64,000 bases of DNA from Heloderma charlesbogerti (Eukaryota > Chordata > Lepidosauria > Squamata > Helodermatidae): positions 310,001 through 374,000 of the forward strand of contig JANEZZ010002363.1 in NCBI GenBank assembly GCA_026122225.1, written 5' to 3'. The position numbers were made by a program, and so were the translations under genes. This document shows, piece by piece, positions 1 to 64,000 of the stretch (positions are counted from its first letter, which is position 1; every line of letters begins with the position of its first letter). The notes beneath the pieces are model-generated. The model worked only from the letters and a program-made list of their open reading frames with translations, searched no databases and was not told the origin of the DNA.

Positions 1-125
1 AGCATTACTTGTTACATTAGTTGTCCACACTATTTTCTTCAAATGTTCAGACCAAGATCCTGAACTTTGAAATGTCACTCCTAGATATTTATATTTGTTA
101 ACTTGATCAAGCAGGTGATTATCCA
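1..125 (-). pseudogene. LINE reverse transcriptase C-terminal fragment
   Basis: On the minus strand this reads as the end of a LINE reverse transcriptase: VNKYKYLGVTFQSSGSW followed by SEHLKKI, the pattern found after the RT palm in Jockey/I/Vingi-type LINEs. It is cut by the window edge and contains no catalytic motif, so the clade is uncertain. It is directly followed, further right on the same strand, by an unrelated charged reading frame, which suggests a rearranged or 5'-deleted LINE copy. Confidence 0.45.
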
Positions 126-495
126 GCTAAATAAATATTATTTAAGGTTTTGGCAATTAACAGGCACTGTTCTGCCATGGTATCAGTGGCTGCCGTGTTC
201 ATCTCTTCTGGGTTCTGCCCGGTAATTGCCTGCATCTCCTCCTTTCTCCATTCCTGAGGCTCCTCCTTTTTAATTTCAAGGTATTCATCATTTTCCTCCA
301 AAGGGGAAGCCAGGATTGAATATCGGTTGGTAGTGAAAATTGGAAGTTCACCTGGGGTATCAGAGCTACCAAGCACGAAGTTATCAATTTTAGATTGCTT
401 TGAAACAGGGAGTGTTGGGGACTATAGTTGGTCTCTCTGCCTCTTTTTCTTGCTGCGCATTGCAGGTTGAGAGTAAAAAAAAATGAATAGTTCAA
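119..495 (-). pseudogene. Possible LINE ORF1-like fragment
   Basis: A minus-strand frame over 119-376 encodes a charged segment with TTNRYSILASPLEENDEYLE and a Glu-rich region. NRYSIL-type blocks followed by acidic residues occur in some LINE ORF1 proteins, but I cannot assign a family. A second overlapping minus frame (199-495) is probably its shadow. Together with the RT fragment at 1-125 this could be a LINE copy that lost its middle. It has no zinc knuckle, membrane segment or other diagnostic motif. It could also be an unrelated spurious frame. Confidence 0.3.
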
Positions 496-1249
496 AATAA
501 CACCACTCTGTCACCTCCTCCACTTGGTAAAGTTTATAAAAGTCCGTGAAATTGGCAAAGCTATGAAGCAAATATTCTCATATCCCCTGCACTTTGTATA
601 CATATGCAAGGCCTTTATCTTCTCTATTCTTTATCAGAAGAATTCAAAGCTTAATCCAAACACTGAATGCTTTCGCGTTGCCTCCTCACAGTTGATAAAC
701 TTAAACTGATTAAGCCTTGGAGCAGCCAAAGCATTACAGTGGCCTGGCATGTACTGCAATAATAAAGATTTAAACTGGCAAATTAAAACTTAAAACATAT
801 CGTAGTAATTTAAAACAATTAAAGTTTACACAAACAAACCGAGGAGCTATAAGCACTGTTGCTGCTCATGCAGACTGGAACCGGAAACGATCGTCTACAT
901 GCCATAAGTGAGAAGGCATGTCCACTGAGTCCACAATTAACCCACAATCAAAGTTGGAATCGACATGAGTTATTTATTATCCACAAAGTGTTTTGCAAAA
1001 AGCAGACCCCTGAGGGTATATCCCAGCTGTTGTGGGGGCCAAGATGTAATGTGTTTCTCTCCATTTGGAACAGCCCACTGTCCAGTAATGCCTGGACACA
1101 ATGACAGTGAAAAGCACAATTTCTTTGCTTACGTCACTGCCATGGTGTACGTCCTGTAATGGGCACTAGCATGGGTTGGGACAGGGTACCTGCAAGTCTT
1201 TCACCATCATTTCTCCAATCATTGTCTCTAATAATTTCCCCTCTTCCCT
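496..1249. other. No feature recognised
   Basis: AT-rich single-copy-looking DNA. Short open frames are present but show no motif, repeat or splice structure that I can support. Confidence 0.5.
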
Positions 1250-1393
1250 CCCCATTCCTTTTTCTTTGTGTGTTGAGTCTTTTTAGATTGAAGCCTGTGG
1301 GAAGGGACCATCTTGTTTAATTGATTCTATGTAAACCGCTCTGGGAGCCTTTTTGACTGAGGAGCAGCATAAAAATATTTCAAATAAAGAAAT
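1250..1393 (+). repeat. LINE/SINE 3'-tail-like repeat
   Basis: The stretch with gtaaaccgctctgggagcc followed by a bare gcataaaaatatttcaaataaa-type end resembles the 3' tails of reptile L2-type LINEs and the SINEs that borrow them. No coding part is attached. The call rests on the tail pattern only. Confidence 0.35.
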
Positions 1394-1983
1394 TATCCCA
1401 GCTGTGTCATTGCACCCAGTTGCATGGAGCCCTTTGGACAAATAAGTGAGGGCATTTAGGAGCAATCATGTCAGTCACACATTCTAGAGGTCACCCAGGG
1501 CTTTGACAGAGTCACCCATTACACAAAGGGACCCAGTGCTCAAAGATGAGATCAATGGTTTTCAAGGGCTCTGAGGAACACTGGGATTCCTTAGACACTT
1601 CTCAGCCATCTCTCCATTAGGAGATTAGTAATGGCAGAGAAGCTGTCTTGAAGTCAGTTTGCCCACCATTACCAATCTTCCTATGGAAAACAGCCACAGG
1701 AGAAAGTCGTGTGTATTCCAGGGTGCACTTTCAGGTCACATTGAGCTATCATGAGGCTTGATAGGCTAGCCAGGGCTCTGCGTGAACTGAGCGTGCATGC
1801 TAGAATATGCCCTGGGATCCCCTGAACCACATGGCAAATACTTGGGAATTCTTTAGTGGACAAAACGATTTGGAAGGCGTTCCTCCTGTAAGTAGGTATT
1901 GGAAAACCACTGGACTAGTTAGTATCTTTAAAATATTAGGCACGTGCTTCCCAACCTCAGAAGGAAGTCCCTCTGAGTTCGAT
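1394..1983. other. No feature recognised
   Basis: I see no gene or repeat structure here beyond chance open frames. Confidence 0.5.
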
Positions 1984-2036
1984 GGCAGTTATTCCCAGAT
2001 AAGTGTGTATAGGTTAGCAGCCTTAAAGAGATCATG
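1984..2036 (+). repeat. Half copy of a dispersed palindromic MITE-like repeat
   Basis: Contains attcccagataagtgtgtat followed by aggttagcagccttaa, one arm of a short palindromic repeat that recurs in the window (4640, 7345, 16520, 20796, 35225) with the hallmark ataggattgcagcc. Confidence 0.4.
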
Positions 2037-2180
2037 AAATAGCTTTGCGCACATTGGATTACTCAGAGCAGTTAAACATTTCAACCTTATTATTTCATGC
2101 CCTTGTGTGTTTTTGACCCCTTTCTCAGGATTCTGTGTTTCATGTCTCCTGGTTCTAAGGCTCCGCATTACCCTGATGAG

Positions 2181-2861
2181 GTTGTTGTTGTTGTTCAGTC
2201 GTTAAGTCGTGTCCGACTCTTCGTGACCCCATGGACCATAGCACGCCAGGCCTTCCTGTCCTCCGCTCTCACACGGAGCATGGTCAAGTCCATATTCATT
2301 GCATCGGTGATGCTATCTAGCCATCTCATCCTCTGCCGTCCCCTTCTCCTTTTGCCTTCAGTCTTTCCCAGCATCAGGGTCTTTTCCAGACAGTTTCCTC
2401 TTCGCCAAAATATTTGAGTTTCAGCTTCAGTATCTGTCCTTCCAATGAGCACTCAGGGTTGATTTCCTTTAGGACTGACTGATTTGACCTCCTTGCAGTC
2501 CAGGGGACTTGTAAGAGTCTTCTCCAGCACCACAGTTCGAAAGCATCAATTCTTCGGCGCTCAGCCTTCCTTATAGTCCAGCTCTCACAGCCATATGTTA
2601 CTACTGGGAAAACCATAGCTTTGATTATATGGACCTTTGTCGGCAAGGTGATGTCTCTGCTTCTTACTATGCTGTCTAGGTTTGCCATAGCTTTCCTCCC
2701 AAGGAGCAAGCGTCTTTTAATTTCATGGCTATAGTCACCGTCTGCGGTGATCTTGGAGCCCAAGAAAATAAAATCTGTCACTGCTTCCATTTCTTCCCCT
2801 TCTATATGCCAGGAAGTGATGGGGCCAGATGCCATGATCTTAGTTCTTTTAATGTTGAGTT
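2181..2861 (-). mobile_element. BovB (RTE) LINE 3' end, part 1
   Basis: Minus-strand 3' end of a BovB LINE. The ORF2 C-terminus reads MASGPITSWHIEGEEME, then FIFLGSKITADGDYSHEIKR, a GCESWTIRKAERRRIDAFE block and, in a shifted frame, MVHGVTKSRTRLND. The element ends in the BovB signature around tcgtgtccgactcttcgtga and a (TTG)n tract at 2181-2195, the complement of its CAA-type tail. A frameshift lies near 2400-2450. The copy is 5'-truncated and interrupted at 2862 by a hAT-like element; it resumes at 3805. BovB is widespread and horizontally transferred in squamates, which is the main clue to the host group. Confidence 0.93.
2195..2835 (-). pseudogene. BovB ORF2 C-terminal region (frameshifted)
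   Basis: Two minus-strand frames, 2374-2835 and 2195-2452, together cover the region after the RT palm of BovB ORF2: the FIFLGSKITADGD block, the Cys/Trp-rich GCESWTIRKAE segment, LLQVPWTARRSNQS and the basic tail ending in VTKSRTRLND. No RT catalytic motif is present because the copy is 5'-truncated. It is not a functional gene. Confidence 0.9.
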
Positions 2862-3796
2862 TAGGGATGTACGAAAGTCACTTACTGTTTCGTGGATCTG
2901 CTTTGCGGTGGGGGGGAGGCGCTCCATCCCTCCCCCCGGAATCCTCGATGGGGGGGAGGCGCTCCATCCCTCCCTGCCGGGACTGCCTGGCCAGCTCTGC
3001 TCCACGGGGATTCTGTGGAGCCGCTGGCCGGCTCCGCCCGCAGCCGGACATCCGGCCGTTGGGCAGCAGGGACGCAAATGGCGGCTGCCGTAGCCACCAT
3101 TTGCGTCCCTGTATTTAACCATGATAGGCTACGTAAATATTTATGTAGCCTATTACGGCAAAGTAAAAAAAAAAACATGTACGCAAATGGCGGTGGCTAA
3201 GGCGGCTGGCATTGGCGTTCCTTTTTTTCCGCCGTTTTAGCCTACGTAAATGTTTACGTAAGCTATTACGGCGAAAAAAAAGGGGAACGCAAATAGCATA
3301 GTGGACGCTATTTGCATTCCCCTTTTTTCCCCGCTGTAATAGCTTACGTAAATATTTACGTAGGCTAAAACGGCAAAGAAAAGGCACGCAAATGGCAGCC
3401 GCCGTAGCCGCCGGCATTTGCGTACGTGGGGTTTTTTTTAACCTTGTTGTGATAGGCTACGTAAATACTTACATAGCCTATCACGGCCTCCGCAGGGACG
3501 CAAAAGGCGTCCCTGCGTTAGCCGTGATAGGCTATGTAAGTATTTACGTAGCCTATCACGTTTATGAAGAGGAAGCGAATGGCGGCCGTGGAGGCAGCTG
3601 CCATTCGCTAGTCGGCGCGGACAGCAGCAGGTTAGTGGTCCGTTTCGCGTGCGTGTAGTGGGTTGGGGGCGCCGTTCCGGGCCCATTTTGCGTGGTGGGG
3701 GGCGGGGGGGCTTCATTCCGCCATGGATTTCGGGGGGCCGAATGCACTGGCATTCGGCCTCACCGAGATCCATGGTGGAATTCTCCGCCATCCCTA
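2862..3796 (+). mobile_element. Palindrome-rich hAT-like element, copy 1
   Basis: A 935-bp insertion in the BovB copy. It starts tagggatgtacg and ends gccatcccta, so the ends are inverted TAGGGATG, and it is flanked by a perfect 8-bp duplication gttgagtt (2854-2861 and 3797-3804). These are hAT hallmarks. The left part carries two tandem G/C-rich units (ggggggaggcgctcc at about 2909 and 2954). The core (about 3060-3565) alternates two palindrome types: acgcaaatggcggc-type and gataggctacgtaaat-type. Around 3302 the core is symmetric over about 245 bp. The right end has a subterminal hairpin (about 3717-3785). It encodes no transposase and must be mobilised in trans. Confidence 0.88.
3180..3425. 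repeat. Nested palindrome in hAT-like copy 1
   Basis: Centred near 3302, the order of modules left of centre (aaatggcggtggc, then gccgttttagcctacg, then ggggaacgcaaatagc) is repeated in inverted order on the right. Each module is also a palindrome on its own, for example cctacgtaaatgtttacgta. The result is a palindrome made of palindromes. Confidence 0.85.
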
Positions 3797-3804
3797 GTTG
3801 AGTT

Positions 3805-3993
3805 TCGAACCAGATTTTGCACTCTCCACTTTCACCCTCAACAAAAGGCTCTTTAGATCTTCTTCGCTTTCTGCCATTAGGGTGGTATTGTCTGCATATC
3901 TGAGGTTGTTGATAATTCTCCCGGCAATCTTAATTCCAACCTTCCATCCAACCCAGCGTTTCTCATGATGTTCTCTGCATATAAGTTAAATAA
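3805..3993 (-). mobile_element. BovB LINE, part 2 (upstream of the hAT insertion)
   Basis: The BovB reading frame continues here on the minus strand with RYADNTTLMAESEEDLKSLL, which precedes MASGPITSW in BovB ORF2. The RT catalytic box is divergent (RYADN where Y/F-A-D-D is expected). Homology fades near 3993 after ctgcatataagttaaataag, the 5' truncation point. The join with part 1 across copy 1 shows that the LINE was already in place when the hAT element inserted. Confidence 0.88.
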
Positions 3994-4335
3994 GCAGATT
4001 CAAATGGGTCCCAGGTCCCCCTACTCCAGGAGGAGCCCTCAGTACCCCCTTCTATACCTACCCAGCCTGAGGATGTAGTACTCCCATCAACATCTGACTG
4101 TGCGGATGATTCCCCTCCAGCTTCTGCTGTCCCTCAGCCACACAAGAGCATGGGACTGCAGAAAGAGACACCAGACTTCTAAGAACTTCACTCAGCATCC
4201 AGCAGGGGTAAGGCCGCTGAAAGACCAAGCTCTGCCAGCCTTCTGAAGGCCACAGTTGACCACAGTCCTTTGCTGGGACAACGGTTCCTAATGAGAGAAT
4301 ACTCGAGCCAGCACGTCCTGCGGTGTGCTGTCCAA
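3994..4335. other. Unassigned segment
   Basis: Pro/Ser-rich chance frames occur, but I recognise no repeat family or gene. Confidence 0.4.
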
Positions 4336-4397
4336 AGTTGGTATAGAAATTGGGCAGTATAGAAATGAAATAAATGAATGAATGAATGAATGAATGA
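4336..4397 (+). repeat. LINE-like tail with (AATG)n microsatellite
   Basis: A gggcagtatagaaatgaaat-type L2-like 3' end is followed by a tetranucleotide run of AATG from about 4372 to 4397, the usual arrangement at the end of L2-type LINEs and their SINEs. Confidence 0.55.
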
Positions 4398-4541
4398 TGT
4401 AAGTCATGACATGAGTCCTGCCTTGCTTGGTGTAACCCCAAACAGACCATGAATACCATGTTGCAGTCTGCTTCTGCTGGGCTTTATGCCTAGTTAGGAA
4501 ACTTTGACTGGCACAAACTCAAATAAAATCCTTTATGCAGG

Positions 4542-4586
4542 TTACTGTGTTAAACAGTAACACAGTTTACTGTGTTAAACAGTAAC
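4542..4586. repeat. Exact 20-bp tandem duplication with internal dyad
   Basis: The 20-mer ttactgtgttaaacagtaac occurs at 4542-4561 and again at 4567-4586, 25 bp apart. Each copy contains ttactgt...acagtaa arms, so each is a small dyad. No flanking element is recognised. Confidence 0.85.
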
Positions 4587-4639
4587 CTTCACGCTGCCAT
4601 AATTATCTTTCTTGGTGCTTTTATTGTAATATTCAGTGA

Positions 4640-4683
4640 GGCTTGCTCCCAAATGAGTGTACATAGGATTGCAGCCTTAGGCA
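4640..4683 (+). repeat. Half copy of dispersed palindromic MITE-like repeat
   Basis: The run gcttgctcccaaatgagtgt then acataggattgcagcctta matches one arm of the repeat described at 16520. Confidence 0.5.
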
Positions 4684-5384
4684 CTTTAGAATGGGGCGGG
4701 GGTCAACAATCTTGTCTTTCTTTACCTTATCATATAGCTCTGGGCTCCAAGTTTGTTTGGGACTCTGGGCAACGTAGCAATGAAAATGATGATGAACAAT
4801 GATTAGAAATCACAGCACACCGTCTGTTTCCTTTCCTCAGTTCTCCTCTTCAGTATTGACAAAGATGCTGTAGCCAGACAGAAAAAATGAAAGGCTCAAT
4901 GCCCCAGTGTATAAAGTTTAATTAAAATTGATTTACTTGGCAAATCAAAACTTATGACTTATCAAGGTGTAATTTATTTTTTCAGTGCAATCCATTTCAA
5001 AGGTAAAGTAAATATCAGGGGAAGAAGACAGGCTAGAATGCAGATGGGCTACACTGGCAGAAAACAACTGTGGGATATTTGCCAACAGGAGTCAAAGCCT
5101 TACATAAATGGTTTAAGCAATGTCTGCACAATGTATGACCTACCAAGCCAAACATGACCCACCAGCCATGCAGGGCAGCCCACCAGACGCTCAATAAACA
5201 AACAGTGTTGCCTGTCTCTGGGGGACTGCAAAAACAGAGGCAGTATCATACATGACTGGTGATCTGAGTACAGTTTGGTAGAACACATGTTACACAGGCC
5301 TGGTTGATAAAGGTTGATAAAGTGTCAGCAAGCATCCCATGAGTAAGGAGATCAGCCTGGCCCTGGCTCCAGCATCAACTAGGA
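4684..5384. other. No feature recognised
   Basis: AT-rich sequence without repeat ends or coding signal that I can support. Confidence 0.5.
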
Positions 5385-5520
5385 CAGTGGTTCCCAGCCT
5401 TTGATCTCCAGATGATGTTGGACTACAACTTCCATAATCCCAAACTAGCATGGCCAGTGAGCCAGAATTATGGGAATTGTAGTCTAATATCATCTAGGGA
5501 CCCAAGGTTGGAAACCACTG
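5385..5520. mobile_element. Short hAT (MER5/Charlie-like) element
   Basis: A 136-bp element with inverted ends: it begins cagtggttcccagcctt and ends aaggttggaaaccactg. The interior contains gttggactacaacttccat and its partial complement. No clear 8-bp duplication flanks it, which suggests an old insertion. No coding capacity. Confidence 0.75.
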
Positions 5521-5771
5521 ATGCTAGAGGGCCAAAACTGCTGGGAGTTTGCCCTACCTCCTTTCGTCTCAGAGAGAACTTTGCCCTGCTTGCAGATGCC
5601 CTTCACTGCAGTCCTAAGGGGAAAGGTGTGAGCTGGCTCTAGTTGCTACTGGCTAGACGACTAAGGATTGCCAGGAGGAGGCACCCCCTCCCTCACAAGG
5701 AAGACATGCATCAAAACTGCCACAGACCAGTGGCAAATGGGGAGGAGAGATGTTGCAGGAGTGCAATGCTT

Positions 5772-5908
5772 AGAGTGCAACCCTATGCATATTTAGACAG
5801 AAAAAAGTCCTACAGCTCCCAGCATCCCTCCAGCCAGCATGGCTTGGCTGGAAGGATGTGGAGTGTGTGGGACTTTTTTCTGTCCAAACATGCATAGGAT
5901 TGCACCCT
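5772..5908. repeat. Foldback MITE, almost a full hairpin
   Basis: The left arm runs from agagtgcaaccctatgcat through gacagaaaaaagtcctaca. The right arm, in reverse complement, runs from agggtgcaatcctatgcat through gacagaaaaaagtcccaca. A second inner pair (ccctccagccagc / ggctggaagg) continues the stem, so nearly the whole 137 bp can fold. It shares the tgcataggattgca edge with the dispersed repeat seen at 16520. Confidence 0.8.
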
Positions 5909-5922
5909 TAGGGACTTCTACT

Positions 5923-6230
5923 TAAGAACATAAGTAGAGCCCTGCTGGATCAGACCAAGGGTCCATCTAGTCCAGCATTCTGTTCACACAGTGGCCAACC
6001 AGCCATCGACCGGGGATCCAGGAGCAGGGCATGAGTACAACAGCACTCTACCACCCATGTTCCCCAGCAACTGGTGTGCATAGGCTCACTGCCTCTGGTA
6101 CTGGAGGTAGCACCTAGCCATCAGGACTAGTAGCCTTAGTCCTGATAGCCTTTTCCTCTAGGAATTTGTCCAACCCACTTTAAAAGCCATCCAAATTGGT
6201 GGCCATCACTGCTACTTCTCCCCTCTCCAC
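5923..6230. repeat. Reptile interspersed repeat (CR1/L3-type 3' region)
   Basis: Starts with aagaacataagtagagccc, then ctggatcagaccaagggtcc and atctagtccagcattctgtt, and ends near gccatccaaattggtggcca. This sequence recurs widely in reptile DNA and probably derives from a LINE 3' untranslated region. A shorter copy lies at 23275. The clade assignment is from memory of the pattern and is uncertain. Confidence 0.5.
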
Positions 6231-6410
6231 TTTTTGAAAATAATGTCAAATTTTAATTACCTTGTAAGCCACTCAGAATCTTAGGGTTGTAACTAGATAC
6301 AAATTAAATAAAAATATAATTTTTTATATATTTATATAAATTTTTATATAAAAATTATATAAATTTTTATAAAAATATTTATTTTTATAAATAAACAGAA
6401 AGCATTCTGT
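6231..6410. repeat. L2-like tail and AT-rich tract
   Basis: A ccttgtaagccactcagaat end typical of L2-type tails is followed by an AT-rich run (6300-6405) made of repeated tatataaatttttat units with many small dyads. Confidence 0.5.
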
Positions 6411-7344
6411 TTTCGACAGACATGGTGATTATGAAAATAGGATACAAGGACAGAGATAATTAAGCTTTCCTCTAGCATGGGTCAAAAGAAAGCAGATGTG
6501 CTGGGCAAAAAACACCGACACAACCCCCCCACACACACCAGATTAAGGACATTAGGGCTGCCAAAGAAAGCTCTAAAATTACTATGCAAATACAAGTTGA
6601 AAGGGCTGCCAGTATAATGAAACCATTACAGTGGGTAGGATTAGAAATGAGATCAAAGTTGAGGATAACATAAATTACTGAAATATTAGCTGAATACTAG
6701 CAGGAAAAAAATGTTTATTCAGTGCTTAATTTCTAACTTTAATGTCAAATCAGTCTGCAACCCATTCTCTGACCTTGAACTCACTCTTAATCTCAAAATG
6801 GAAGGGCTGGTTGTGGTTACTCTATGGTGAAGGAAATATATTCTTCTGCACATGTAGGTCACATTAGTAATGTATGGATAAGGGACCCATGCCACTGCAC
6901 CCCATCCCACATGTTGTTTTTTTATCATACATTGCAGGAGTAGTGTGGGAGAGAGGCCTGTCAGTGCTGCAGGTTTTTAACCAGGAGCCCTAGGGGCATA
7001 TGCCTCCTCACTCCAGATGTTCATGCAGTCACCTGAGAGGTGACGTCACATGCATAATGTTGGGGTGAGAGCTATGTGGTGTGGCCGCTTCCCTGCTCAC
7101 ATGTTCAATCCCTTCCAGTAACACCTGAATAGGGTTGCTGAGGGTGTCTCTAAACAAAAATCCTGCATTCTTAGAAGGGTACTTTGCTTTCTGTTTCTTT
7201 GCAGGATTATGATGGGTTCCTTTACACGGCAGACATGTGGTTTGAATCCAGGGAGCACCTCCCTTCCTCCCTGGCAAAGGATTTAAGTGTTTTTGCCACT
7301 TAAATTGTGCTATGATTTACTTGTCAGTAGATGTAAGATTGTGC
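6411..7344. other. No gene recognised; one CRE-type octamer
   Basis: No coding or repeat call. A perfect TGACGTCA palindrome (CREB/ATF site consensus) occurs at 7041-7048, without other promoter features nearby. Confidence 0.4.
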
Positions 7345-7412
7345 TGTAAGTCTGCAACCCCAGGCACACTTATTTGGGAGAAAGCCCCGCTGAAGTCAAT
7401 GGGACGTACTTC
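7345..7412. repeat. Dispersed palindromic MITE-like repeat
   Basis: Contains tctgcaaccccaggcacact, gggagaaagccccgctgaag and tcaatgggacgtacttctga. The inward-facing gggagaaagcccc / gggacgtactt parts form the imperfect palindrome typical of this family. Confidence 0.5.
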
Positions 7413-8731
7413 TGAGTAGACACAGTGGGGTGGAGAGCGAAGCAGGGTGTTGTGGTGGTTAAAGGAACAACCGAGAGAGAGAGAGAGCCATGGGTCTCCT
7501 GATGGATTCAAGTATCTCTCGCTCTCTACAAAGCGGGGGGGGGGGCGCGTCGTTGCTGTCAGGCCAGCTCTGCGCTTGCTTTGAGCCTCTGCTTTTCCTG
7601 CTCTGCATAATGTCTTCTTCTTCCCAGGTTGTGATTATGGCATAACCGCACATTTCCACACAGCCATTAAACCATATTATATTTAAATACTGCATTATCT
7701 CCGGGTGCGGTTGTTGTTTTTTTGTCAGAAAAAAGATTTTAAAGAGCTGGATGTGCCCTGGAGGTTGACAGCATCATACAAATGACCTGCAAACTTCCAT
7801 GAGTAACCAATCATGACCCCATGATAAATGCCTCATGTAAAGACAGCCTGGGTGAAGAACATGTGATAGCTAAGATCTGCAAGACTTGTTCAAGGCTCCC
7901 GCACTAGTTCCAGATTCCAAATTGTAATTTTCTATGGAATTGTGACATATGGGGTGCAAATGTTTGTCACATATTACATCCAATGTTTTATTTATGGCAC
8001 ATGTTTTAAACACCTGTTAGCCACATGGTAGTAAATGTTATCCCTGTCATTCAAAAGCTTTAGTCACTTACACACCTCATCTGGTCTTATTTCAGCTGCC
8101 TTTCTCATTTGTTTTTGGACACCATCAGTACTTGTTAATCTGATACTTGCTTTTGCTTGTTGGCATATAATGTGCTTTCTTGAAAACATCTATAGGCCTT
8201 GGATTCAGTGATTCCAACTCCTTCATCCATTTCACTACTCAGTATTTTCAAAATGGCTGAAGTTTCTACAGCATCTGAATTGCCTCTGTCTCTTCAGATC
8301 TTATAGCTCCTCCAAAGGGACAAAAAGCACTTCCCTGTAGAGAACCTCCTGGGGACTACATGCAGCATAATTGTACAGCCCAAAAACTGTCTGGAACTAT
8401 TTGAAGAAACAGATGTCCTATCAGAAAAAAAACATCATTTAGAGTTAGGTTAAGAGATGGTGACGGGTCAAAAAAAAGGCAGTCATATTTGAACAGGGAT
8501 TTGAACCCATCTTCCTTCTCCTAATCCAGCATTCTATCTACCATACAGCTGGTAATAGTGGCTACTAATAGTTCCATACTGACTTTTTAAAAACTCCTTA
8601 TTTTGCCACCAGTGTGCTTTCTATATGCACTTGTTCATGACGTATCGCATATCCTCATTTCCATGTCAGCGCTGGGACAAGGATTCCAAACTGATAATGC
8701 GGCAGTGCTACTTTACCTCAGGCAGAACAGT
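7413..8731. other. No feature recognised
   Basis: Includes a short (GA)n run near 7472 and a poly-G tract near 7535. Nothing else is supportable. Confidence 0.5.
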
Positions 8732-9033
8732 CAGGGTTGGCCCGAGGCAATTTGCTGCCTGAGGCAAAGGACAAAACGCCCCGCCTCCTTCCATTCCACA
8801 TACAGGAGCTGATTGCCCTGGCAGTTGAATCAACGCTAGCAACAGATCAGCAACTGCCATCACATCTGAACGCAACTGGCTACTTTAGGAGGTGCAGGTC
8901 AGACTGTCCTCCAAGACAGGGGGATGGCTGTGGGGCTCAGGACAAATGGCTGGAGGGCACCCAGTGTTGCCCTCCCCAGTATCAGCTGCCTGAGGTGGTT
9001 GCCTCACCCTGCCTAATGGAAGGGCCAGCCCTA
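8732..9033. mobile_element. Non-autonomous hAT-like element
   Basis: Begins cagggttggcccgaggca and ends agggccagccctaa, an imperfect inverted terminal pair. The interior carries tgctgcctgaggcaaagga and, near the other end, agctgcctgaggtggttgcc, so subterminal repeats are inverted too. A relative lies in the opposite direction at about 21555-21875. No flanking 8-bp duplication is clear. Confidence 0.6.
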
Positions 9034-9096
9034 AAAATCACCAATTGGACCTGAGGCCTATGTTATATGTCTGCAACTTGCAACAGGTGAAGAAGA

Positions 9097-9145
9097 AGGT
9101 GTTTGGTACTACAACTGGAAGAGCCAGTTGTAGTACCAAACACCT
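9097..9145. repeat. Perfect 22-bp inverted repeat, 5-nt loop
   Basis: The left arm, positions 9097-9118, runs from aggtgtttgg to tactacaactgg. The right arm, 9124-9145, is its exact reverse complement. The 5-nt spacer is aagag. There is no U-rich tail, so a terminator reading is not supported. Confidence 0.9.
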
Positions 9146-10149
9146 AGGAGCAAATGAAGATGTAAGTATTGGACAAAATGGTTAGCAGCATGAGTGGCTG
9201 AATAACTGAGACCACAAAGTAAAGGCTTGGCAAAGCAAACTTTACCTGATTATATAAGGCACACACAATGCTGAACAGAACTCAAGTTTTATACACAGGA
9301 AGCCCAAAGTAACAAGCAAAGGTCTTTGGCTCAACCTGACGGTTAAGGCAACATTCCCATCTTTGTTTACCCAGGTCTTCCTGCAGGCATCCAGGACACT
9401 AAATTAGCTCTGCGTCCTGTGTGACCCCTGCTATATTTTTAAAACCCTAACAACAAATTAACCCTTAGGTTGCCTCTTTTTTGGTGCAAATCCCTGCCAT
9501 CGCTTTTCCAACAAAAATTAAGTTTGGGAAATATTGTAGGTTTGTACAGGGCTGCTAAGTGACTTGTGCATTGTTTATATGTAGTATGTTACTGGCTTAT
9601 ATGCTTTTTAGCAGAGGGTGGAAGGGGCAGGGGGCGAGAATCTGCTTACATGTAAATTCTTACCTATCTGTGCCTACTCATTGTTTCATTGTTTAATAAT
9701 AGTTTATCTTCCACCATTGCTGTAAATCAGAACTTTCCAAACTCTGTTCCTGGGATTCTTCACAGAAACTTATATGGGGTTCCTCAGTAATGCAAAACGC
9801 CACACAAAATAATCTTGATGCAGCCATTTGTAAAAATCAAGCCAAGTTTGCTTTTTTTGTGGTGGTTTATCTGTGTGCTGAAGTACACATGCACATTAGT
9901 AACACCAGGCACAAAAAGGATTTTCATGCAATTACTTTCAGAATTGCTTTTTAAACAGCATTTTATCAATGCACTTGTGAGCATTTGTGATGCAGAGGTG
10001 GAAGAGACATGAAGGAACTGAAAGCCAAGGCAAACTGCATGCACAGTCATCTGTACAAAATAGGCTGCAATCCTTCACCCACTTTATTTAGGAGTGCACT
10101 GTCAGAAATAAAAAATGGAACCACGGAAAGCTAATCCATTAATAAATTA
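9146..10149. other. No feature recognised
   Basis: AT-rich sequence leading up to the 5' truncation of the CR1 element. Open frames near 9784-10050 lack recognisable motifs. Confidence 0.5.
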
Positions 10150-10187
10150 GTAACTCAGCAAAGATATACACATTTTCCTACAAGGCC

Positions 10188-10650
10188 TTGTGGATTGTTT
10201 ATTCCACCAAAGGAATAATCGGGGAGGACTATTCCTCATGGGTTAGAGACGTGACTGAAAGGTTGCCTGCACTCATAAAGCCCACTGACAGGTATCCCTT
10301 CCTTCTCATCCATGTGGGAACAAATGATACCGCCAAGCGGAGCTACGAAGAGATCACGTCAGACTTTGAAGCTTTGGGAAGGAAACTCAAGAACTTTGGG
10401 GCCCAGATAGTTTTCTCATCCATCCTTCCGGTAGTTAGAAGAGGGATAGAAAGGGAACAAAAAATACTCCAGGTGAATGACTGGCCATGAAGGTGGTACC
10501 GATGAGAGAGATTTGGATTCTGGGACCACGAGCTATACTTCCTAGAAGATGGGCTATAGGCAAGGGACGGGTTGCACCTCACAAAGGATGGGAAGAATGT
10601 ATTTGGCCACAGCTTGAAGAACTTCATCAGGAGGGCTTTAAATTGAATCC
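10188..10650 (+). pseudogene. CR1 ORF1 esterase (SGNH hydrolase) domain, broken
   Basis: The frame 10188-10490 carries the esterase core: LLIHVGTNDTAKRSYEEI, with the GxND block, then DFEALGRKLKNFGAQIVFSS and ILPVVRRG. After a frame change near 10486 the domain tail continues ([16 protein letters not shown], then LHQEGFKLN) to about 10650. The first SGNH block with the catalytic Ser is missing because of 5' truncation. In CR1 the esterase is part of ORF1, thought to act on lipids or membranes during retrotransposition. The tail is in the same frame as the following endonuclease, with no stop between them. Confidence 0.85.
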
Positions 10651-10789
10651 TACGGGGAAGGGAGATGTAAAGTTGGGGGTAACAATGGATGTAGGCTCAT
10701 GCACTGCAACAGAGAGAACAGCTCTAATAGCGCCCAATAATAGTCTTAAGACACATGTAGGAAGAAAGCCAGACTATGAAACACATGGT

Positions 10790-11389
10790 CTTCGATGTCT
10801 ATATACTAATGCCCAGAGTATGGGAAACAAACAGAACGAACTTGAACTCTTAATACAAGAGGGAAATTATGACTTGACAGGTATAACTGAGACTTGGTGG
10901 GATGAGTCTCATGACTGGAATACAGCAATTGAAGGATATAACTTGTTTAAAAAGAACAGGAGGAACAGAAAGAGAGGTAGGGTTGCACTGTATGTGAAAA
11001 ATACGTATCTCTGCACAGAAATACAGGAGGATGAGCTTGGTAGCCCCATCGAGAGCATCTGGATCAAAATAAATGCAGCAAAGAATAAAAGGAACCTGAT
11101 GGTCGGAGTCTACTACCGGCCACCCAATCAAGCAGAAGACGAGGATGTAACTTTTGAAAAGCAAATAGCCAATGTTTTAAGGAAGCATGATGTAGTATTA
11201 TTGGGGGACTTCAATTTCCTCGATATTTGTTGGGAGACAAATTCTGCAAAACATGGCCCCTCCAAGAAATTCCTGACTTGTGTGTCGGATAACTTCCTCC
11301 TACAGAAAGTAGAGGACGGAACCAGAGGCTCAACTATCCTTGATTTGATCCTAACCAACACAGATGTTGGTTATCCACACAGTGGATAA
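10790..11389 (+). pseudogene. CR1 ORF2 endonuclease (APE) domain
   Basis: APE-type endonuclease motifs in order: [32 protein letters not shown] with the catalytic Glu, [32 protein letters not shown] and TILDLILTN. The final Ser-Asp-His motif falls after a frame change near 11370 and reads SNH, so the Asp is replaced. The domain makes the first nick in target-primed reverse transcription. It is largely intact by residues but could not be translated as one protein. Confidence 0.9.
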
Positions 11390-13175
11390 AGTAGCAGTTA
11401 CAGGAACTCTGGGGGAAAGCAACCATGTTGTACTTCAATTCTTGGTTCTAAGGGAAGCAAAAACTGAGTGTAGTCAAACGCATACCCTGGATTTTAGAAA
11501 AGCTGATTTTAATACACTCAGAACAATGATCAGTAAGGTCCCATGGCAAGCGATGCTAATGAGAGAAGGAGTCCAAGATGGGTGGGAGCTTTTAAAAAAG
11601 GAAATTCTCAAGACACAGTTACAAACAATTCCAACAAGAAAAAAACATGGAAGACAACAGAAGAAGCCAATGTGGCTTCACAAAAAGCTTAGAGATGACC
11701 TGAAAACAAAAAAAGACACATATAAGAAGTGGAAAGAAGGCCAAGCAACAAAGGAAGAGTACAGGCAGGTAGCACAGAATTGCAGGGATGGCATCAGGAA
11801 GGCTAACGCTGAGAAAGAGCTGAGATTAGCGAGGGATGCTATTAAAAACAACAAAAAGGCTTTCTTCAGCTACGTGCATAGTAAAAGGCAGAGGAAAGAA
11901 ATGGATGTTCAGCTATTAAATAAGGATGGCAAAATGATAACAGATGACAAAGAAAAGGCAGAGGTGCTCAATTCCTACTTTGGCTCAGTCCTCTCCCAAA
12001 AGAGGGTCTATGACCCCCCTGGCAAAGGTGAAGTACAGGCTGAAGGGGCAGGAATGCAGCTTGAGATCGATAGGCATATGGTCAAGGAACACCTAATTAC
12101 TTTGAATGAGTTCAGATCTCCAGGGCCAGATGAACTGCATCCTAGAGTAATAAAGGAACTGGCAGAAGAACTCTCAGAACTGCTGTCTATTCTCTTTGAG
12201 AAATCATGGAGGACGGGTGAAGTGCCAGATGACTAGAGGAGGGCTAATGTTGTCCCTATCTTCAAAAAGGGTAAAAAGGAGGAACCTGGGAACTACAGAC
12301 CAGTCAGTCTGACATCAATCCCTGGGAAAATTCTGGAGCAGATGATAAAGCAATTCATCTGGAAGCACCTTGAAAACAATGCAGTGATTACTCCAAGACA
12401 ACATGGATTTGTCAAGAACAACTCCTGCCAGACGAATCTGATCTCATTTTTTGATCAAGTAACCTCCCTTGTGGATGGTGGGAATGCTGTGGACATAATA
12501 TACCTTGACTTCAGGAAAGCTTTTGACAAAGTGCCCCATGATATCCTGATGAGCAAACTAGCTCAAAGTGGGCTCGATGAAACAACGATCCGGTGGATCC
12601 ACAGTTGGCTACAGAATCGCACTCAAAGAGTGCTTATCAATGGGACCTTCTCAAACTGGGGAGAGGTAATGAGTGGGGTACCGCAGGGCTCAGTCCTGGG
12701 CCCAGTGCTCTTCAACATTTTTATTAATGACTTGGAGGAGGAGGTGCAGGGAATGCTGATCAAATTTGCAGATGACACAAAATTGGGAGGGATAGCTAAT
12801 ACTTTGGAAGACAGAAACAAAATTCAAAGTGATCTGGATAGACTGGAGCGCTGGGCAGAAAACAACAGAATGACATTTAATAGGGATAAATGCCAAGTTA
12901 TGCACCTAGGAAAAAGAAACCAAATACACACTTACAAGATGGGCGATATGTGGCTCAACAACACTACAAGCGAGAAGGATTTTGGAATTGTTGTTGATCA
13001 CAAGCTGAATATGAGCCAACAATGTGATGTGGCTGCAAAAAAGGCAAATGCTATTTTGGGCTGCATTAATAGAAGCATAGCTTCCAAATCCCGGGAAGTG
13101 CTAGTTCCCCTCTACTCAGCACTGGTTAGGCCTCATTTGGAGTACTGTGTCCAGTTCTGGGCACCACACTTTTAA
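11364..13175 (+). pseudogene. CR1 ORF2 reverse transcriptase
   Basis: One frame from 11364 to 13175, broken only by TAG at 12234-12236 where CR1 has Trp. After the stop it continues RRANVVPIFKKGKKEEPGNY. RT motifs present: PRQHGFVKNNSCQTNL, motif A YLDFRKAFDKVPHD with its Asp, motif B GVPQGSVLGPVLF, and motif C FADDTKLG with both Asp residues. The region ends at [14 protein letters not shown] just before a frame change. Apart from one stop the catalytic core is complete, which makes this the best-preserved enzyme in the window. Confidence 0.93.
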
Positions 13176-13180
13176 GAAGG

Positions 13181-13559
13181 ATGGACAAGGTGGAAAGGGT
13201 TCAGAGGAGGGCAACAAAGATGATCAGGGGACTGGAAACAAAGCCCTATGAAGAGAGACTGAAAGAACTGGGCATGTTTAGCCTTGAGAAGAGAAGACTG
13301 AGGGGAGATATGATAGCGCTCTTCAAGTACTTGAAAGGTTGTCACAGAGACAAAGGCCAGGATCTCGTCTCGATCATCCCAGAGTGCAGGACACGGAATA
13401 ATGGGTTCAAGTGACAGGAAGCCAGATTCTGGCTGAACATCAGGAAAAACTTCCTGACTGTTAGAGCAATACGACAATGGAACCAATTACCTAGGGAGGT
13501 AGTGGGCTCTCCCACTCTGGGGGCATTCAAGATGAGGCTGGACAGCCATCTGTCGGGGA
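13181..13559 (+). pseudogene. CR1 ORF2 C-terminal domain
   Basis: After the frame change the C-terminal region reads [20 protein letters not shown], then [17 protein letters not shown] and, past an in-frame TGA at 13412, IRKNFLTVRAIRQWNQLPRE to the end near 13559. This conserved block follows the RT in CR1 proteins. It matches the minus-strand copy at 29884-30078 almost residue for residue. Confidence 0.9.
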
Positions 13560-13650
13560 TGCTCTGACTTGGATTCCTGCAGTGAGCAGGGGGTTGGACT
13601 CGATGGTCTTGTAGGCCCCTTCCAACCCTACTATACTATGATTCTATGAA

Positions 13651-15603
13651 ATACATAATGAACTCTTCCCTAATCCACACATCCGTGCTAGGTTAAAAAG
13701 TTGTTTTCTTGTTCTTACCCTGGGTACTTTGTAAACGTCTGGGTCAAAACACAGTTTTCAATATCCAATCTCCTTGGTTGCTTCACCCACTAAAACATGT
13801 TTGTTTGTTTGTTTGTTTTGTTTTCAAGAAATAGCTACCAAGAAGGTTTTAACTCCACGCAGGTGGTTACAATTATGTAATTGGGTACTGGAGGCATCTG
13901 GGGAGCTTTCCCCCCCCCCTTTTTTTAAGTTTTTAAATTGTTTTAGTGAGTGAAGCAGCCCAGGTAATTCCTGGTTTTGTTGATCATATCTAAGGCAATC
14001 TGGGAGCCATTTTACCTGAAACATGGGATAAAGTGCTTTAAATAAGTGAATAAGAATTCTCCAAAATCTGGGCGGGGGGAAATTGGATGAGAAGAATTTT
14101 GAAAACATTCCTAGAAAATTATAAGTTGGAATCATGCTGTCTGCCTAAGTTTGTCTTCACTAATAGTGAACTTCGTTTGCCTACAAATTCAAATAAAGGT
14201 TAATAGTGATTAGTATAGCTACAGACTTCTTTTTGTGAGTAGTTGCCAGTAGCAGCATCAACATTATCATTTCCAAACAGTTTATTTTTTTCTCTTCTCA
14301 AAAGTGTACCTTCGTGAGGGATAGCATTATTTTTTTCTGCCTACCCTGTTTGCGGAGGGTCTCCACACAGGTCCATAGCAAAGGTCTGATAAAACTTTGT
14401 TTAGCCTTTGGAAATTCTCCTATTGAACTTTAGCTCCAGCCAGACCTTTGAATTTTTGCAATTCACTTTATTAGTAAAAGGACAGGTGATAACAATGACT
14501 AAAGATTAAGTAAGAGATGTTGAGTAATGTTTCACACACTTTCAAAAGAGCTCTGGCCATAACAGAGTGTTCTTCAAAAGAAAAAGGATTCAAAATAAAT
14601 TTTAGTGCATATTCTCTCGTTCTTAAAGTAATTACATTCAGCAATTTGTCTTTGCTAGCTGACAGGTAAAAGTGAGGGAACTCGGCCAACTTATTAGATT
14701 GTGATCAATGAACCTGAAGAACTACGCCAGTTATGCAATAGCCCCGGAAGATTTGTAGCTTATGACAAAGTGGATCACACCTTATGGCTTGGAAGGAGAA
14801 TGATAAAATGGTAACATTAACCTTGTTAAACAAACAGGCCTATAATATAAAATAAAGATAAGTGGGCTGTGTCATAAATGAGAGCTCACCTAAGCTTAGA
14901 GTCTTTAAGGGAGCGATCCTATGGTTGCTAGTCAGCGGCTAGATGGCCATAGCCTGTGCTTCGAGTCAGTTCCCAGAGAACTTCTTTCCCCCACTTCCGC
15001 GCTGCCTTGCAGGCAGTGCAGAAAAGCCCTGTGCCCCACGCTTGCAAGAGGAGCGCGGAGCAGTCGAAACGGGGTGTTCCAGGGGGTGTTCCAGGGTGGG
15101 GAGGGTGGAAATGCTAGTACGACACATCTGAAATTGGCTGTCTAGCCAAAAATGCAGGGCAGGAGAAACGCGGAGGGAACAATCCCCTCCATGCTTCTGC
15201 CTGCCTGCATTGGATAGGCGGTCGCCTCTGAGTTTGGAGGAGGCCGCCTATAGGACTGCTTCCTAAATATATAACAGTAGGCTAAATTTTAAGGGAGGGT
15301 TAAAGGTCTACATCCCTGGGTACTATAAAACTGAACTGGGTGGTTTATTGCTCCCATCTTCGTGGGACCCCATTGCTACCCTCCAACTCCCTAAAAATAG
15401 TGATGGTGGGCACCATCTTTACTACCCATGAGAATCCATGCTTACAGAACTTATACTCTGGGCCGGTTCACACAATCACTGCAGCCCACCATGGCTTAAA
15501 TAAGCCATGTGGGCTACAATGATCATGCAAACCAGGTCCATCTCTCCCTCCTTCTTACCCCACCCCACATTTTCCTTTCCTGTGCCAAGTGCAGGGCAGC
15601 ATA
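13651..15603. other. No gene recognised; (TTTG)n at 13799-13822
   Basis: Contains a short TTTG microsatellite directly after the CR1 region and otherwise only chance frames. The Arg/Cys-rich frames near 14921-15145 have no recognisable domain. Confidence 0.5.
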
Positions 15604-15954
15604 CATGGTCTCTATCCTTATTTTACCCGTTATCCTTATTTTACCTTTATTTATATTTATATTTATTTATATTTTATTTTATTTATTTTTACCTTTATCC
15701 TCATTTTACCCTTTATCCTTATTTTATTTCTATCATCTCTATTCTTATTTTATGTGCATGGTCTCTATCCTTATTTTATCATTTATCTTTATTTTACCTT
15801 TATTTATATTTTATTTTATTTATTTTTTACCTTTATCCTGATTTTACCCTGATTTTACCTTTATCCTTATTTTACCCTTTACCCTTATTTCATTTCTATC
15901 CTCTCCATCCTTATTTTATATACATGGTCTCTATCCTTATTTTACCCTTTATAC
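15604..15954 (+). repeat. AT-rich minisatellite, period about 150-165 bp
   Basis: The phrase catggtctctatccttattt recurs at about 15604, 15757 and 15924. Between the phrases are runs of pyrimidine-biased tttaccctttatccttattt units. The strand is strongly T/C-biased. Hydrophobic open frames across it (Ile/Leu/Phe/Tyr repeats) are by-products of the repeat, not proteins. Confidence 0.8.
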
Positions 15955-16108
15955 CAGCCTTCCTCAACCTGATGGTCCAAAACATCTGGAGGGCATAACT
16001 CCCAGCATTTCTGATTGTTGGCCATAGTGGCTGGGGCTGACAGGAGTTGAAGTTATGGCATATAGTATATGTTATAACAACTGGAGGGCAGCAGGTTGGG
16101 GAAGGCTG
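15955..16108. mobile_element. Short non-autonomous hAT element
   Basis: A 154-bp element with ends cagccttcctcaacctg and caggttggggaaggctg. The flanks ctttatac (15947-15954) and gtttacac (16109-16116) agree at 6 of 8 positions, as expected for a decayed hAT target duplication. No coding capacity. Confidence 0.85.
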
Positions 16109-16519
16109 GTTTACACCCTGGGAAGCAGCTTATGATGAAACACTGTAGCTGGACCAAAGCAACCCAGCCAATTTCATGACTGAGTGGGGATTTGAATCTG
16201 GGTCACCATAGCTCAACTCCCCCCCCACACACACACACACATTTTCACACCTTACCAAATCTAAGGATTGGATTGGAACTTTAATTCAGTTAACTCATCA
16301 GGTTTGGAAGTTTACTTGGAAGATTTATGTCAAACCTCCCCTCAGATAGGTCCATGGTTTAAATGTTAAATCAGTTTAACCATGATGGCTTTTCCAAGGA
16401 ACCTCAAGAATGGTAGTTTTATGAGCAACAAGCATTTCTTGCAATTTCTAGTGCCCCTATACTACCTGAACAACCATTTCCAAGGTTCTCTGTGGAAACA
16501 CCGTGATGGTAAACTGATT
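16109..16519. other. No gene recognised
   Basis: Includes a short poly-C and (AC)n run near 16219-16241. Confidence 0.4.
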
Positions 16520-16610
16520 TAAGCTGCAATCTTTTACACACACACTTGGGAGTAAGTCCCATTGAACTCAGTGTGACTTCCAAGTAGCTAAGCATAGGAT
16601 TGTACTGTTA
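16520..16610. repeat. Dispersed palindromic MITE-like repeat, best copy
   Basis: About 90 bp. Outer edges gctgcaatctttta and cataggattgtactg are roughly inverted. The inner parts gggagtaagtcccattgaa and ctcagtgtgacttcc also face each other. Other full or half copies occur at 1984, 4640, 7345, 20796 and 35225. No TSD is clear. Confidence 0.55.
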
Positions 16611-16712
16611 CAACCATCCTATATCCATAGTATAGGTGTGTACTCAAGTAGTGTCAGAATGGAATGTGAATATGTAATATAATGACAGCTAGGTATGCAT
16701 TAATTGATAGCG

Positions 16713-16833
16713 CAGCCTTCTGTGACGTGGCGCCCTCCAAATGAGTTGTACTACAACTCCCAGCATCCCCAGCCAGTATAGACATGGAACTGTCATCCAA
16801 AACATCTGGAGGGCCCCAGATCAAGGAAGGCTG
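16713..16833. mobile_element. Short non-autonomous hAT element
   Basis: Ends cagccttctgtgacgtgg and gatcaaggaaggctg are inverted, and the inside has caaatgagttgtactacaac and aacatctggagggcc, as in the copies at 15955 and 31440. The flanks tgatagcg and ggatcgag match only 5 of 8, so it is old. Confidence 0.65.
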
Positions 16834-18091
16834 GGATCGAGTGTTAGGCCTGGTTTCAAGTCCATGAAGCTCACATAATTACTTTGGCTTAGTCATTATC
16901 TCTCAGCCTAAAGAGAGTTGTGAAGATAAAATGGGATAATCCCCGTGTATGCTGTCCAGGGTTTCTTACCAGAAGAGCATGATAGAAATGTGCTAAGCAA
17001 GCAATGAAAAGCTAGTCTCAAAAGGCAAAGCAACTTGTGAACTAATCCTTTGCAAAAAAAAAACAAAAACCCAGAGAATTTCTGCAGCAACCCTAATGAA
17101 GAAGGTTCAACTGCATGTCTATTAATATTCAGTGCTATCTTTCATGTCTAAATTAAAAATTTCAAGTTGTTTATCAGGCTTCATCAACCGTTATGGAGCT
17201 TGTGTTCCATATTTATGTTAGACAGAAAGCATTTTTTGTTCTTTGCCAAACTCCTAATTTGTACCCTGACCCCAGATAATTCCAAACCAATGGAAAACAT
17301 TTTTATTTCGAAGCTTAATTGTCATGCAGGTGGAGATTTTTTGGAGGGTGTTACAACATGTGGGGAGGAGAGAGAGTTAACCCTTACCTCCTCAGCTATA
17401 GACCCCTTTGAAAATTGCTTTCTGGTTGTCAATTAAGCATAGGAAAAACTCTTTCCATTGGCACCAATGGACACCCAGGGTTCTGGGAAACAGATCTGGA
17501 GCCCTGGGGAATAAATTTTGGGCTGGAACCTCATGGGCCAGGCCTAAGAACACCCCTGTCTTGCAATAGACTTCAATAAAGACACTGGGTTGGGTTTCCT
17601 ATTCAGCAGTGCTCAGTAGTGGAAGCTCTCCACCATACCACCATACAACCTGTTGCTGAAAACAGCCCATAGCTATTAGCAGTGGCATCAAATGAAATTA
17701 AATGGTTTCCTTTAGTCTAGGCTGAGATTTCCAATAGGATGTTTTTCATGTTGACCTAGTAGTGCATGTGTGCACAGCCCATGGACTGATGCAGCCTTCA
17801 CCTGCTCTCCCTGTGACCCATGAAAACCTGGGGACCCACCCGCCATGCCCCATAGCCCAGCTGCTCAGACATCAGTGGGGCAGTGAGGAAAGACTGCTGC
17901 TCTGGAGTTGTTATGAGCAGTGCCAGAATGGCGATCTTGGAGGGGATTGCTTCAGGGTAGGATAGACTTTCACCTCCCCACCCTGGAACTGCCAAGATCA
18001 CTGTTTCCCTGGTGCTTATCACACCAAAAGTGATCTTAGAGGGGATTGCTGGGGGGTGGGGGGACTTAAAGCCTATCCTATCCCCCAGCTA
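16834..18091. other. No gene recognised; imperfect direct repeat
   Basis: gatcttggaggggattgctt (about 17934) and gatcttagaggggattgctg (about 18032) form an imperfect direct repeat about 98 bp apart. No other structure is recognised. Confidence 0.45.
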
Positions 18092-18317
18092 CAGTCAGGG
18101 CCAGAAATATTGGAGCAAGGATAACTGTTTTGGCAGTTGGCCTCTGAACACCACCACATTGAAATTGAAAGGAAAGGAAACACACCCAGATAGGAGCGAA
18201 GTCAGGACTTCCAGCTGTAATTCAAGGGGTTTGACAAAAGTGGGGCACTAATCATTCAGGAAGTACAGCCAGAGTCATACACACACACCCATCATTGGTG
18301 GCTCATAGGTAATGGAA
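18092..18317. repeat. Tc1 left terminal inverted repeat
   Basis: Matches the reverse complement of 20126-20352 with few differences, for example gagcgaagtcagg against gagcaaagtcagg. It begins directly after a TA dinucleotide. Confidence 0.9.
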
Positions 18318-18453
18318 CAAATGGCTGACAAGCAGCTGCATGGCCAAGTATGGCCTGTTTCCTGGGTACCCCATGGCCAATCAAGCAGATAAAAGGCCTG
18401 GAGGTGGTTCTGAGTGTTACATTTGCATTTGGTAGCTGTTCACTGGAACCCCC

Positions 18454-19491
18454 AAAAAGAGGCCCAAAGAGGTGTCCATGCGAGTGAAGGAGGCCATCAT
18501 TAGGCTGAGGAAACAACATAAACCCATCAGAGAGAGAGCAAAAACAGTGGGAGTGGCCAACACAACAGTTTGGAACATCCTGAAAAAGAAGGAATTAACT
18601 GGCAAGCTCAGCAACAGCAAAAGGCCTGGAAGACCACGGAAGACAACTAAAGTGGATGACCGCAGAATTCTGCTCATGGTGAAGAGGAACCCTTTCACAA
18701 CATCTAGCCAGGTCAAGAACGCTCCTGAGGAGGTAAGCATGTCATTGTCAACATCTACAGTCAAGAAACAGCTTTATGAATGTAAATACAGAGGCTTTAC
18801 AACAAGGTGCAAACCACTGGTAACGCTCAAGAACAGACAGGCCAGATTAGCCTTTGCCAGCAAACACCTAAAAAGGCCTGCCCAGTTCTGAAATAAGATT
18901 CTTTGGACTGATGAAACCAAGATTAACTTGTACCAGAATGATGGGAAGAGAAAAGTATAGCAGAGGAAAGGAACAGCCCCTGATCCAAAGCATACCACAT
19001 CATCTGTCAGACATGGTGGAGGCAGTGTTATGGCGTGGGCATGTATGGCTGCCAATGGAACTGGGTCACTGGTGTTTATTGATGACCTGACTGCTGATCA
19101 AAGCAGCAGGATGAATTCTGAAGTGTATAGGGCTATACTTTCTGCTCAGATTCAACCGAATGCTGCCAAACTGATAGGACGCCGCTTCATATTGCAGATG
19201 GATAATGACCCAAGACATATCGCAAAAGCTACCCAAGAGTTTCTCCAGGCAAAGAAGTGGGATGTTCTTCAATGGCCAAGTCAGTCACCTGATCTCCACC
19301 CAATAGAGCATGCTTTTCACTTACTGAAGACAAGACTGAAGGCAGAAAGACCCACAAACAAGCAGCAGCTGAAGGCAGCTGCAGTAAAGGCCTGGCAAAG
19401 CATCTCAAGGGAGGAAACTCAGCATTTGGTCATGTCCATGGGTTCCAGACTTCAGGCAGTCATTGACTGCAAAGGATGTTCATCCAGGTTT
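18454..19491 (+). pseudogene. Tc1 transposase (DD34E), two in-frame stops
   Basis: One frame holds the full transposase. The N-terminal DNA-binding part includes a basic PKKRPKE stretch, RERAKTVGVANTTVWNIL (helix-turn-helix) and KRPGRPRKT (a GRPR-type hook). The catalytic triad is complete: WTDETKINLY, QMDNDPRHIAKA and PDLHPIEHAFH, with the spacing expected for DD34E. Stops lie at 18889-18891 (TGA) and 18958-18960 (TAG), both just outside the first catalytic Asp motif. The normal end, VIDCKGCSSR then Tyr and stop, is split by copy 2, so the frame runs on into the insertion and ends at 19779. Confidence 0.92.
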
Positions 19492-20081
19492 AGGGTTGGC
19501 GGAGAATTTCTCCTCGAAACTTCGGGGGGCCGAACACGTTGGCGCTCAGCCCCCCGAAGTTTCGGGGAGAAATTCTCCACCCCCCCGCCCCCCCACCCCC
19601 ACCCCCTGGGACGGGACTTACCTTTCCTGAATGTCCCTCCCGGCGGCGGGTCCCGGCGGCGGTTCGCCGGGTCTTCGTCAGGGGTGGGGGCGGCAGCCGA
19701 TCTTTCGACTGGCTGCTGCCGCCGCCATTCCAATAAAAGTAAAAAAAAACGCCCCCGTGATAGGCTACGTGATGATTAACGTAGCCTATCACGGCTAGAT
19801 TTGCAAAGTCAGCCGTGATAGGCTACGTAAATCGTCACGTAGCCTATCACGGGGGCGTTTTTTTTTTTTTTACTTTTTATTTCGCGGCCGGGCGAGGTGC
19901 CTCCTCCCCGGTCTGAATTTCGGCCGGGCAAGGCGGGAAGCCTCCCCCCCAGCCTGAATTTCGGCCGGGCGAGGCGGGAAGCCTCCCCCCCCGGCCTGAA
20001 CTTCGGGGGGAGAGCAGCGAAGCGCCTCCCCCCCACCGCGAAAAGTTGCAAGACCAGGTAAGTGGCTTTCGTGCACCCGTA
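19492..20081 (+). mobile_element. Palindrome-rich hAT-like element, copy 2
   Basis: A 590-bp insertion in the Tc1 element. Flanks ccaggttt (19484-19491) and ccaggtat (20082-20089) agree at 7 of 8. It begins agggttggcgg and ends gcacccgta, worn versions of the family ends. The left end is a strong hairpin (arms about 19500-19530 and 19549-19579). Near the centre are two gtgataggctacgt-type palindromes (about 19757-19797 and 19811-19852). The right part has three G/C-rich tandem units with aagcctcccccc. Donor-like ggtaagt motifs lie near 19615-19621 (minus) and 20057-20063 (plus). Confidence 0.85.
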
Positions 20082-20125
20082 CCAGGTATTAAAGGCGATG
20101 CTTAAGTTTGAAATGATGTTGGTTT

Positions 20126-20352
20126 GTTCCATTACTTATGAGCCACCAATGATGGGGGTGTGTGCATGCCACTGGCTGTCCTTCCGGAATGGTTAGTGCC
20201 CCACTTTTGTCAAACCCCTTGAATTACAGCTGGAAGTCCTGACTTTGCTCCTATCTGGGTGTGTTTCCTTTCCTTTCAATTTCAATGTGGTGGTGTTCAG
20301 AGGCCAACTGCCAAAACAGTTATCCTTGCTCCAATATTTCTGGCCCTGACTA
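20126..20352. repeat. Tc1 right terminal inverted repeat
   Basis: Inverse of the left repeat, ending ctggccctgacta before TA. Confidence 0.9.
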
Positions 20353-21554
20353 TATCTCTTCCTAGAGTAGGGATTCAAGCCCAAGCATAAAGCAGCCTGT
20401 TTCCATTTAACATCTGAGGCACATTTTTGAAATACAAAGCACTGGTTTCTTTTTGGAGAAAGGCCAAAAGGTGTCAGAGAGGAAATAATGGGTCTTACAA
20501 ATGCAAACAAGTTGCATACTTGTGACCTGATTCTCTTCTGCCAGTTTTAAAACATGTAATAGAAAAATCTAAATTTACAGGATCACACCCTTAAAAAAAG
20601 ACTGCTGCCCTGTTCCTTTACATTACAGAGAACAAGCTGTTTATGTAGAGGGGCTAAAATGTAAGAATCGTTTATATTTTCTTATTTCTTTTCCCTCCAT
20701 TTGCTTGCAGATATCTTATTTCTCACCAGTAACTTTTGCAAATTATAACCAGCTTTTGTATTCTATTGATCACTACATTTATAGTGCATTTATAGTTTCA
20801 TGGGACTTACTGCCAAGGAAGTTAACCCAGGATTGCAGCCTTAGGGTTTCTTCTTACAGAGCTTTATCCTGCTATTGAGATTGGTCACTCATGGAAGTTT
20901 GCGGGTCATTTAGATGACACAGTCAACCTCCAGGGCGTCTCCCGCACTAAATGACCTTTATTCCATTTTTAAATAGATCAGAGGTAATGAGGTATCAAAT
21001 TATGCCGCTTGTGTTCTGCTTGAGTTCCCTCCATGAAGAAGGAAAAGCCGCAAGAAGAGGAGCTGGACCAATGAAACATATCGAAGACTCAGACAAGGGG
21101 GAGGAGGAGGGGGCAAAGGAAGCGCGTGTAAAGGGAGTCAGTTGTGACTCTGCATTTAAAACGTAAGCAGAAAGCCCTGTTTTGAATGCGGGATTTTAGG
21201 CTGGTGCAGACATGCTCTCAATCTCTCCTAGCGAAGTCTTACCTAAACAGATCTCATGTATCTTTAATTGTGGTGCAGAATGGGAAATTTTAGCAGTTGA
21301 AACATGTCATGTAGGGGTGGAAAAAGCGGCACCTCCTGCACTTCCACGACAACACTCCTTAAATCCTTATGCTGGCTTCCTGACCACTCGCGGATCTAGT
21401 ACAAGCTTCTTGTCCTTCCCTTCAAAGCCCTCATGGTCTTGCCCCCACTAATCTCTCTGCTCTGGTATCCCAACACATTCCTGCCCATAATCTTCACTCC
21501 TGCAGTCCCTTTTCTGTCTGAAGGTCTCCTGCTTCCTCCAAAGATTCCACCAGT
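20353..21554. other. No gene recognised; half MITE at 20796-20851
   Basis: catgggacttactgccaagg followed by ccaggattgcagccttaggg at 20796-20851 is one arm of the dispersed palindromic repeat. The remainder shows nothing supportable. Confidence 0.45.
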
Positions 21555-21875
21555 GGAGGCCACACAAGGAGGCAGAGTGAGGCAGCCACCTCAGGCAGCA
21601 GATGCTGGGTGGTGTGGAGGGGGCAGCAGTGGCAGTCCCCAGGCTGCTCCCCTCTGGTGGAGGACAGAGCCATGTGTTTGAGGCAGCCTGCCCTGCATAC
21701 CTTAACTAGCCTGCTGCCCTCAGGTGAGCTGGGGAATGCTGCCCCGTCACTAGTGTGGAAGTAAGATTCAACAGCCACCCCAGTTGGCTTGTGTAAGTGG
21801 AATGTGGCTGGGGTGGGGGGCATCTTGTCTTTCACCTCAGGCAGCAAAACATCTTGGGTTGGGCCTGAGCTCCAC
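21555..21875. mobile_element. Non-autonomous hAT-like element (relative of 8732)
   Basis: Read in reverse complement, this begins near caggcccaacccaagatg and tgctgcctgaggtgaaagac, matching the start of the element at 8732. The other end has ctcaggcagcagatgctggg near 21589. The end points are approximate and no duplication was found. Confidence 0.5.
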
Positions 21876-22019
21876 CCTGTCTCTGTTGCTCCCTGTATGG
21901 CCTAGAACATCTGTATGCATCCACAGATATGAAACCTGCCTTTTCTGTGAAGTCTTTCGCACAACCACCCAATTCCCATGCCATCCTGTAACTAAACTTA
22001 AATACATGTAAGTGAAAGA

Positions 22020-22170
22020 ACTTAATATTCCTTCCCACTTTACCCCACTTCCCTCCTCTTCCTGGAATTTTTGATTGTAAGCTCCTAAAAGCAGGGACCT
22101 GTCCTCTTGTACTCTGTAAAGCACAATGCACAGTGATGGCACTATATAACATAACAAAAACAAAAACAAC
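22020..22170 (+). repeat. LINE/SINE 3'-tail-like repeat
   Basis: gattgtaagctcctaaaagc, gcagggacctgtcctcttgt and ctctgtaaagcacaatgcac followed by a cactatataac end resemble a common reptile LINE-derived tail. No coding part is attached. Confidence 0.4.
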
Positions 22171-22410
22171 TACTATTGAAGGTGTAAGACCACTGTCCTC
22201 CCTTGCTTCTGTTCATCTTAAATGTGAAGGGAATATATGCAATGCCGGTACAGATTAAATGTATACTCTAAAAAAAAAATCCCTATTCCTTAACATTCTT
22301 TTGTTAAAACCATCTGTACACAAATAGTTTAAGAAGAAGAACATTACAAGGAAAGCAAAGGATTAAGGCCAAGGGCAAACTATTGCATTTTAATATTAAT
22401 TAATTTCAGT

Positions 22411-22411
<1 letters not shown>

Positions 22412-22453
<42 letters not shown>

Positions 22454-22470
22454 GTCTTTCTGTCTCTCTC
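22412..22470. repeat. (CT)n microsatellite
   Basis: An almost pure TC run from 22412 to 22449, then mixed tctg/tttc units to about 22470. Confidence 0.95.
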
Positions 22471-24298
22471 TGTATATAGGGAATGCAAAAAAACAAAAAC
22501 AGAACAAAAACAGCCATGTCAATGAGTCATACTAATTTTAGCTCATAGTTTTGGCAGTTCAAACATATGAAAACAGAGAAAGTTCCAGGACTGTAAATCT
22601 CTGAGCATTAACATTTGAAAAGTGCTTTGGGACAAATTAAGCAGAAGAGAGCACTTTCTTTATTGGCAACCAGAGAGGTACCCACGGATTGGAGAAAAAC
22701 TTAACATGACACCACTGTAAAGGCACAAACCAGGAAAGGGCAGACTGGTGTGTATAATCTTAGGACTGGGAAACATTCCAGTTTCAGGAGGTTGGAAGAG
22801 GATAGCTCTGCAAGTTCAAAGAGCCCGAGTATAAATTTTAGAGAGATCAAAGTTCCACACAATGAAAACTTGCTTTGTCTCTATGAGTCATTGTGCTACT
22901 GTGATTCAGAGGTGTCACAAACAGTTGCGTTATTGCTCAATATCATTTATTGTCTCTGTCTAAAATGTACGGTTGCCTTGTCCTGAGTGGTGTGCTCCTA
23001 CTAAGTGAATCTAGTTAATTCGAAACTAGAGAAGTGATGTGGTATCTCTACAAATGCAAGGCAGGTTGGTAGGGGCAGCTCCAGGATGTGAGGGAGCTCC
23101 CCACTCCCCCCACTCGACCCAGTATCTCTGCTTTTTTCTGCCTGGCCCCCCCACCTTGCCCTGGCCTACCTGGTATTGGCAGTGTACGCTGGATTGACAC
23201 CTAGTCTTCCAAGCTACTCCTGCTTTCCTTTAACAGCAGCCTGCCAGAGAAATTCAGAGGGCTAGCTTTACTTGGCATAAGAATATAAGAAGAGACCTGC
23301 TGGTTCAGGACAAAAGTTCAACAAGATGGTTCCAGAAAGGCCACAGACAACAAGCAACTGCCCTCCTCTCTGTTGTTGCACTGTGGAGTTAATGCTGGGT
23401 GGGGTGGCTTCTTACATGATGCCCCCAAAGATGAAATGCGTTACCAAAAAAGAGGACACCGATTTTCATAATATTTGCATATACACATTTATATATATGC
23501 AAATGTAGAAATGACTTATAATTTTAAATACATCTTACCTTAGTGGAGAAGACTGAGCCCAGGTGACCTGTGTTCCTGCTCAGCCTGCTGTCCAGTCTGC
23601 TGCTAACTGTGGATGGGCAACTTCAAGGGCCCTGCTCCCCTCCTCGTGGTCTCTTGACTTTAAACTAGACGTAGGCTAGAAACCTCTTCAAACAGAGATC
23701 TTCGAACGGAAGGCTGTCCTCTGCCAGCTCTCCAAATCAGAGGCTTGTTCTCTGTAAAGTAGGATACCTGGCCACCCTAGCACCTGCGCCGAAAATCCTC
23801 CCCACTTTTGTGGGGCCATTTGTGCCCTCGCAAAAGTGTGTGTGTGGGGGGGTGGAGGGCTGGTCACTTTTGCAGGGGGAGGTGAATTCTCATTATTGGG
23901 GGGGGGTCAGAGGGGCTTCACATTAGCATTCATGGTGGCAGAGGGTTTTCTCCATCTTTTTCTGTCTGGGAAACCAAAATGAGTGTTTCACCTTGGGCCT
24001 TTGTATGAGACAGAATGCGGACAGGCTGCTCATTGCTTTTCCACCACTGCTTGAAGTGGCAGCAAAACTTCTGTTGTTGTTTCATATACACCTGTCTGTT
24101 AGTTTATATTTATAAGTGCTGAAAAAGAATGGGCCAAATACTTTGGCACAGCACTATCTGGAGTGTTCCTCCTCAAAGTTTGAGCCAAACTACATATCCC
24201 TTTTCCAGGATACTCCATTCAATTCCCCCACCTGCCCCTGCCCCTCATATAAACCCACCCACACAGCAGGTGGTTGGCACATGAAGCATGCTGACTTC
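22471..24298. other. No gene recognised; small repeat fragment
   Basis: gcataagaatataagaagag and acctgctggttcagg at 23275-23315 match the start of the repeat at 5923. No other feature is supportable. Confidence 0.45.
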
Positions 24299-24306
24299 TT
24301 TTCTTT

Positions 24307-24342
<36 letters not shown>

Positions 24343-24344
24343 TC
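24299..24344. repeat. (TTTC)n microsatellite
   Basis: About 10-11 tandem TTTC units. The Ser/Phe and Lys/Glu repeat frames crossing it are artefacts of the repeat. Confidence 0.95.
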
Positions 24345-25605
24345 GGCTCAATATGTTTTTGTACTTCTGCAAATCACACCTGGAGGCTAAATTTGCTATT
24401 GGCATATAGCAGGGGTTCCCCTGCTTACTCTGCCTCAGAGATGGCTCTTTTTCTGCTGCTCATAGTGGCCCAGAAACAGCAATGTCACTGGAGATTGCCA
24501 GGGGCTGGGTGGGGCTTCGCCTGTCCCACACCCCAGCAAGCTCTAGTTCTCAACGGGCAGGCAGGGGATGTTTAAACTTCCCCATCCTTGCATGCATTGA
24601 GATGTGTGTATGTGTTGGGGTGGGAGGCAGCGTGCGTGTGTGTATTGGGGAAGAAAAGTATGTTTCTGTATGTGTGTGTGCACGCGCACAGATGCACACA
24701 TCCAGACCTGCATCTCATAGTAGATGGGGCAAAAGGTTGTGCATCCCTAGTACATAGAATAGATCTTCCATGGATTATCTAATCCACATTTAAAACCATC
24801 TAAAGTATGGAGACAGAAAATGGAAAACTGTCTGCTAATTTTCTGTGTCTCAAGCTACTGTTAAAGAGCAGGGCCAGTAAATGAAACCATAAATTTTGGG
24901 GAAGGGGCTTGCTCCAGGGAAAAAAATGCCTTGCCCTTAAAAAGAGAGGGGGGTGCCTCTGTGCTAGAGAGAAGAAGTGTTCATCCTTCAAAGGGAAAAA
25001 ACCCCTCAGTTCAGGAGGGGCACCATTGCAGGGAGAAGCCTTCCTGGGCAGGATCTACATAGGAATTTACTCAAGTGCTACTGTGCCTCACACACAGTCA
25101 TGGCACATAACTTTTCCCCTTCTCCGCAGGAACCATGGGTTTTCATGCCATAAAACTCGCATTTTTGCTTAGTCTTTTTGTGACAGTTTTTCTCTTTAAG
25201 GCAGCTTCCTTGCGTTCTGAAATGCAGTTTGTCGTAAGCTTGCAGTACTGAAAGAGGTGCGGCTTCAGTGCTGGCTGGGGAAGTGGCGCTGCAAGGAGGA
25301 ATGGAAAGTTGCCTTCAGCGAAGGGAGGACCCTCCACAGTAAAACAACAGCGGCTTTGCTCAGTGAACTAAAGAATGGATGCAAAACTGCTTCCCCTTCC
25401 CCTTGCTTTTGGAAAAAACAAACCCTGAAGCCTTCCCAGTTCTCTCCTTATTATTCTCATCATTATTTCCTTGCCTCAAGGAATGAGTTGAAAACACCAG
25501 ATAAACATGTCGACTCAGAAGTAAACCACATTGTCTTCAGTCACACTTACTCAGCGTGGGAGGGGAGAGAGGGGTGGGGAATTGGGGATTGCTTTGCCTT
25601 TTGAT
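24345..25605. other. No gene recognised; GT-rich tract near 24600-24690
   Basis: An imperfect GT-rich stretch (gtgtgtatgtgttgggg, gtatgtgtgtgtgcacgcgc) lies at 24602-24690. Otherwise nothing is supportable. Confidence 0.45.
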
Positions 25606-26055
25606 TTCAATCTCCCCTTATCCGCTGCCTTGGACCCACGCATAAGTTTAACGACTTGTTGATGCCGTGAGACTCCACCCACACATGCACGAACTAATGC
25701 AGTTTCCAGCCCCTTGATCATTTTAGTTGTCCTCCTCTGCACTTTTTCCAGCTCTGCAATATCTCTTTTTAGGTGTGGTGACCAGAACTGTACATAGTAT
25801 TCCAAGTGTGGTCACACCATACATTTGTATAAAGACACTATGATATTGGCAGTTTTATTCTCAATTCCTCTTCTAATTATGCCTGACATGAAGTTTGCTT
25901 TTTTTTACAGTGGCCATACACTGGGTTGACATCTTCATTGAGCTGTCCACCACAACCCTCAGATCTCTTTCTTGATTAGTCACTGCTAGCCCAGATCCCA
26001 TCAGGTTATACTTGAAGTTGGGATTTTTTGCCCCAACATGCAGCACTTTACTCAT
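25606..26055 (-). mobile_element. CR1/L3-type LINE 3' fragment
   Basis: Minus-strand frames read MSKVLHVGAKNPNFKYNLMG, with TNQERDLRVVVDSSMKMSTQ (25873-26055), then [20 protein letters not shown] and [12 protein letters not shown] (25700-25805). This is the RT C-terminal region of a CR1/L3 LINE. It differs clearly from the CR1 at 10-13.6 kb, so it is another, older subfamily. It ends in unrelated sequence near 25606 without a recognisable 3' terminus. Confidence 0.85.
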
Positions 26056-28211
26056 AATGAGTCCTCTTCAGGAAGTGGGTGCTCCCTTGCCTGACCACTG
26101 TCCTAGCCTGAATCTTAAGGCATTCTCAGGGGCTAGGTGGTGGCTCAGCATTCCACTCTGCCTCAGAAGGGGAGCTTTCTGCTTCTCGAGGAGGCAGATC
26201 TGAAGGCCTCACCCCTAAGGGCCCAGACATCTTGGGTGGCACCGGGGTCCTCTGAGGCAACCTGTTCCCTGGGGACATCTGGCTCTGAAACTCAAGCTCA
26301 TCCTCTGAGGGCGATTCCTCCCGTGGAGGTATGGCACCCTGGACCATGACAACCGCTCTGGAAATTGTCACAATTTCATTGCCCCCTATTCTTCCTACAC
26401 ATTCTATAATCAACCAAGAATTCTTCCTAACAATACCTTCTTTGAACCAAGCCCGGTGATTGCTTCAACATTGCAAATTACCACTCCTTGGAGAAGCACC
26501 AGATCTTGGACATCTGCAAATAATATTGGAAACCAGAGATTATCAACAGATAACTGACAAGCCACCATGATTTCAATTCAGTGGTGTTTGTGTGCATTGA
26601 ACCTAAAGCAAACAGCTTCCACCAGAACACTATCAAAGTATTACTTGGGGTGATATCCTTCTATTGACTTGAATAGATGAGATGTTAGAGACAAAATCCA
26701 ATTTAAATGGGACAAGGACTTGCATACAAACAGTCCAAGGTAGGTCAGGGTAGACTTTGCTTTGGGACATCACTCTGTGCCATCTGCTTTTTAAAGTTTT
26801 CTTAGGTACCAATGGCACTCACTATATAATCTATAAAAGTGGAACAATAGATGAGATACCAAAAGCAATGGTTGAATATACAGGAAAAGGTAGATTCCCC
26901 CCCCCCATTTCTGGTGATATTGCCCAATGATTAAAAACCATTGAAAGAAAATAATCCCCTAAACTAACAGCAAATTCATTCTCCAAGTGCTTAACTTTAT
27001 GTAGCCAGACTCACAAAAAAGAGAGAGGTATCAACAGACTTGCAGAAAGACCAAAGTTTGCAGCAGTACACAATAACTTTTTTAAAAGCTAGGGAGGGAA
27101 AGAAAAGAAAAAAAGTACACCACCCAAATGAGGACTGAGCAGGTACAGTGACCACAGAATGCTGAGTGACTGTGGGGGGCGGGGGGATGGAAAACTGGAA
27201 GTGGGGTTGCAGAATGGAATGGAGTATTCTGAAAATGGGAAATACCTGCAGTATTCTGTTGCAGGTCCCACTTGTAAAGACTGTTCAGGATATCACATCC
27301 CCATTATCTTATTGATAATGTTAAAAGATAAATAAAGCAGATGTTTCTAATTGTCCATTTGTAATTTTATACTAGCACATATGTTTTACACCTGTTTGAG
27401 TATTATTTTAAAAGAAAGGCAGTTAAAATGCTTTAAATTATACATATACAGAGACCATGACAAACAAAATTGAATACAGATTAAATTAAATTAGCCACAG
27501 AAAGAGCTTAGATCTGTGTGAGAATGAAGTGAAGTCGTCTAGAAAGCAAGTTAATAGAATAGCATAAACTTGACAAAACTGGGAAGGCTCAGGTGGTTTT
27601 TATATTGAATCTGATATGCCTAATGCAGCAAACTAGAAGACTAATAAAGATTTTCAAAGCATCATGATGATTTGACAGTTGGATAAATAAAAATAGCATA
27701 GTGATTTACAGTTCTGTCATTTTTAAAGGGTGGTGGAAATAGATACAATTTTTCTTGTACTGCCCTCTGTGGCTTTCCAATACATTTTACCGTCTCATTC
27801 AAAGAACTCCTTGTATGTTTCTATTTATTTTTCGTAGAATCAAATGTTTGGGGACAGATTCGTTTTCTGGCCTCAGAGCTCAACTAAGCATCAACAATGA
27901 GAAGAGCTCAAAGGTGAGACAACATAAGGTGGGTTTGTTTTTGATTGGGATGTGAAATGGTGATGGGAGCAGAATATTTCTTAATTTCCAGTATGTGTTT
28001 GCTAGGGATATACAACCCACTCACACCTTCAAGAAATCTCACTGCCCTTATGAAAACATTCAGTTTTCCTTGAAATGTGTTGGTGGTTTCACTTTGGGAA
28101 GTACCTGCAAATTAACTTTGAATTCTGTCTTAGGTGAAATCTGGAAACAGCCTAAAGATCTAAGAAACTCCACCAAGAAATGTCACTAGATTTACTGAAT
28201 CACTTTTGGCT
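26056..28211. other. No gene recognised
   Basis: A minus frame at 26126-26413 is rich in Pro, Ser and Glu without a domain I know. Poly-C at about 26898 and AT-rich DNA follow. I see no supportable gene or repeat family. Confidence 0.4.
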
Positions 28212-28417
28212 TACTTATTTTATTTATTTACAACATTTATATACATCTTCACATCTAAACAGATTCTGGTGTGGTGAACAATAAAAGATAAAAAGAATAA
28301 AAATACCATATCAAAACATATAAAGAATAAACCAATGTATTAAAAGTTTTCAAAAACAGAATACAATAAAAACTGTGGCTGGTCAATCAAGGAAGTCTTC
28401 ATGAAATAAAGATGTTT

Positions 28418-29109
28418 TCAGCAAGCGCTGAAAACAACACAATGTTGGTGCCTGCCTGATCTCAAAAGGCAAGGAGTTCTAGCCACCACCCTGAAGGCTC
28501 TACTCCAGGTAGGTTCCAACTGGGCCATGAGTCTGTGCAAAACCACTAGGACCATTCCATCTGATGACCTCAGTGGCCAGGCAGGTTGATAAGGGAGAAG
28601 GTGCTCTCTCAAGTAGCCTGGTCCTAAGTTGTTTACGGATTTATACACAAGTAGCAAAACTTTAAAACTGCCCCAGTAGCAAATAGGCAGCCAGTGCAGT
28701 TCCCTCAGCAAAGGAGTTGCATGCTGAAAAGGAGCAGCTCTTGATAACAGCCAAGCTGCTGCATTTTGCACAAGCTCCACCTTCTGGACCAGCCTTGAGG
28801 GCAGCCCCACATAGAGTGCATTGCAGTAAACCAGTCTTGAGGTTACTAGCGCCTGTACCACTGTGGCCAAGCTAGCTGAGGCTGTAGCTGGTGAACTAGA
28901 CAAAGCTGATAGAAGGCACTCTGAGCCACCATAGGCACTTGGGCCTCCTGTGACAGTGATGGATCTAGGACTACCCCCAGATTACGAACCTGATCTTTCA
29001 AGGGGAGTTGCAGAACAGGCAATGAGCCTATCTCCCAGACCTGGGAACCACTCACCCACAGAGCTTCTGTTTTGCCAGGATTCAGTTTATTGTCCATCAT
29101 CCATCCCAT
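28418..29109 (-). pseudogene. L2 ORF2 RT end and C-terminal domain
   Basis: The frame 28846-29109 reads MGWMMDNKLNPGKTEALWVS, then KDQVRNLGVVLDPSLS. The frame 28418-28903 continues with RLVYCNALYVGLPSRLVQKV, LLRELHWLPICYWGSFKVLL and LGPGYLREHLLPYQP. The YCNALY...GLP and LHWLP blocks are diagnostic of L2-type LINEs. Motif C is lost in decayed sequence upstream. Confidence 0.87.
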
Positions 29110-29644
29110 TACTGCATCTAGACACTGATCCAGGACCGTACAGCTTCATCTGATTTAGATGTCACAAGGAGCTAGACCGGTTTGTCATTAGCCTACTGAT
29201 GGCACTTGTCTCCAAATCCCTTAATAACCACTCCCAGTGGCTTCATATAGATGTTAAACAACATTGGGGACAAGATGGTACCCTGCGGAACCCATAGCTC
29301 AATTGCCAAGTAGCTGAGGAACGGTCACCCAATGTTACTGTCTGAAGTCAACCCCACAGTCAAGGTCAGAACCACTTCCAATGCCCAGCCAGTGGAGTCG
29401 ATCCAGGAGGATACCATGGTTGATGGTATCAAAAGCCAATGAGAGATTGAGCAGAATTAACAGGGTCGCACTCCCCCTGTCCCTCTCCTAATAAAGGTCA
29501 TCCATCAGGGTGACAAAGAATGTTTTGGTCCCCAAACCAGGTTGAAACCCAGATCAGAATCAGTCTAGATAATCAGTATCCTCCAAGAGTGCCTGCAGTT
29601 GCTCCACCACAAATCTCCAAAGTACCTTCCCTAAGAAAGGGGTA

Positions 29645-30108
29645 ATAGTTATAGAATCATAGTATAGTAGGATTAGAAGGGGCCTACAAGGCCATCGAGT
29701 CCAACCCCCTGCTCAATGCAGGAATCCAAGTCAGAGCATCCCCGACAGATGGCTGTCCAGCCTCATCTTGAATGCCTCCAGTGTGGGAGAGCCCACTACC
29801 TCCCTAGGGAATTGGTTCCATTGTCGTATTGCTCTAACAGTCAGGAAGTTTTTTCTGATGTTCAGCCGGAATCTGGCTTCCTGTCACTTGAGCCCATTAT
29901 TCTGTGTCCTGCACTCTGGGATGATGGAGAAGAGATCCTGGCCTTCCTCTCTGTGACAACCTTTCAAGTACTTGAAGAGCGCTATCCTATCTCCCCTCAG
30001 TCTTCTCTTCTCAAGGCTAAACATGCCCAGTTCTTTCAGTCTCTCTTCATAGGGCTTTGTTTCCAGTCCCCTGATCATCTTTGTTGCCCTCCTCTGAGCC
30101 CTCCAGCT
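29645..30108 (-). mobile_element. CR1 LINE 3' fragment inside the L2
   Basis: The plus-strand edge tagaatcatagtatagtagg is the inverse of a CR1 3' terminus. Minus-strand coding reads [20 protein letters not shown], with [20 protein letters not shown]. The same block in the CR1 at 13.2 kb is almost identical, so both belong to one subfamily. It interrupts the L2 RT: L2 homology continues on both sides. It is heavily 5'-truncated (about 460 bp). Confidence 0.9.
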
Positions 30109-30109
30109 T

Positions 30110-31031
30110 GTCTTAAGGTTACTAGCACTTCAAGCTGACAAATACCATTGGGCCCAGACCACTTCTTCAGGAATGGTCGCACTACTGCCACCTTAAGGAC
30201 AGCAGGAAACATCCCTTGACGCAAGAATGAATAGAAACAACCGATTTTGTCCTCAAAAGTCTGATGCAAAAACGTCACAGCAGGTCCTTGAAGGGACTAG
30301 GTCTCCGTTCACTGGAGAGAGTGTTAACAATCCTGGACCACTTGAAAAAGCTCCACTGGCTGGCTCCTCGATGATGCAATGGAGGCAGCAAAGTAAGCCT
30401 TCTTTGCTGCCTCACTGCTGCACAATAGGCACAATTATGTGCTCTAGAGCATGCTTGGTCATCTTCACTTTGAGTCTTACAACATTTGTGCTCTAGTCAC
30501 TATCCAGCTTGTTTCACTGTCTGCAGCTCCCCAGTATACCAAGGAGCAGAGTGGGCTCTACAGCACTGGAGGGGGCACTCAGGTGCAATCAAGTTGATGG
30601 CCATCTGTATCTCACTGTTCCACAGTGAGGCTAAGGCCTTGGCTCGATTGCCAGCTCTCTCCACTGGAAAATCCCCAAGAGCATTCAGAAATCCATTGGA
30701 TTCCATCACTCTCCTGGGGTGGACCATCCAACAGAGTCCCCCACCCCTGCAGGAGTAATGCTGTGAGTTCAAATCTCACTGGGAAATGGTCTGACCATGA
30801 TGATGGGCTTACTTGGACCCCCTCCCCCTTTTTCAGACTACTCATCTCACAGCTCGGAGCAAACACCAAATCAAGGATATGCCCCACTTCATGTGTTGGG
30901 CTGATGACAAACTGAGACAACCCTATGGTTGCCATGGAGGCCATGAAGTCCCGAGCCGGAACTCCAAAGACAGCATCAGCATGGAAATTAGTCACCCAGA
31001 ACCACTGTCCTGGGTTCCTCCAACACCACAC
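30110..31031 (-). pseudogene. L2 ORF2 endonuclease end and RT start
   Basis: Frame 30612-31031 carries the C-terminal half of the APE endonuclease: FMASMATIGLSQFVISPTHE, then VGHILDLVFAP and WSDHFPVRFEL, with the Ser-Asp-His motif intact. A linker (SAPWYTGELQTVK) follows, and at 30110-30278 the RT begins with FLRQGMFPAVLKVAVVRPFL. Frames are shifted and stops occur, so it is inactive. Confidence 0.8.
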
Positions 31032-31110
31032 TTGAGACCACCTCTGCCAGCTTGGTCAGGGAGGCTGCTGGGCAGCAGGGTGGGTGGTACACCAGCAGCA
31101 TCCCCCAATC

Positions 31111-31263
31111 TGTGCGGAGCACAGCCGGCCAGCCAGGATTCCAGGGGGGAGGGAGGAACGGAGCGCCTCCCCCCCGGCGAGGATTCCGGGGGGAGAGACG
31201 GAGTGCCTCCCCCCCAACCATAAACATAATCTGCGAAAGGTAAGTACCTTTCATACAACCCTA
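31111..31263. mobile_element. Palindrome-rich hAT-like element, copy 7 (end fragment)
   Basis: Only one end of the family is present. It starts at about tgtgcggagcacagccggcc, has two tandem G/C-rich units (cggagcgcctccccccc and cggagtgcctccccccc) and ends gcgaaaggtaagtacctttc then atacaaccct and a. The palindromic core and the other end are missing. It matches the right end of copy 5 closely. The left boundary meets L2 DNA directly and no target duplication can be paired. Confidence 0.75.
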
Positions 31264-31343
31264 CCTCTAACAGAACTATGGGCCCCAGGGATTCCTGAGG
31301 ACAGTAACAACTGTTGCATCAGAATACATGTGTAGTGTAGAGA

Positions 31344-31365
31344 GACACACACACACACACACACA
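31344..31365. repeat. (CA)n microsatellite
   Basis: About 11 CA units. Confidence 0.95.
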
Positions 31366-31439
31366 AGCACAGGTCCTCTGTAGCTCATCCTGTATCTTTT
31401 TGCCTCACACAGTGTGTTTTAGAGAAATTACGTCTACAC

Positions 31440-31553
31440 CAGCCTTCTCTGACCTGGTGCCCTCCAGATGTGCCAGACAACAACTTCCAGCATTTCCCAG
31501 CCAGCCAATTAAAATCCAACACATCTGGGGGGGCACCAGGTTGCGGAAGGCTG
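31440..31553. mobile_element. Short non-autonomous hAT element
   Basis: 114 bp, beginning cagccttctctgacctgg and ending ccaggttgcggaaggctg. Flanks gtctacac (31432-31439) and atctacac (31554-31561) agree at 7 of 8 positions. Same family as 15955 and 16713, and the least worn of the three. Confidence 0.88.
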
Positions 31554-31561
31554 ATCTACAC

Positions 31562-33816
31562 AGCATCTCTCTGCCCCTGCCTCCATTTAATCAAACGGCC
31601 AGCCAACCATGTCACTTTTGCACTCAATACAATGTTGTAGGGTAAGTTGTATTCTCAATGAGGTTGAATAAGGAATTGCAGGAGGATGGATTATTGTGCT
31701 TCCCCCCCCCCCCAATGTTGGTATAAGTGAAATTAGGGTTCTTTTTATATTGGCAATACAACAGGGGTAGGGTTGAGCCTAGATCAAGTAACTTGTAGCA
31801 AAGAAATGTGATTCTTAAGGCATTGAGAGTAAAAATATATACAACGAAATAGCACCCCAGTTAGCATTTCATCATGTGTTTCCCTTTTCTTGTCATAGGT
31901 GATTCATGGTCTTCTGGCACTTCCAGAGTAAAGTTTTGGCTGGAGAGGTTTTGCTGCCTGCATCAACCTCCTGTTGTAGACAACTGTCTAATCTTCTCTG
32001 TGGGTGGCAGAATTACATGCCCATTCAAGTACTTTGCAACATCAGAACAGTCGTTTCTGAGTACTTGATAGTAGCATAATGCCACTGGCGCTTTTGTTCC
32101 AGCCCTGTGTGCAAAGCTGGACCTAGAAGCATGATTAGCCTGCCTGCCAGGATGCGCTGTTTTTAGAGTAGCGAAGTTTGCTCCATTTGACAGCTCCTTT
32201 TATCATCTATATTTCCCCCCCCAAAAGTGTATCATTTCCTGCAAAAACAATCATTATAGTTTTCCACCTGTGTAGTTTTCATCTATTCTTTAGGTTGAAA
32301 AGGAGCTTGTTTTTGTAGTCTTTTATTTATGTCAGACAAAACAGGCTTTTTAACCATCTAACGCTGGCAGGATGTGGAGATTCTTAATCTCTGTATATGA
32401 GACAAAGGCTTTTATTCTTATACATGCATTCCCCTTTCATTCCAATTATTATCTTAGATCGCTTCATCTCTGGGCTGCTCAGTACCTAGTGTGAGCGAGA
32501 CCTGTTCAGTCCTCAGTGAGCTTTATTTTGCGACACACTATTAATTGAGACAAAACGAAACACTGTATGTGCAAAACATTCTTCCAAGCATCAGTGCATT
32601 GAGACAGGCCTGCAAAATTTGTGAGTTACCTAGCCAAAGGCAGCCCAGTGGTTGTATATTATGACAAGCTGGAGGGTCTATTGCCAGTCACCCCAATATT
32701 CTGCTGTTTTTGACATGGAAAAGAAGGTTTCACTCATGCTTGGGAAAGCACATGAGAATTCTGCCATTCTGAAAGCCAAGCCTGGCGCTCAAAGCAGAAT
32801 GGTGTACATGAATCAAAGCCATCACCCCCCTCTGGCATAAGCATTATTTTCCTGACTTAATCTATTGGCCCTCCTTTGATCCTATTTTTAGTTTACATCA
32901 AGGCTCCAAAATGTCCACCCAGGAGAGTCACCAGGAAATCTACTCATCAGTTGTTAATTTTTACCTACTTGTTTAAGGTGGGCAGAAGGAAAGCTTGGCA
33001 GTTTAACATACATCTTAGTTTCAGTGAGCCAGCGGAGTCAGGATTCTTGCCACTGTGTTTCACTAATTAAACTCAAATTTTGGGCATATAAGCAGCATCC
33101 AGACAGCCCAATAGTTAGGACTCTTTGACCCAAGGAAGTTTCACTCTCCCTCACAAGAGGAATCTTGTGAAGACCCCTTTTTCTCTCTCTTTGTTGCTGC
33201 AGAAACACCCCACTGTCTCCAACCACATTGCACCCCACACTGCGCAGATATGGAGAGGTAAAACACAATCCCTCCTATACTAGCCTCTCCATAGCAAGTC
33301 CATTCACTTGTCAGGCTTCCCTTCCCTCCTTTGTTACCCCCTTTCCCAGATAATCCAGTCAGCTTTTCCCTGCTCCTTTTTCTGACTCTTCCCTGGAGCT
33401 ACCACCCTCTTCCCTCCCCCTGCAAGTCCCCACATCCATTTTCCTGTTCTTTCTCCCCATTGCCAGGACCTCCCCCCACCCCACCCCATGTCAATCCTAG
33501 GAAGGAGAACTGGTCATCTGAATGAATCAAATTTAACTCTATAAAATGCCTGTTGCCTCAGTCTGATCTTTTGAATGTATGTTTTAATTCCTTTCAAAAA
33601 ATTACTCCTGGGTGAAGCTACTGTGTCTTCAAACTCCAAATCCCCTTAACCCCTCAAGGAGCTAAGCTTTGGGATACTCAGTGCTCAACGTTAAAAGATC
33701 CATTCAAGTGTCAAGATTGCATGTCTGAAGGTGCTCACTCAGGTATACAACTATTAACATGTTAACATGTTGATAATCCTCTTTTTTGTGCAGTCAAAAA
33801 AGCAGGCAGCCAAAAG

Positions 33817-33822
<6 letters not shown>
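31562..33822. other. No feature recognised
   Basis: Poly-C near 31702 and ordinary AT-rich DNA. Short frames such as 31874-32068 have no homology I recognise and no convincing exon boundaries. Confidence 0.5.

Positions 33823-33859
<37 letters not shown>
33823..33859. repeat. (GA)n microsatellite
   Basis: About 18 GA units. The Arg/Glu frame across it is an artefact. Confidence 0.95.
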
Positions 33860-33862
<3 letters not shown>

Positions 33863-34136
33863 AGGTATACTAAGCACTGGTGGACTGCTATAAATATCTG
33901 GCAGGATGTATTTGATTTACTTGTGGATCACATGTTGTGCAAGCCTGTATTAAGAATATTTACTTCCAACACTCTTGCGTCTGTATGGAAGTGCTGGGGG
34001 CATCCAGAACAGGTCAGCATGGGTGCATTGGGGCAAAGCTAAAGGCAAACAGTCTGGACAAGAATCAAGGATAAATAGGGCAGAGCAAATTGAAGAATTA
34101 CAATACAGGTTCTAACCACAGCCAAGGAGATGCAAG

Positions 34137-34773
34137 TAGGGATGGCAGAGAATTCTGCCATGGACTCCAGTGAGGCCAGATTCTAAAGAATCTGCCCCCC
34201 CGGAGTCCATGGCAGAACAGACTGCTCCCCCCTGCCACCTCGTGAAGTCCCCATGGACCGGATCCTACCTGCCTCGGTCGGGTCCGGATCCAGCCACTGC
34301 TGTCTGCCACTCCACTCTGTGGCCACGAATGGCGTCCCCTATGCAGGACACCATTTGCATCACTGCTTTAAATGTGATAGGCTAAGTAAATATTTACATA
34401 GCCTATCATGGCTAAAGCGGGGATGCAAATGGCATAGGGCATGCCATTTGCGTCCCTGCCAGGCCGTGATAGGCTACGTAAGTATTTACGTAGCCTATCA
34501 TGGCTAAAGTGGGGATACAAATGGCATAGGGGATACCATTTGCGTCCCTGCTCTTTGCCATGATAGGCTACATAAATACTTACGTAGCCTATCACGGCCT
34601 GGCAGGGACGCAAATGGTGGTTGGTGTAGTGGCCGCCATTTGCGGCTGCAGCCCAGCAGCGGCCAGAAGTCCGGCTTCAGCCGGCCGGGAAGGATTCCGA
34701 GGGAGGGACGGATCGCCTCCCCCCCCCACCGGGCTGCCGGACCGGAATAGGGTGAGTATTCCGCACACCCCTA
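34137..34773 (+). mobile_element. Palindrome-rich hAT-like element, copy 3
   Basis: 637 bp, starting tagggatggcagagaattct and ending cgcacacccctа-type (cacaccccta). Flanks gatgcaag (34129-34136) and gatgcaaa (34774-34781) agree at 7 of 8. The left end is a hairpin built on ctgccatggactcc and ggagtccatggcag. The core (34330-34640) alternates gataggctacgtaa palindromes with catttgcgtccctg modules. Only one G/C-rich unit precedes the right end, and the donor-like motif there is gggtgagt. Orientation is the reverse of copy 1. Confidence 0.87.
34369..34620. repeat. Palindrome array of copy 3
   Basis: Three gataggct...agcctatca palindromes (about 34376-34410, 34467-34503 and 34560-34596) are separated by modules carrying gcaaatggcatagg and its inverse, about 90 bp apart. 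The array is largely symmetric around 34485. Confidence 0.85.
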
Positions 34774-34781
34774 GATGCAAA

Positions 34782-37700
34782 CATGTTGTCATGCCTCCCA
34801 GCTGCCTCTTCGTGCTTCCTTTCTAAGGGATGCTGAGAGGCTGGAGTCAAAGAAGCAGGAAAGCTCTCATGAACCTGCAAGGAAAGGGCTAGGCTAAAGA
34901 GGAGTGATTCATGGCAAAAGGGCTAATTCACACAGTGGTCTCCCCATTGAGTGCACAGGAGGACCACTGATGGGCTTGAGGCTAGAGGTATGATTTGTGT
35001 GACTGAGCACTTCCACTTTGATGCTATATATGTCGTTGCCATGATGTATATGATCACAGTAGCAAACTTGTCAACAGTACCCACACTCCCAAGATGTTCA
35101 TGTAGGGATGGCCAGCAAAGTCAATCTGGCCATAATAAATATCAAGTTCCTTATAAATTATCCCTTCCTTATACAGTCACCATTTTTCATAATATTGTAA
35201 ATCATATGCATGCTTGCTGAAGATTAAACTGCATTGAACATAATGGAACTGACTTCTGAATGTAATGGGACTGACTTCTGAAGAAACATACATAGGATTG
35301 GGCTGCTACTTAACCAGTCAAGTCTCGACCTATTTCCTGCAGGCTTTTTCACCTTGCTTCACATGCATATTAGAGACAATCTATGCACTGTTGATTTAAA
35401 GAAATTTCAGTTCTCATCTGCTTTCAAGGACATAAATGTCTGAGTCCACTAATTAGCTTTCTGTGCATTTTAAAATATCAGTTACCTTAGCAGCAGTTCC
35501 AGTTTCAGCTGCCCTTCAAGTTGTATTTGATTAATTTAAGTCATGCTCGCTTTATCCAAGGTTATTCCCATCAACAAGCCACAGTCATGTTTGACTGTAA
35601 CAGCAGCATATAGCATTAAATAGCCCACAATGCCCAGAAATTTTCCAGTTCATGGGTTAGTGTACAGTGGAAGTGTAGGAAGCAGTGGCTGGATAAAAGC
35701 TTTCTTATGCCAATAAAGAATAAAGACTTCAAATTTGGAGACAAATTATGGTTAGCAGTAACCACTGTTTGCCCAATGTGGACATCATGGCAAATTATTA
35801 TTAGTGTGAGCCAGGAATTGGAATGGGGAATTTGTGCACGTGAAGGGAACAGTGTATGAGTGAGCCCATTGCATATTCCTGATGGCCAAATCTTGGCATG
35901 GTTGTGACATCTGAACCAGGCCAATATTACTTGATAAACTGTGGTTTTAACTTAGGAAGATGACACTGGATAAGCTTGTGACTGAGGGCCAGTTCATAGT
36001 GCAAAAGTATTAGAGTGCCAAGCATATGTGACTTCATCCAGCACACAGTGAAATTGTTGGTTGACAGCTTTCCTGGTGTTACATATGCCTGGGTTCGGAG
36101 GTTCTCTCAAAATATATTATCAGTACTATGTAGGCAACCCCAGGCTAACTCGTTTACTTAATATATTCCATCTTGGAGTAGGATTAAATTCTTCGTTCTA
36201 GACATAGGTCGTACAAAGTTTTCTATTCCAGAAATCACTCTATCAGACAAGTTCTGTCTTTTGTTTCTTCACTATAAAATATTAGCATAACAATACTAAA
36301 TAAAAGGCCTGTACATGCCTAGGTACAAACACCCAATACATTCAACATCATCTTAAATCAAGGCTTCTAAGCAGAGCAAAAATGATATCAATCTCAATTA
36401 TAAGCAATATCAAGCTTACCAGGCTCATTCTACAGGCAATTAAAAATGGGATAAGTTCTCCCTGAGAGAATTCCATGTGTTCAGAGTCCCCTTTATATAC
36501 TCTTTTAGATCCCATCAAGCATGCTTAGATTGTTTTTACTACCTTATGTTCCATTAAGCCACATTTCTAAGGGTACATTTCTATTTTAAATCAATGCCTA
36601 CATAATACTGAATTTCAAACTTCTTATGACAATAAATGGTTACAACAACATACATATAAAAATATTCCAGAATCCCATGACATCTTCCAGCCATGCCTGT
36701 GACAAAAAAAGTGTTTTTCTGACTCCATCCTATCTTGTGAGTCTGTCTTCTCAAAATGCATCTTATTGTATTTACGATCTGGGAAGCTCCCTCCTATTAC
36801 TTTAACCAATGGCATACTTGGTTTTATTATCAAGCTAATAGTTTTACGGGTACCCTAACTGTTTTGATGATTGTTTTCACAATACTGTGAGGGAGATGTT
36901 AATATAAATCTAGTATGGGAACTGACCTCCTGGTGCCGCAAGTGCAAAACCTGGCACCTACTGTCTGGATTCTTTTTTTATCAGAAAGAGTACCAATGAG
37001 CCAATCATCAGTTACTGTTGGCCTGGCACATCTGTCTCCAATCTGGCAAGCCTCAAAGATAAGATGAATTTAACTACTCTCCTGCCAAGAGGCCAAGCTG
37101 TGTCACATCAGCTATTGGAATCCTACTTTTTTAAATCCAGAATTCTCTTGGAGGCATTTAATTACTGAATTTCCTAATTGGGCAGCAGGAGTAAGGTGGT
37201 GCAAATATGAAAGATTTGCCTGACCTGCTACACTGGGGCACCATATCAGGTTTGAGTAGGAAGTGGCAGAAAGATTTCAGCACACTGGGATGGAACTCAC
37301 AGCATGGCAGCCTCCAAGTATTTGTGGGTCCTGGGGCAACTTGGGAAAGGAAGGAAATGTTTCTCTGCAATAGTGAAATAACCCAAATGTTGCTTTTTCT
37401 AGTTAAGGAACATTGGTTTTAAAATATGTTATATATCATGGTTATCATATTATTTCTCTGCATTGGTTATTCAATTCAAACAAGTCTTTTGGATCAGTAC
37501 ATCCTACAAGGACCAGCACAAGAACATCCCATAAACTAATTTGTGCCATCATGTCAAAGATATATCAGTTGCATTAAATTATTGCCAGAACTATTTGGAC
37601 TCAATGTAACAAAGCACATAAAATAATTCATAGTCTGAAACTGAATACTAGAGTCCAGAGGCGTAGACTGGACAAAATACATCCGTCTTTCTGAATTATA

Positions 37701-39191
37701 ATTTCAGATATCCTGTTGCAGGTATTAACTATAACTCTGTTATATACTATCCTTAGTAATGGTGTTATTAATTTCCTTTAGAATGATCAAAATTAAATCT
37801 AACCTTTCCCCTCTTTTGCCATTTCAAGCAGTTCCTCATTTTTTACTTGCATATCTTTATAACCCATTTATAAGGTCATTTAATTTCATTTACTTCTACT
37901 CTAACATATGTCACCCAGGGTTAGGGAATGAGCAAAACTGGCTGTAAATCTTCAGGCCCCTGTCTAAAATAAGCCCATATATAGTTACAAATCTTGTAGT
38001 TATTGCCCCCAATACTAACAAATATTACACACACATCCCATATACAGATTATATTAGGGTATTTATTTATGTATTATTTGTATCTTACCCTCTCCCTAAG
38101 GTTCAAAATAGTTTAAATTACACTTTACAATTGTACGCTTTAAAAAAGAACCTTTAAAAGCATGGGGTAAGCACTAGAGCTGGGGTGGGGGTGGGGTCAG
38201 AAATGCAAATACACACCCTGCCAAGGAATCGCAACATATTTTGGATCAATCCAGACCCATGAGAAACTGGATTGGTCCTCAAAATGGATTGTAATTTTAG
38301 AGCCACAAAATCTCCTTCCAGTCTCCACTTAGCATCTAAAATACTCCTTTAACATCACTGGGAACAAACTACAAGAGCAAGCTAGCCAACCTTCTGGCCT
38401 AGCAGCTCTGGATTGTTCTGAGCATGATCAGAAACATAATTTCCTGCCAGGACCATAGGATGTGTAGTTTTCTCTGCCTAGAAAAAAATACAAATCCTAT
38501 GTTTCCTCTAGGAAATTTCTGAGTACACTCAGAAGTGTCAGTACAACAAGCCATCTGCCCTAGCCCTGCCTGGACTCTCCACTGCTTGCTCCCTGGTATC
38601 TCCTTCCCAGCCCTCCTGCAAAGGTAAGCTCTTTTTTTTCCTCTTGCAACAGGAGGGAATTTACCATCTGAGTTTTGCAATAATTCCTTGTGAATACATG
38701 CAAAACCCTTCAAAGTTTTGTGGATGTTTTATTTATTTATCAGGGGAATGTTCATCCTTCCTAAAAAGAACTAGAATGGTCCACACCAGGGCCAAGCTCA
38801 TAAATTGTGAGGCATTTTTCCAGGGAACCAGTTCTGATTGGGTGTCTACTGGCACAGCAGGAAGGCATAGGTATCAACCATACATGTATGACAATACGTT
38901 AACAAAAAGAGAACACTAGATTAGTAAAACCAAATCCCCCAAATGTCTCAGAGTTTGCTGTGGTTCTTGCAAGGGTGCAGCTGCAATAATCCAGGTGGTA
39001 GTTCAGCAGCTTGGGTCCTTTGACCACCTGAGTAGTAGGTTGACCGATCTGGAAAGTGCTTGGGAGTGCAGCCCAGAGTTGTCATCCAGAGCTTTAAAAT
39101 AGTTGCAGGGTCAGGATTTCAGCTCCCTCTTCTGTAGTTCAGCAAAAAGACACTTTAACAAGGAGACTGCTCCACTTGACTTGTCTTGTGC
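34782..39191. other. No gene recognised; one half MITE
   Basis: 4.4 kb of AT-rich DNA, the longest stretch without a recognised element. A degraded arm of the dispersed palindromic repeat (aatgggactgacttctgaag then acatacataggattgggctg) lies at about 35265-35310, and an L2-like tail fragment near 38060-38125. I see no coding exon with plausible splice sites. Confidence 0.45.
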
Positions 39192-39199
39192 CTATTCTC

Positions 39200-39800
39200 T
39201 AGGGATGTACGAAAGTGACTTACCTTTAACAAAATTTGATTCGAGGTGGGGGGGAGGCGCTCCGTCCCTCCCCCCCCCAATTCTGGCGGGGGGAGGTGCT
39301 CCATCCCTCCCCCCCGAAATTCTGGCTGGGGGGGAGGCGCTCTGTCCCTCCCCCCCCGAATCCTGGCCGGCCGGGTGCGCAAATGGTGGTGGCCGTAGCC
39401 ACTGCCGTTTGCGTCCCTGCAGTCAGCCGTGATAGGCTACGTAAATGTTTATGTAGCCTATCACGGCTGATTTAAAAGAAAAAAAACGTGCGTACGCAAA
39501 TGGCGGCACCCATGGGCGCCGCCATTTGCGTACGCACTTCCCCCCCCTTTAAATCAGCTGTGATAGGGTACGTAAACATTTACGTAGCCTATCACGGTAT
39601 TTTTAAAAAATCTAGCCATGATAGGTTACGTAAATCTTTATGTAGCCTATCACGTTTCGTGTTTTTTTTTACTGGAAATGGTGGTGGTGGCAGCCGGTCG
39701 GAAGACCGGCCGCCGCAGCTGCCACCACCGAACCGCCGCCAGAGCCACTGCCGCCAGGAGGATTCACCCAAGGTAAGTCCCGTCCCAGGGGAGGGCGGGG
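39200..39800 (+). mobile_element. Palindrome-rich hAT-like element, copy 4 (right end lost)
   Basis: Starts tagggatgtacgaaagtgac, preceded by ctattctc. Three tandem G/C-rich units follow (39245-39365). The core holds palindromes at about 39377-39415, 39424-39468, 39488-39537 (19-bp perfect arms), 39551-39598 and 39612-39654. An ATG-led open segment (39679-39773) runs into a donor-like aaggtaagtc at 39772. The usual hairpin end and second ctattctc are absent: the sequence dissolves into the G-rich tract that follows. Confidence 0.85.
39488..39537. repeat. Perfect palindrome arms, gtgcgtacgcaaatggcgg
   Basis: gtgcgtacgcaaatggcgg (39488-39506) is exactly inverted at 39519-39537, with an imperfect 12-nt centre, giving a 50-bp near-perfect palindrome in copy 4. 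Confidence 0.95.
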
Positions 39801-40320
39801 GTGCCAAGGGGGGGGAAGGGGGGGGGCGGGGGGGGGGGGGGGGGTGTGGGCGGGGGGGAGGTCCGGGTGGTTCGGGGGCGAAAAGTAGAGGGGTGGAACA
39901 GGGCGGGGGGGGGGGGGGGGGCGCGATGGTTGAGGGATGGGGGATTGTGAGAGAGGGGGGAAGGGAAGAGTGGGGAGGGAGGGGGGGTGGGGGAGGGTGC
40001 GTTGAGTGAGGTTGTATAAGAGGAAGTAGTGAGAGGAGAGATACTTGTGATGAGGGAAGTGTCTGAGTATAATGATGAGAGGGGTTGGTGATGGAGTGGG
40101 CTTGGGAGAGGGGGGTGCGAAAGTATTGGTGGGTAATGTGTAGTGTGCGGATTAGTGATGGAGTATGGGTTTTATGAATGTAGTTGAAAAGAAAATGAGT
40201 TTAAGGAATGATAATGTGATATATAAAGAGGGGGGTGGGTATGTTGGTGATGGTGAGGAGGATTGTTGTTGAGATATTTGGTTAGGTTGAATTAATTAAA
40301 TAATGAGAAGTTTATTTGAT
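39790..40320 (+). other. G-rich, cytosine-depleted tract
   Basis: 39790-39960 is dominated by long G runs. The next 360 bases (39961-40320) contain only about six C on this strand, falling to none over the last 120, while G and T remain common. Normal composition returns abruptly at about 40330 (gattacaacttactctta). The expected right end of copy 4 is not found. Either this is real strand-asymmetric DNA or a sequencing/assembly fault after a poly-G tract. Confidence 0.8.
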
Positions 40321-40522
40321 ATTTAATAAAAGATTACAACTTACTCTTAAAAAGGCAGCTTTCAGCTTCCAAGCCCAACTCCCACGTCTCTTTTATTTAT
40401 TTATTTATTTTATTAATCACCCATCTGGCTGGTCACCCAGCCACTCTGGGCGATGTACAAAGTATATAATAAAACAGTTTAAAACAATAAAATTCTACAG
40501 TAAATACATTTTCTAAAATACC

Positions 40523-41467
40523 CTAACCCACCCCAAATGCCTGCCTGAACAACCACGTTTTTAATGCACGGCGGAAGCTCATTAAAGAGGGGGCATGGCG
40601 GAGTTCCCTAGGGAGGGAGTTCCACAGAGTGGGGGCCACCACAGAAAAGGCCCTCTCCCTCGTCCCCACCAGTCTAGCTGTCCTGGCTGATGGGACAGAG
40701 AGAAGGCCATCCGAGGCTGATCTTGTTAAGTGGCCTGTCTGGTGTTGCTGGAGGCACTCCTTAAGATAGGCTGGGCTGGAACCATATAGGGTCTTAAAGG
40801 TCAAAACCAACACCTTGAATTTGGCCTGGAAAACAACTGGTAACCAGTGCAACTCCTTCAGCACTGGAGTGATGTGATCTTTCCGGCAGCTGCCTTTAAT
40901 CAGGCGAGCCGCCATGTTCTGTACCAGCTGCAGCTTCCGAACCGTCTTCAAGGGTAACCCCATGTAGAGTGCATTACAGTAGTCTAGATGAGAGGAGACC
41001 AGGGCATGTACTACCGATGGGAGCAGATGGTCGGGAAGGAAGGGGCGCAGCCGCCATATCAGATGGAGTTGATACAGCGTTGTCTGGCTCACAGCTGACA
41101 CCTGAGCCTCCATGGACAGCTGGGAGACCAAAATGACCCCCAGGCTGCAGACTCGGTCTTTCAAGGATAGCCATACCCCATTCAACACCAGGTTGACATC
41201 CCCCAGCCTCCACTTGTCTCCCACCAAAAGTACCTTGGTCTTGTCAGGGTTCAGCTTCAGCTTATTCCTCCCCATCCAGCCATTCACCATCTCCAGACAT
41301 TTGGACAGGGACTCTACGGCCAACCTTGGTGAAGATTTGAATGAGAGGTAGAGCTGCATGTCGTCCGCATATTGATGACACCACACCCCAAACCTCCTGA
41401 TGATAGCCCCCAGCGGCTTCACATAGATGTTAAATAGCATCGGGTAGAGGATGGAACCCTGTGGCAC
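40523..41467 (-). pseudogene. L2 ORF2 RT second half and C-terminal domain
   Basis: An open frame of 314 codons. It starts within motif B (MPQGSILYPMLFNIYVKPLG), contains motif C HQYADDMQLYLSF with both Asp residues, then NKLKLNPDKTKVLLVG, SHLDYCNALYMGLPLKTVRK, LKELHWLPVVFQAKFKVLVL and ends with LWNSLPRELRHAPSLMSFRR. These are the L2 blocks in order. The frame is intact to its natural end, but the upstream part is in another frame. Confidence 0.92.
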
Positions 41468-42171
41468 CCCACAGGTGAGCAGCCACGGGTCCGAAGTCTC
41501 GTCTCCCAGAGATTTCTCTCTGGTACCTGCCAGAGATGAAGGACCAGAACTACTGTAATATGGTCTCCAATGCCCAACCCCTCCAGGCAGTCCAGGAGGA
41601 TACTGTGGTCAACGGTATCAAAAGCTGCTGAGAGGTTGAGGAGAACAAGGAAGGAGCATTCGCCCCTATCCAGAGCCCTCCTCATATGATCCACCAAGGC
41701 GACCAAGGCTGTTTCTGTTCCATGCCCAGGCCTGAAGCCCGACTGAAATGGGTCTACATAATCAGCTTCTTCCAAGTGTGCCTTCAACTGCATCACCACC
41801 ACCCGCTCAATCACCTTGTCCAACAAAGGCAGATTCGAGACTGGGCAAAAGTTGTTCAGAACTTGGGGATCCAAGGAGAGCTTCTTTAAGAGTGGTCTTA
41901 TCACTGCCTCCTTGAGGGCTGCTGGCATCACTCCCTACTCAAGGGAGGCGTTCACCACCATCCCCTCACCCAGTCTCTCTCTGCAGCCCATAATGAGCCA
42001 AGATGGGCAAGGATCAAGTAAGCAGGTGGTCGGCCTTACAGATGAAAGCACCTTGTCCACTTCATCAGAAGGAAGAAGCTGGAACCGATCCCACAAAACC
42101 GGTTTGCCACAGGCCGCCTCTTGCTCACTAACTGTATCCACAGCGCATGGAATAATTCTTCCAGTATGCAA
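41419..42171 (-). pseudogene. L2 ORF2 RT first half
   Basis: Frame 41419-41931 has LKEAVIRPLLKKLSLDPQVL, NFCPVSNLPLLDKVIERVVV, FQSGFRPGHGTETALVALVD and motif A region LLNLSAAFDTVDHSILL, where the usual motif A Asp is Asn. Frame 41935-42171 gives the segment before it, including SSVRPTTCLLDPCPSWLI. A frame change near 41933 separates the two. The endonuclease is missing by 5' truncation. Confidence 0.88.
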
Positions 42172-42178
42172 ATGAAAC

Positions 42179-42236
42179 CCTCCTCAGGAATGCTTATATG
42201 TTTGATCATCACTGGTTGTACATGGAGTGACCACTG
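42179..42236. other. Flank between L2 and the nested stack
   Basis: Short unassigned flank ending with the target duplication of the following hAT element. Confidence 0.4.
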
Positions 42237-42244
42237 TTATAAAT

Positions 42245-42488
42245 CAGAGGTGTCAAACCTTTTAGCCTGAGGGACAACATCAATTTTGGAGAAGATCTCA
42301 GAGGCTGCATTCTAGTGATGGGTGGGGCCAAAGCCAAAGGGGGCAGGGTTCAAAGTATCAAAAATGCCAGCCGATTTTAGCTTAGCACTCTTCTTGCTGG
42401 TAACTAAGCCTTATGAGTTCCATTTCAATCCTTTACAATGGGGGAAAAGACTACAAAAGCCAGGGAACATCCAAATGATCCATGGGGA
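42245..42488. mobile_element. hAT (Charlie-like) element, left part
   Basis: Begins cagaggtgtcaaacctttta. The 8-bp duplication ttataaat lies at 42237-42244 and again at 63017-63024, after the right end ggttcaacacctctg. The element was about 335 bp before the provirus ERV-A inserted at 42488/42489. It has no transposase frame. Confidence 0.9.
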
Positions 42489-42945
42489 TGTTATAGAAAT
42501 TTCAGTTGTAATATGGTTATTATCCCATCATTTTATAAGCTATGCCTATTCTACCTCTGTGTGGGATTGTCATGCTAAACAAAGACACAAAGCCTTATCA
42601 GAGACTCAGGAATGCCAAGAATGTATTTACGTTAGAGTATGTGACTATCTCTCTGCTGCCTCTCTCTGTGCATGCCTGAGTATGTGAAAGGCATTGCCTG
42701 TTTCTTGTCTCCTTCTCAGCTAGACAAAGAAATTCATAGAGAGCAGGCGTAAGACAGCCCCCAAAGACTTTGTGTATATAAGCTTCTGGATCACATTACT
42801 TGGTTGCCATCTTTGTTGGTGCGTTACCCCAAAGGTTGCCTTATTCTGCAGAATAAAATTGTGTTAGACCAGATCTCTGCCTCCCCTCGTTCTTGGTAAA
42901 CAAATTGGATGAGATTACCAGGGATACAACACAATTTTTGTAACA
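42489..42945 (+). repeat. ERV-A 5' LTR
   Basis: 457 bp, starts tgttatagaaatttcag and ends acaatttttgtaaca. TATA box tatataag at 42775-42782 and polyadenylation signal aataaa at 42852-42857, so U3, R and U5 are recognisable in order. Confidence 0.95.
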
Positions 42946-42950
42946 ATTTC

Positions 42951-42968
42951 TGGCACCTCAGATGGGAC
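42951..42968 (+). promoter_or_regulatory. ERV-A primer-binding site candidate
   Basis: tggcacctcagatgggac starts 5 nt after the LTR, with the TGG expected opposite the CCA end of a tRNA. I could not name the tRNA. The ERV-B equivalent at 54352 is tggccaccgcggaggacg. Confidence 0.5.
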
Positions 42969-42981
42969 TCCCTGTGTGACC

Positions 42982-43885
42982 TAGGGATGTCAGAGAATTC
43001 CGCCACGGATCTCAGGGAGGCCGAATGCCAGCACATTCGGCCCCCTGAAATCAGTGGCGGAACAGTCTGCCCCCCCCGCCAGCGGAACGGTCTGCCCCCC
43101 CCGCCCCCCCGGGACGAGACTTACCTGGGGTGGATCTTCCTGGCTGCGGCGGCTGCGGCGGCAGCTCCAGCGGCGGTTTGGCAGTGGCGGCAGCGGTGGC
43201 CGGTCTTCCCACCAGCTGCCGCCGCCGCCATTTCCAGTTAAAAAAAAAACATGATAGGCTACGTAAAGGTTTATGTAGCCTATCACGGCTGACTTTTAAA
43301 AAAAAACAAGTGCGTATGCTAATGGTGGCGGCCGCGGCCGCCGCCATTTGCATTCACTATTTTGGCACGTCTTAGTCTACATCAAGATTTACTTAGACTA
43401 AGATGGCAAAAATAAGGGGAACGCAAATAGCGTAGCTTCCGCTACGCTATTTACGTTCCCCTTATTTTCGCCGTCTTAGTCTACGTAAATCTTGATGTAG
43501 ACTAAGACGTGCCAAAATAAGGAATGCAAATGGCGGCGGCTGTGGCCGCCACCATTTGTGTATGCGCGTGTTGTTTTTTTAAGTCAGCTGTGATAGGCTA
43601 CGTAAACATTTACGTAGCCTATCACGGCTGACTGCAGGGATGCAAACGGCAGTGGCTACGGCCGCCACCATTTTCGTCCCTGCTAGCCAGTGGCCGGATG
43701 TCCAGCTGTTGGCAGAGCTGGCCTGTGGCTCTGCAGAATCCCTGCGGAGCACAGCTGGCCGGCCAGGATTCCGGCGGGGGAGAAACAGAGCACCTCCCCC
43801 CATCCAGGATTCCGGGGGGAGGGACGAAGCACCTCCCCCCCATCAACATAATCCGTGAAAGGTAAGTACCTTTCGTACATCCCCA
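42982..43885 (-). mobile_element. Palindrome-rich hAT-like element, copy 5
   Basis: 904 bp in the ERV-A leader. Perfect 8-bp duplication gtgtgacc (42974-42981 and 43886-43893). The same leader without the insertion is seen in ERV-B near 54372, which confirms the empty site. Left end tagggatgtcagagaattc with a hairpin (about 42995-43062); right end ggtaagtacctttcgtacat then cccca. The core 43252-43628 is one palindrome with arms of about 185 bp, itself composed of short palindromes. Two tandem G/C-rich units lie at 43770-43850. Donor-like motifs are at 43119-43127 (minus) and 43858-43867 (plus). Confidence 0.93.
43252..43628. repeat. Large nested palindrome in copy 5
   Basis: Symmetric about 43437 (gcgtagcttccgctacgc). 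Modules on the left in order (gataggctacgtaaa, cgtatgctaatggtggc, cttagtctacatcaag, ggggaacgcaaatagc) come back inverted on the right. Each arm is about 185 bp with few differences and almost no spacer. Confidence 0.93.
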
Positions 43886-45525
43886 GTGTGACCTGGGCAA
43901 ACACTGGATCCACCCAAGCGGAGGTCACCCTGGACCTTGTTTGGGTCACCGTGAGGTTTGAGGTGGCTGTTGCCTGGCAACCCAGCTAGCAAAGGACTCC
44001 TGAAGAGATGAGGAGAGTAGAGGTCTTTTGGAAGACAGAACACTGTCTGAGGGGTCATTTGAAGGCTAAAACCATGAGGTGAGTTAAATCTGTCCTTGTC
44101 CAGACTGGGGAGTGAAAACCTCCCATTCTGTTCAGCTGAGCCTTGCTTAAGCAGCAGTTGGATATATGTAGGACCAGCAGGGATGGGATCAGGACCATTC
44201 ATGGAAGAGAAGGGCTAAGACCCATTATGATGCATGCTTAGGAATTTTAAGTTGTTTGAGCTGGATTCTGGTGTTAAAATGACAAAAGAAGAGCTCATAA
44301 AATTTTGTAACAGAGAATTAGTAATTTTTAGTGTTGGCTGGCTGACTAAGGGAAGTGGGAAAATATTATTATTGCCAAGGTTTATGTTAAAGTAATTACT
44401 GACAGTCACTGAGACCAATTTCCTTGTATTGATGTTTGGCAAACATAGATGTTGGAAAATCATAATTAGATAAGAAAATGTGAAGGTCAGTATTGTAAAG
44501 TCATGATGGTATGCTCTGAGGTGAAGCCCAAAGCTCCTGTTCTCCCTGACTCAAGCCCCATGGAAGAAGCTGGAGATTAGGAGATCCTGCCTAAGGTGCC
44601 CTGGGTTTCCTCCACCCTATTTGGCCTGTTAGGTTGGGAGGAGAGGTTGCTCGGGGAGGGAGTCCCCCCCACGGAAAACCCATCTGTTACATCCCCACGT
44701 CTTGCTCCCTCTATGTTGAAAAATCCTCCACCATATTCAGGTTTGCTAGAGGAAGCAAGAACAGCTGAGAAAGTTGTAAACTCTGAGGAAAGAGATTTAT
44801 CTGAAGCCTTAAAGGCTGTGGCAAAATGAAGAAACAAAGACAGAGTAAGTTTTTAAAATGTCAGGTCAGGGTCTGTGTGAGCATATCTCTGTCAGTCTGC
44901 TCCGAGCAGAGCTGAGGGGGAATTACCTAACTCCCTCACCACCACTGGTTTAGCCTTAGCAAGCAAAGAGGCTGGAAGATGTCTGTGAGAACCTGACAGA
45001 AACAGTGAGATTTGCAAAAGAATTGTCCATGTTAAAGCATCACACAGCTGGAAACCTGAGCAGTGCTGCTCCGTTCTTATCTGTCGAGGAATCCAGAAGA
45101 GGTGTAAGGTTACACCTTCCCCTTTTGAACTGATGAAGAGACAGAGAGCTTTTGCTAGAAACATCCCATCTTTATTGCCCAAAGCCTTCTTTGTTTGGAT
45201 CCATCATTGTTTAGACTTTTGAGAGGCACTCTGCACATGGACTGGAACTTTAGACTGTGAGAGACTTGCCGTGAACAGTACTGTGAGGCTTGTCATAGCC
45301 TTAAACTCTCTTTGCTGTAGATGGTGTGTTTGTGTTTGTGGTCAGCTCAGTGTACAGCAGGCTGAGTTTGATTTGTGACCTCAACACTCAGATAAGAAGC
45401 TGCATTTCCAAGGCTTTGATTCCATTTACCCTAATGAAGCATACAGATGCAAATTGCTAGAGATTCACAGACTACAAAGGAAACAGCCTTCAAAAAGTTC
45501 AAAGACAAACTAAGAAAGTTGGTTT
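43886..45525 (+). other. ERV-A leader / former gag region
   Basis: Collinear with ERV-B 54375-55935. It contains no gag frame of useful length; scattered stops are shared in pattern with ERV-B. The shared loss suggests that the parental lineage already lacked a working gag, or that both decayed strongly. The region ends where the YR retrotransposon inserted. Confidence 0.7.
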
Positions 45526-45925
45526 GCGAGTGGAGATGGGTTAAAGAAGACGCAGACAACAAGCTTGGGTTGAAAATTGGGCCACATTTATTGAAATAGC
45601 TGCAAAGGGGTAACTAGGACGGGCATCTAACTGTGTCAGCGGCTAGCTGGCACTTCTTGGGCGAAAACATACCCAGCCAGAGGGGTGGCGGTGATCTCGC
45701 CATCCCTCCGGACTGCCCCTTCTGGGGGAGGTAGACCTTCCGGTGTCACCCCCAACCCGGTGCCGCGAAACACCTGGGTGAGTGAGTAGGGTTGGTCTCC
45801 CAGGCAACCCTTATCCCCCCGCCGAGCCGCACAACCCGTTCGAGGGGCCCTTAGGCGTCACCTGTCACCATAAGGTGCCTCTGCATGCACACCATCCCTA
45901 TTTTCCTGTTTTGCCCGTCCTAGTC
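45526..45925 (-). repeat. YR retrotransposon repeat B2
   Basis: Matches B1 at 46300-46689: both start gcgag[t/c]ggagatgggttaa and contain ggccacatttattgaaatag, whose complement has an aataaa signal. B2 has an extra 16-nt piece near 45630 (tgtgtcagcggctag region). A few percent divergence by eye. Confidence 0.9.
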
Positions 45926-46112
45926 GCCAACTGGAATGTGACCAAATAAAGACCAAATTCCCCTACAGGACACAGTCGACCTGCAAAACAGTGTGACATA
46001 GGCAAAAAAGACGCACAGTAATAGGCCAATCGAACTGTGAGCCAAAAAATTCCTACATGATTCCCAAAGGGCAACTGGTAATAAACCCACACTGCTTAGG
46101 GGAGGGTGGGAG

Positions 46113-46299
46113 GGAGCTGCATTGAGCCAGAGAGCTGAGTTTGAGAAGGGGGCTGAGTTTAAGGCAACTCAGCCTGCCCCTCCTTGCATGGTGGTGCCAC
46201 TGGGGTGCACCAATCAAAGGCCCCTGCATCATGTCACCCCACCCGCCCGCAATGCCCCCCCCTTTTAGCCAGACAAGCTGGCGCCAGGTGAGGGCATTT
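46113..46299 (-). repeat. YR retrotransposon repeat A2
   Basis: Nearly identical to A1 at 52431-52614: gctgcattgagccagagagc, aactcagcctgcccctcctt, agacaagctggcgcc. About three substitutions and one length change in a C run. Confidence 0.92.
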
Positions 46300-46689
46300 G
46301 CGAGCGGAGATGGGTTAAAGAAGATGCAGACAACAAGCTTGGGTTGAAAATTGGGCCACATTTATTGAAATAGCTGCAAAGGGGTAACTAGGACGGACAT
46401 CTAGCTGGCACTTCTTGGGCGAAAACATACCCAGCCTGAGGGGTGGCAGTGATCTCGCCATTCCTCCAGACTGCCCCTTCTGGGGGAGGTAGACCTTCCG
46501 GTGTCACCCCCAACCTGGTGCCATGAAACACCTGGGTGAGTGAGTAGGGTTGGTCTCCCAGGCAACCCTTATCCCCCCGCTGAGCCACACAACCCGTTCG
46601 GGGGGCCCTCAGGCATCACCTGTCACCATAAGGTGCCTCTGCATGCACACCATCCCTACTTTCCTGTTTTGCCCATCCTAGCCACCACA
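46300..46689 (-). repeat. YR retrotransposon repeat B1
   Basis: Joined directly to A2 at attt|gcgag (46296-46304). Same sequence as B2, including cacttcttgggcgaaaacat and gtgagtgagtagggttggtc. Confidence 0.92.
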
Positions 46690-46784
46690 GGAGTCACAAG
46701 CCTAGAGCTTGTGAAACTCCCCCCACCTGCGCAGAAGAACTTCCCGCAGGCCCCTTTGCAGATCAGACAGACATATGTTATTCA

Positions 46785-47289
46785 CTAAATGAGACAGGCG
46801 GACACCGTCCTACCTGTAACGCTCCCTCCATGTTCACAGAATTCCCTGGCGGGTGGTGCATCCATCACCTCATTCACCTGGCAATAAGCCATTTCTCTGT
46901 GCACTTTCCAATGTGCCCTGCCACAGGCAACGTCATTCCATTCCTTCCCATTGATCCATGGGAGCAGTGAGGGCTGCAATAGGCTACTTCCGGACAGGTA
47001 TGCCGGACCACCTGCATCTCAACCAAGGCCTGTTCCATCAGGTCCTCGCCTGGCTTACAGCCGAAGTCATTCCCTCCAATGTGCAGCACCTGGACCTGCG
47101 GAGGAAGACTGACAAACTTGGTGGGACAGAGTGAGGAGGGGACTCCCAACGTATGCCACGTCTATGGAGCCACTGGATCTTAATGTGACAGGGTGACAGA
47201 AGCTGAATTCTGAAGAAGACATACAAGCTCTTCATGCAGCTCCAGACATCAAAACGTGCCCATGTAAGAGCACCCGTACCAGCGTACAA
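46785..47289 (-). pseudogene. SGNH hydrolase (esterase) domain of the YR element
   Basis: Frame 47038-47289 gives HIKIQWLHRRGIRWE and PPSLSVFLRR, and after a frame change frame 46874-47149 gives SLPPQVQVLHIGGNDFGCKP then LVEMQVVRHTCPEVAYC. The GGND block is SGNH block III and the RRGIRWE segment precedes it in such domains. Some vertebrate YR retrotransposons carry such a hydrolase. The later catalytic Asp-His block is not recognisable. The position at the 3' side, next to B1, fits an accessory ORF. Confidence 0.7.
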
Positions 47290-47347
47290 CGAGTCTGCTG
47301 GTCTAAGGAAGAAGCACGTTAAGGGAAACTACACAATTGCCCTTAAG

Positions 47348-48311
47348 TCAACAGCAAACCGTTGAAGTGATAAAAAAAAGGAGGCCCCTCCTCAGACCCG
47401 TGGCATGCCATAAAAACCCATAAGGTGCCGCCAGAGCATAATCTGTTGACTTGCGTTTGGCCGTGGGCCACTGCCGTGCCCTTGCCATGCCGATCAATTT
47501 GATCACCAAATATGTAAATGGATTACCTTGGGCCAGACCTGTACCTTGCAGCAAATCAAGGCCCTCCAGGACAAGTCGGCCTTGTGAGCCCAGACCAACC
47601 CTGCATACCGTTAGGGCTGCTACGTGGAACACGGAAACGTCTTATTGGAAAGCTCCAATGGAGGGCCATGACCCCCGGAGCCTGAAAGGGCTATCCAGAG
47701 AGAGAGGGTGGTTAATTTACTAATGCAGGCAAACATCTGTGCCCAACACTATCTTGCACACCGAAACCTAAATTCTGACATGGAGTCAGTGAAACCCACC
47801 TTTGTGGGCTGGAAGGCTAAATGGGCAGCTTGCGACTTATGGTCCCAATAGTCTGTTGTTCCTTAAGGAGGCGTGAAATTGTGGCCCATGATCTATAGAT
47901 AAGGGCCATGAATCCTATCGCTGAGGTTTTGCATAATGCGCAGCATGCACACCCTGCTCTGTCGCAGGCGGCTCCTGTACAGAGAGCCATGGAATGCAGG
48001 CTGGCATGCCTGGCTTCAGTATCCCAATCTCCCATAGTACTGCAAGGATGGGATCTGGGAATGGAGCACCCACGGGGCTAAGGCCCAGAAGATGTTGACC
48101 TAATTTCATGACAAGGCGTCGACAATTGGGTTTGCCTAACCCGGCACATGGTGGACGCAGAACCAGATGTTGTAATACTGACTCTGGAGCGCAAACACAC
48201 TGACACATGACATGACCCTCCAATTTCAGGAGGACGGAGAATGCATAACGTGGTCATGTTGTCATAGCGAAGGGGGGGGGTTACTGACTTGGCTATAAGG
48301 TTATCCCTCAA
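47348..48311 (-). pseudogene. YR element RNase H and probable recombinase region
   Basis: Near 48250-48180 the minus strand reads RYDNMTTLCILRPPE in one frame and EGHVMCQCVCAPESV in another. This resembles the (D)N-T-T..Y(I/L) block of DIRS/Ngaro RNase H, followed by its usual continuation after a frame change. The downstream part to 47348, where the tyrosine recombinase would lie, shows only broken frames. I could not identify its Arg-His-Arg-Tyr residues. Confidence 0.45.
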
Positions 48312-50029
48312 TGTGCTTGGCAGGGGCAGCAGCCTCCACTCTACAGGCCTTTACCCACTGCACGATTGGACCTGCCCTAAGAATCTGAAACCCCTTGGGG
48401 TAGGGGCAGAACCATGTGAGTCCGCAGTCCGGCTTTGAGGAGAGGCTCACGCTTCCGGAAGGAGGTGCCATTAAAGCCCTACTAAGTAGAAGCCATGCCT
48501 GATGTATAACTACTTGGAGCTGTGCCTAACGGACCTGAAAATTGTCCTGAGGGAGGTGAGAATAACACCTAAGGGTATCGGATTGGCTTCACCGAATGTT
48601 GCTGTGGGAGACAGGCCCTCAGCCTTTGTGAGCTAAGGGGCACCGAAGTAACAGAAAGGGGAAGCAATACTTGCGTTAGGTCAGAACATTGACCACCATC
48701 TTTGGACTCCATGCAGCACATGCCCATCAGGGACCCGTGGCTGGGATCCCAGACAAAGACAGCTGCCTCATCGAAGAGGTGTGACACATTGAGCAGAGAT
48801 GATCAGGGATCTCGTGATAATTGACTGGCCCTCAGGAAAGAGAGGTTACGAATCAGGATAAACTCCCTAGAGGATTTCCTGGGCACCATTTCAAGAAGAG
48901 AGATCCCTAGAATAGCTAACGGGGTGTGGAAAAAAGGGGGGGCTAAAGCCCTTCTGCCAGTACTGCATTGTTAACCTCTCCTGAACCTGTCAACGCCTAG
49001 CAAGGAGAAATGTTGCTTATGAGGTAGGGATGGTCTATGTTGACCTAAAGAAAAAATGCTGGGGGGCCCTAGAACCCAGCATAAACCGTGTTCCAAGTTA
49101 AGACGCGTTCCCCCAGTTGGGTAGTGTCTTAAAGCCGGAGTATCGGCGCCAACCTTACTAGGCATTGGCCATCCAGAGCTTCCTACTGCCTCGGCTTTTC
49201 CAAGGGGACCCTCCCCTCCCCGAGCATTGGACAAGAGGTGCATGAGTGCTGACTGCTACAAGGGAGCATTCACGATGAAAACTGCACGTGTCCTGGGAGC
49301 ATGTGCCCGTTGGGTCTTTACTCCCAGCACAGATAGCAGTGCTGAAGCAGCGGACCCTCCATAGGCCGAGGGCCAGTGCGGGAGACCACCTGGTGAATGT
49401 GGCCACTGCCAGATTTGTTGCCAACCCCAGCTGGGAAAGAGTCAAAATTGGAGTGAAAGGTCCTGGTCAAACAGGTCCTTACGCAGCGAAGGGCAATGGC
49501 GGCCCTCCTGCAAGAGGCCTCAACAAGCCATTCGCACACCTCCTCGGGCAAAAGACATTACGAGAAGGAGTAGCCCTGGTGACAATACAACTCGCCAGAT
49601 TAGCGTAGGGATCTGATATGCCCCTTACGTGGATGTCCAAAATGGGCAGGGGCAGGTGAGGGATCCTAATTAATCCAGGAAAAAACCCTGTAAGATGATG
49701 CATTAAGCGGCTAGGGTTACTGGGGTGTGACTGACGGAGCTGCAGGCGGCCCGGGCGTCATATAGGGAGATGACATTGGGAGGGACAGCCGCCCCCAGGT
49801 AGGTAAGCTAAGGCAGCAACACCACAGCCCTAAGGGTCACCCGTTTGTACAACTGGGGTGAGGTGCAGTCATCTCACCCATATCCAGGGCAGCCGTGTCT
49901 GGGTCCCTGGGAGCAAGGGAGGCGGTACCACTTGCATTGCTCCTGATGGAGATGCCTCATGAGGGTGGACCGCCTTCAGGTGTGCTGTGTCACCTGGGCG
50001 AAACCCCAAGGAGGAGGATGTTGCTTGGA
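48312..50029 (-). pseudogene. YR element degenerate gag end and RT region
   Basis: Position between the gag-like start and RNase H implies that the RT lies here. Minus-strand frames (48569-48787, 49158-49445, 49318-49551) are short and shifted. A DEAAVFVWDPSHGSLMGMCC segment sits where DIRS-type RT has a D-x-AF...P-x-H-P block, but the match is weak. No active-site Asp pair can be shown. Confidence 0.35.
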
Positions 50030-50590
50030 TCACTGCTGACGGAGATGCCGCAGGAAGGTGGACTGCCTACAGTGGTGGGGTGCTGCCATGGTGAACCTGC
50101 GAAGGCGAGATGGAGGCCTCAGTGGCGTCCGGGTGCCCTGAACCCAGAGACGAGCTGTACCAATCGTGGGCACACTCTGATCCCCAGCTGGAAAAAACCG
50201 AGGTTGTTGCTTGTGCGCCCAGGGAAGATGAGGCAGTAGAAGGGAGGAGCTCCGCTGAAGACGGTGAGCCTTCTGGAAGAGCCGATGAAGAGGAGGTGGA
50301 TGCCTCAATAGAGTCCAGGCGATCTGAAATAGAAAGGAGCAACGAGCGTTGGGTCTGCTGTCGTGTTCGCTTGGGCTGGACCACCGAGGATTTTTGTGCC
50401 TGGCCAGGGGAGGAGGAGGGATCCCCGAGGAACGCTCAGCAGCTTCCAAACGAGAAAAAATTGATGCCAGTACTGGGTCTGCGTCCACATCAGAGTCAGA
50501 ATCGGGCCTTGGCAGCGGACTTTTGGGGAGGGGGGGCGGCGGGGCCCTCCCCTTCCCTTTCTTACCACTCTGGCCCTTCTTAGGAGGCAT
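50030..50590 (-). pseudogene. YR element gag-like ORF1 start
   Basis: The frame begins MPPKKGQSGKKGKGRAPPPP, then PRPDSDSDVDADPVLASIFS and RLEAAERS. A basic Lys/Gly/Pro-rich start followed by an acidic Ser/Asp stretch is typical of the first ORF of DIRS/Ngaro-type elements. A frame change near 50370 moves the continuation (SISDRLDSIEASTSSSS) to another frame. This Met is chosen because the basic start is complete and the upstream sequence has no continuing frame. Confidence 0.6.
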
Positions 50591-51424
50591 GATGCAGGAG
50601 GTGAATTAAGCAAGCTATCTGTCAGGGTGGACACTGAGCCCATAGAATCCCAGAGTAGTTCTAATGCTGAGGAAGAGCAGTCTTTCCCAGGACCAACAGC
50701 TAACGGAGTTTCCTCCCCCCGACATTTTTAGTTTTAGTTAGCAATCCAGGGAGTGACCGAGCACAGATAGCAGACTTAGTGAAGGCGCGCACTCAACGGC
50801 TGCGCCCCGAGGATCCAAGGGAAAAGGGGAGGGATTCTCCCTAGTCCTTATATTCAGGGGTCTGTCAGTAATTGCTTTTCAAACGGGGACCAACTGTTCC
50901 AACTTAGGGCATAGGGATGCTGCTGCTCAGATCTAGTTGATAGCTGTGGAGTTGTTAAGTTGCAAAGGAAGAATAAAGCTTTGAAAAGAATCCCTTTGTC
51001 TGTGTCTCAACTTGGCTACTGGATTAGACTGAGAGAGCCCTCTAAGGAGCCCTTGACACTATCAAAGAGTTAATAAAGCCGCTGGGCACCCCAGACAATA
51101 GGCAGCCACCCCACAGTCTTAAGATCTGCGGGTATGAGTTCCAGACTGAGACAGAGAGGCCTGGGGATGAAGATGGGAGCGCTGCACTACAGTTTAGATA
51201 GAAAATCAGATTTTCAAGAGGCGCAGCCAGGGGCCAAAGGTGATGGAGCTGCGTTTGAGCACGGGCGCCCACAGCCGAGGGCACCCTGTCACGGGAGGCG
51301 CCAAACAGGCAGTCGCCGCTGTTACGCAATGTTATTAATTAATTATTTAATAATCGTAATTTAATTAATTTATTATTATTATTAATATTAATATTATTAT
51401 TTATTTAAAGCTTTCTTTTCATAC
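50591..51424. other. 5' region of the YR element, unassigned
   Basis: Between ORF1 and an inserted SINE. A piece with aataaa (50971) and a TG...CA outline (50863-51058) could be a small insertion, but no duplication supports it. 51345-51415 is an AT-only tract (ttaattaattatttaataat), the tail of the minus-strand SINE. Confidence 0.4.
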
Positions 51425-51619
51425 AAACATAGGAAGCTGCCTTATACTGAGTCAGACCCTGGGTCCATCTAGCACAGAATTGTTGACACTGACTGGCAGC
51501 AGCAGATCTCCAAAGTTTCAGGCAAGATTCTTTCGTAGCCCTACCAGGAGATGCTGGGGATTAAATCTGGGGCCTTCCGCATGCCAAGCATGTGCTCTAC
51601 CACTGAGCCGCAGCTCTTC

Positions 51620-51620
<1 letters not shown>
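51425..51620 (-). mobile_element. tRNA-derived reptile SINE
   Basis: On the minus strand it opens with a pol III A box-like region (the complement of ctctaccactgagccgcagc) and a B box-like region about 30 nt on (the complement of ggggattaaatctggggcc), and ends with the complement of gaagctgccttatactgagt. This is a common squamate SINE. The A-rich tail lies at 51345-51424. It is not a tRNA gene: it has no cloverleaf and the body continues for 200 bp. Confidence 0.75.
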
Positions 51621-51679
<59 letters not shown>

Positions 51680-51680
51680 T
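51619..51680. repeat. (TATC)n microsatellite
   Basis: About 15 TATC units directly at the 5' edge of the SINE. The Tyr/Leu/Ser/Ile frames across it are artefacts. Confidence 0.95.
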
Positions 51681-51689
51681 TATTTTTTG

Positions 51690-52430
51690 GGGTGGGGGGG
51701 GAGAGACGTCCCAAGCCCATGGGAGGCGACCAATAGGGCTGTGATATACACGCCCCGACTCGGCTCAGCAGCCAGGCGCCCCTCCCAACAGGCAGGCTGG
51801 GCTGACCAGTGGGGGGGGGCAGTCAGACCGCCGCTTGGAGCGCTGCCGCCGGCAAACACCGGCGCCGCGCTCACCCGCCTGCCGACGCCCCCCACTGGGA
51901 GCAACACCTCAGGGAGGCCGGCAAGGCGAGGAGGAAGAGGCCGGCAAGGCCGGTGGCCGGGTAGACAGGCCGGCAGGCAGGCCATGAGCTGGCCTGGCGG
52001 CCAGTGGGCCGGTCAGGCAAGCGGGTGGGCGGGTAGGGCGAGCGAGCAGGCGGGCAGGTGATTGAGCGGGCGGGCGGCGGGCGGGTTGAGCGAGCGCGCG
52101 GGCGGGTGGGCGAGTGGGCAGGAGAGCAAGTACACGAGGAGACCGAACGGATGGGCGGGCGAGAGGAAAGGAGCCGGCGAAGGAGGGAGGGAGGTGAACA
52201 ATATCACCAAGCGAAGATTTTAGCGCGCAGAAGCACGCTGGGTCCAGGCGGCTGGAACGAAGACGAAGCCGTTCTCCAGCAGGCCAAAGTCCCTCGTCGT
52301 GACTGAGAAGAAAGGAGGGGGCGGGCGCACTGCAGCCTCAAGAGCCGGGGCCCTCAGCGTGCGCGACGACACCGGTCTCCAGCAGGCAGGTGTCCTTCGT
52401 CGTTTCTGGCGGAGCTGTAGTTCTCTCTAG
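51690..52430. repeat. GC-rich, CpG-dense tract with ggcgggcgg units
   Basis: Very high G+C with many CpG. 51985-52140 is made of degenerate gcgggtgggcgggtagggcg-type units. A 30-bp motif with ctccagcaggc...gtcc[c/t]tcgtcgt occurs twice (about 52273 and 52378). It lies inside the YR element between A1 and ORF1. Open frames rich in Gly, Arg, Ala and Pro are composition artefacts. Confidence 0.7.
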
Positions 52431-52614
52431 CTGCATTGAGCCAGAGAGCTGAGTTTGAGAAGGGGGCTGAGTTTAAGGCAACTCAGCCTGCCCCTCCTTG
52501 CATGGTGGTGCCACTGGGGTGCACCAATCAAAGGCCCCTGCGTCATGTCACCCCACCCGCCTGCAATGCCCCCCCCCTTTTAGCCAGACAAGCTGGCGCC
52601 GGGTGAGGGCATTT
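52431..52614 (-). repeat. YR retrotransposon repeat A1
   Basis: Terminal repeat at the element's 5' end, ending ggtgagggcattt before ERV-A sequence resumes with ctgtctagaaaagggg. Confidence 0.92.
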
Positions 52615-53896
52615 CTGTCTAGAAAAGGGGGGGGACAGCAAATTCTCTTAAGTTAAGAGGTGAGAGGGGAAGATCTCCCCCCTCTCCCGTGACACCTCTA
52701 GGCACAGCTGTTAATCCTGAGCCAATCGGGCAGAGCGTGGAAGCTCAGCCCCTGCGATTGTTTGCTTGTGCCTGCATCTGCGCCTTGTGTCTAAAGAGTC
52801 CAGGTTGTCTTTTCCTCACCTCCCCTGTCTGCCATCACTCACAGAGCTGCATAAAGAGAGAGCCTCTCTGTCCAGCTGTGTTTCTGAAGCCTGAGACAGT
52901 TCCTGCCACACATGTTCCAGCTCTTTCTCAAAATCTGAACTGTTCTGACACTCTGTATGCTCAGAGGCAGCCTGACACTCTGCCAGAACGCATGCAGCAT
53001 GGAGTTGCCAATGCAAAAATGATGGCTTAGAACTATTTGCATGTATGAGAATGCCCTTCCCTTGATCTTGATGGGTTCTGACCATGCAGCCAGAGGAGCA
53101 GTATGATTGCTAGATCTGCTCCATCATGCTTTACCATGCAAGAAATTTTTTCCATTCATGGTGTTAGATTTCAATGAAAGTTTGTTGTGTGTATGCGATA
53201 TTTGCTGTTAGTTGCAACTATGTTAGTGCCACCCCCCCCCCAAAAAAAAAGATGTAAAGAGAGATAGAGTAAATAGCAGACAAGGCAGAAGAAGGAAGCA
53301 GATAAAAGGCTGGACAGAATGCAGCTTTGATTGCAGTGGCAGTCACAGGGCGAGCCCCTGATTAGGTAAATAAAGGCTTGAAGAAGGATTTTAGAACTTG
53401 GAGAAAGAACTGTTGTAGAGAAAAAGATATTGGCAAAAGGACTGCCCGAAGCTAAAGGGGGAGAAGAGGGGGGCCATGGTAGCCATAAAAAGAGAAGAAC
53501 CAGACTGATGAAGACCAGAGTCCAAAACCTCCACCCTGAAGGGCTGCTTGGCTCTGAAGAACCCTTTAGTTATAATAAGAGTAAAAAGGAAGTGAAATAA
53601 TGAGACTTATTGACACAAGAGCGACCTATTGCATGAATTTGTTGTGTCTAAAAGATGCCCAGTTGCACTACTCAGTCGAGACTTGTTGACAAAAATTACA
53701 AGCAGAGATTTTCTTTCAAGATAATGAGATGGTTGTCAAGTTGTCAAACTTGCAAAAGAACAATACCAGAGTGTCGTTGTGGCGAGCAAAGCCCCTAAGG
53801 AAGTGTAAGCAAAAAGGCACCTGCCAGGGCAGAGTTTGTTAAGCCCGTACAGACTTACCTTAAGCACAGAGCTCAATCGATAAAGGTTAAACAATA
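52615..53896 (+). pseudogene. ERV-A nucleocapsid and protease remnants
   Basis: ERV-A resumes after the YR element. At about 53400-53480 is the nucleocapsid region (Arg/Lys-rich, zinc knuckle not intact). At about 53600-53640 is a protease remnant with LIDTRATY, where the Gly of the Asp-Thr-Gly active site is Arg. The rest is frame-shifted. ERV-B has a shorter version of the region before nucleocapsid: about 150 bp near 52700-52870 are absent there, between two cagctgt sequences. Confidence 0.7.
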
Positions 53897-53900
53897 CCCT

Positions 53901-54347
53901 TGTTATAGAAATTTCAGTTGTAATATGTCTGTTATCCCATGATTTTATAAGCTAGGCTATGTCTGTTTTACCTCAGTGTGAGACTGCCATGCTAAACAAA
54001 GACACAGCGCCTTATCAGAGACTCAGGAATGCCAAGAATGTGTTTACTAGAGTACAAGGCTACCTCTCTGCACATGCCTAGATATGTCAAAGGTGCTGCC
54101 TGTCTTCTGTTTCCCTCTCAGCTAGACAAAGAGATTAGTACAGCGCAAGCGTAAGACAGCCCCAAAGGTCTTGCCTATATAAACTTTTGAATCACATCAC
54201 TTGATTGTAACCTTTGTTGGAGCGTTAGCCCCAAGGGTTACCTTATTCTGCAGAATAAAATCGTGTTGGACCAGATCTCTGCCTCCTCTCATTCTTGGTA
54301 AACTATTTGGAAAGTCTACCAGGGAGAAGAACACAATTTTTGTAACA
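53901..54347 (+). repeat. ERV-B 5' LTR
   Basis: 447 bp. TATA box tatataaa at 54176-54183 and polyadenylation signal aataaa at 54254-54259. Compared with ERV-A LTRs it has a slightly different U3, so it forms a sister subgroup. Confidence 0.95.
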
Positions 54348-56258
54348 AATTTGGCCACCGCGGAGGACGCCCTGTGTGACCTGGGAGCTAGGCAAACGCT
54401 GGATCAACCCAAGCGGAGGGCGCCCTGGACCTTGTTTGGTTCACCGTGAGGTTTGAGGCAGCTGTTGCCTGGCAACCCAGCTAGCAAAGGACTCCTGAAG
54501 AGACGAGGCGAGTGGCGGTCTTTGGAGGACAGGACGAAACGCTGTCCGACTCTGGGGTCGTTTGGAGGCTGAGCTACGAGGTAAGTTGGATCGCACTGTC
54601 TGGGCCGTCTGGGGAGTGCAAATCTCCCATTCTTGTCTAACTGAGCCTTGCTTAAGCAGCAGTTGGGAAAGAAAAAATAAAAAAAATTGGCCGACAGGAT
54701 AGGATCAAAACTTTCGTAGGAGAAAATAGCCAAGACCCACTGGGATGCATGCTTAAGAATTTTAAGTTGTTTAATGACAAAAGATGAGCTCATAAAGTTT
54801 TGTAATGGGGAATGGGTGACATTTAGTGTTGGCTGGCCAACTGGGGGAAGCTGAAGAAAAAATGTTGGGTCCAAGGTATATAATAAAGTGATTGTTGATA
54901 ACCATGGGGATCAGCTGCCTTATATTGATGCTTGGCAAATGTGGATATTGAAAAATCCTGACTGAATAAGAAAACATAAAGGTCAATATTGTAAAGTCAT
55001 GATGGTATGCTCCGAGATGAAGCCCAAAGCCCCTGTTCTCCCTGACTCAAGCCCCACGGAAAGAGCTTGGAGATTAAGAGATCCTGCCCAAGGCTCCCTG
55101 GGTTTCCCCTGCCCTATTCGGCCTGTTAGGTTGGGAGGAAAGGTTGCTGGGGGAGGAGGGAGAGAAGCCCCCCCCCACGGAGAACCCACCTGTTACATCC
55201 CCACGTCTCGCTCGGTCTAGCTCCTTCTAAGTTGAAACATCTTCCAGTGTATTCAAGTTTGTTAGAGGAAGCAAGAACAGCTACAACAACAACAAAAAAG
55301 TTGTAAACTCTGAAGAAAGAGATTTGTTCAAAGTCTTAAAGACTGTGGCAAAATTAAAGGAACAAAGACAGAGCAATGTCTGGGTCTGTGTAAGCTTATC
55401 TCTGCCAGTCTATTGAGAGCAGAGCTAAGGGGGGGTTGCCCGGCCCCACCAGAAGATGCCTGTAAGGACCTAATAGAAACAGTAAGATTTGCAAAAGAAT
55501 TGCCCAAGTTAAAGCATCACAGCTGGAAAGCTGAGCAGACCTTGCTCTTATCTGTCGAAGAATCTAAAAGAGGTGTAAGGTTACACCTTCCACTCTTAAA
55601 CTAAGGAAAAGACAGATAGCCTTTGCTAACATCCCATTTTTTATTGCCCAAAGCTTTTTTGGATCCATTATTGTTTGGATTTTTGAGAGGCACTCTGCAC
55701 ATGGATTAGAACTTTAGACTGTTAGAGATTTGCCATGAACAGTACTGTGAGGCTTGTCATAGCCATAAACTCCGGTTGTTGTAAATTGTGTGTTTGTTTG
55801 TGATCAGCTCAGTGCACAGTTTGATTTGTAACTTCAACACTCAGATAAAAAGCTGTATTTCCAAGGCTTTGAGAGATTCACAGACTACAAAGGAAGCAGC
55901 CTTCAAAAAGTTCAAAGAGAAACTACGAAAGTTAGTTTCCGTTTAGAAAAAAAGGGGGCCAATAAATTGTATTAAAAAGTGAGAGAGGAAAATTCCCCCT
56001 CCCCTTCTCCTGTGGCATCTCTAAGCCCAGCTGTGCTTCTAAAGCCTGAGAAAGTTCCTGCCCCACGTGTTCTAGCTCTTTCTCAAAATCTGAACTGTCT
56101 GGACACTCTAAATGCTCAGAGGCAAGCTTGTCACTCTGTCAAAATTCATAAAGTGTGGAGTTGCCGATGCAAAAATGGTGGCTTAAAACTTTTTGCATAT
56201 ATAAAAATGCCCTTCCCTTGATCTTAATGGGCCCTGGCTGTGTAGCCAGAAGAACAGT
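54348..56258 (+). other. ERV-B leader / former gag region
   Basis: PBS candidate tggccaccgcggaggacg at 54352-54369. A donor-like gaggtaagttgg occurs at 54578. No gag frame; many stops. Collinear with ERV-A 42946-45525 plus 52615-53270. Confidence 0.7.
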
Positions 56259-56281
56259 ATGATTGCCAGATCTGCTCCACC

Positions 56282-56878
56282 ATGCCCTGCAATGAAAAAA
56301 AAATGTTTTTCAGTCACGCTGTTAGATTTCAATGGTGTAAAGCAGAAAAGGCAAGGAAAAAAAAAAAAAAGAGAAAGCTGCATTTGGGAAGAGATGAATG
56401 CGCTTACTATAAAGAGAAGGGACATTGGCGAAAAGACTGCCCAAAGCGAAAGGGGAAGAAGAGGGGGGCTATGGTGGCCATAAAAGGGAAAGAGGACCAG
56501 CCGTGGGTGTCCTTGCTTCAATATTCAAATGACCTTCTTCTGGCCACCCAGACAGAGGACTCATGTGCTAAAGCTACTATCTCCCTCTTGCAAGAATTAA
56601 ACTTGAAAGGCTATAAAGTGTCAAGAGAAAAGGCTCAGATTTGCCAGACCCATGTCACCTTCTTGGGCTACCTGATTCGAAAGGGAACCAGAGACCTGAG
56701 CACTGCTCGGTTGGACGTCATACAGAAGACACAGAGGCCTAAAGACCCTCGAGAGTTGCGAGCCTTCCTTGGGCTCACCGGGTTTTGTACAATGTGGATA
56801 CCTGATTATGGAGGGAAAGCGAAGCCCCTGTATGAAGCTTTGACAAAAAAATATCATCCACTGAAAATGGACAAATAA
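56282..56878 (+). pseudogene. ERV-B nucleocapsid joined to RT remnant
   Basis: A 198-codon open frame. Its first third is a nucleocapsid end with one zinc-knuckle-like motif (CAYYKEKGHWRKDC) in which the second Cys is Tyr. The frame then passes directly into the late RT palm: YSNDLLLA, where the first Asp of the Y-x-D-D box is Asn, then the RT thumb/connection with FLGYLIRKG and LRAFLGLTGFC. Protease and most of RT have been deleted between the two parts. It encodes no working enzyme. Confidence 0.85.
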
Positions 56879-57960
56879 AATGGAAAAGGCTTTTCTTAAG
56901 GTGAAGCAAGCCTTGGTGTCGCCACCTGCTCTGGCCTTACCAGATCCCGACAAACCGTACCGGCTCTGTGTACATGAAAATAAAGGAGTGGCATCAAGGG
57001 TTTTGACCCAAAGGACAGGTCCTTCCTAGAGACTTGTAGGATACTACTCGAAGACTCTGGATCCAACCGCAAAGAGATGGCCTGCTTGCTTAAGGGCCGT
57101 GGCAGCAACTGTGCTTTTATCCGTCACGCCAGTCACGCTATGAGATCTTCCCTGCTTTCAAGCCCAGGCCTCATCCTGCCACCTTGCTCCCTAAGCCAGA
57201 TCTCAATTGTTATGACTGTTTAAAAATTTTGAGTCAGGTGACTCTGGTTAGGCCTGACCTCACTGATTCCTTGTTACCAAAGCCAAACCTTAAGGTGTTT
57301 GTAGATACACAAGATGTGCAGTAGTTACTCTTGAAAAAGCGTATGGAAAGAGTGCCAATCCCGAAAAAAATAAGAGGCAATGCTTTGGCAGATAAGACTG
57401 CAAAAGAAGCCGCACAAATGAGAAGTGAGGAGGTGCATTATGAAAGAGCCCTAATCCCATATTTGAGTACAGATTTGGTTCCAATCTACTCTCCAGCTGA
57501 GCATGAGAGAGCTCTTGAATACAAGGCAAAGCAAACTAAAGATGGATGGTAGATAGTCCCAAGAGGCAAAGTGTTCATATCCAGGCCTCTTCTGAGCTTC
57601 TGAGCTGACTTGCACCGGGCTACACATCTAAGAAAAATTGCAATAGAAGATCTACTCGTGAGACACAGTGTAGCCCCTAAATTAAAATGGCCACAGGCCT
57701 TGCCAATCGTCTTAACTCGAATACAGTGCACCCCCAGGGGAAGTATTAGATTGACACCGTTTAAAATGTTATATGGGCGCCCACCTCAGATGTTACCTAT
57801 GGCTGATAGTTTAAATGTAAACTTAGAAGTAGGGGCTTTAAAGATCCATGAATATGTTACTGCCTTGCAGTCTGTTTTGTCTTGTCTTCACAGGTTCGCA
57901 GCACCATACCAATCCTTGCCTTTAGATGCTCCAGTGCATAATTTCAGTCCTGGTAATTAG
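56879..57960 (+). pseudogene. ERV-B RNase H and integrase remnants, core deleted
   Basis: 56880-57330: shifted remnants of the connection and RNase H domains. 57331-57552: RNase H end with GNALADKTAKEAA. 57610-57960: the integrase zinc-domain start (LLVRHSVAPKL) joins directly to the integrase C-terminal part (TPFKMLYGRPPQ, then NFSPGN). ERV-A has about 500 bp between these points, coding for the catalytic core; ERV-B has lost all of it. Stops replace Trp codons near 57550 and 57958. Confidence 0.85.
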
Positions 57961-58321
57961 GTGCTGATCCAGTCCTGGAAAGATGAACCACTTACTGAGA
58001 AATGAAAGGGTCCATTCCAGGTTCTACTCACCACTCACACAGCTGTAAAAGTTGCTAGAAGAAAGAAGTGCATCCATCACACCCACATAAAAGCATCACC
58101 TGCACCAGAGAGGGTCACACCGGAAGCTGACCCACCTAAAGGCCACCGTTAAAGTAGCAAACCACTAGAAAAATAGGGCAACTTATAAAACAAATGAGTA
58201 AAAACTGTGATGACACTGTAATAATTGGAAAACAACTGTCAGATTCAGAACCAAACAAGGTAGGGGGTGAACTAGTTACAGGATTGCTGACCCTGGGTTT
58301 ATACCTAAAAATTATTGCAGA

Positions 58322-58600
58322 AAAAGTATCCTAGGCCTCACTTGCCATTTAGAAGAGACCATCAGTGCCACAGCCATAATGGTAAGGGCCATGCAATCTG
58401 AAATTGAAGATCTCAGCCAGCTGGTGGCCCAGTATCGGTTTGTTTTAGATTATCTCTTAGCACGCCAAGGTGGCTTCTGCACCCTAGTGAAGCAAGGGTG
58501 TAGAGTAAAGTTCCATGATTTAAACAAAACCATAAAAGGTGAAATTGCCAAACTACAAGATATGATTGGACAGAATTATTCAGGAGCAAGTGATCCTTAG
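58322..58600 (+). pseudogene. ERV-B envelope TM remnant
   Basis: The frame 58379-58600 carries the TM heptad-repeat region (MVRAMQSEIEDLSQLVAQY), a disulfide-loop segment FCTLVKQGC with a Cys-X6-Cys pair, and LNKTIKGEIAKLQDMIGQ with an N-glycosylation site. Surface subunit and fusion peptide are absent. The membrane anchor follows in decayed form near 58640-58720. Type I TM of gamma-like viruses is the best match. Confidence 0.75.
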
Positions 58601-58756
58601 TTATAGTTGACTTCCTGGCTCCCTGATTTTGCATGATTAAAACAACTTGTAATCAATGCAGTCTTGTTTGTTATGATACTATTGATGCTGGTTTGTGCCT
58701 TTAAGTGTGTAGTCCACTGCTGGACCAAAGAGAGGTGTGAGATTTAAGAAAAGCCT

Positions 58757-58769
58757 TTTGAGGGGGGAC
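58757..58769 (+). promoter_or_regulatory. ERV-B polypurine tract
   Basis: gaggggggac lies directly before the 3' LTR, the expected place of the plus-strand primer. ERV-A has ttttgaggggggag at 62453-62466. Confidence 0.75.
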
Positions 58770-59216
58770 TGTTATAGAAATTTCAGTTGTAATATGTCTG
58801 TTATCCCATGATTTTATAAGCTAGGCTATGTCTGTTTTACCTCAGTGTGAGACTGCCATGCTAAACAAAGACACAGCGCCTTATCAGAGACTCAGGAATG
58901 CCAAGAATGTGTTTACTAGAGTACAAGGCTACCTCTCTGCACATGCCTAGATATGTCAAAGGTGCTGCCTGTCTTCTGTTTCCCTCTCAGCTAGACAAAG
59001 AGATTAGTACAGCGCAAGCGTAAGACAGCCCCAAAGGTCTTGCCTATATAAACTTTTGAATCACATCACTTGATTGTAACCTTTGTTGGAGCGTTAGCCC
59101 CAAGGGTTACCTTATTCTGCAGAATAAAATCGTGTTGGACCAGATCTCTGCCTCCTCTCATTCTTGGTAAACTATTTGGAAAGTCTACCAGGGAGAAGAA
59201 CACAATTTTTGTAACA
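58770..59216 (+). repeat. ERV-B 3' LTR
   Basis: Same 447-bp sequence as the 5' LTR, no differences found by eye. Confidence 0.95.
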
Positions 59217-59220
59217 CCCT

Positions 59221-59635
59221 TTGCCATTAAAAGTTTAAAAGAGACTGAAACCTTTGATTAACCTGATTATAAAAAAGAAGGCAAAGCCCCTATATGAAGC
59301 TTTGACAAAAATATTACCTAGACAATTGAAATTAAAAGGCTTTTCTTAAATTGAAGCAAGCCTTGATATTACCACCGGCTTTAGCCTTATCAGACCCCAG
59401 ATCATGAAACTTTTAGATGCCTTGATGAAGCCAAAAGAAGTAGCTGTGATGCACATGAGAGCACACAGAAAGAGTGCCATTCCCAAAGAAAGAAAAGGCA
59501 ATGCTTTGGCAGATAAGGCTTCAAAAGTAGCAGCATAGATAAGAGATGAAAAAGTATATTATGAAGGAGCCCTAATCCCATACTTAAGCACAGACTTGGT
59601 TCCAAAGTATTCCCCAGCTGAAAATTAGGGATGTT
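59221..59635 (+). pseudogene. ERV-A connection / RNase H remnant
   Basis: ERV-A resumes after ERV-B. Stop-broken frames give a pol connection remnant and the RNase H end with GNALADKASK (about 59498-59530). Cut by copy 6 at 59636, inside the spacer before integrase. Confidence 0.75.
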
Positions 59636-60515
59636 CGAAAGTCACTTACCTTTCCGCGGATTATGTTGATGGGAGGGGGAGGCGTTCTGTCCCTCCCCCC
59701 AGAACCCTCAGTGGGGGGGAGGCGATCCGTTCCTCCCCCCCGAATCCTCCACAGCCAGCTGTGCTGTACGGCAGCTCTGCAGAGCAGCCGGCCTGGCCCA
59801 GGCCAGAGCCGTCCGCAGCCAGATTTCTGGCCGCGGAGGGCTCTGGGTAAAAACAAACAAACAAAAAAACGCGTACGCAAATGGCGGTGGCTACGGCCGC
59901 CGCCATTTGCGTTCCTTATTTTTGGCCATCTTAATCTATGTAAATATTTATGTAGACTATGATGGCGAAAATAAAGGGGAATGCAAATAGTGTAGCGGGA
60001 GCTATTTGCATCCCTTTTTGATTCACCGTTTTAGCCTCTGTAAATAATTATGCAGGCTAAAACGGCAAATCAAAAAGGGATGCAAATAGCGCCTGCTACG
60101 CTATTTGCATTTCCCTTTATTTTCGCCATCATAGTCTACGTAAATATTTATGTAGACTAAGACGGCCAAAAATAAGGAATGCAAATGGTGGCGGCCGTAG
60201 CCGCCGCCATTTGCGTATGCGGGGTGTGTGTGTTTTTTTACCTAGCCATGATAGGCTATGTAAGTCTTTACGTAGCCTATCATGTCTCGTAAACAAAAAA
60301 CTAAAAATGACAAGATTGCAAATGGCGGCGGCAGCAGCCGGTCGGAAGACCAGCCGCCACTGCCGCCCGGAACATCCACCCCAGGCAAGTCTCGTCCCGG
60401 GGGGGGTCAATGGGGGGGCAGGGGGGGCAGGCCATTCCGCCACGGAGTTCGGGGGGCTGAATGCACTGGCATTTGGTCTCACCGAGATGTGTGGCGGAAT
60501 TCTCTGACATCCCTA
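59636..60515 (+). mobile_element. Palindrome-rich hAT-like element, copy 6
   Basis: 880 bp in the ERV-A pol region. Perfect 8-bp duplication ctgaaaat (59628-59635, 60516-60523). Left end tagggatgttcgaaagtcac with ggtaagt on the minus strand; two tandem G/C-rich units; core 59871-60221 symmetric around 60046; another gataggctatgtaag palindrome at 60246-60290; an ATG-led open segment (60322-60384) ending at a caggcaagt donor-like site; right end hairpin (about 60423-60505) and gacatcccta. Octamer atgcaaat occurs several times in the core. Confidence 0.93.
59871..60221. repeat. Large nested palindrome in copy 6
   Basis: The outermost modules gtacgcaaatggcggtggct (59873) and the inverse of catttgcgtatgcg (60208) pair, then the ccttatttttggcc / ggccaaaaataagg pair, the tctatgtaaatatttatgta modules, then ggggaatgcaaatag / ctatttgcatttccc, with a ttttagcc...ggctaaaa palindrome at the centre. 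About 350 bp in total. Confidence 0.92.
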
Positions 60516-60523
60516 CTGAAAAT

Positions 60524-61450
60524 GAAAAAGCCCTTGAATCTAAGACAAAGCAAACTGAAGATGGATGGTGGGTAATCCCAGGAGGCAAAGTGTTCGTACT
60601 CAAGCCTCTTTTGAGTTTTATAGTAAGAGACTTGCACCAGGCTACACATTGAGGATGAACTGCAATGGGGGATTTGCTCGTGAGACACATTGTGGCCCCA
60701 AGATTGTATGTTGAAACCCAGAGAGTGGTGGCTAATTGCCCTTTGTGCCTCAAAAATAACCTAAAGATGTCCAAACCCCCAGCTCAAATGAGAGGTCGCC
60801 CATGGGCCTACTATCCTTTCCAGAGAGTTCAAATTGACTTTTCAGAGTTGCCCCAGATTCATGGCTATTGGTACCTGCTAATAATAGTAGACCAATTGAC
60901 TAGATGGGTTGAGGCCTGCCCAACTCATACAGCCACCACACAGACAGTAGCCAAAATCTTGTTAAAAGAAGTAGTCCCTAGATTCTTGTTACCTGAAGAG
61001 ATTGAATCGAATCAGGGGCCCCATTTTGTTGGACAGGTAACGCGAGCAGCGGCCCAGGCACTACAAATTAACTGGAAGCTACACCCCCCTTGGAAACCTC
61101 AATCCACAAGTCCAGCTGAGAGGATGAACCATACCCTAAAGTCAACGTTTACTAAAAATTTGTTCAGAGACTAAGTTGAAATGGCTGCCAATTGCCTTCA
61201 CTCGAGTACGGTGCACCCCCAAGGGAAGTATTAAATTGTCACCCTTTGAAATGTTATATGGGCGCCCACCTCAGATATTACCTATGGCTGATAGCTTAAA
61301 TGTGAATTTAGAAGTAAGAGCTTTAGAGATCCAAGAATATGTTACTGCCTTTTGTCTTCACAGGTTTGTGGCACCACACCAATCCTTGCCTTTGGATGCT
61401 CCAGTGCATAATTTCAATCCTGGTGATTGGGTGCTGATCCGGTCCTAGAA
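60524..61450 (+). pseudogene. ERV-A integrase
   Basis: 60665-61174 covers the zinc-domain end (a CPLC pair is visible) and the catalytic core: VQIDFSELP with the first Asp, IESNQGPHFVG where the second catalytic Asp is Asn, and TSPAERMNHTLK with the Glu. A stop at 61172 and a frame change follow; 61176-61448 is the C-terminal domain with FEMLYGRPPQ and HNFNPGDWVLI, ended by TAG where Trp is expected. The loss of the second Asp alone would stop strand transfer. Confidence 0.88.
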
Positions 61451-62024
61451 AGACAAACCACTTACTGAGAAGTGGAAGGGTCCATTTCAGATCCTACTCA
61501 CCACTCACATTGCTGTAAAAGTCATTAGAGAAAAGGAGTGGATTCATCACACTCAAGTAAAGGCATCACCTTCACCAGAAAGGGTCACTCCGGAAGCTGA
61601 CCCACCTGAAGGCCACCATTGGAGTAGCAAACCACTAGAGAAACTCAAGTATTTGTTCAAGAGAGAGCTTTCTCCTAACACTTACTCATGTGCATTAGTC
61701 TTTCCTTCTTAACTTTAGTTGTCTTAACACTCCCCACTGGAGTAAGAAGAAATTAGTTTAAGAGGCATGCTGAGTTTATGTTAAGCAGAATGGAGATGAT
61801 TCTATTCTCTATTACGAACACCCATCAACTGTCAGAGACTTCACTTTGTTGCCTGCCTTGGCTAGAGAACCACAGGTAATAGAGCTCTACAGAAAGAGGG
61901 CACTCTCTTTTCAAAGGTTCCTGATGAATTGAACAAAACTGAGTTCTGAAAGTTTAAATTCCAGACTTACACCAAGAGAATATGTTTTTGTTGTCAACAT
62001 TCTAGTAGCTAGAACAGAAAAAGC

Positions 62025-62290
62025 ATTCTAGGCCTCACTTGCCACTTAGAGAAAACCGTCAATGCCACAGCTATAATAGTAAGGGCCATGCACTCTGAAA
62101 TTGAGGATCTCAACCAGTAAGTGGCACAACATAAGTTTGTTTTAGATTACCTCTTAGCACGCCAAGGTGGTTTCTGCACCTTAATAAAGCAAGGGTGTAG
62201 AGTAAAGTTCCATGATTCAAACAAAACAATAGAAGATGAAATTGCCAAGTTACAAGATATGATTGGATAGAACTATTCAGGGGCAAGTGA
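62025..62290 (+). pseudogene. ERV-A envelope TM remnant
   Basis: Collinear with the ERV-B TM remnant, with a stop at 62117 (taa) and another at 62268 (tag). The Cys pair of the disulfide loop is still readable near 62176-62200. 61450-62024 is decayed sequence in which no surface subunit can be recognised. Confidence 0.7.
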
Positions 62291-62466
62291 TCCTTGGTTA
62301 TGGCTGACTTCCTGGCTCCCTGATTTTGCACAGTTGAAACAACTTCTGAATAGCGCAGTTCTGTTTGTTATGATACTATTGATGATAGTTTGGGCCTTTA
62401 AGTGTGTAGTCCACTGCTGGACCAAGGAGAGGTATGGGATTTGAGAAAAGCCTTTTGAGGGGGGAG

Positions 62467-62925
62467 TGTTATAGAAATTTCAGTTGTAGTATGTTTATTA
62501 TCCCATGATTTTATAAGCTATGCTGTCTATTCTACATCTGTGTGAGGTTGTCATGCTAAACAAAGACACAGTGCCTTATCAGAGACTCAGGAATGCCAAG
62601 AATGTATTTACGTTAGAGTACGTGACTCTCTCTGCTGCCTCTCTCTGCGCATGCCTGAGTATGTGAAAGGCGTTGCCTGTTTCCTGTCTCCTTCTCAGCT
62701 AGACAAAGAAATTAGTAGAGAGCAGGCATAAGACTGCCCCCAAAGACTTTGTGTATATAAGCTTCTGGATCACATTACTTGGTTGCCATCTTTGTTGGTG
62801 CATTAGCCCCAAAGGTCGCCTTATTCTGCAGAATAAAATCGTGTTAGACCAGATCTCTGCTTCCCCTCGTTCTTGGTAAACAAATTGGATGAGACTACCA
62901 GGGATAGAACACAATTTTTGTAACA
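62467..62925 (+). repeat. ERV-A 3' LTR
   Basis: 459 bp, same layout as 42489-42945 with about 25 differences including two small indels. Followed by ggga, the 4-bp duplication. Confidence 0.95.
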
Positions 62926-63016
62926 GGGATGGGGCCATCTGAGGAATGCTGGAGGGCCAGATTGGGACCTCAGGTTAGCCAGATTTGGCCCATGGGCCTA
63001 AGGTTCAACACCTCTG
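62926..63016. mobile_element. hAT (Charlie-like) element, right part
   Basis: Contains ctggagggccagattgggac and ends ggttcaacacctctg, the inverse of the left end. Followed by ttataaat (63017-63024). Confidence 0.9.
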
Positions 63017-63024
63017 TTATAAAT

Positions 63025-64000
63025 TATCAGTGGCAAAACCTATGGTGGTTTGTGAGTTATGGCTGAACTGAACACACAAAATCTGGGAAATCATTTTTCC
63101 AACCATAAGGCCAGCCCCCTTTCAAACCACAACGCACCTTGGGGCTTGGGCAAAGGGACCGTATGCCAACATATGCCAACTGACGAAGGGCAGGAGCCCA
63201 TTGGGATGCACATGTGACTGCTGAACCACAGGGCTCTGGGACTTATCAGTCAACAGCTTGCATGCTCGGACCTGTGAGATATTATGCATGCCAAGTCAGA
63301 GTCGCCCCTTCATTTCATTTTGATTAAACATGTCTGGGTGTCTGCTTCTGTAGCCTTCTCTGTACCTGAAGATCAAGCTGCCTATAGTCCTGTAGCAGTG
63401 AAGGGGTTATCAGCCTGAGTGCTGGCTAGCAGACAGGAAGTTGGGATACAGAGAGAAAGTCAGCAACCAGCAGTACGAGGGTTAACAGTTTGCCCCCGCC
63501 CCCCTTGGGCTGCACCACCACTGCCCCTATAGCCTATACCTCTTGTCCCTCTCCCTGGTTTTCCCAGCTCTCCCAATTTTGTGCCATCAGCAGAAGCTGC
63601 TAGCACCATATACAATTGCACAGGCAGTACTCATTGTAGTAGTTTAGAGGCTTCAACAATGATTGATACATTGTAGCTGAGAATGCATCCCCAGGTAATT
63701 ACAAGCCACTACAAATGTATCCTCAGCCACTGATAGCCTATTAACTTCAACAATGCGGCAATGCCGTTTGTAGCTAGAGACCAGAGCTGCCTGAAATTAA
63801 TTCCTGAACTCCTACAGGCAGGTAGAAATGGGGTGGAGGCTATGGGGGTGGGGGGGACTGTTTATTTTGCCGTGCTGCTGCAGCCCAATCAGGGCCAAAC
63901 TGTCAACTTTTTGTTGTGCTGGGCACTGGCTTTCCCCTCTCTATCTGGTATGACATCCCACCTTCCTCTGACGATGACGGAACATGGGATGTGGGATGTG
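63025..64000. other. No feature recognised
   Basis: Flanking DNA beyond the nested stack. No repeat end or coding signal that I can support. Confidence 0.5.

Follow-up and report, generated by a model that had tools for sequence, protein, structure and literature searches.

The window, a stretch of 64,000 nucleotides from Heloderma charlesbogerti, contains copies of a family of short transposable elements whose interior is a long palindrome built of short palindromic modules. The account which we favour, with slightly better than even confidence, is that these are nonautonomous, MITE-like hAT elements, in which the core is an inverted duplication of a right-end module array, the two arms are homogenised in the source elements, and the modules bind proteins encoded by the element family. 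The copies in the window, with their flanking 8-bp duplications (TSDs), are as follows.

2862..3796, plus strand: copy 1, subfamily A, complete, 935 bp; TSD GTTGAGTT, 8/8, at 2854-2861 and 3797-3804
19492..20081, minus strand: copy 2, small-core type like the copy at locus L097; TSD CCAGGTTT/CCAGGTAT, 7/8, terminal T ambiguous
31107..31263, minus strand: copy 3, end fragment of 157 bp, coreless, equivalent to B-type bases 1-153
34137..34773, minus strand: copy 4, divergent type; TSD GATGCAAG/GATGCAAA, 7/8
39200..39801, plus strand: copy 5, right-truncated; a TSD was searched for and none found
42982..43885, minus strand: copy 6, subfamily B, complete; TSD GTGTGACC, 8/8, at 42974-42981 and 43886-43893
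59626..60515, plus strand: copy 7, subfamily C, complete; TSD CTGAAAAT, 8/8, at 59618-59625 and 60516-60523

The sequence-only reading had counted seven copies with common ends and 8-bp duplications. The family is confirmed, although the copy placed at 31111 is a mere 157-bp end fragment and the last copy begins at 59626 rather than 59636; the duplications are perfect at 2862, 42982 and 59626, imperfect at 19492 and 34137, and were not found at 39200. The copies then numbered 1, 5 and 6 correspond to those at 2862, 42982 and 59626 only when the 31111 fragment is left uncounted. Judged by eye, copy 2 sits inside a Tc1-like transposase frame.

The palindromic cores in the window are the following.

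3097..3507, unstranded: core of copy 1, 411 bp, 342/401 positions self-complementary
19734..19872, unstranded: core of copy 2, two b modules mirrored, 139 bp, 130/136
34444..34617, unstranded: core of copy 4, 174 bp, 156/171
39427..39597, unstranded: core of copy 5, 171 bp, 148/170
43252..43624, unstranded: core of copy 6, 373 bp, 332/370
59843..60245, unstranded: core of copy 7, 403 bp, 350/400

Each copy was aligned with its own reverse complement, and the score was compared with those of 100 dinucleotide shuffles of that copy. Copies 1, 6 and 7 scored 425, 526 and 526, against shuffle maxima of 40, 37 and 43, and copies 2, 4 and 5 scored 212, 243 and 220, against maxima of 50, 44 and 58; the copy 3 fragment (31107-31263) scored 26, inside the shuffle range (maximum 38). 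The earlier view that alternating short palindromes within a mirrored core were unlikely to have arisen by chance is thus borne out by scores far above the shuffle maxima. The mirror itself is real, but its arms are longer than the 120-185 bp first described, the whole palindromes of copies 1, 6 and 7 spanning 411, 373 and 403 bp.

Genome-wide, copies 1, 6 and 7 represent three subfamilies, A, B and C, all flanked by 8-bp duplications and bounded by TAGGGATG...CATCCCTA. The A consensus has a palindrome of 413 bp at 239-651 of 938 (386/405 self-complementary; score 653, shuffle maximum 48), the B consensus one of 383 bp at 264-646 of 888 (376/382; score 724, shuffle maximum 45) and the C consensus one of 400 bp at 220-619 of 895 (388/394), that is, 95-98.5% self-complementarity. 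The symmetry is conserved among the genome-wide copies read, which are the best-scoring ones. A single 36-bp module palindrome occurs exactly 2,398 times, and a first look gave 11,915-17,730 candidates per query, where queries overlap and not all candidates are confirmed. The small-core and divergent types (copies 2, 4 and L097) are likewise present in several copies each.

The ends were scanned at 90 loci, demanding a 6/8 match to TAGGGATG/CATCCCTA. With the best placement near the expected ends, at least 7/8 of the duplication matched at 70/90 loci and 8/8 at 47/90; at the exact expected ends, the corresponding figures were 41/58 and 24/58. Of the 70 loci that have a duplication, 60 show TAGGGATG exactly and 63 show CATCCCTA exactly. 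The hAT Ac or Buster groups have the duplication consensus nTnnnnAn or nnnTAnnn; nTnnnnAn was matched by 9 of the 47 perfect duplications and nnnTAnnn by 3. The elements are MITE-like in being short (consensuses of 888-938 bp) and high in copy number, in lacking a transposase gene and in having ends in common with an autonomous element. The hAT-like identity proposed from the window holds up, given the 8-bp TSDs, the TAGGGATG ends with YAGGG-type short terminal inverted repeats, and the presence in the genome of a hAT transposase element whose ends match theirs.

That element is a candidate for the autonomous partner for which a search had been suggested, and one complete copy was read.

G000:C235:52195-61581: candidate autonomous hAT element, 9,387 bp; TSD CACAACAC, 8/8; open BED/hAT transposase frame

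Its transposase carries the Pfam BED and Dimer_Tnp_hAT domains, and the nearest solved chains are those of Hermes. A second gene, on the strand opposite to the transposase, is represented by one Myb/SANT-like exon (PF13837, E 2.4e-9), which begins at C235:60556 on the minus strand. In the last 400 bp or so before the right tip, read in this one copy, lies a single array of short palindromic modules; each of A, B and C aligns to it two times, once per orientation. The left tip equals the right tip of B across 16 bases, and the right end can be aligned with the left ends of A, B and C, although its tip TTGGGGTG matches TAGGGATG at only 6/8. The arm is only ∼78–79% identical to the B arms, which makes C235 a relative and not the direct parent; it is likely an autonomous relative, and may move the short elements. 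A first look gave 434 candidate left ends of autonomous copies; at 40 left ends that were scored, a hAT domain lay downstream in 29, a Myb exon in 24, and both in 20. The internal word CGTACATCCCTA (at most one change), in the 3′ region of the transposase, was considered as an element end and rejected, because an identical CTACACAC follows it in 14/15 copies, L110 being the one that differs.

Near one tip, the elements also carry a BED-site-like motif.

2875..2883, plus strand: BED-site-like quasi-palindrome AAGTCACTT of copy 1, element bases 14-22
59639..59647, plus strand: quasi-palindrome AAGTCACTT of copy 7
20060..20068, minus strand: AAGCCACTT of copy 2, at the end position equivalent to that of the A, B and C motif

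The motif AAGTCACTT is found once per A, B and C consensus, at bases 14-22, and at the same place in the C235 right end, whilst no AAGTCACTT-type pair is present in the first 60 bases of the C235 left end. The pattern is that of Hermes, an AAGT-based quasi-palindrome inside one tip and not the other: the available text of PMC10368747 describes a BED-bound quasi-palindrome within bases 11-27 of the Hermes left end, which AAGTCACTT, as sequence, resembles in form and place. Since the AAGT-type pair occurs once, near the tip and outside the modules, the modules would need another binder, for which the Myb-like protein is our guess as a candidate.

The two arms of the palindrome evolve in concert. 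When the A, B and C consensuses are compared, 20, 13 and 16 columns show concerted change in both arms, 4, 5 and 2 show change in a single arm, and 0 show the orthologous, arm-by-arm pattern. Among inserted copies, paired non-CpG changes number 21 in A, against 8.7 by row permutation (maximum 22), and 34 in B, against 24.4 (maximum 35); at CpG sites there are 97 in A, against 79.0 (maximum 97), and no excess in B (53 against 53.1). Selection on the copies was rejected as the cause, because 15 of the 21 non-CpG pairs in A come from just two loci, L063 and L065, a sublineage with 7 paired double changes in common, so that the excess is read as shared source lineages. The non-CpG divergence of the core equals that of the rest of the element in A and is only slightly below it in B, so that selection on inserted copies is not clearly indicated. 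As the copies read decay neutrally, the symmetry is a property of the source elements that are copied.

The right end of C235 carries one arm of the array, so the best reading of the core is an inverted duplication of this array. This could have happened during formation of a deletion derivative, for example by template switching in repair, and the arms would then be kept alike within source elements through intra-element template switching or conversion. The modules are putative dimeric sites for the family's own proteins, the BED domains of the transposase and/or the Myb/SANT-like protein; a doubled array might capture these better and so be favoured, each copy decaying neutrally once inserted. 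Among the functions first suggested for the core, the position of the array at one end of the autonomous element (one copy) favours a binding array for transposase or host factors. A further-reaching version, which we hold tentatively and at well below even confidence, is that a hAT lineage took up a Harbinger-like two-component recognition, in which transposase and Myb/SANT-like protein read palindromic operators at one end, and that short elements became abundant through head-to-head duplication of the array, the arms evolving as a unit by self-templated repair.

It is also conceivable, though in our judgement unlikely, that the core is a functionless by-product: one inverted duplication, whose hairpin-prone arms homogenise themselves, spread through the tips alone. 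The neutral decay of the copies fits this; so does the fact, described in the available part of PMC8604942, that template switching is known to homogenise the arms of inverted repeats, and so does the existence of the small-core and divergent types in several copies. However, the one autonomous element read has the module array at its end, the types seen have it too, and A, B and C retain both kinds of module in order despite sequence change. Full-length palindromes are expected to be unstable, and their persistence in three sources would suggest some benefit.

Less probable still is that the array is a promoter or CpG-rich regulatory block, whose mirrored copy in the short elements draws host factors through YY1-type and CRE/bZIP-type words and so holds chromatin accessible to insertion or excision. 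The CpG observed/expected ratios of the A, B and C consensuses (1.39, 1.28 and 1.29) are consistent with such a block, the array starts ∼640 bp upstream of the Myb/SANT-like exon in C235, and the YY1-type word AAATGGCGGC picked out in the window is real, with 5, 6 and 5 occurrences in the consensuses. Nevertheless, CpG sites have been heavily mutated since insertion (0.236 in A, 0.189 in B), as expected under methylation, and the bZIP-type word TTACGTAA, also pointed out in the window, is present in copies 1 and 5 and in the A consensus but in no other. The octamer reading fails: ATGCAAAT is near-absent from the consensuses (0, 0 and 1 in A, B and C, against 7 of ACGCAAAT in each), and the copy-by-site cells that now read ATGCAAAT, 58/273 in A and 47/273 in B, are products of CpG decay of ACGCAAAT.

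We think it very improbable that the short elements donate outward-facing first exons. An outward GGTAAGT splice-donor word does lie near both ends of A and B, with open frames from ATG to GGTAAGT, and the C consensus has the same words. The left-end GGTAAGT, however, overlaps an opposite-strand AAGTCACTT and is better explained as a putative BED site, an overlap whose recognition led us to set the splice-donor reading aside; GC-rich DNA is expected to hold open frames anyway, and in A, by eye in the consensus, a TAG interrupts the reading frame that starts at the ATG closest to the right donor. Least probable of all is a source of long hairpin RNA feeding small-RNA pathways. The near-perfect palindromes of 380-410 bp would suit such a source, and the copy 7 core, computed as single-stranded DNA, folds at -182 kcal/mol where 100 shuffles average -50 (z -30); but a fold of this kind is expected of any long palindrome, and the window has no Rfam match at the gathering threshold.

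Among known systems, PIF/Harbinger elements similarly have numerous short nonautonomous partners, of the mPing type. They are defined by a Harbinger transposase and 3-bp duplications, in contrast to the hAT transposase domains and 8-bp duplications found here, which place our elements outside Harbinger. The pairing of a transposase with a Myb-like second gene is a feature in common, not a sign of membership; the Harbinger Myb-like protein binds both the TIRs and the transposase, as described in the accessible part of PMC9179366. Ac/Ds and Hermes, so far as the available portions of PMC3260210 and PMC10368747 describe them, are alike in their 8-bp duplications, TAGGGATG-type tips and BED plus hAT-dimerisation transposase, and in nonautonomous derivatives that share little beyond the ends; the autonomous element here differs in its second, Myb/SANT-like gene. 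Ac/Ds has AAACGG subterminal hexamers, and Ds elements are deletions or filler-DNA elements in the accessible text (PMC3260210), whereas the short elements of this family have a mirrored duplicate of the subterminal array as their interior. The long, dynamically changing inverted repeats of Foldback/Galileo are also similar, but those of Galileo form the termini and go with a P superfamily transposase in the text available (PMC4168063), whereas the short elements of this family have an internal palindrome and two ends that differ beyond ∼8 bp. Inverted repeats homogenised by template switching likewise have arms kept similar; those in the available part of PMC8604942 are short and lie in yeast genes, in contrast to the ∼190–205 bp arms of the source elements of this mobile family. 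Searches of the open-licence literature, available in part, brought up neither a hAT element whose core is modular and mirrored nor one that has a Myb-like gene.

Nonautonomous transposons of short length are often more numerous than their parents, for reasons that are seldom clear. As the short families differ from the likely autonomous relative in the same genome by a doubled recognition-like array, the notion of 'more binding sites, more copies' becomes directly testable. Changing in concert across several source lineages, the arms also preserve a natural vertebrate record of template switching or conversion. A hAT element that has a Myb/SANT-like partner gene would, in turn, carry the two-gene plan beyond Harbinger.

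The central core of these elements, a palindrome built of short palindromic modules, is a strongly non-random and real structure. The mirror symmetry that the sequence-only reading had described in the window is also found in copies beyond it, both in the consensuses of three subfamilies of short nonautonomous elements and among module clusters in the flanks of other copies. Arm-to-arm agreement was taken from the refined consensuses.

Subfamily consensuses and their palindromes
A: 938 bp; palindrome 239-651, 386/405 self-complementary; arm-to-arm agreement 192/203
B: 888 bp; palindrome 264-646, 376/382 self-complementary; arm-to-arm agreement 190/190
C: 895 bp; palindrome 220-619, 388/394 self-complementary; arm-to-arm agreement 190/194

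By eye, the C core has two extra modules and a centre unlike that of A and B, with the mirror retained. One more type, represented by a single genomic copy (L115), has a 509-bp palindrome (478/503), and the exact 36-bp module GTGATAGGCTACGTAAATATTTACGTAGCCTATCAC was found at 2,398 places in the genome against 0 for the control. The less biased sample came from 36 module clusters lying in the fetched flanks; 14 of the 18 that were uncut by the locus edge carried a self-centred palindrome of at least 100 bp. Among copy-4-type relatives the module order seems variable, judging from match coordinates.

Copies of the family in the window
2862-3796: copy 1 (A), complete, perfect 8-bp duplication
19492-20081: copy 2, duplication 7/8
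31107-31263: copy 3, end fragment
34137-34773: copy 4, duplication 7/8
39200 (start): copy 5, right-truncated
42982-43885: copy 6 (B), complete, perfect 8-bp duplication
59626-60515: copy 7 (C), complete, perfect 8-bp duplication

The earlier numbering of seven copies stands for the first copies and is off by one past 31107-31263, an end fragment. The flank of copy 1 resembles a BovB-type LINE; together with the lizard and gecko relatives of the transposase (below), this makes a squamate host probable. By eye, copy 2 breaks up a Tc1-like-looking element (18087-20357) with 235-bp inverted arms (18087-18321 and 20123-20357) and transposase-like frames at 18472-18891 and 19030-19779. Copy 7 lies between retrovirus-like frames at 56282-56878 and 60665-61174, which by eye look CCHC/RT-like and integrase-like, and it seems to sit within an old provirus. 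Elsewhere there are non-LTR reverse transcriptase-looking frames (10487-13175 and 40523-41931, by eye) and a 452-bp inverted repeat, 13196-13647 versus 29651-30102, 96% complementary and 16 kb apart.

Searching the genome (2.30 Gb, 3,246 contigs) gave overlapping sets of 15,796, 17,730, 12,533 and 11,915 first-look candidates with copies 1, 6, 7 and 4, respectively. Forty were scored per query, of which 39, 39, 12 and 0 were read. The resulting 90 loci are the best-scoring copies, a non-random set which includes the window's own three and some apparent mutual duplicates (L015/L016; L026/L027/L028). A target duplication of at least 7/8 was seen in 70/90, 8/8 in 47/90 and none clean in 20/90, these being raw counts for the best placement within 60 bases, with chance matches not subtracted. 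At the exact expected ends the figures were 41/58 and 24/58 for at least 7/8 and 8/8.

The copies read decay neutrally. Mean divergence from consensus was 0.034 (A) and 0.035 (B) at non-CpG positions, and 0.236 and 0.189 at CpG; CpG observed/expected was 1.39, 1.28 and 1.29 in A, B and C. The octamer sites once proposed in the modules do not survive, since the octamer words are products of CpG decay. Non-CpG divergence was about the same in the core as outside it (A, 0.0348 versus 0.0351; B, 0.0343 versus 0.0394), so the symmetry was made or kept in the sources rather than in the inserted copies. In a four-way arm comparison between subfamilies, leaving out columns with a gap (90, 126 and 121), the arms were alike within and unlike between subfamilies at 20 columns for A/B, 13 for A/C and 16 for B/C. 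Single-arm differences numbered 4, 5 and 2, and columns tracking arm identity 0 in each pair. Two A loci that are 87% alike (L063 and L065) depart from the consensus in the same way at 26 non-CpG core positions; 14 of these fall into 7 mirrored pairs and the remaining 12 are unpaired.

A profile search with PF05699 gave 871 candidates, many of the 150 scored having long open frames. One, on contig C235, has an 879-codon frame with Dimer_Tnp_hAT and a zf-BED match of 23.4 bits, just above the 20.6 cut-off. This transposase matched four solved sequences (two Hermes transposase, two labelled only transposase). Of 62 transposase relatives found, the best-scoring five are lizard/gecko proteins with 36-42% identity. 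In three annotated lizard/gecko proteins (P0001, P0003, P0004) SCAN is joined to a transposase of this type, in two of them with KRAB as well; these could be either genuine gene fusions or mistakes of annotation.

The C235 element spans 52195-61581 (9,387 bp; duplication CACAACAC, 8/8). Over 16 bases, this element's left tip matches the B and C right tips exactly. Its right end, read in this one autonomous copy, starts in the inward direction with TTGGGGTGGATG (6/8 against TAGGGATG) and past the tip aligns to the A/B/C left end, then to one arm of the module array. Element bases 9004-9179 match B 257-439 at 79%, and 9004-9172 match B 470-646 at 78%, the two matches running in opposite orientations; in the last 400 bp the palindrome is just 98 bp long, made of two b modules, and the full mirror is absent. 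A Myb_DNA-bind_4 exon (E 2.4e-9), ending in a splice-donor word, lies on the other strand.

Left ends of the autonomous type gave 434 candidates, and the 40 scored were 96-100% identical. At least 29 of these are followed within 15 kb by a hAT domain in the same orientation, and at least 24 have a Myb exon; at least 20 have both and at least 32 either, by a domain list one hAT domain short of the 29. Of 368 candidate Myb exons 40 were scored, and at least 31 come after a hAT domain, at a spacing of 2.6-2.7 kb in 29 of the 31. Short palindromic elements are inserted in several autonomous-family copies (L097 at 169-716, with duplication AATGTGAG 8/8 by eye; L106, L108, L114, L115). Many copies have, within the 3' region of the transposase, the word CGTACATCCCTA, which is the left tip of the short elements in backward reading; it mostly stands ahead of a CA-rich stretch, has one change in C235 (at 58069), and is perhaps an older end's relic.

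Near the tip, AAGTCACTT occupies bases 14-22 in A, B and C and the equivalent place in the C235 right end. Each consensus matches the pattern AAG[TC]N[GA]CTT at this place alone, and the density of the pattern in the window is 0.125 per kb. Copies 1 and 7 carry it, copies 2 and 5 have fitting variants, and copies 4 and 6 have no tip motif of this type. A Hermes study places an AAGT/AAGC quasi-palindrome within bases 11-27 of the left end (A15 to T23 as plotted in the legend), bound cooperatively by two BED domains, and reports no BED domain on the right end (PMC10368747). The likeness lies in an AAGT-type quasi-palindrome near the tip, at the A/B/C left end and the C235 right end. By this analogy, a Hermes-like BED site would account for the motif end better than a splice donor. 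The lone word GGTAAGT near the short elements' opposite (right) end falls outside the BED-site reading. A further word, TAGGGATGAAA, is presumably the Ac tip. It is found once in a maize Ac/Ds paper (PMC3260210).

The array is present as one arm in the C235 element (one copy read) against two in the short elements, and the core may have come from inverted duplication when the short elements formed. The arms would have been homogenised by template switching, known for short inverted repeats (PMC8604942). The modules could be bound dimerically by proteins of the element; the analogy is with Harbinger, whose Myb-like protein binds the TIRs and the transposase (PMC9179366). The family comprises nonautonomous hAT transposons, for which a likely autonomous relative has been found.
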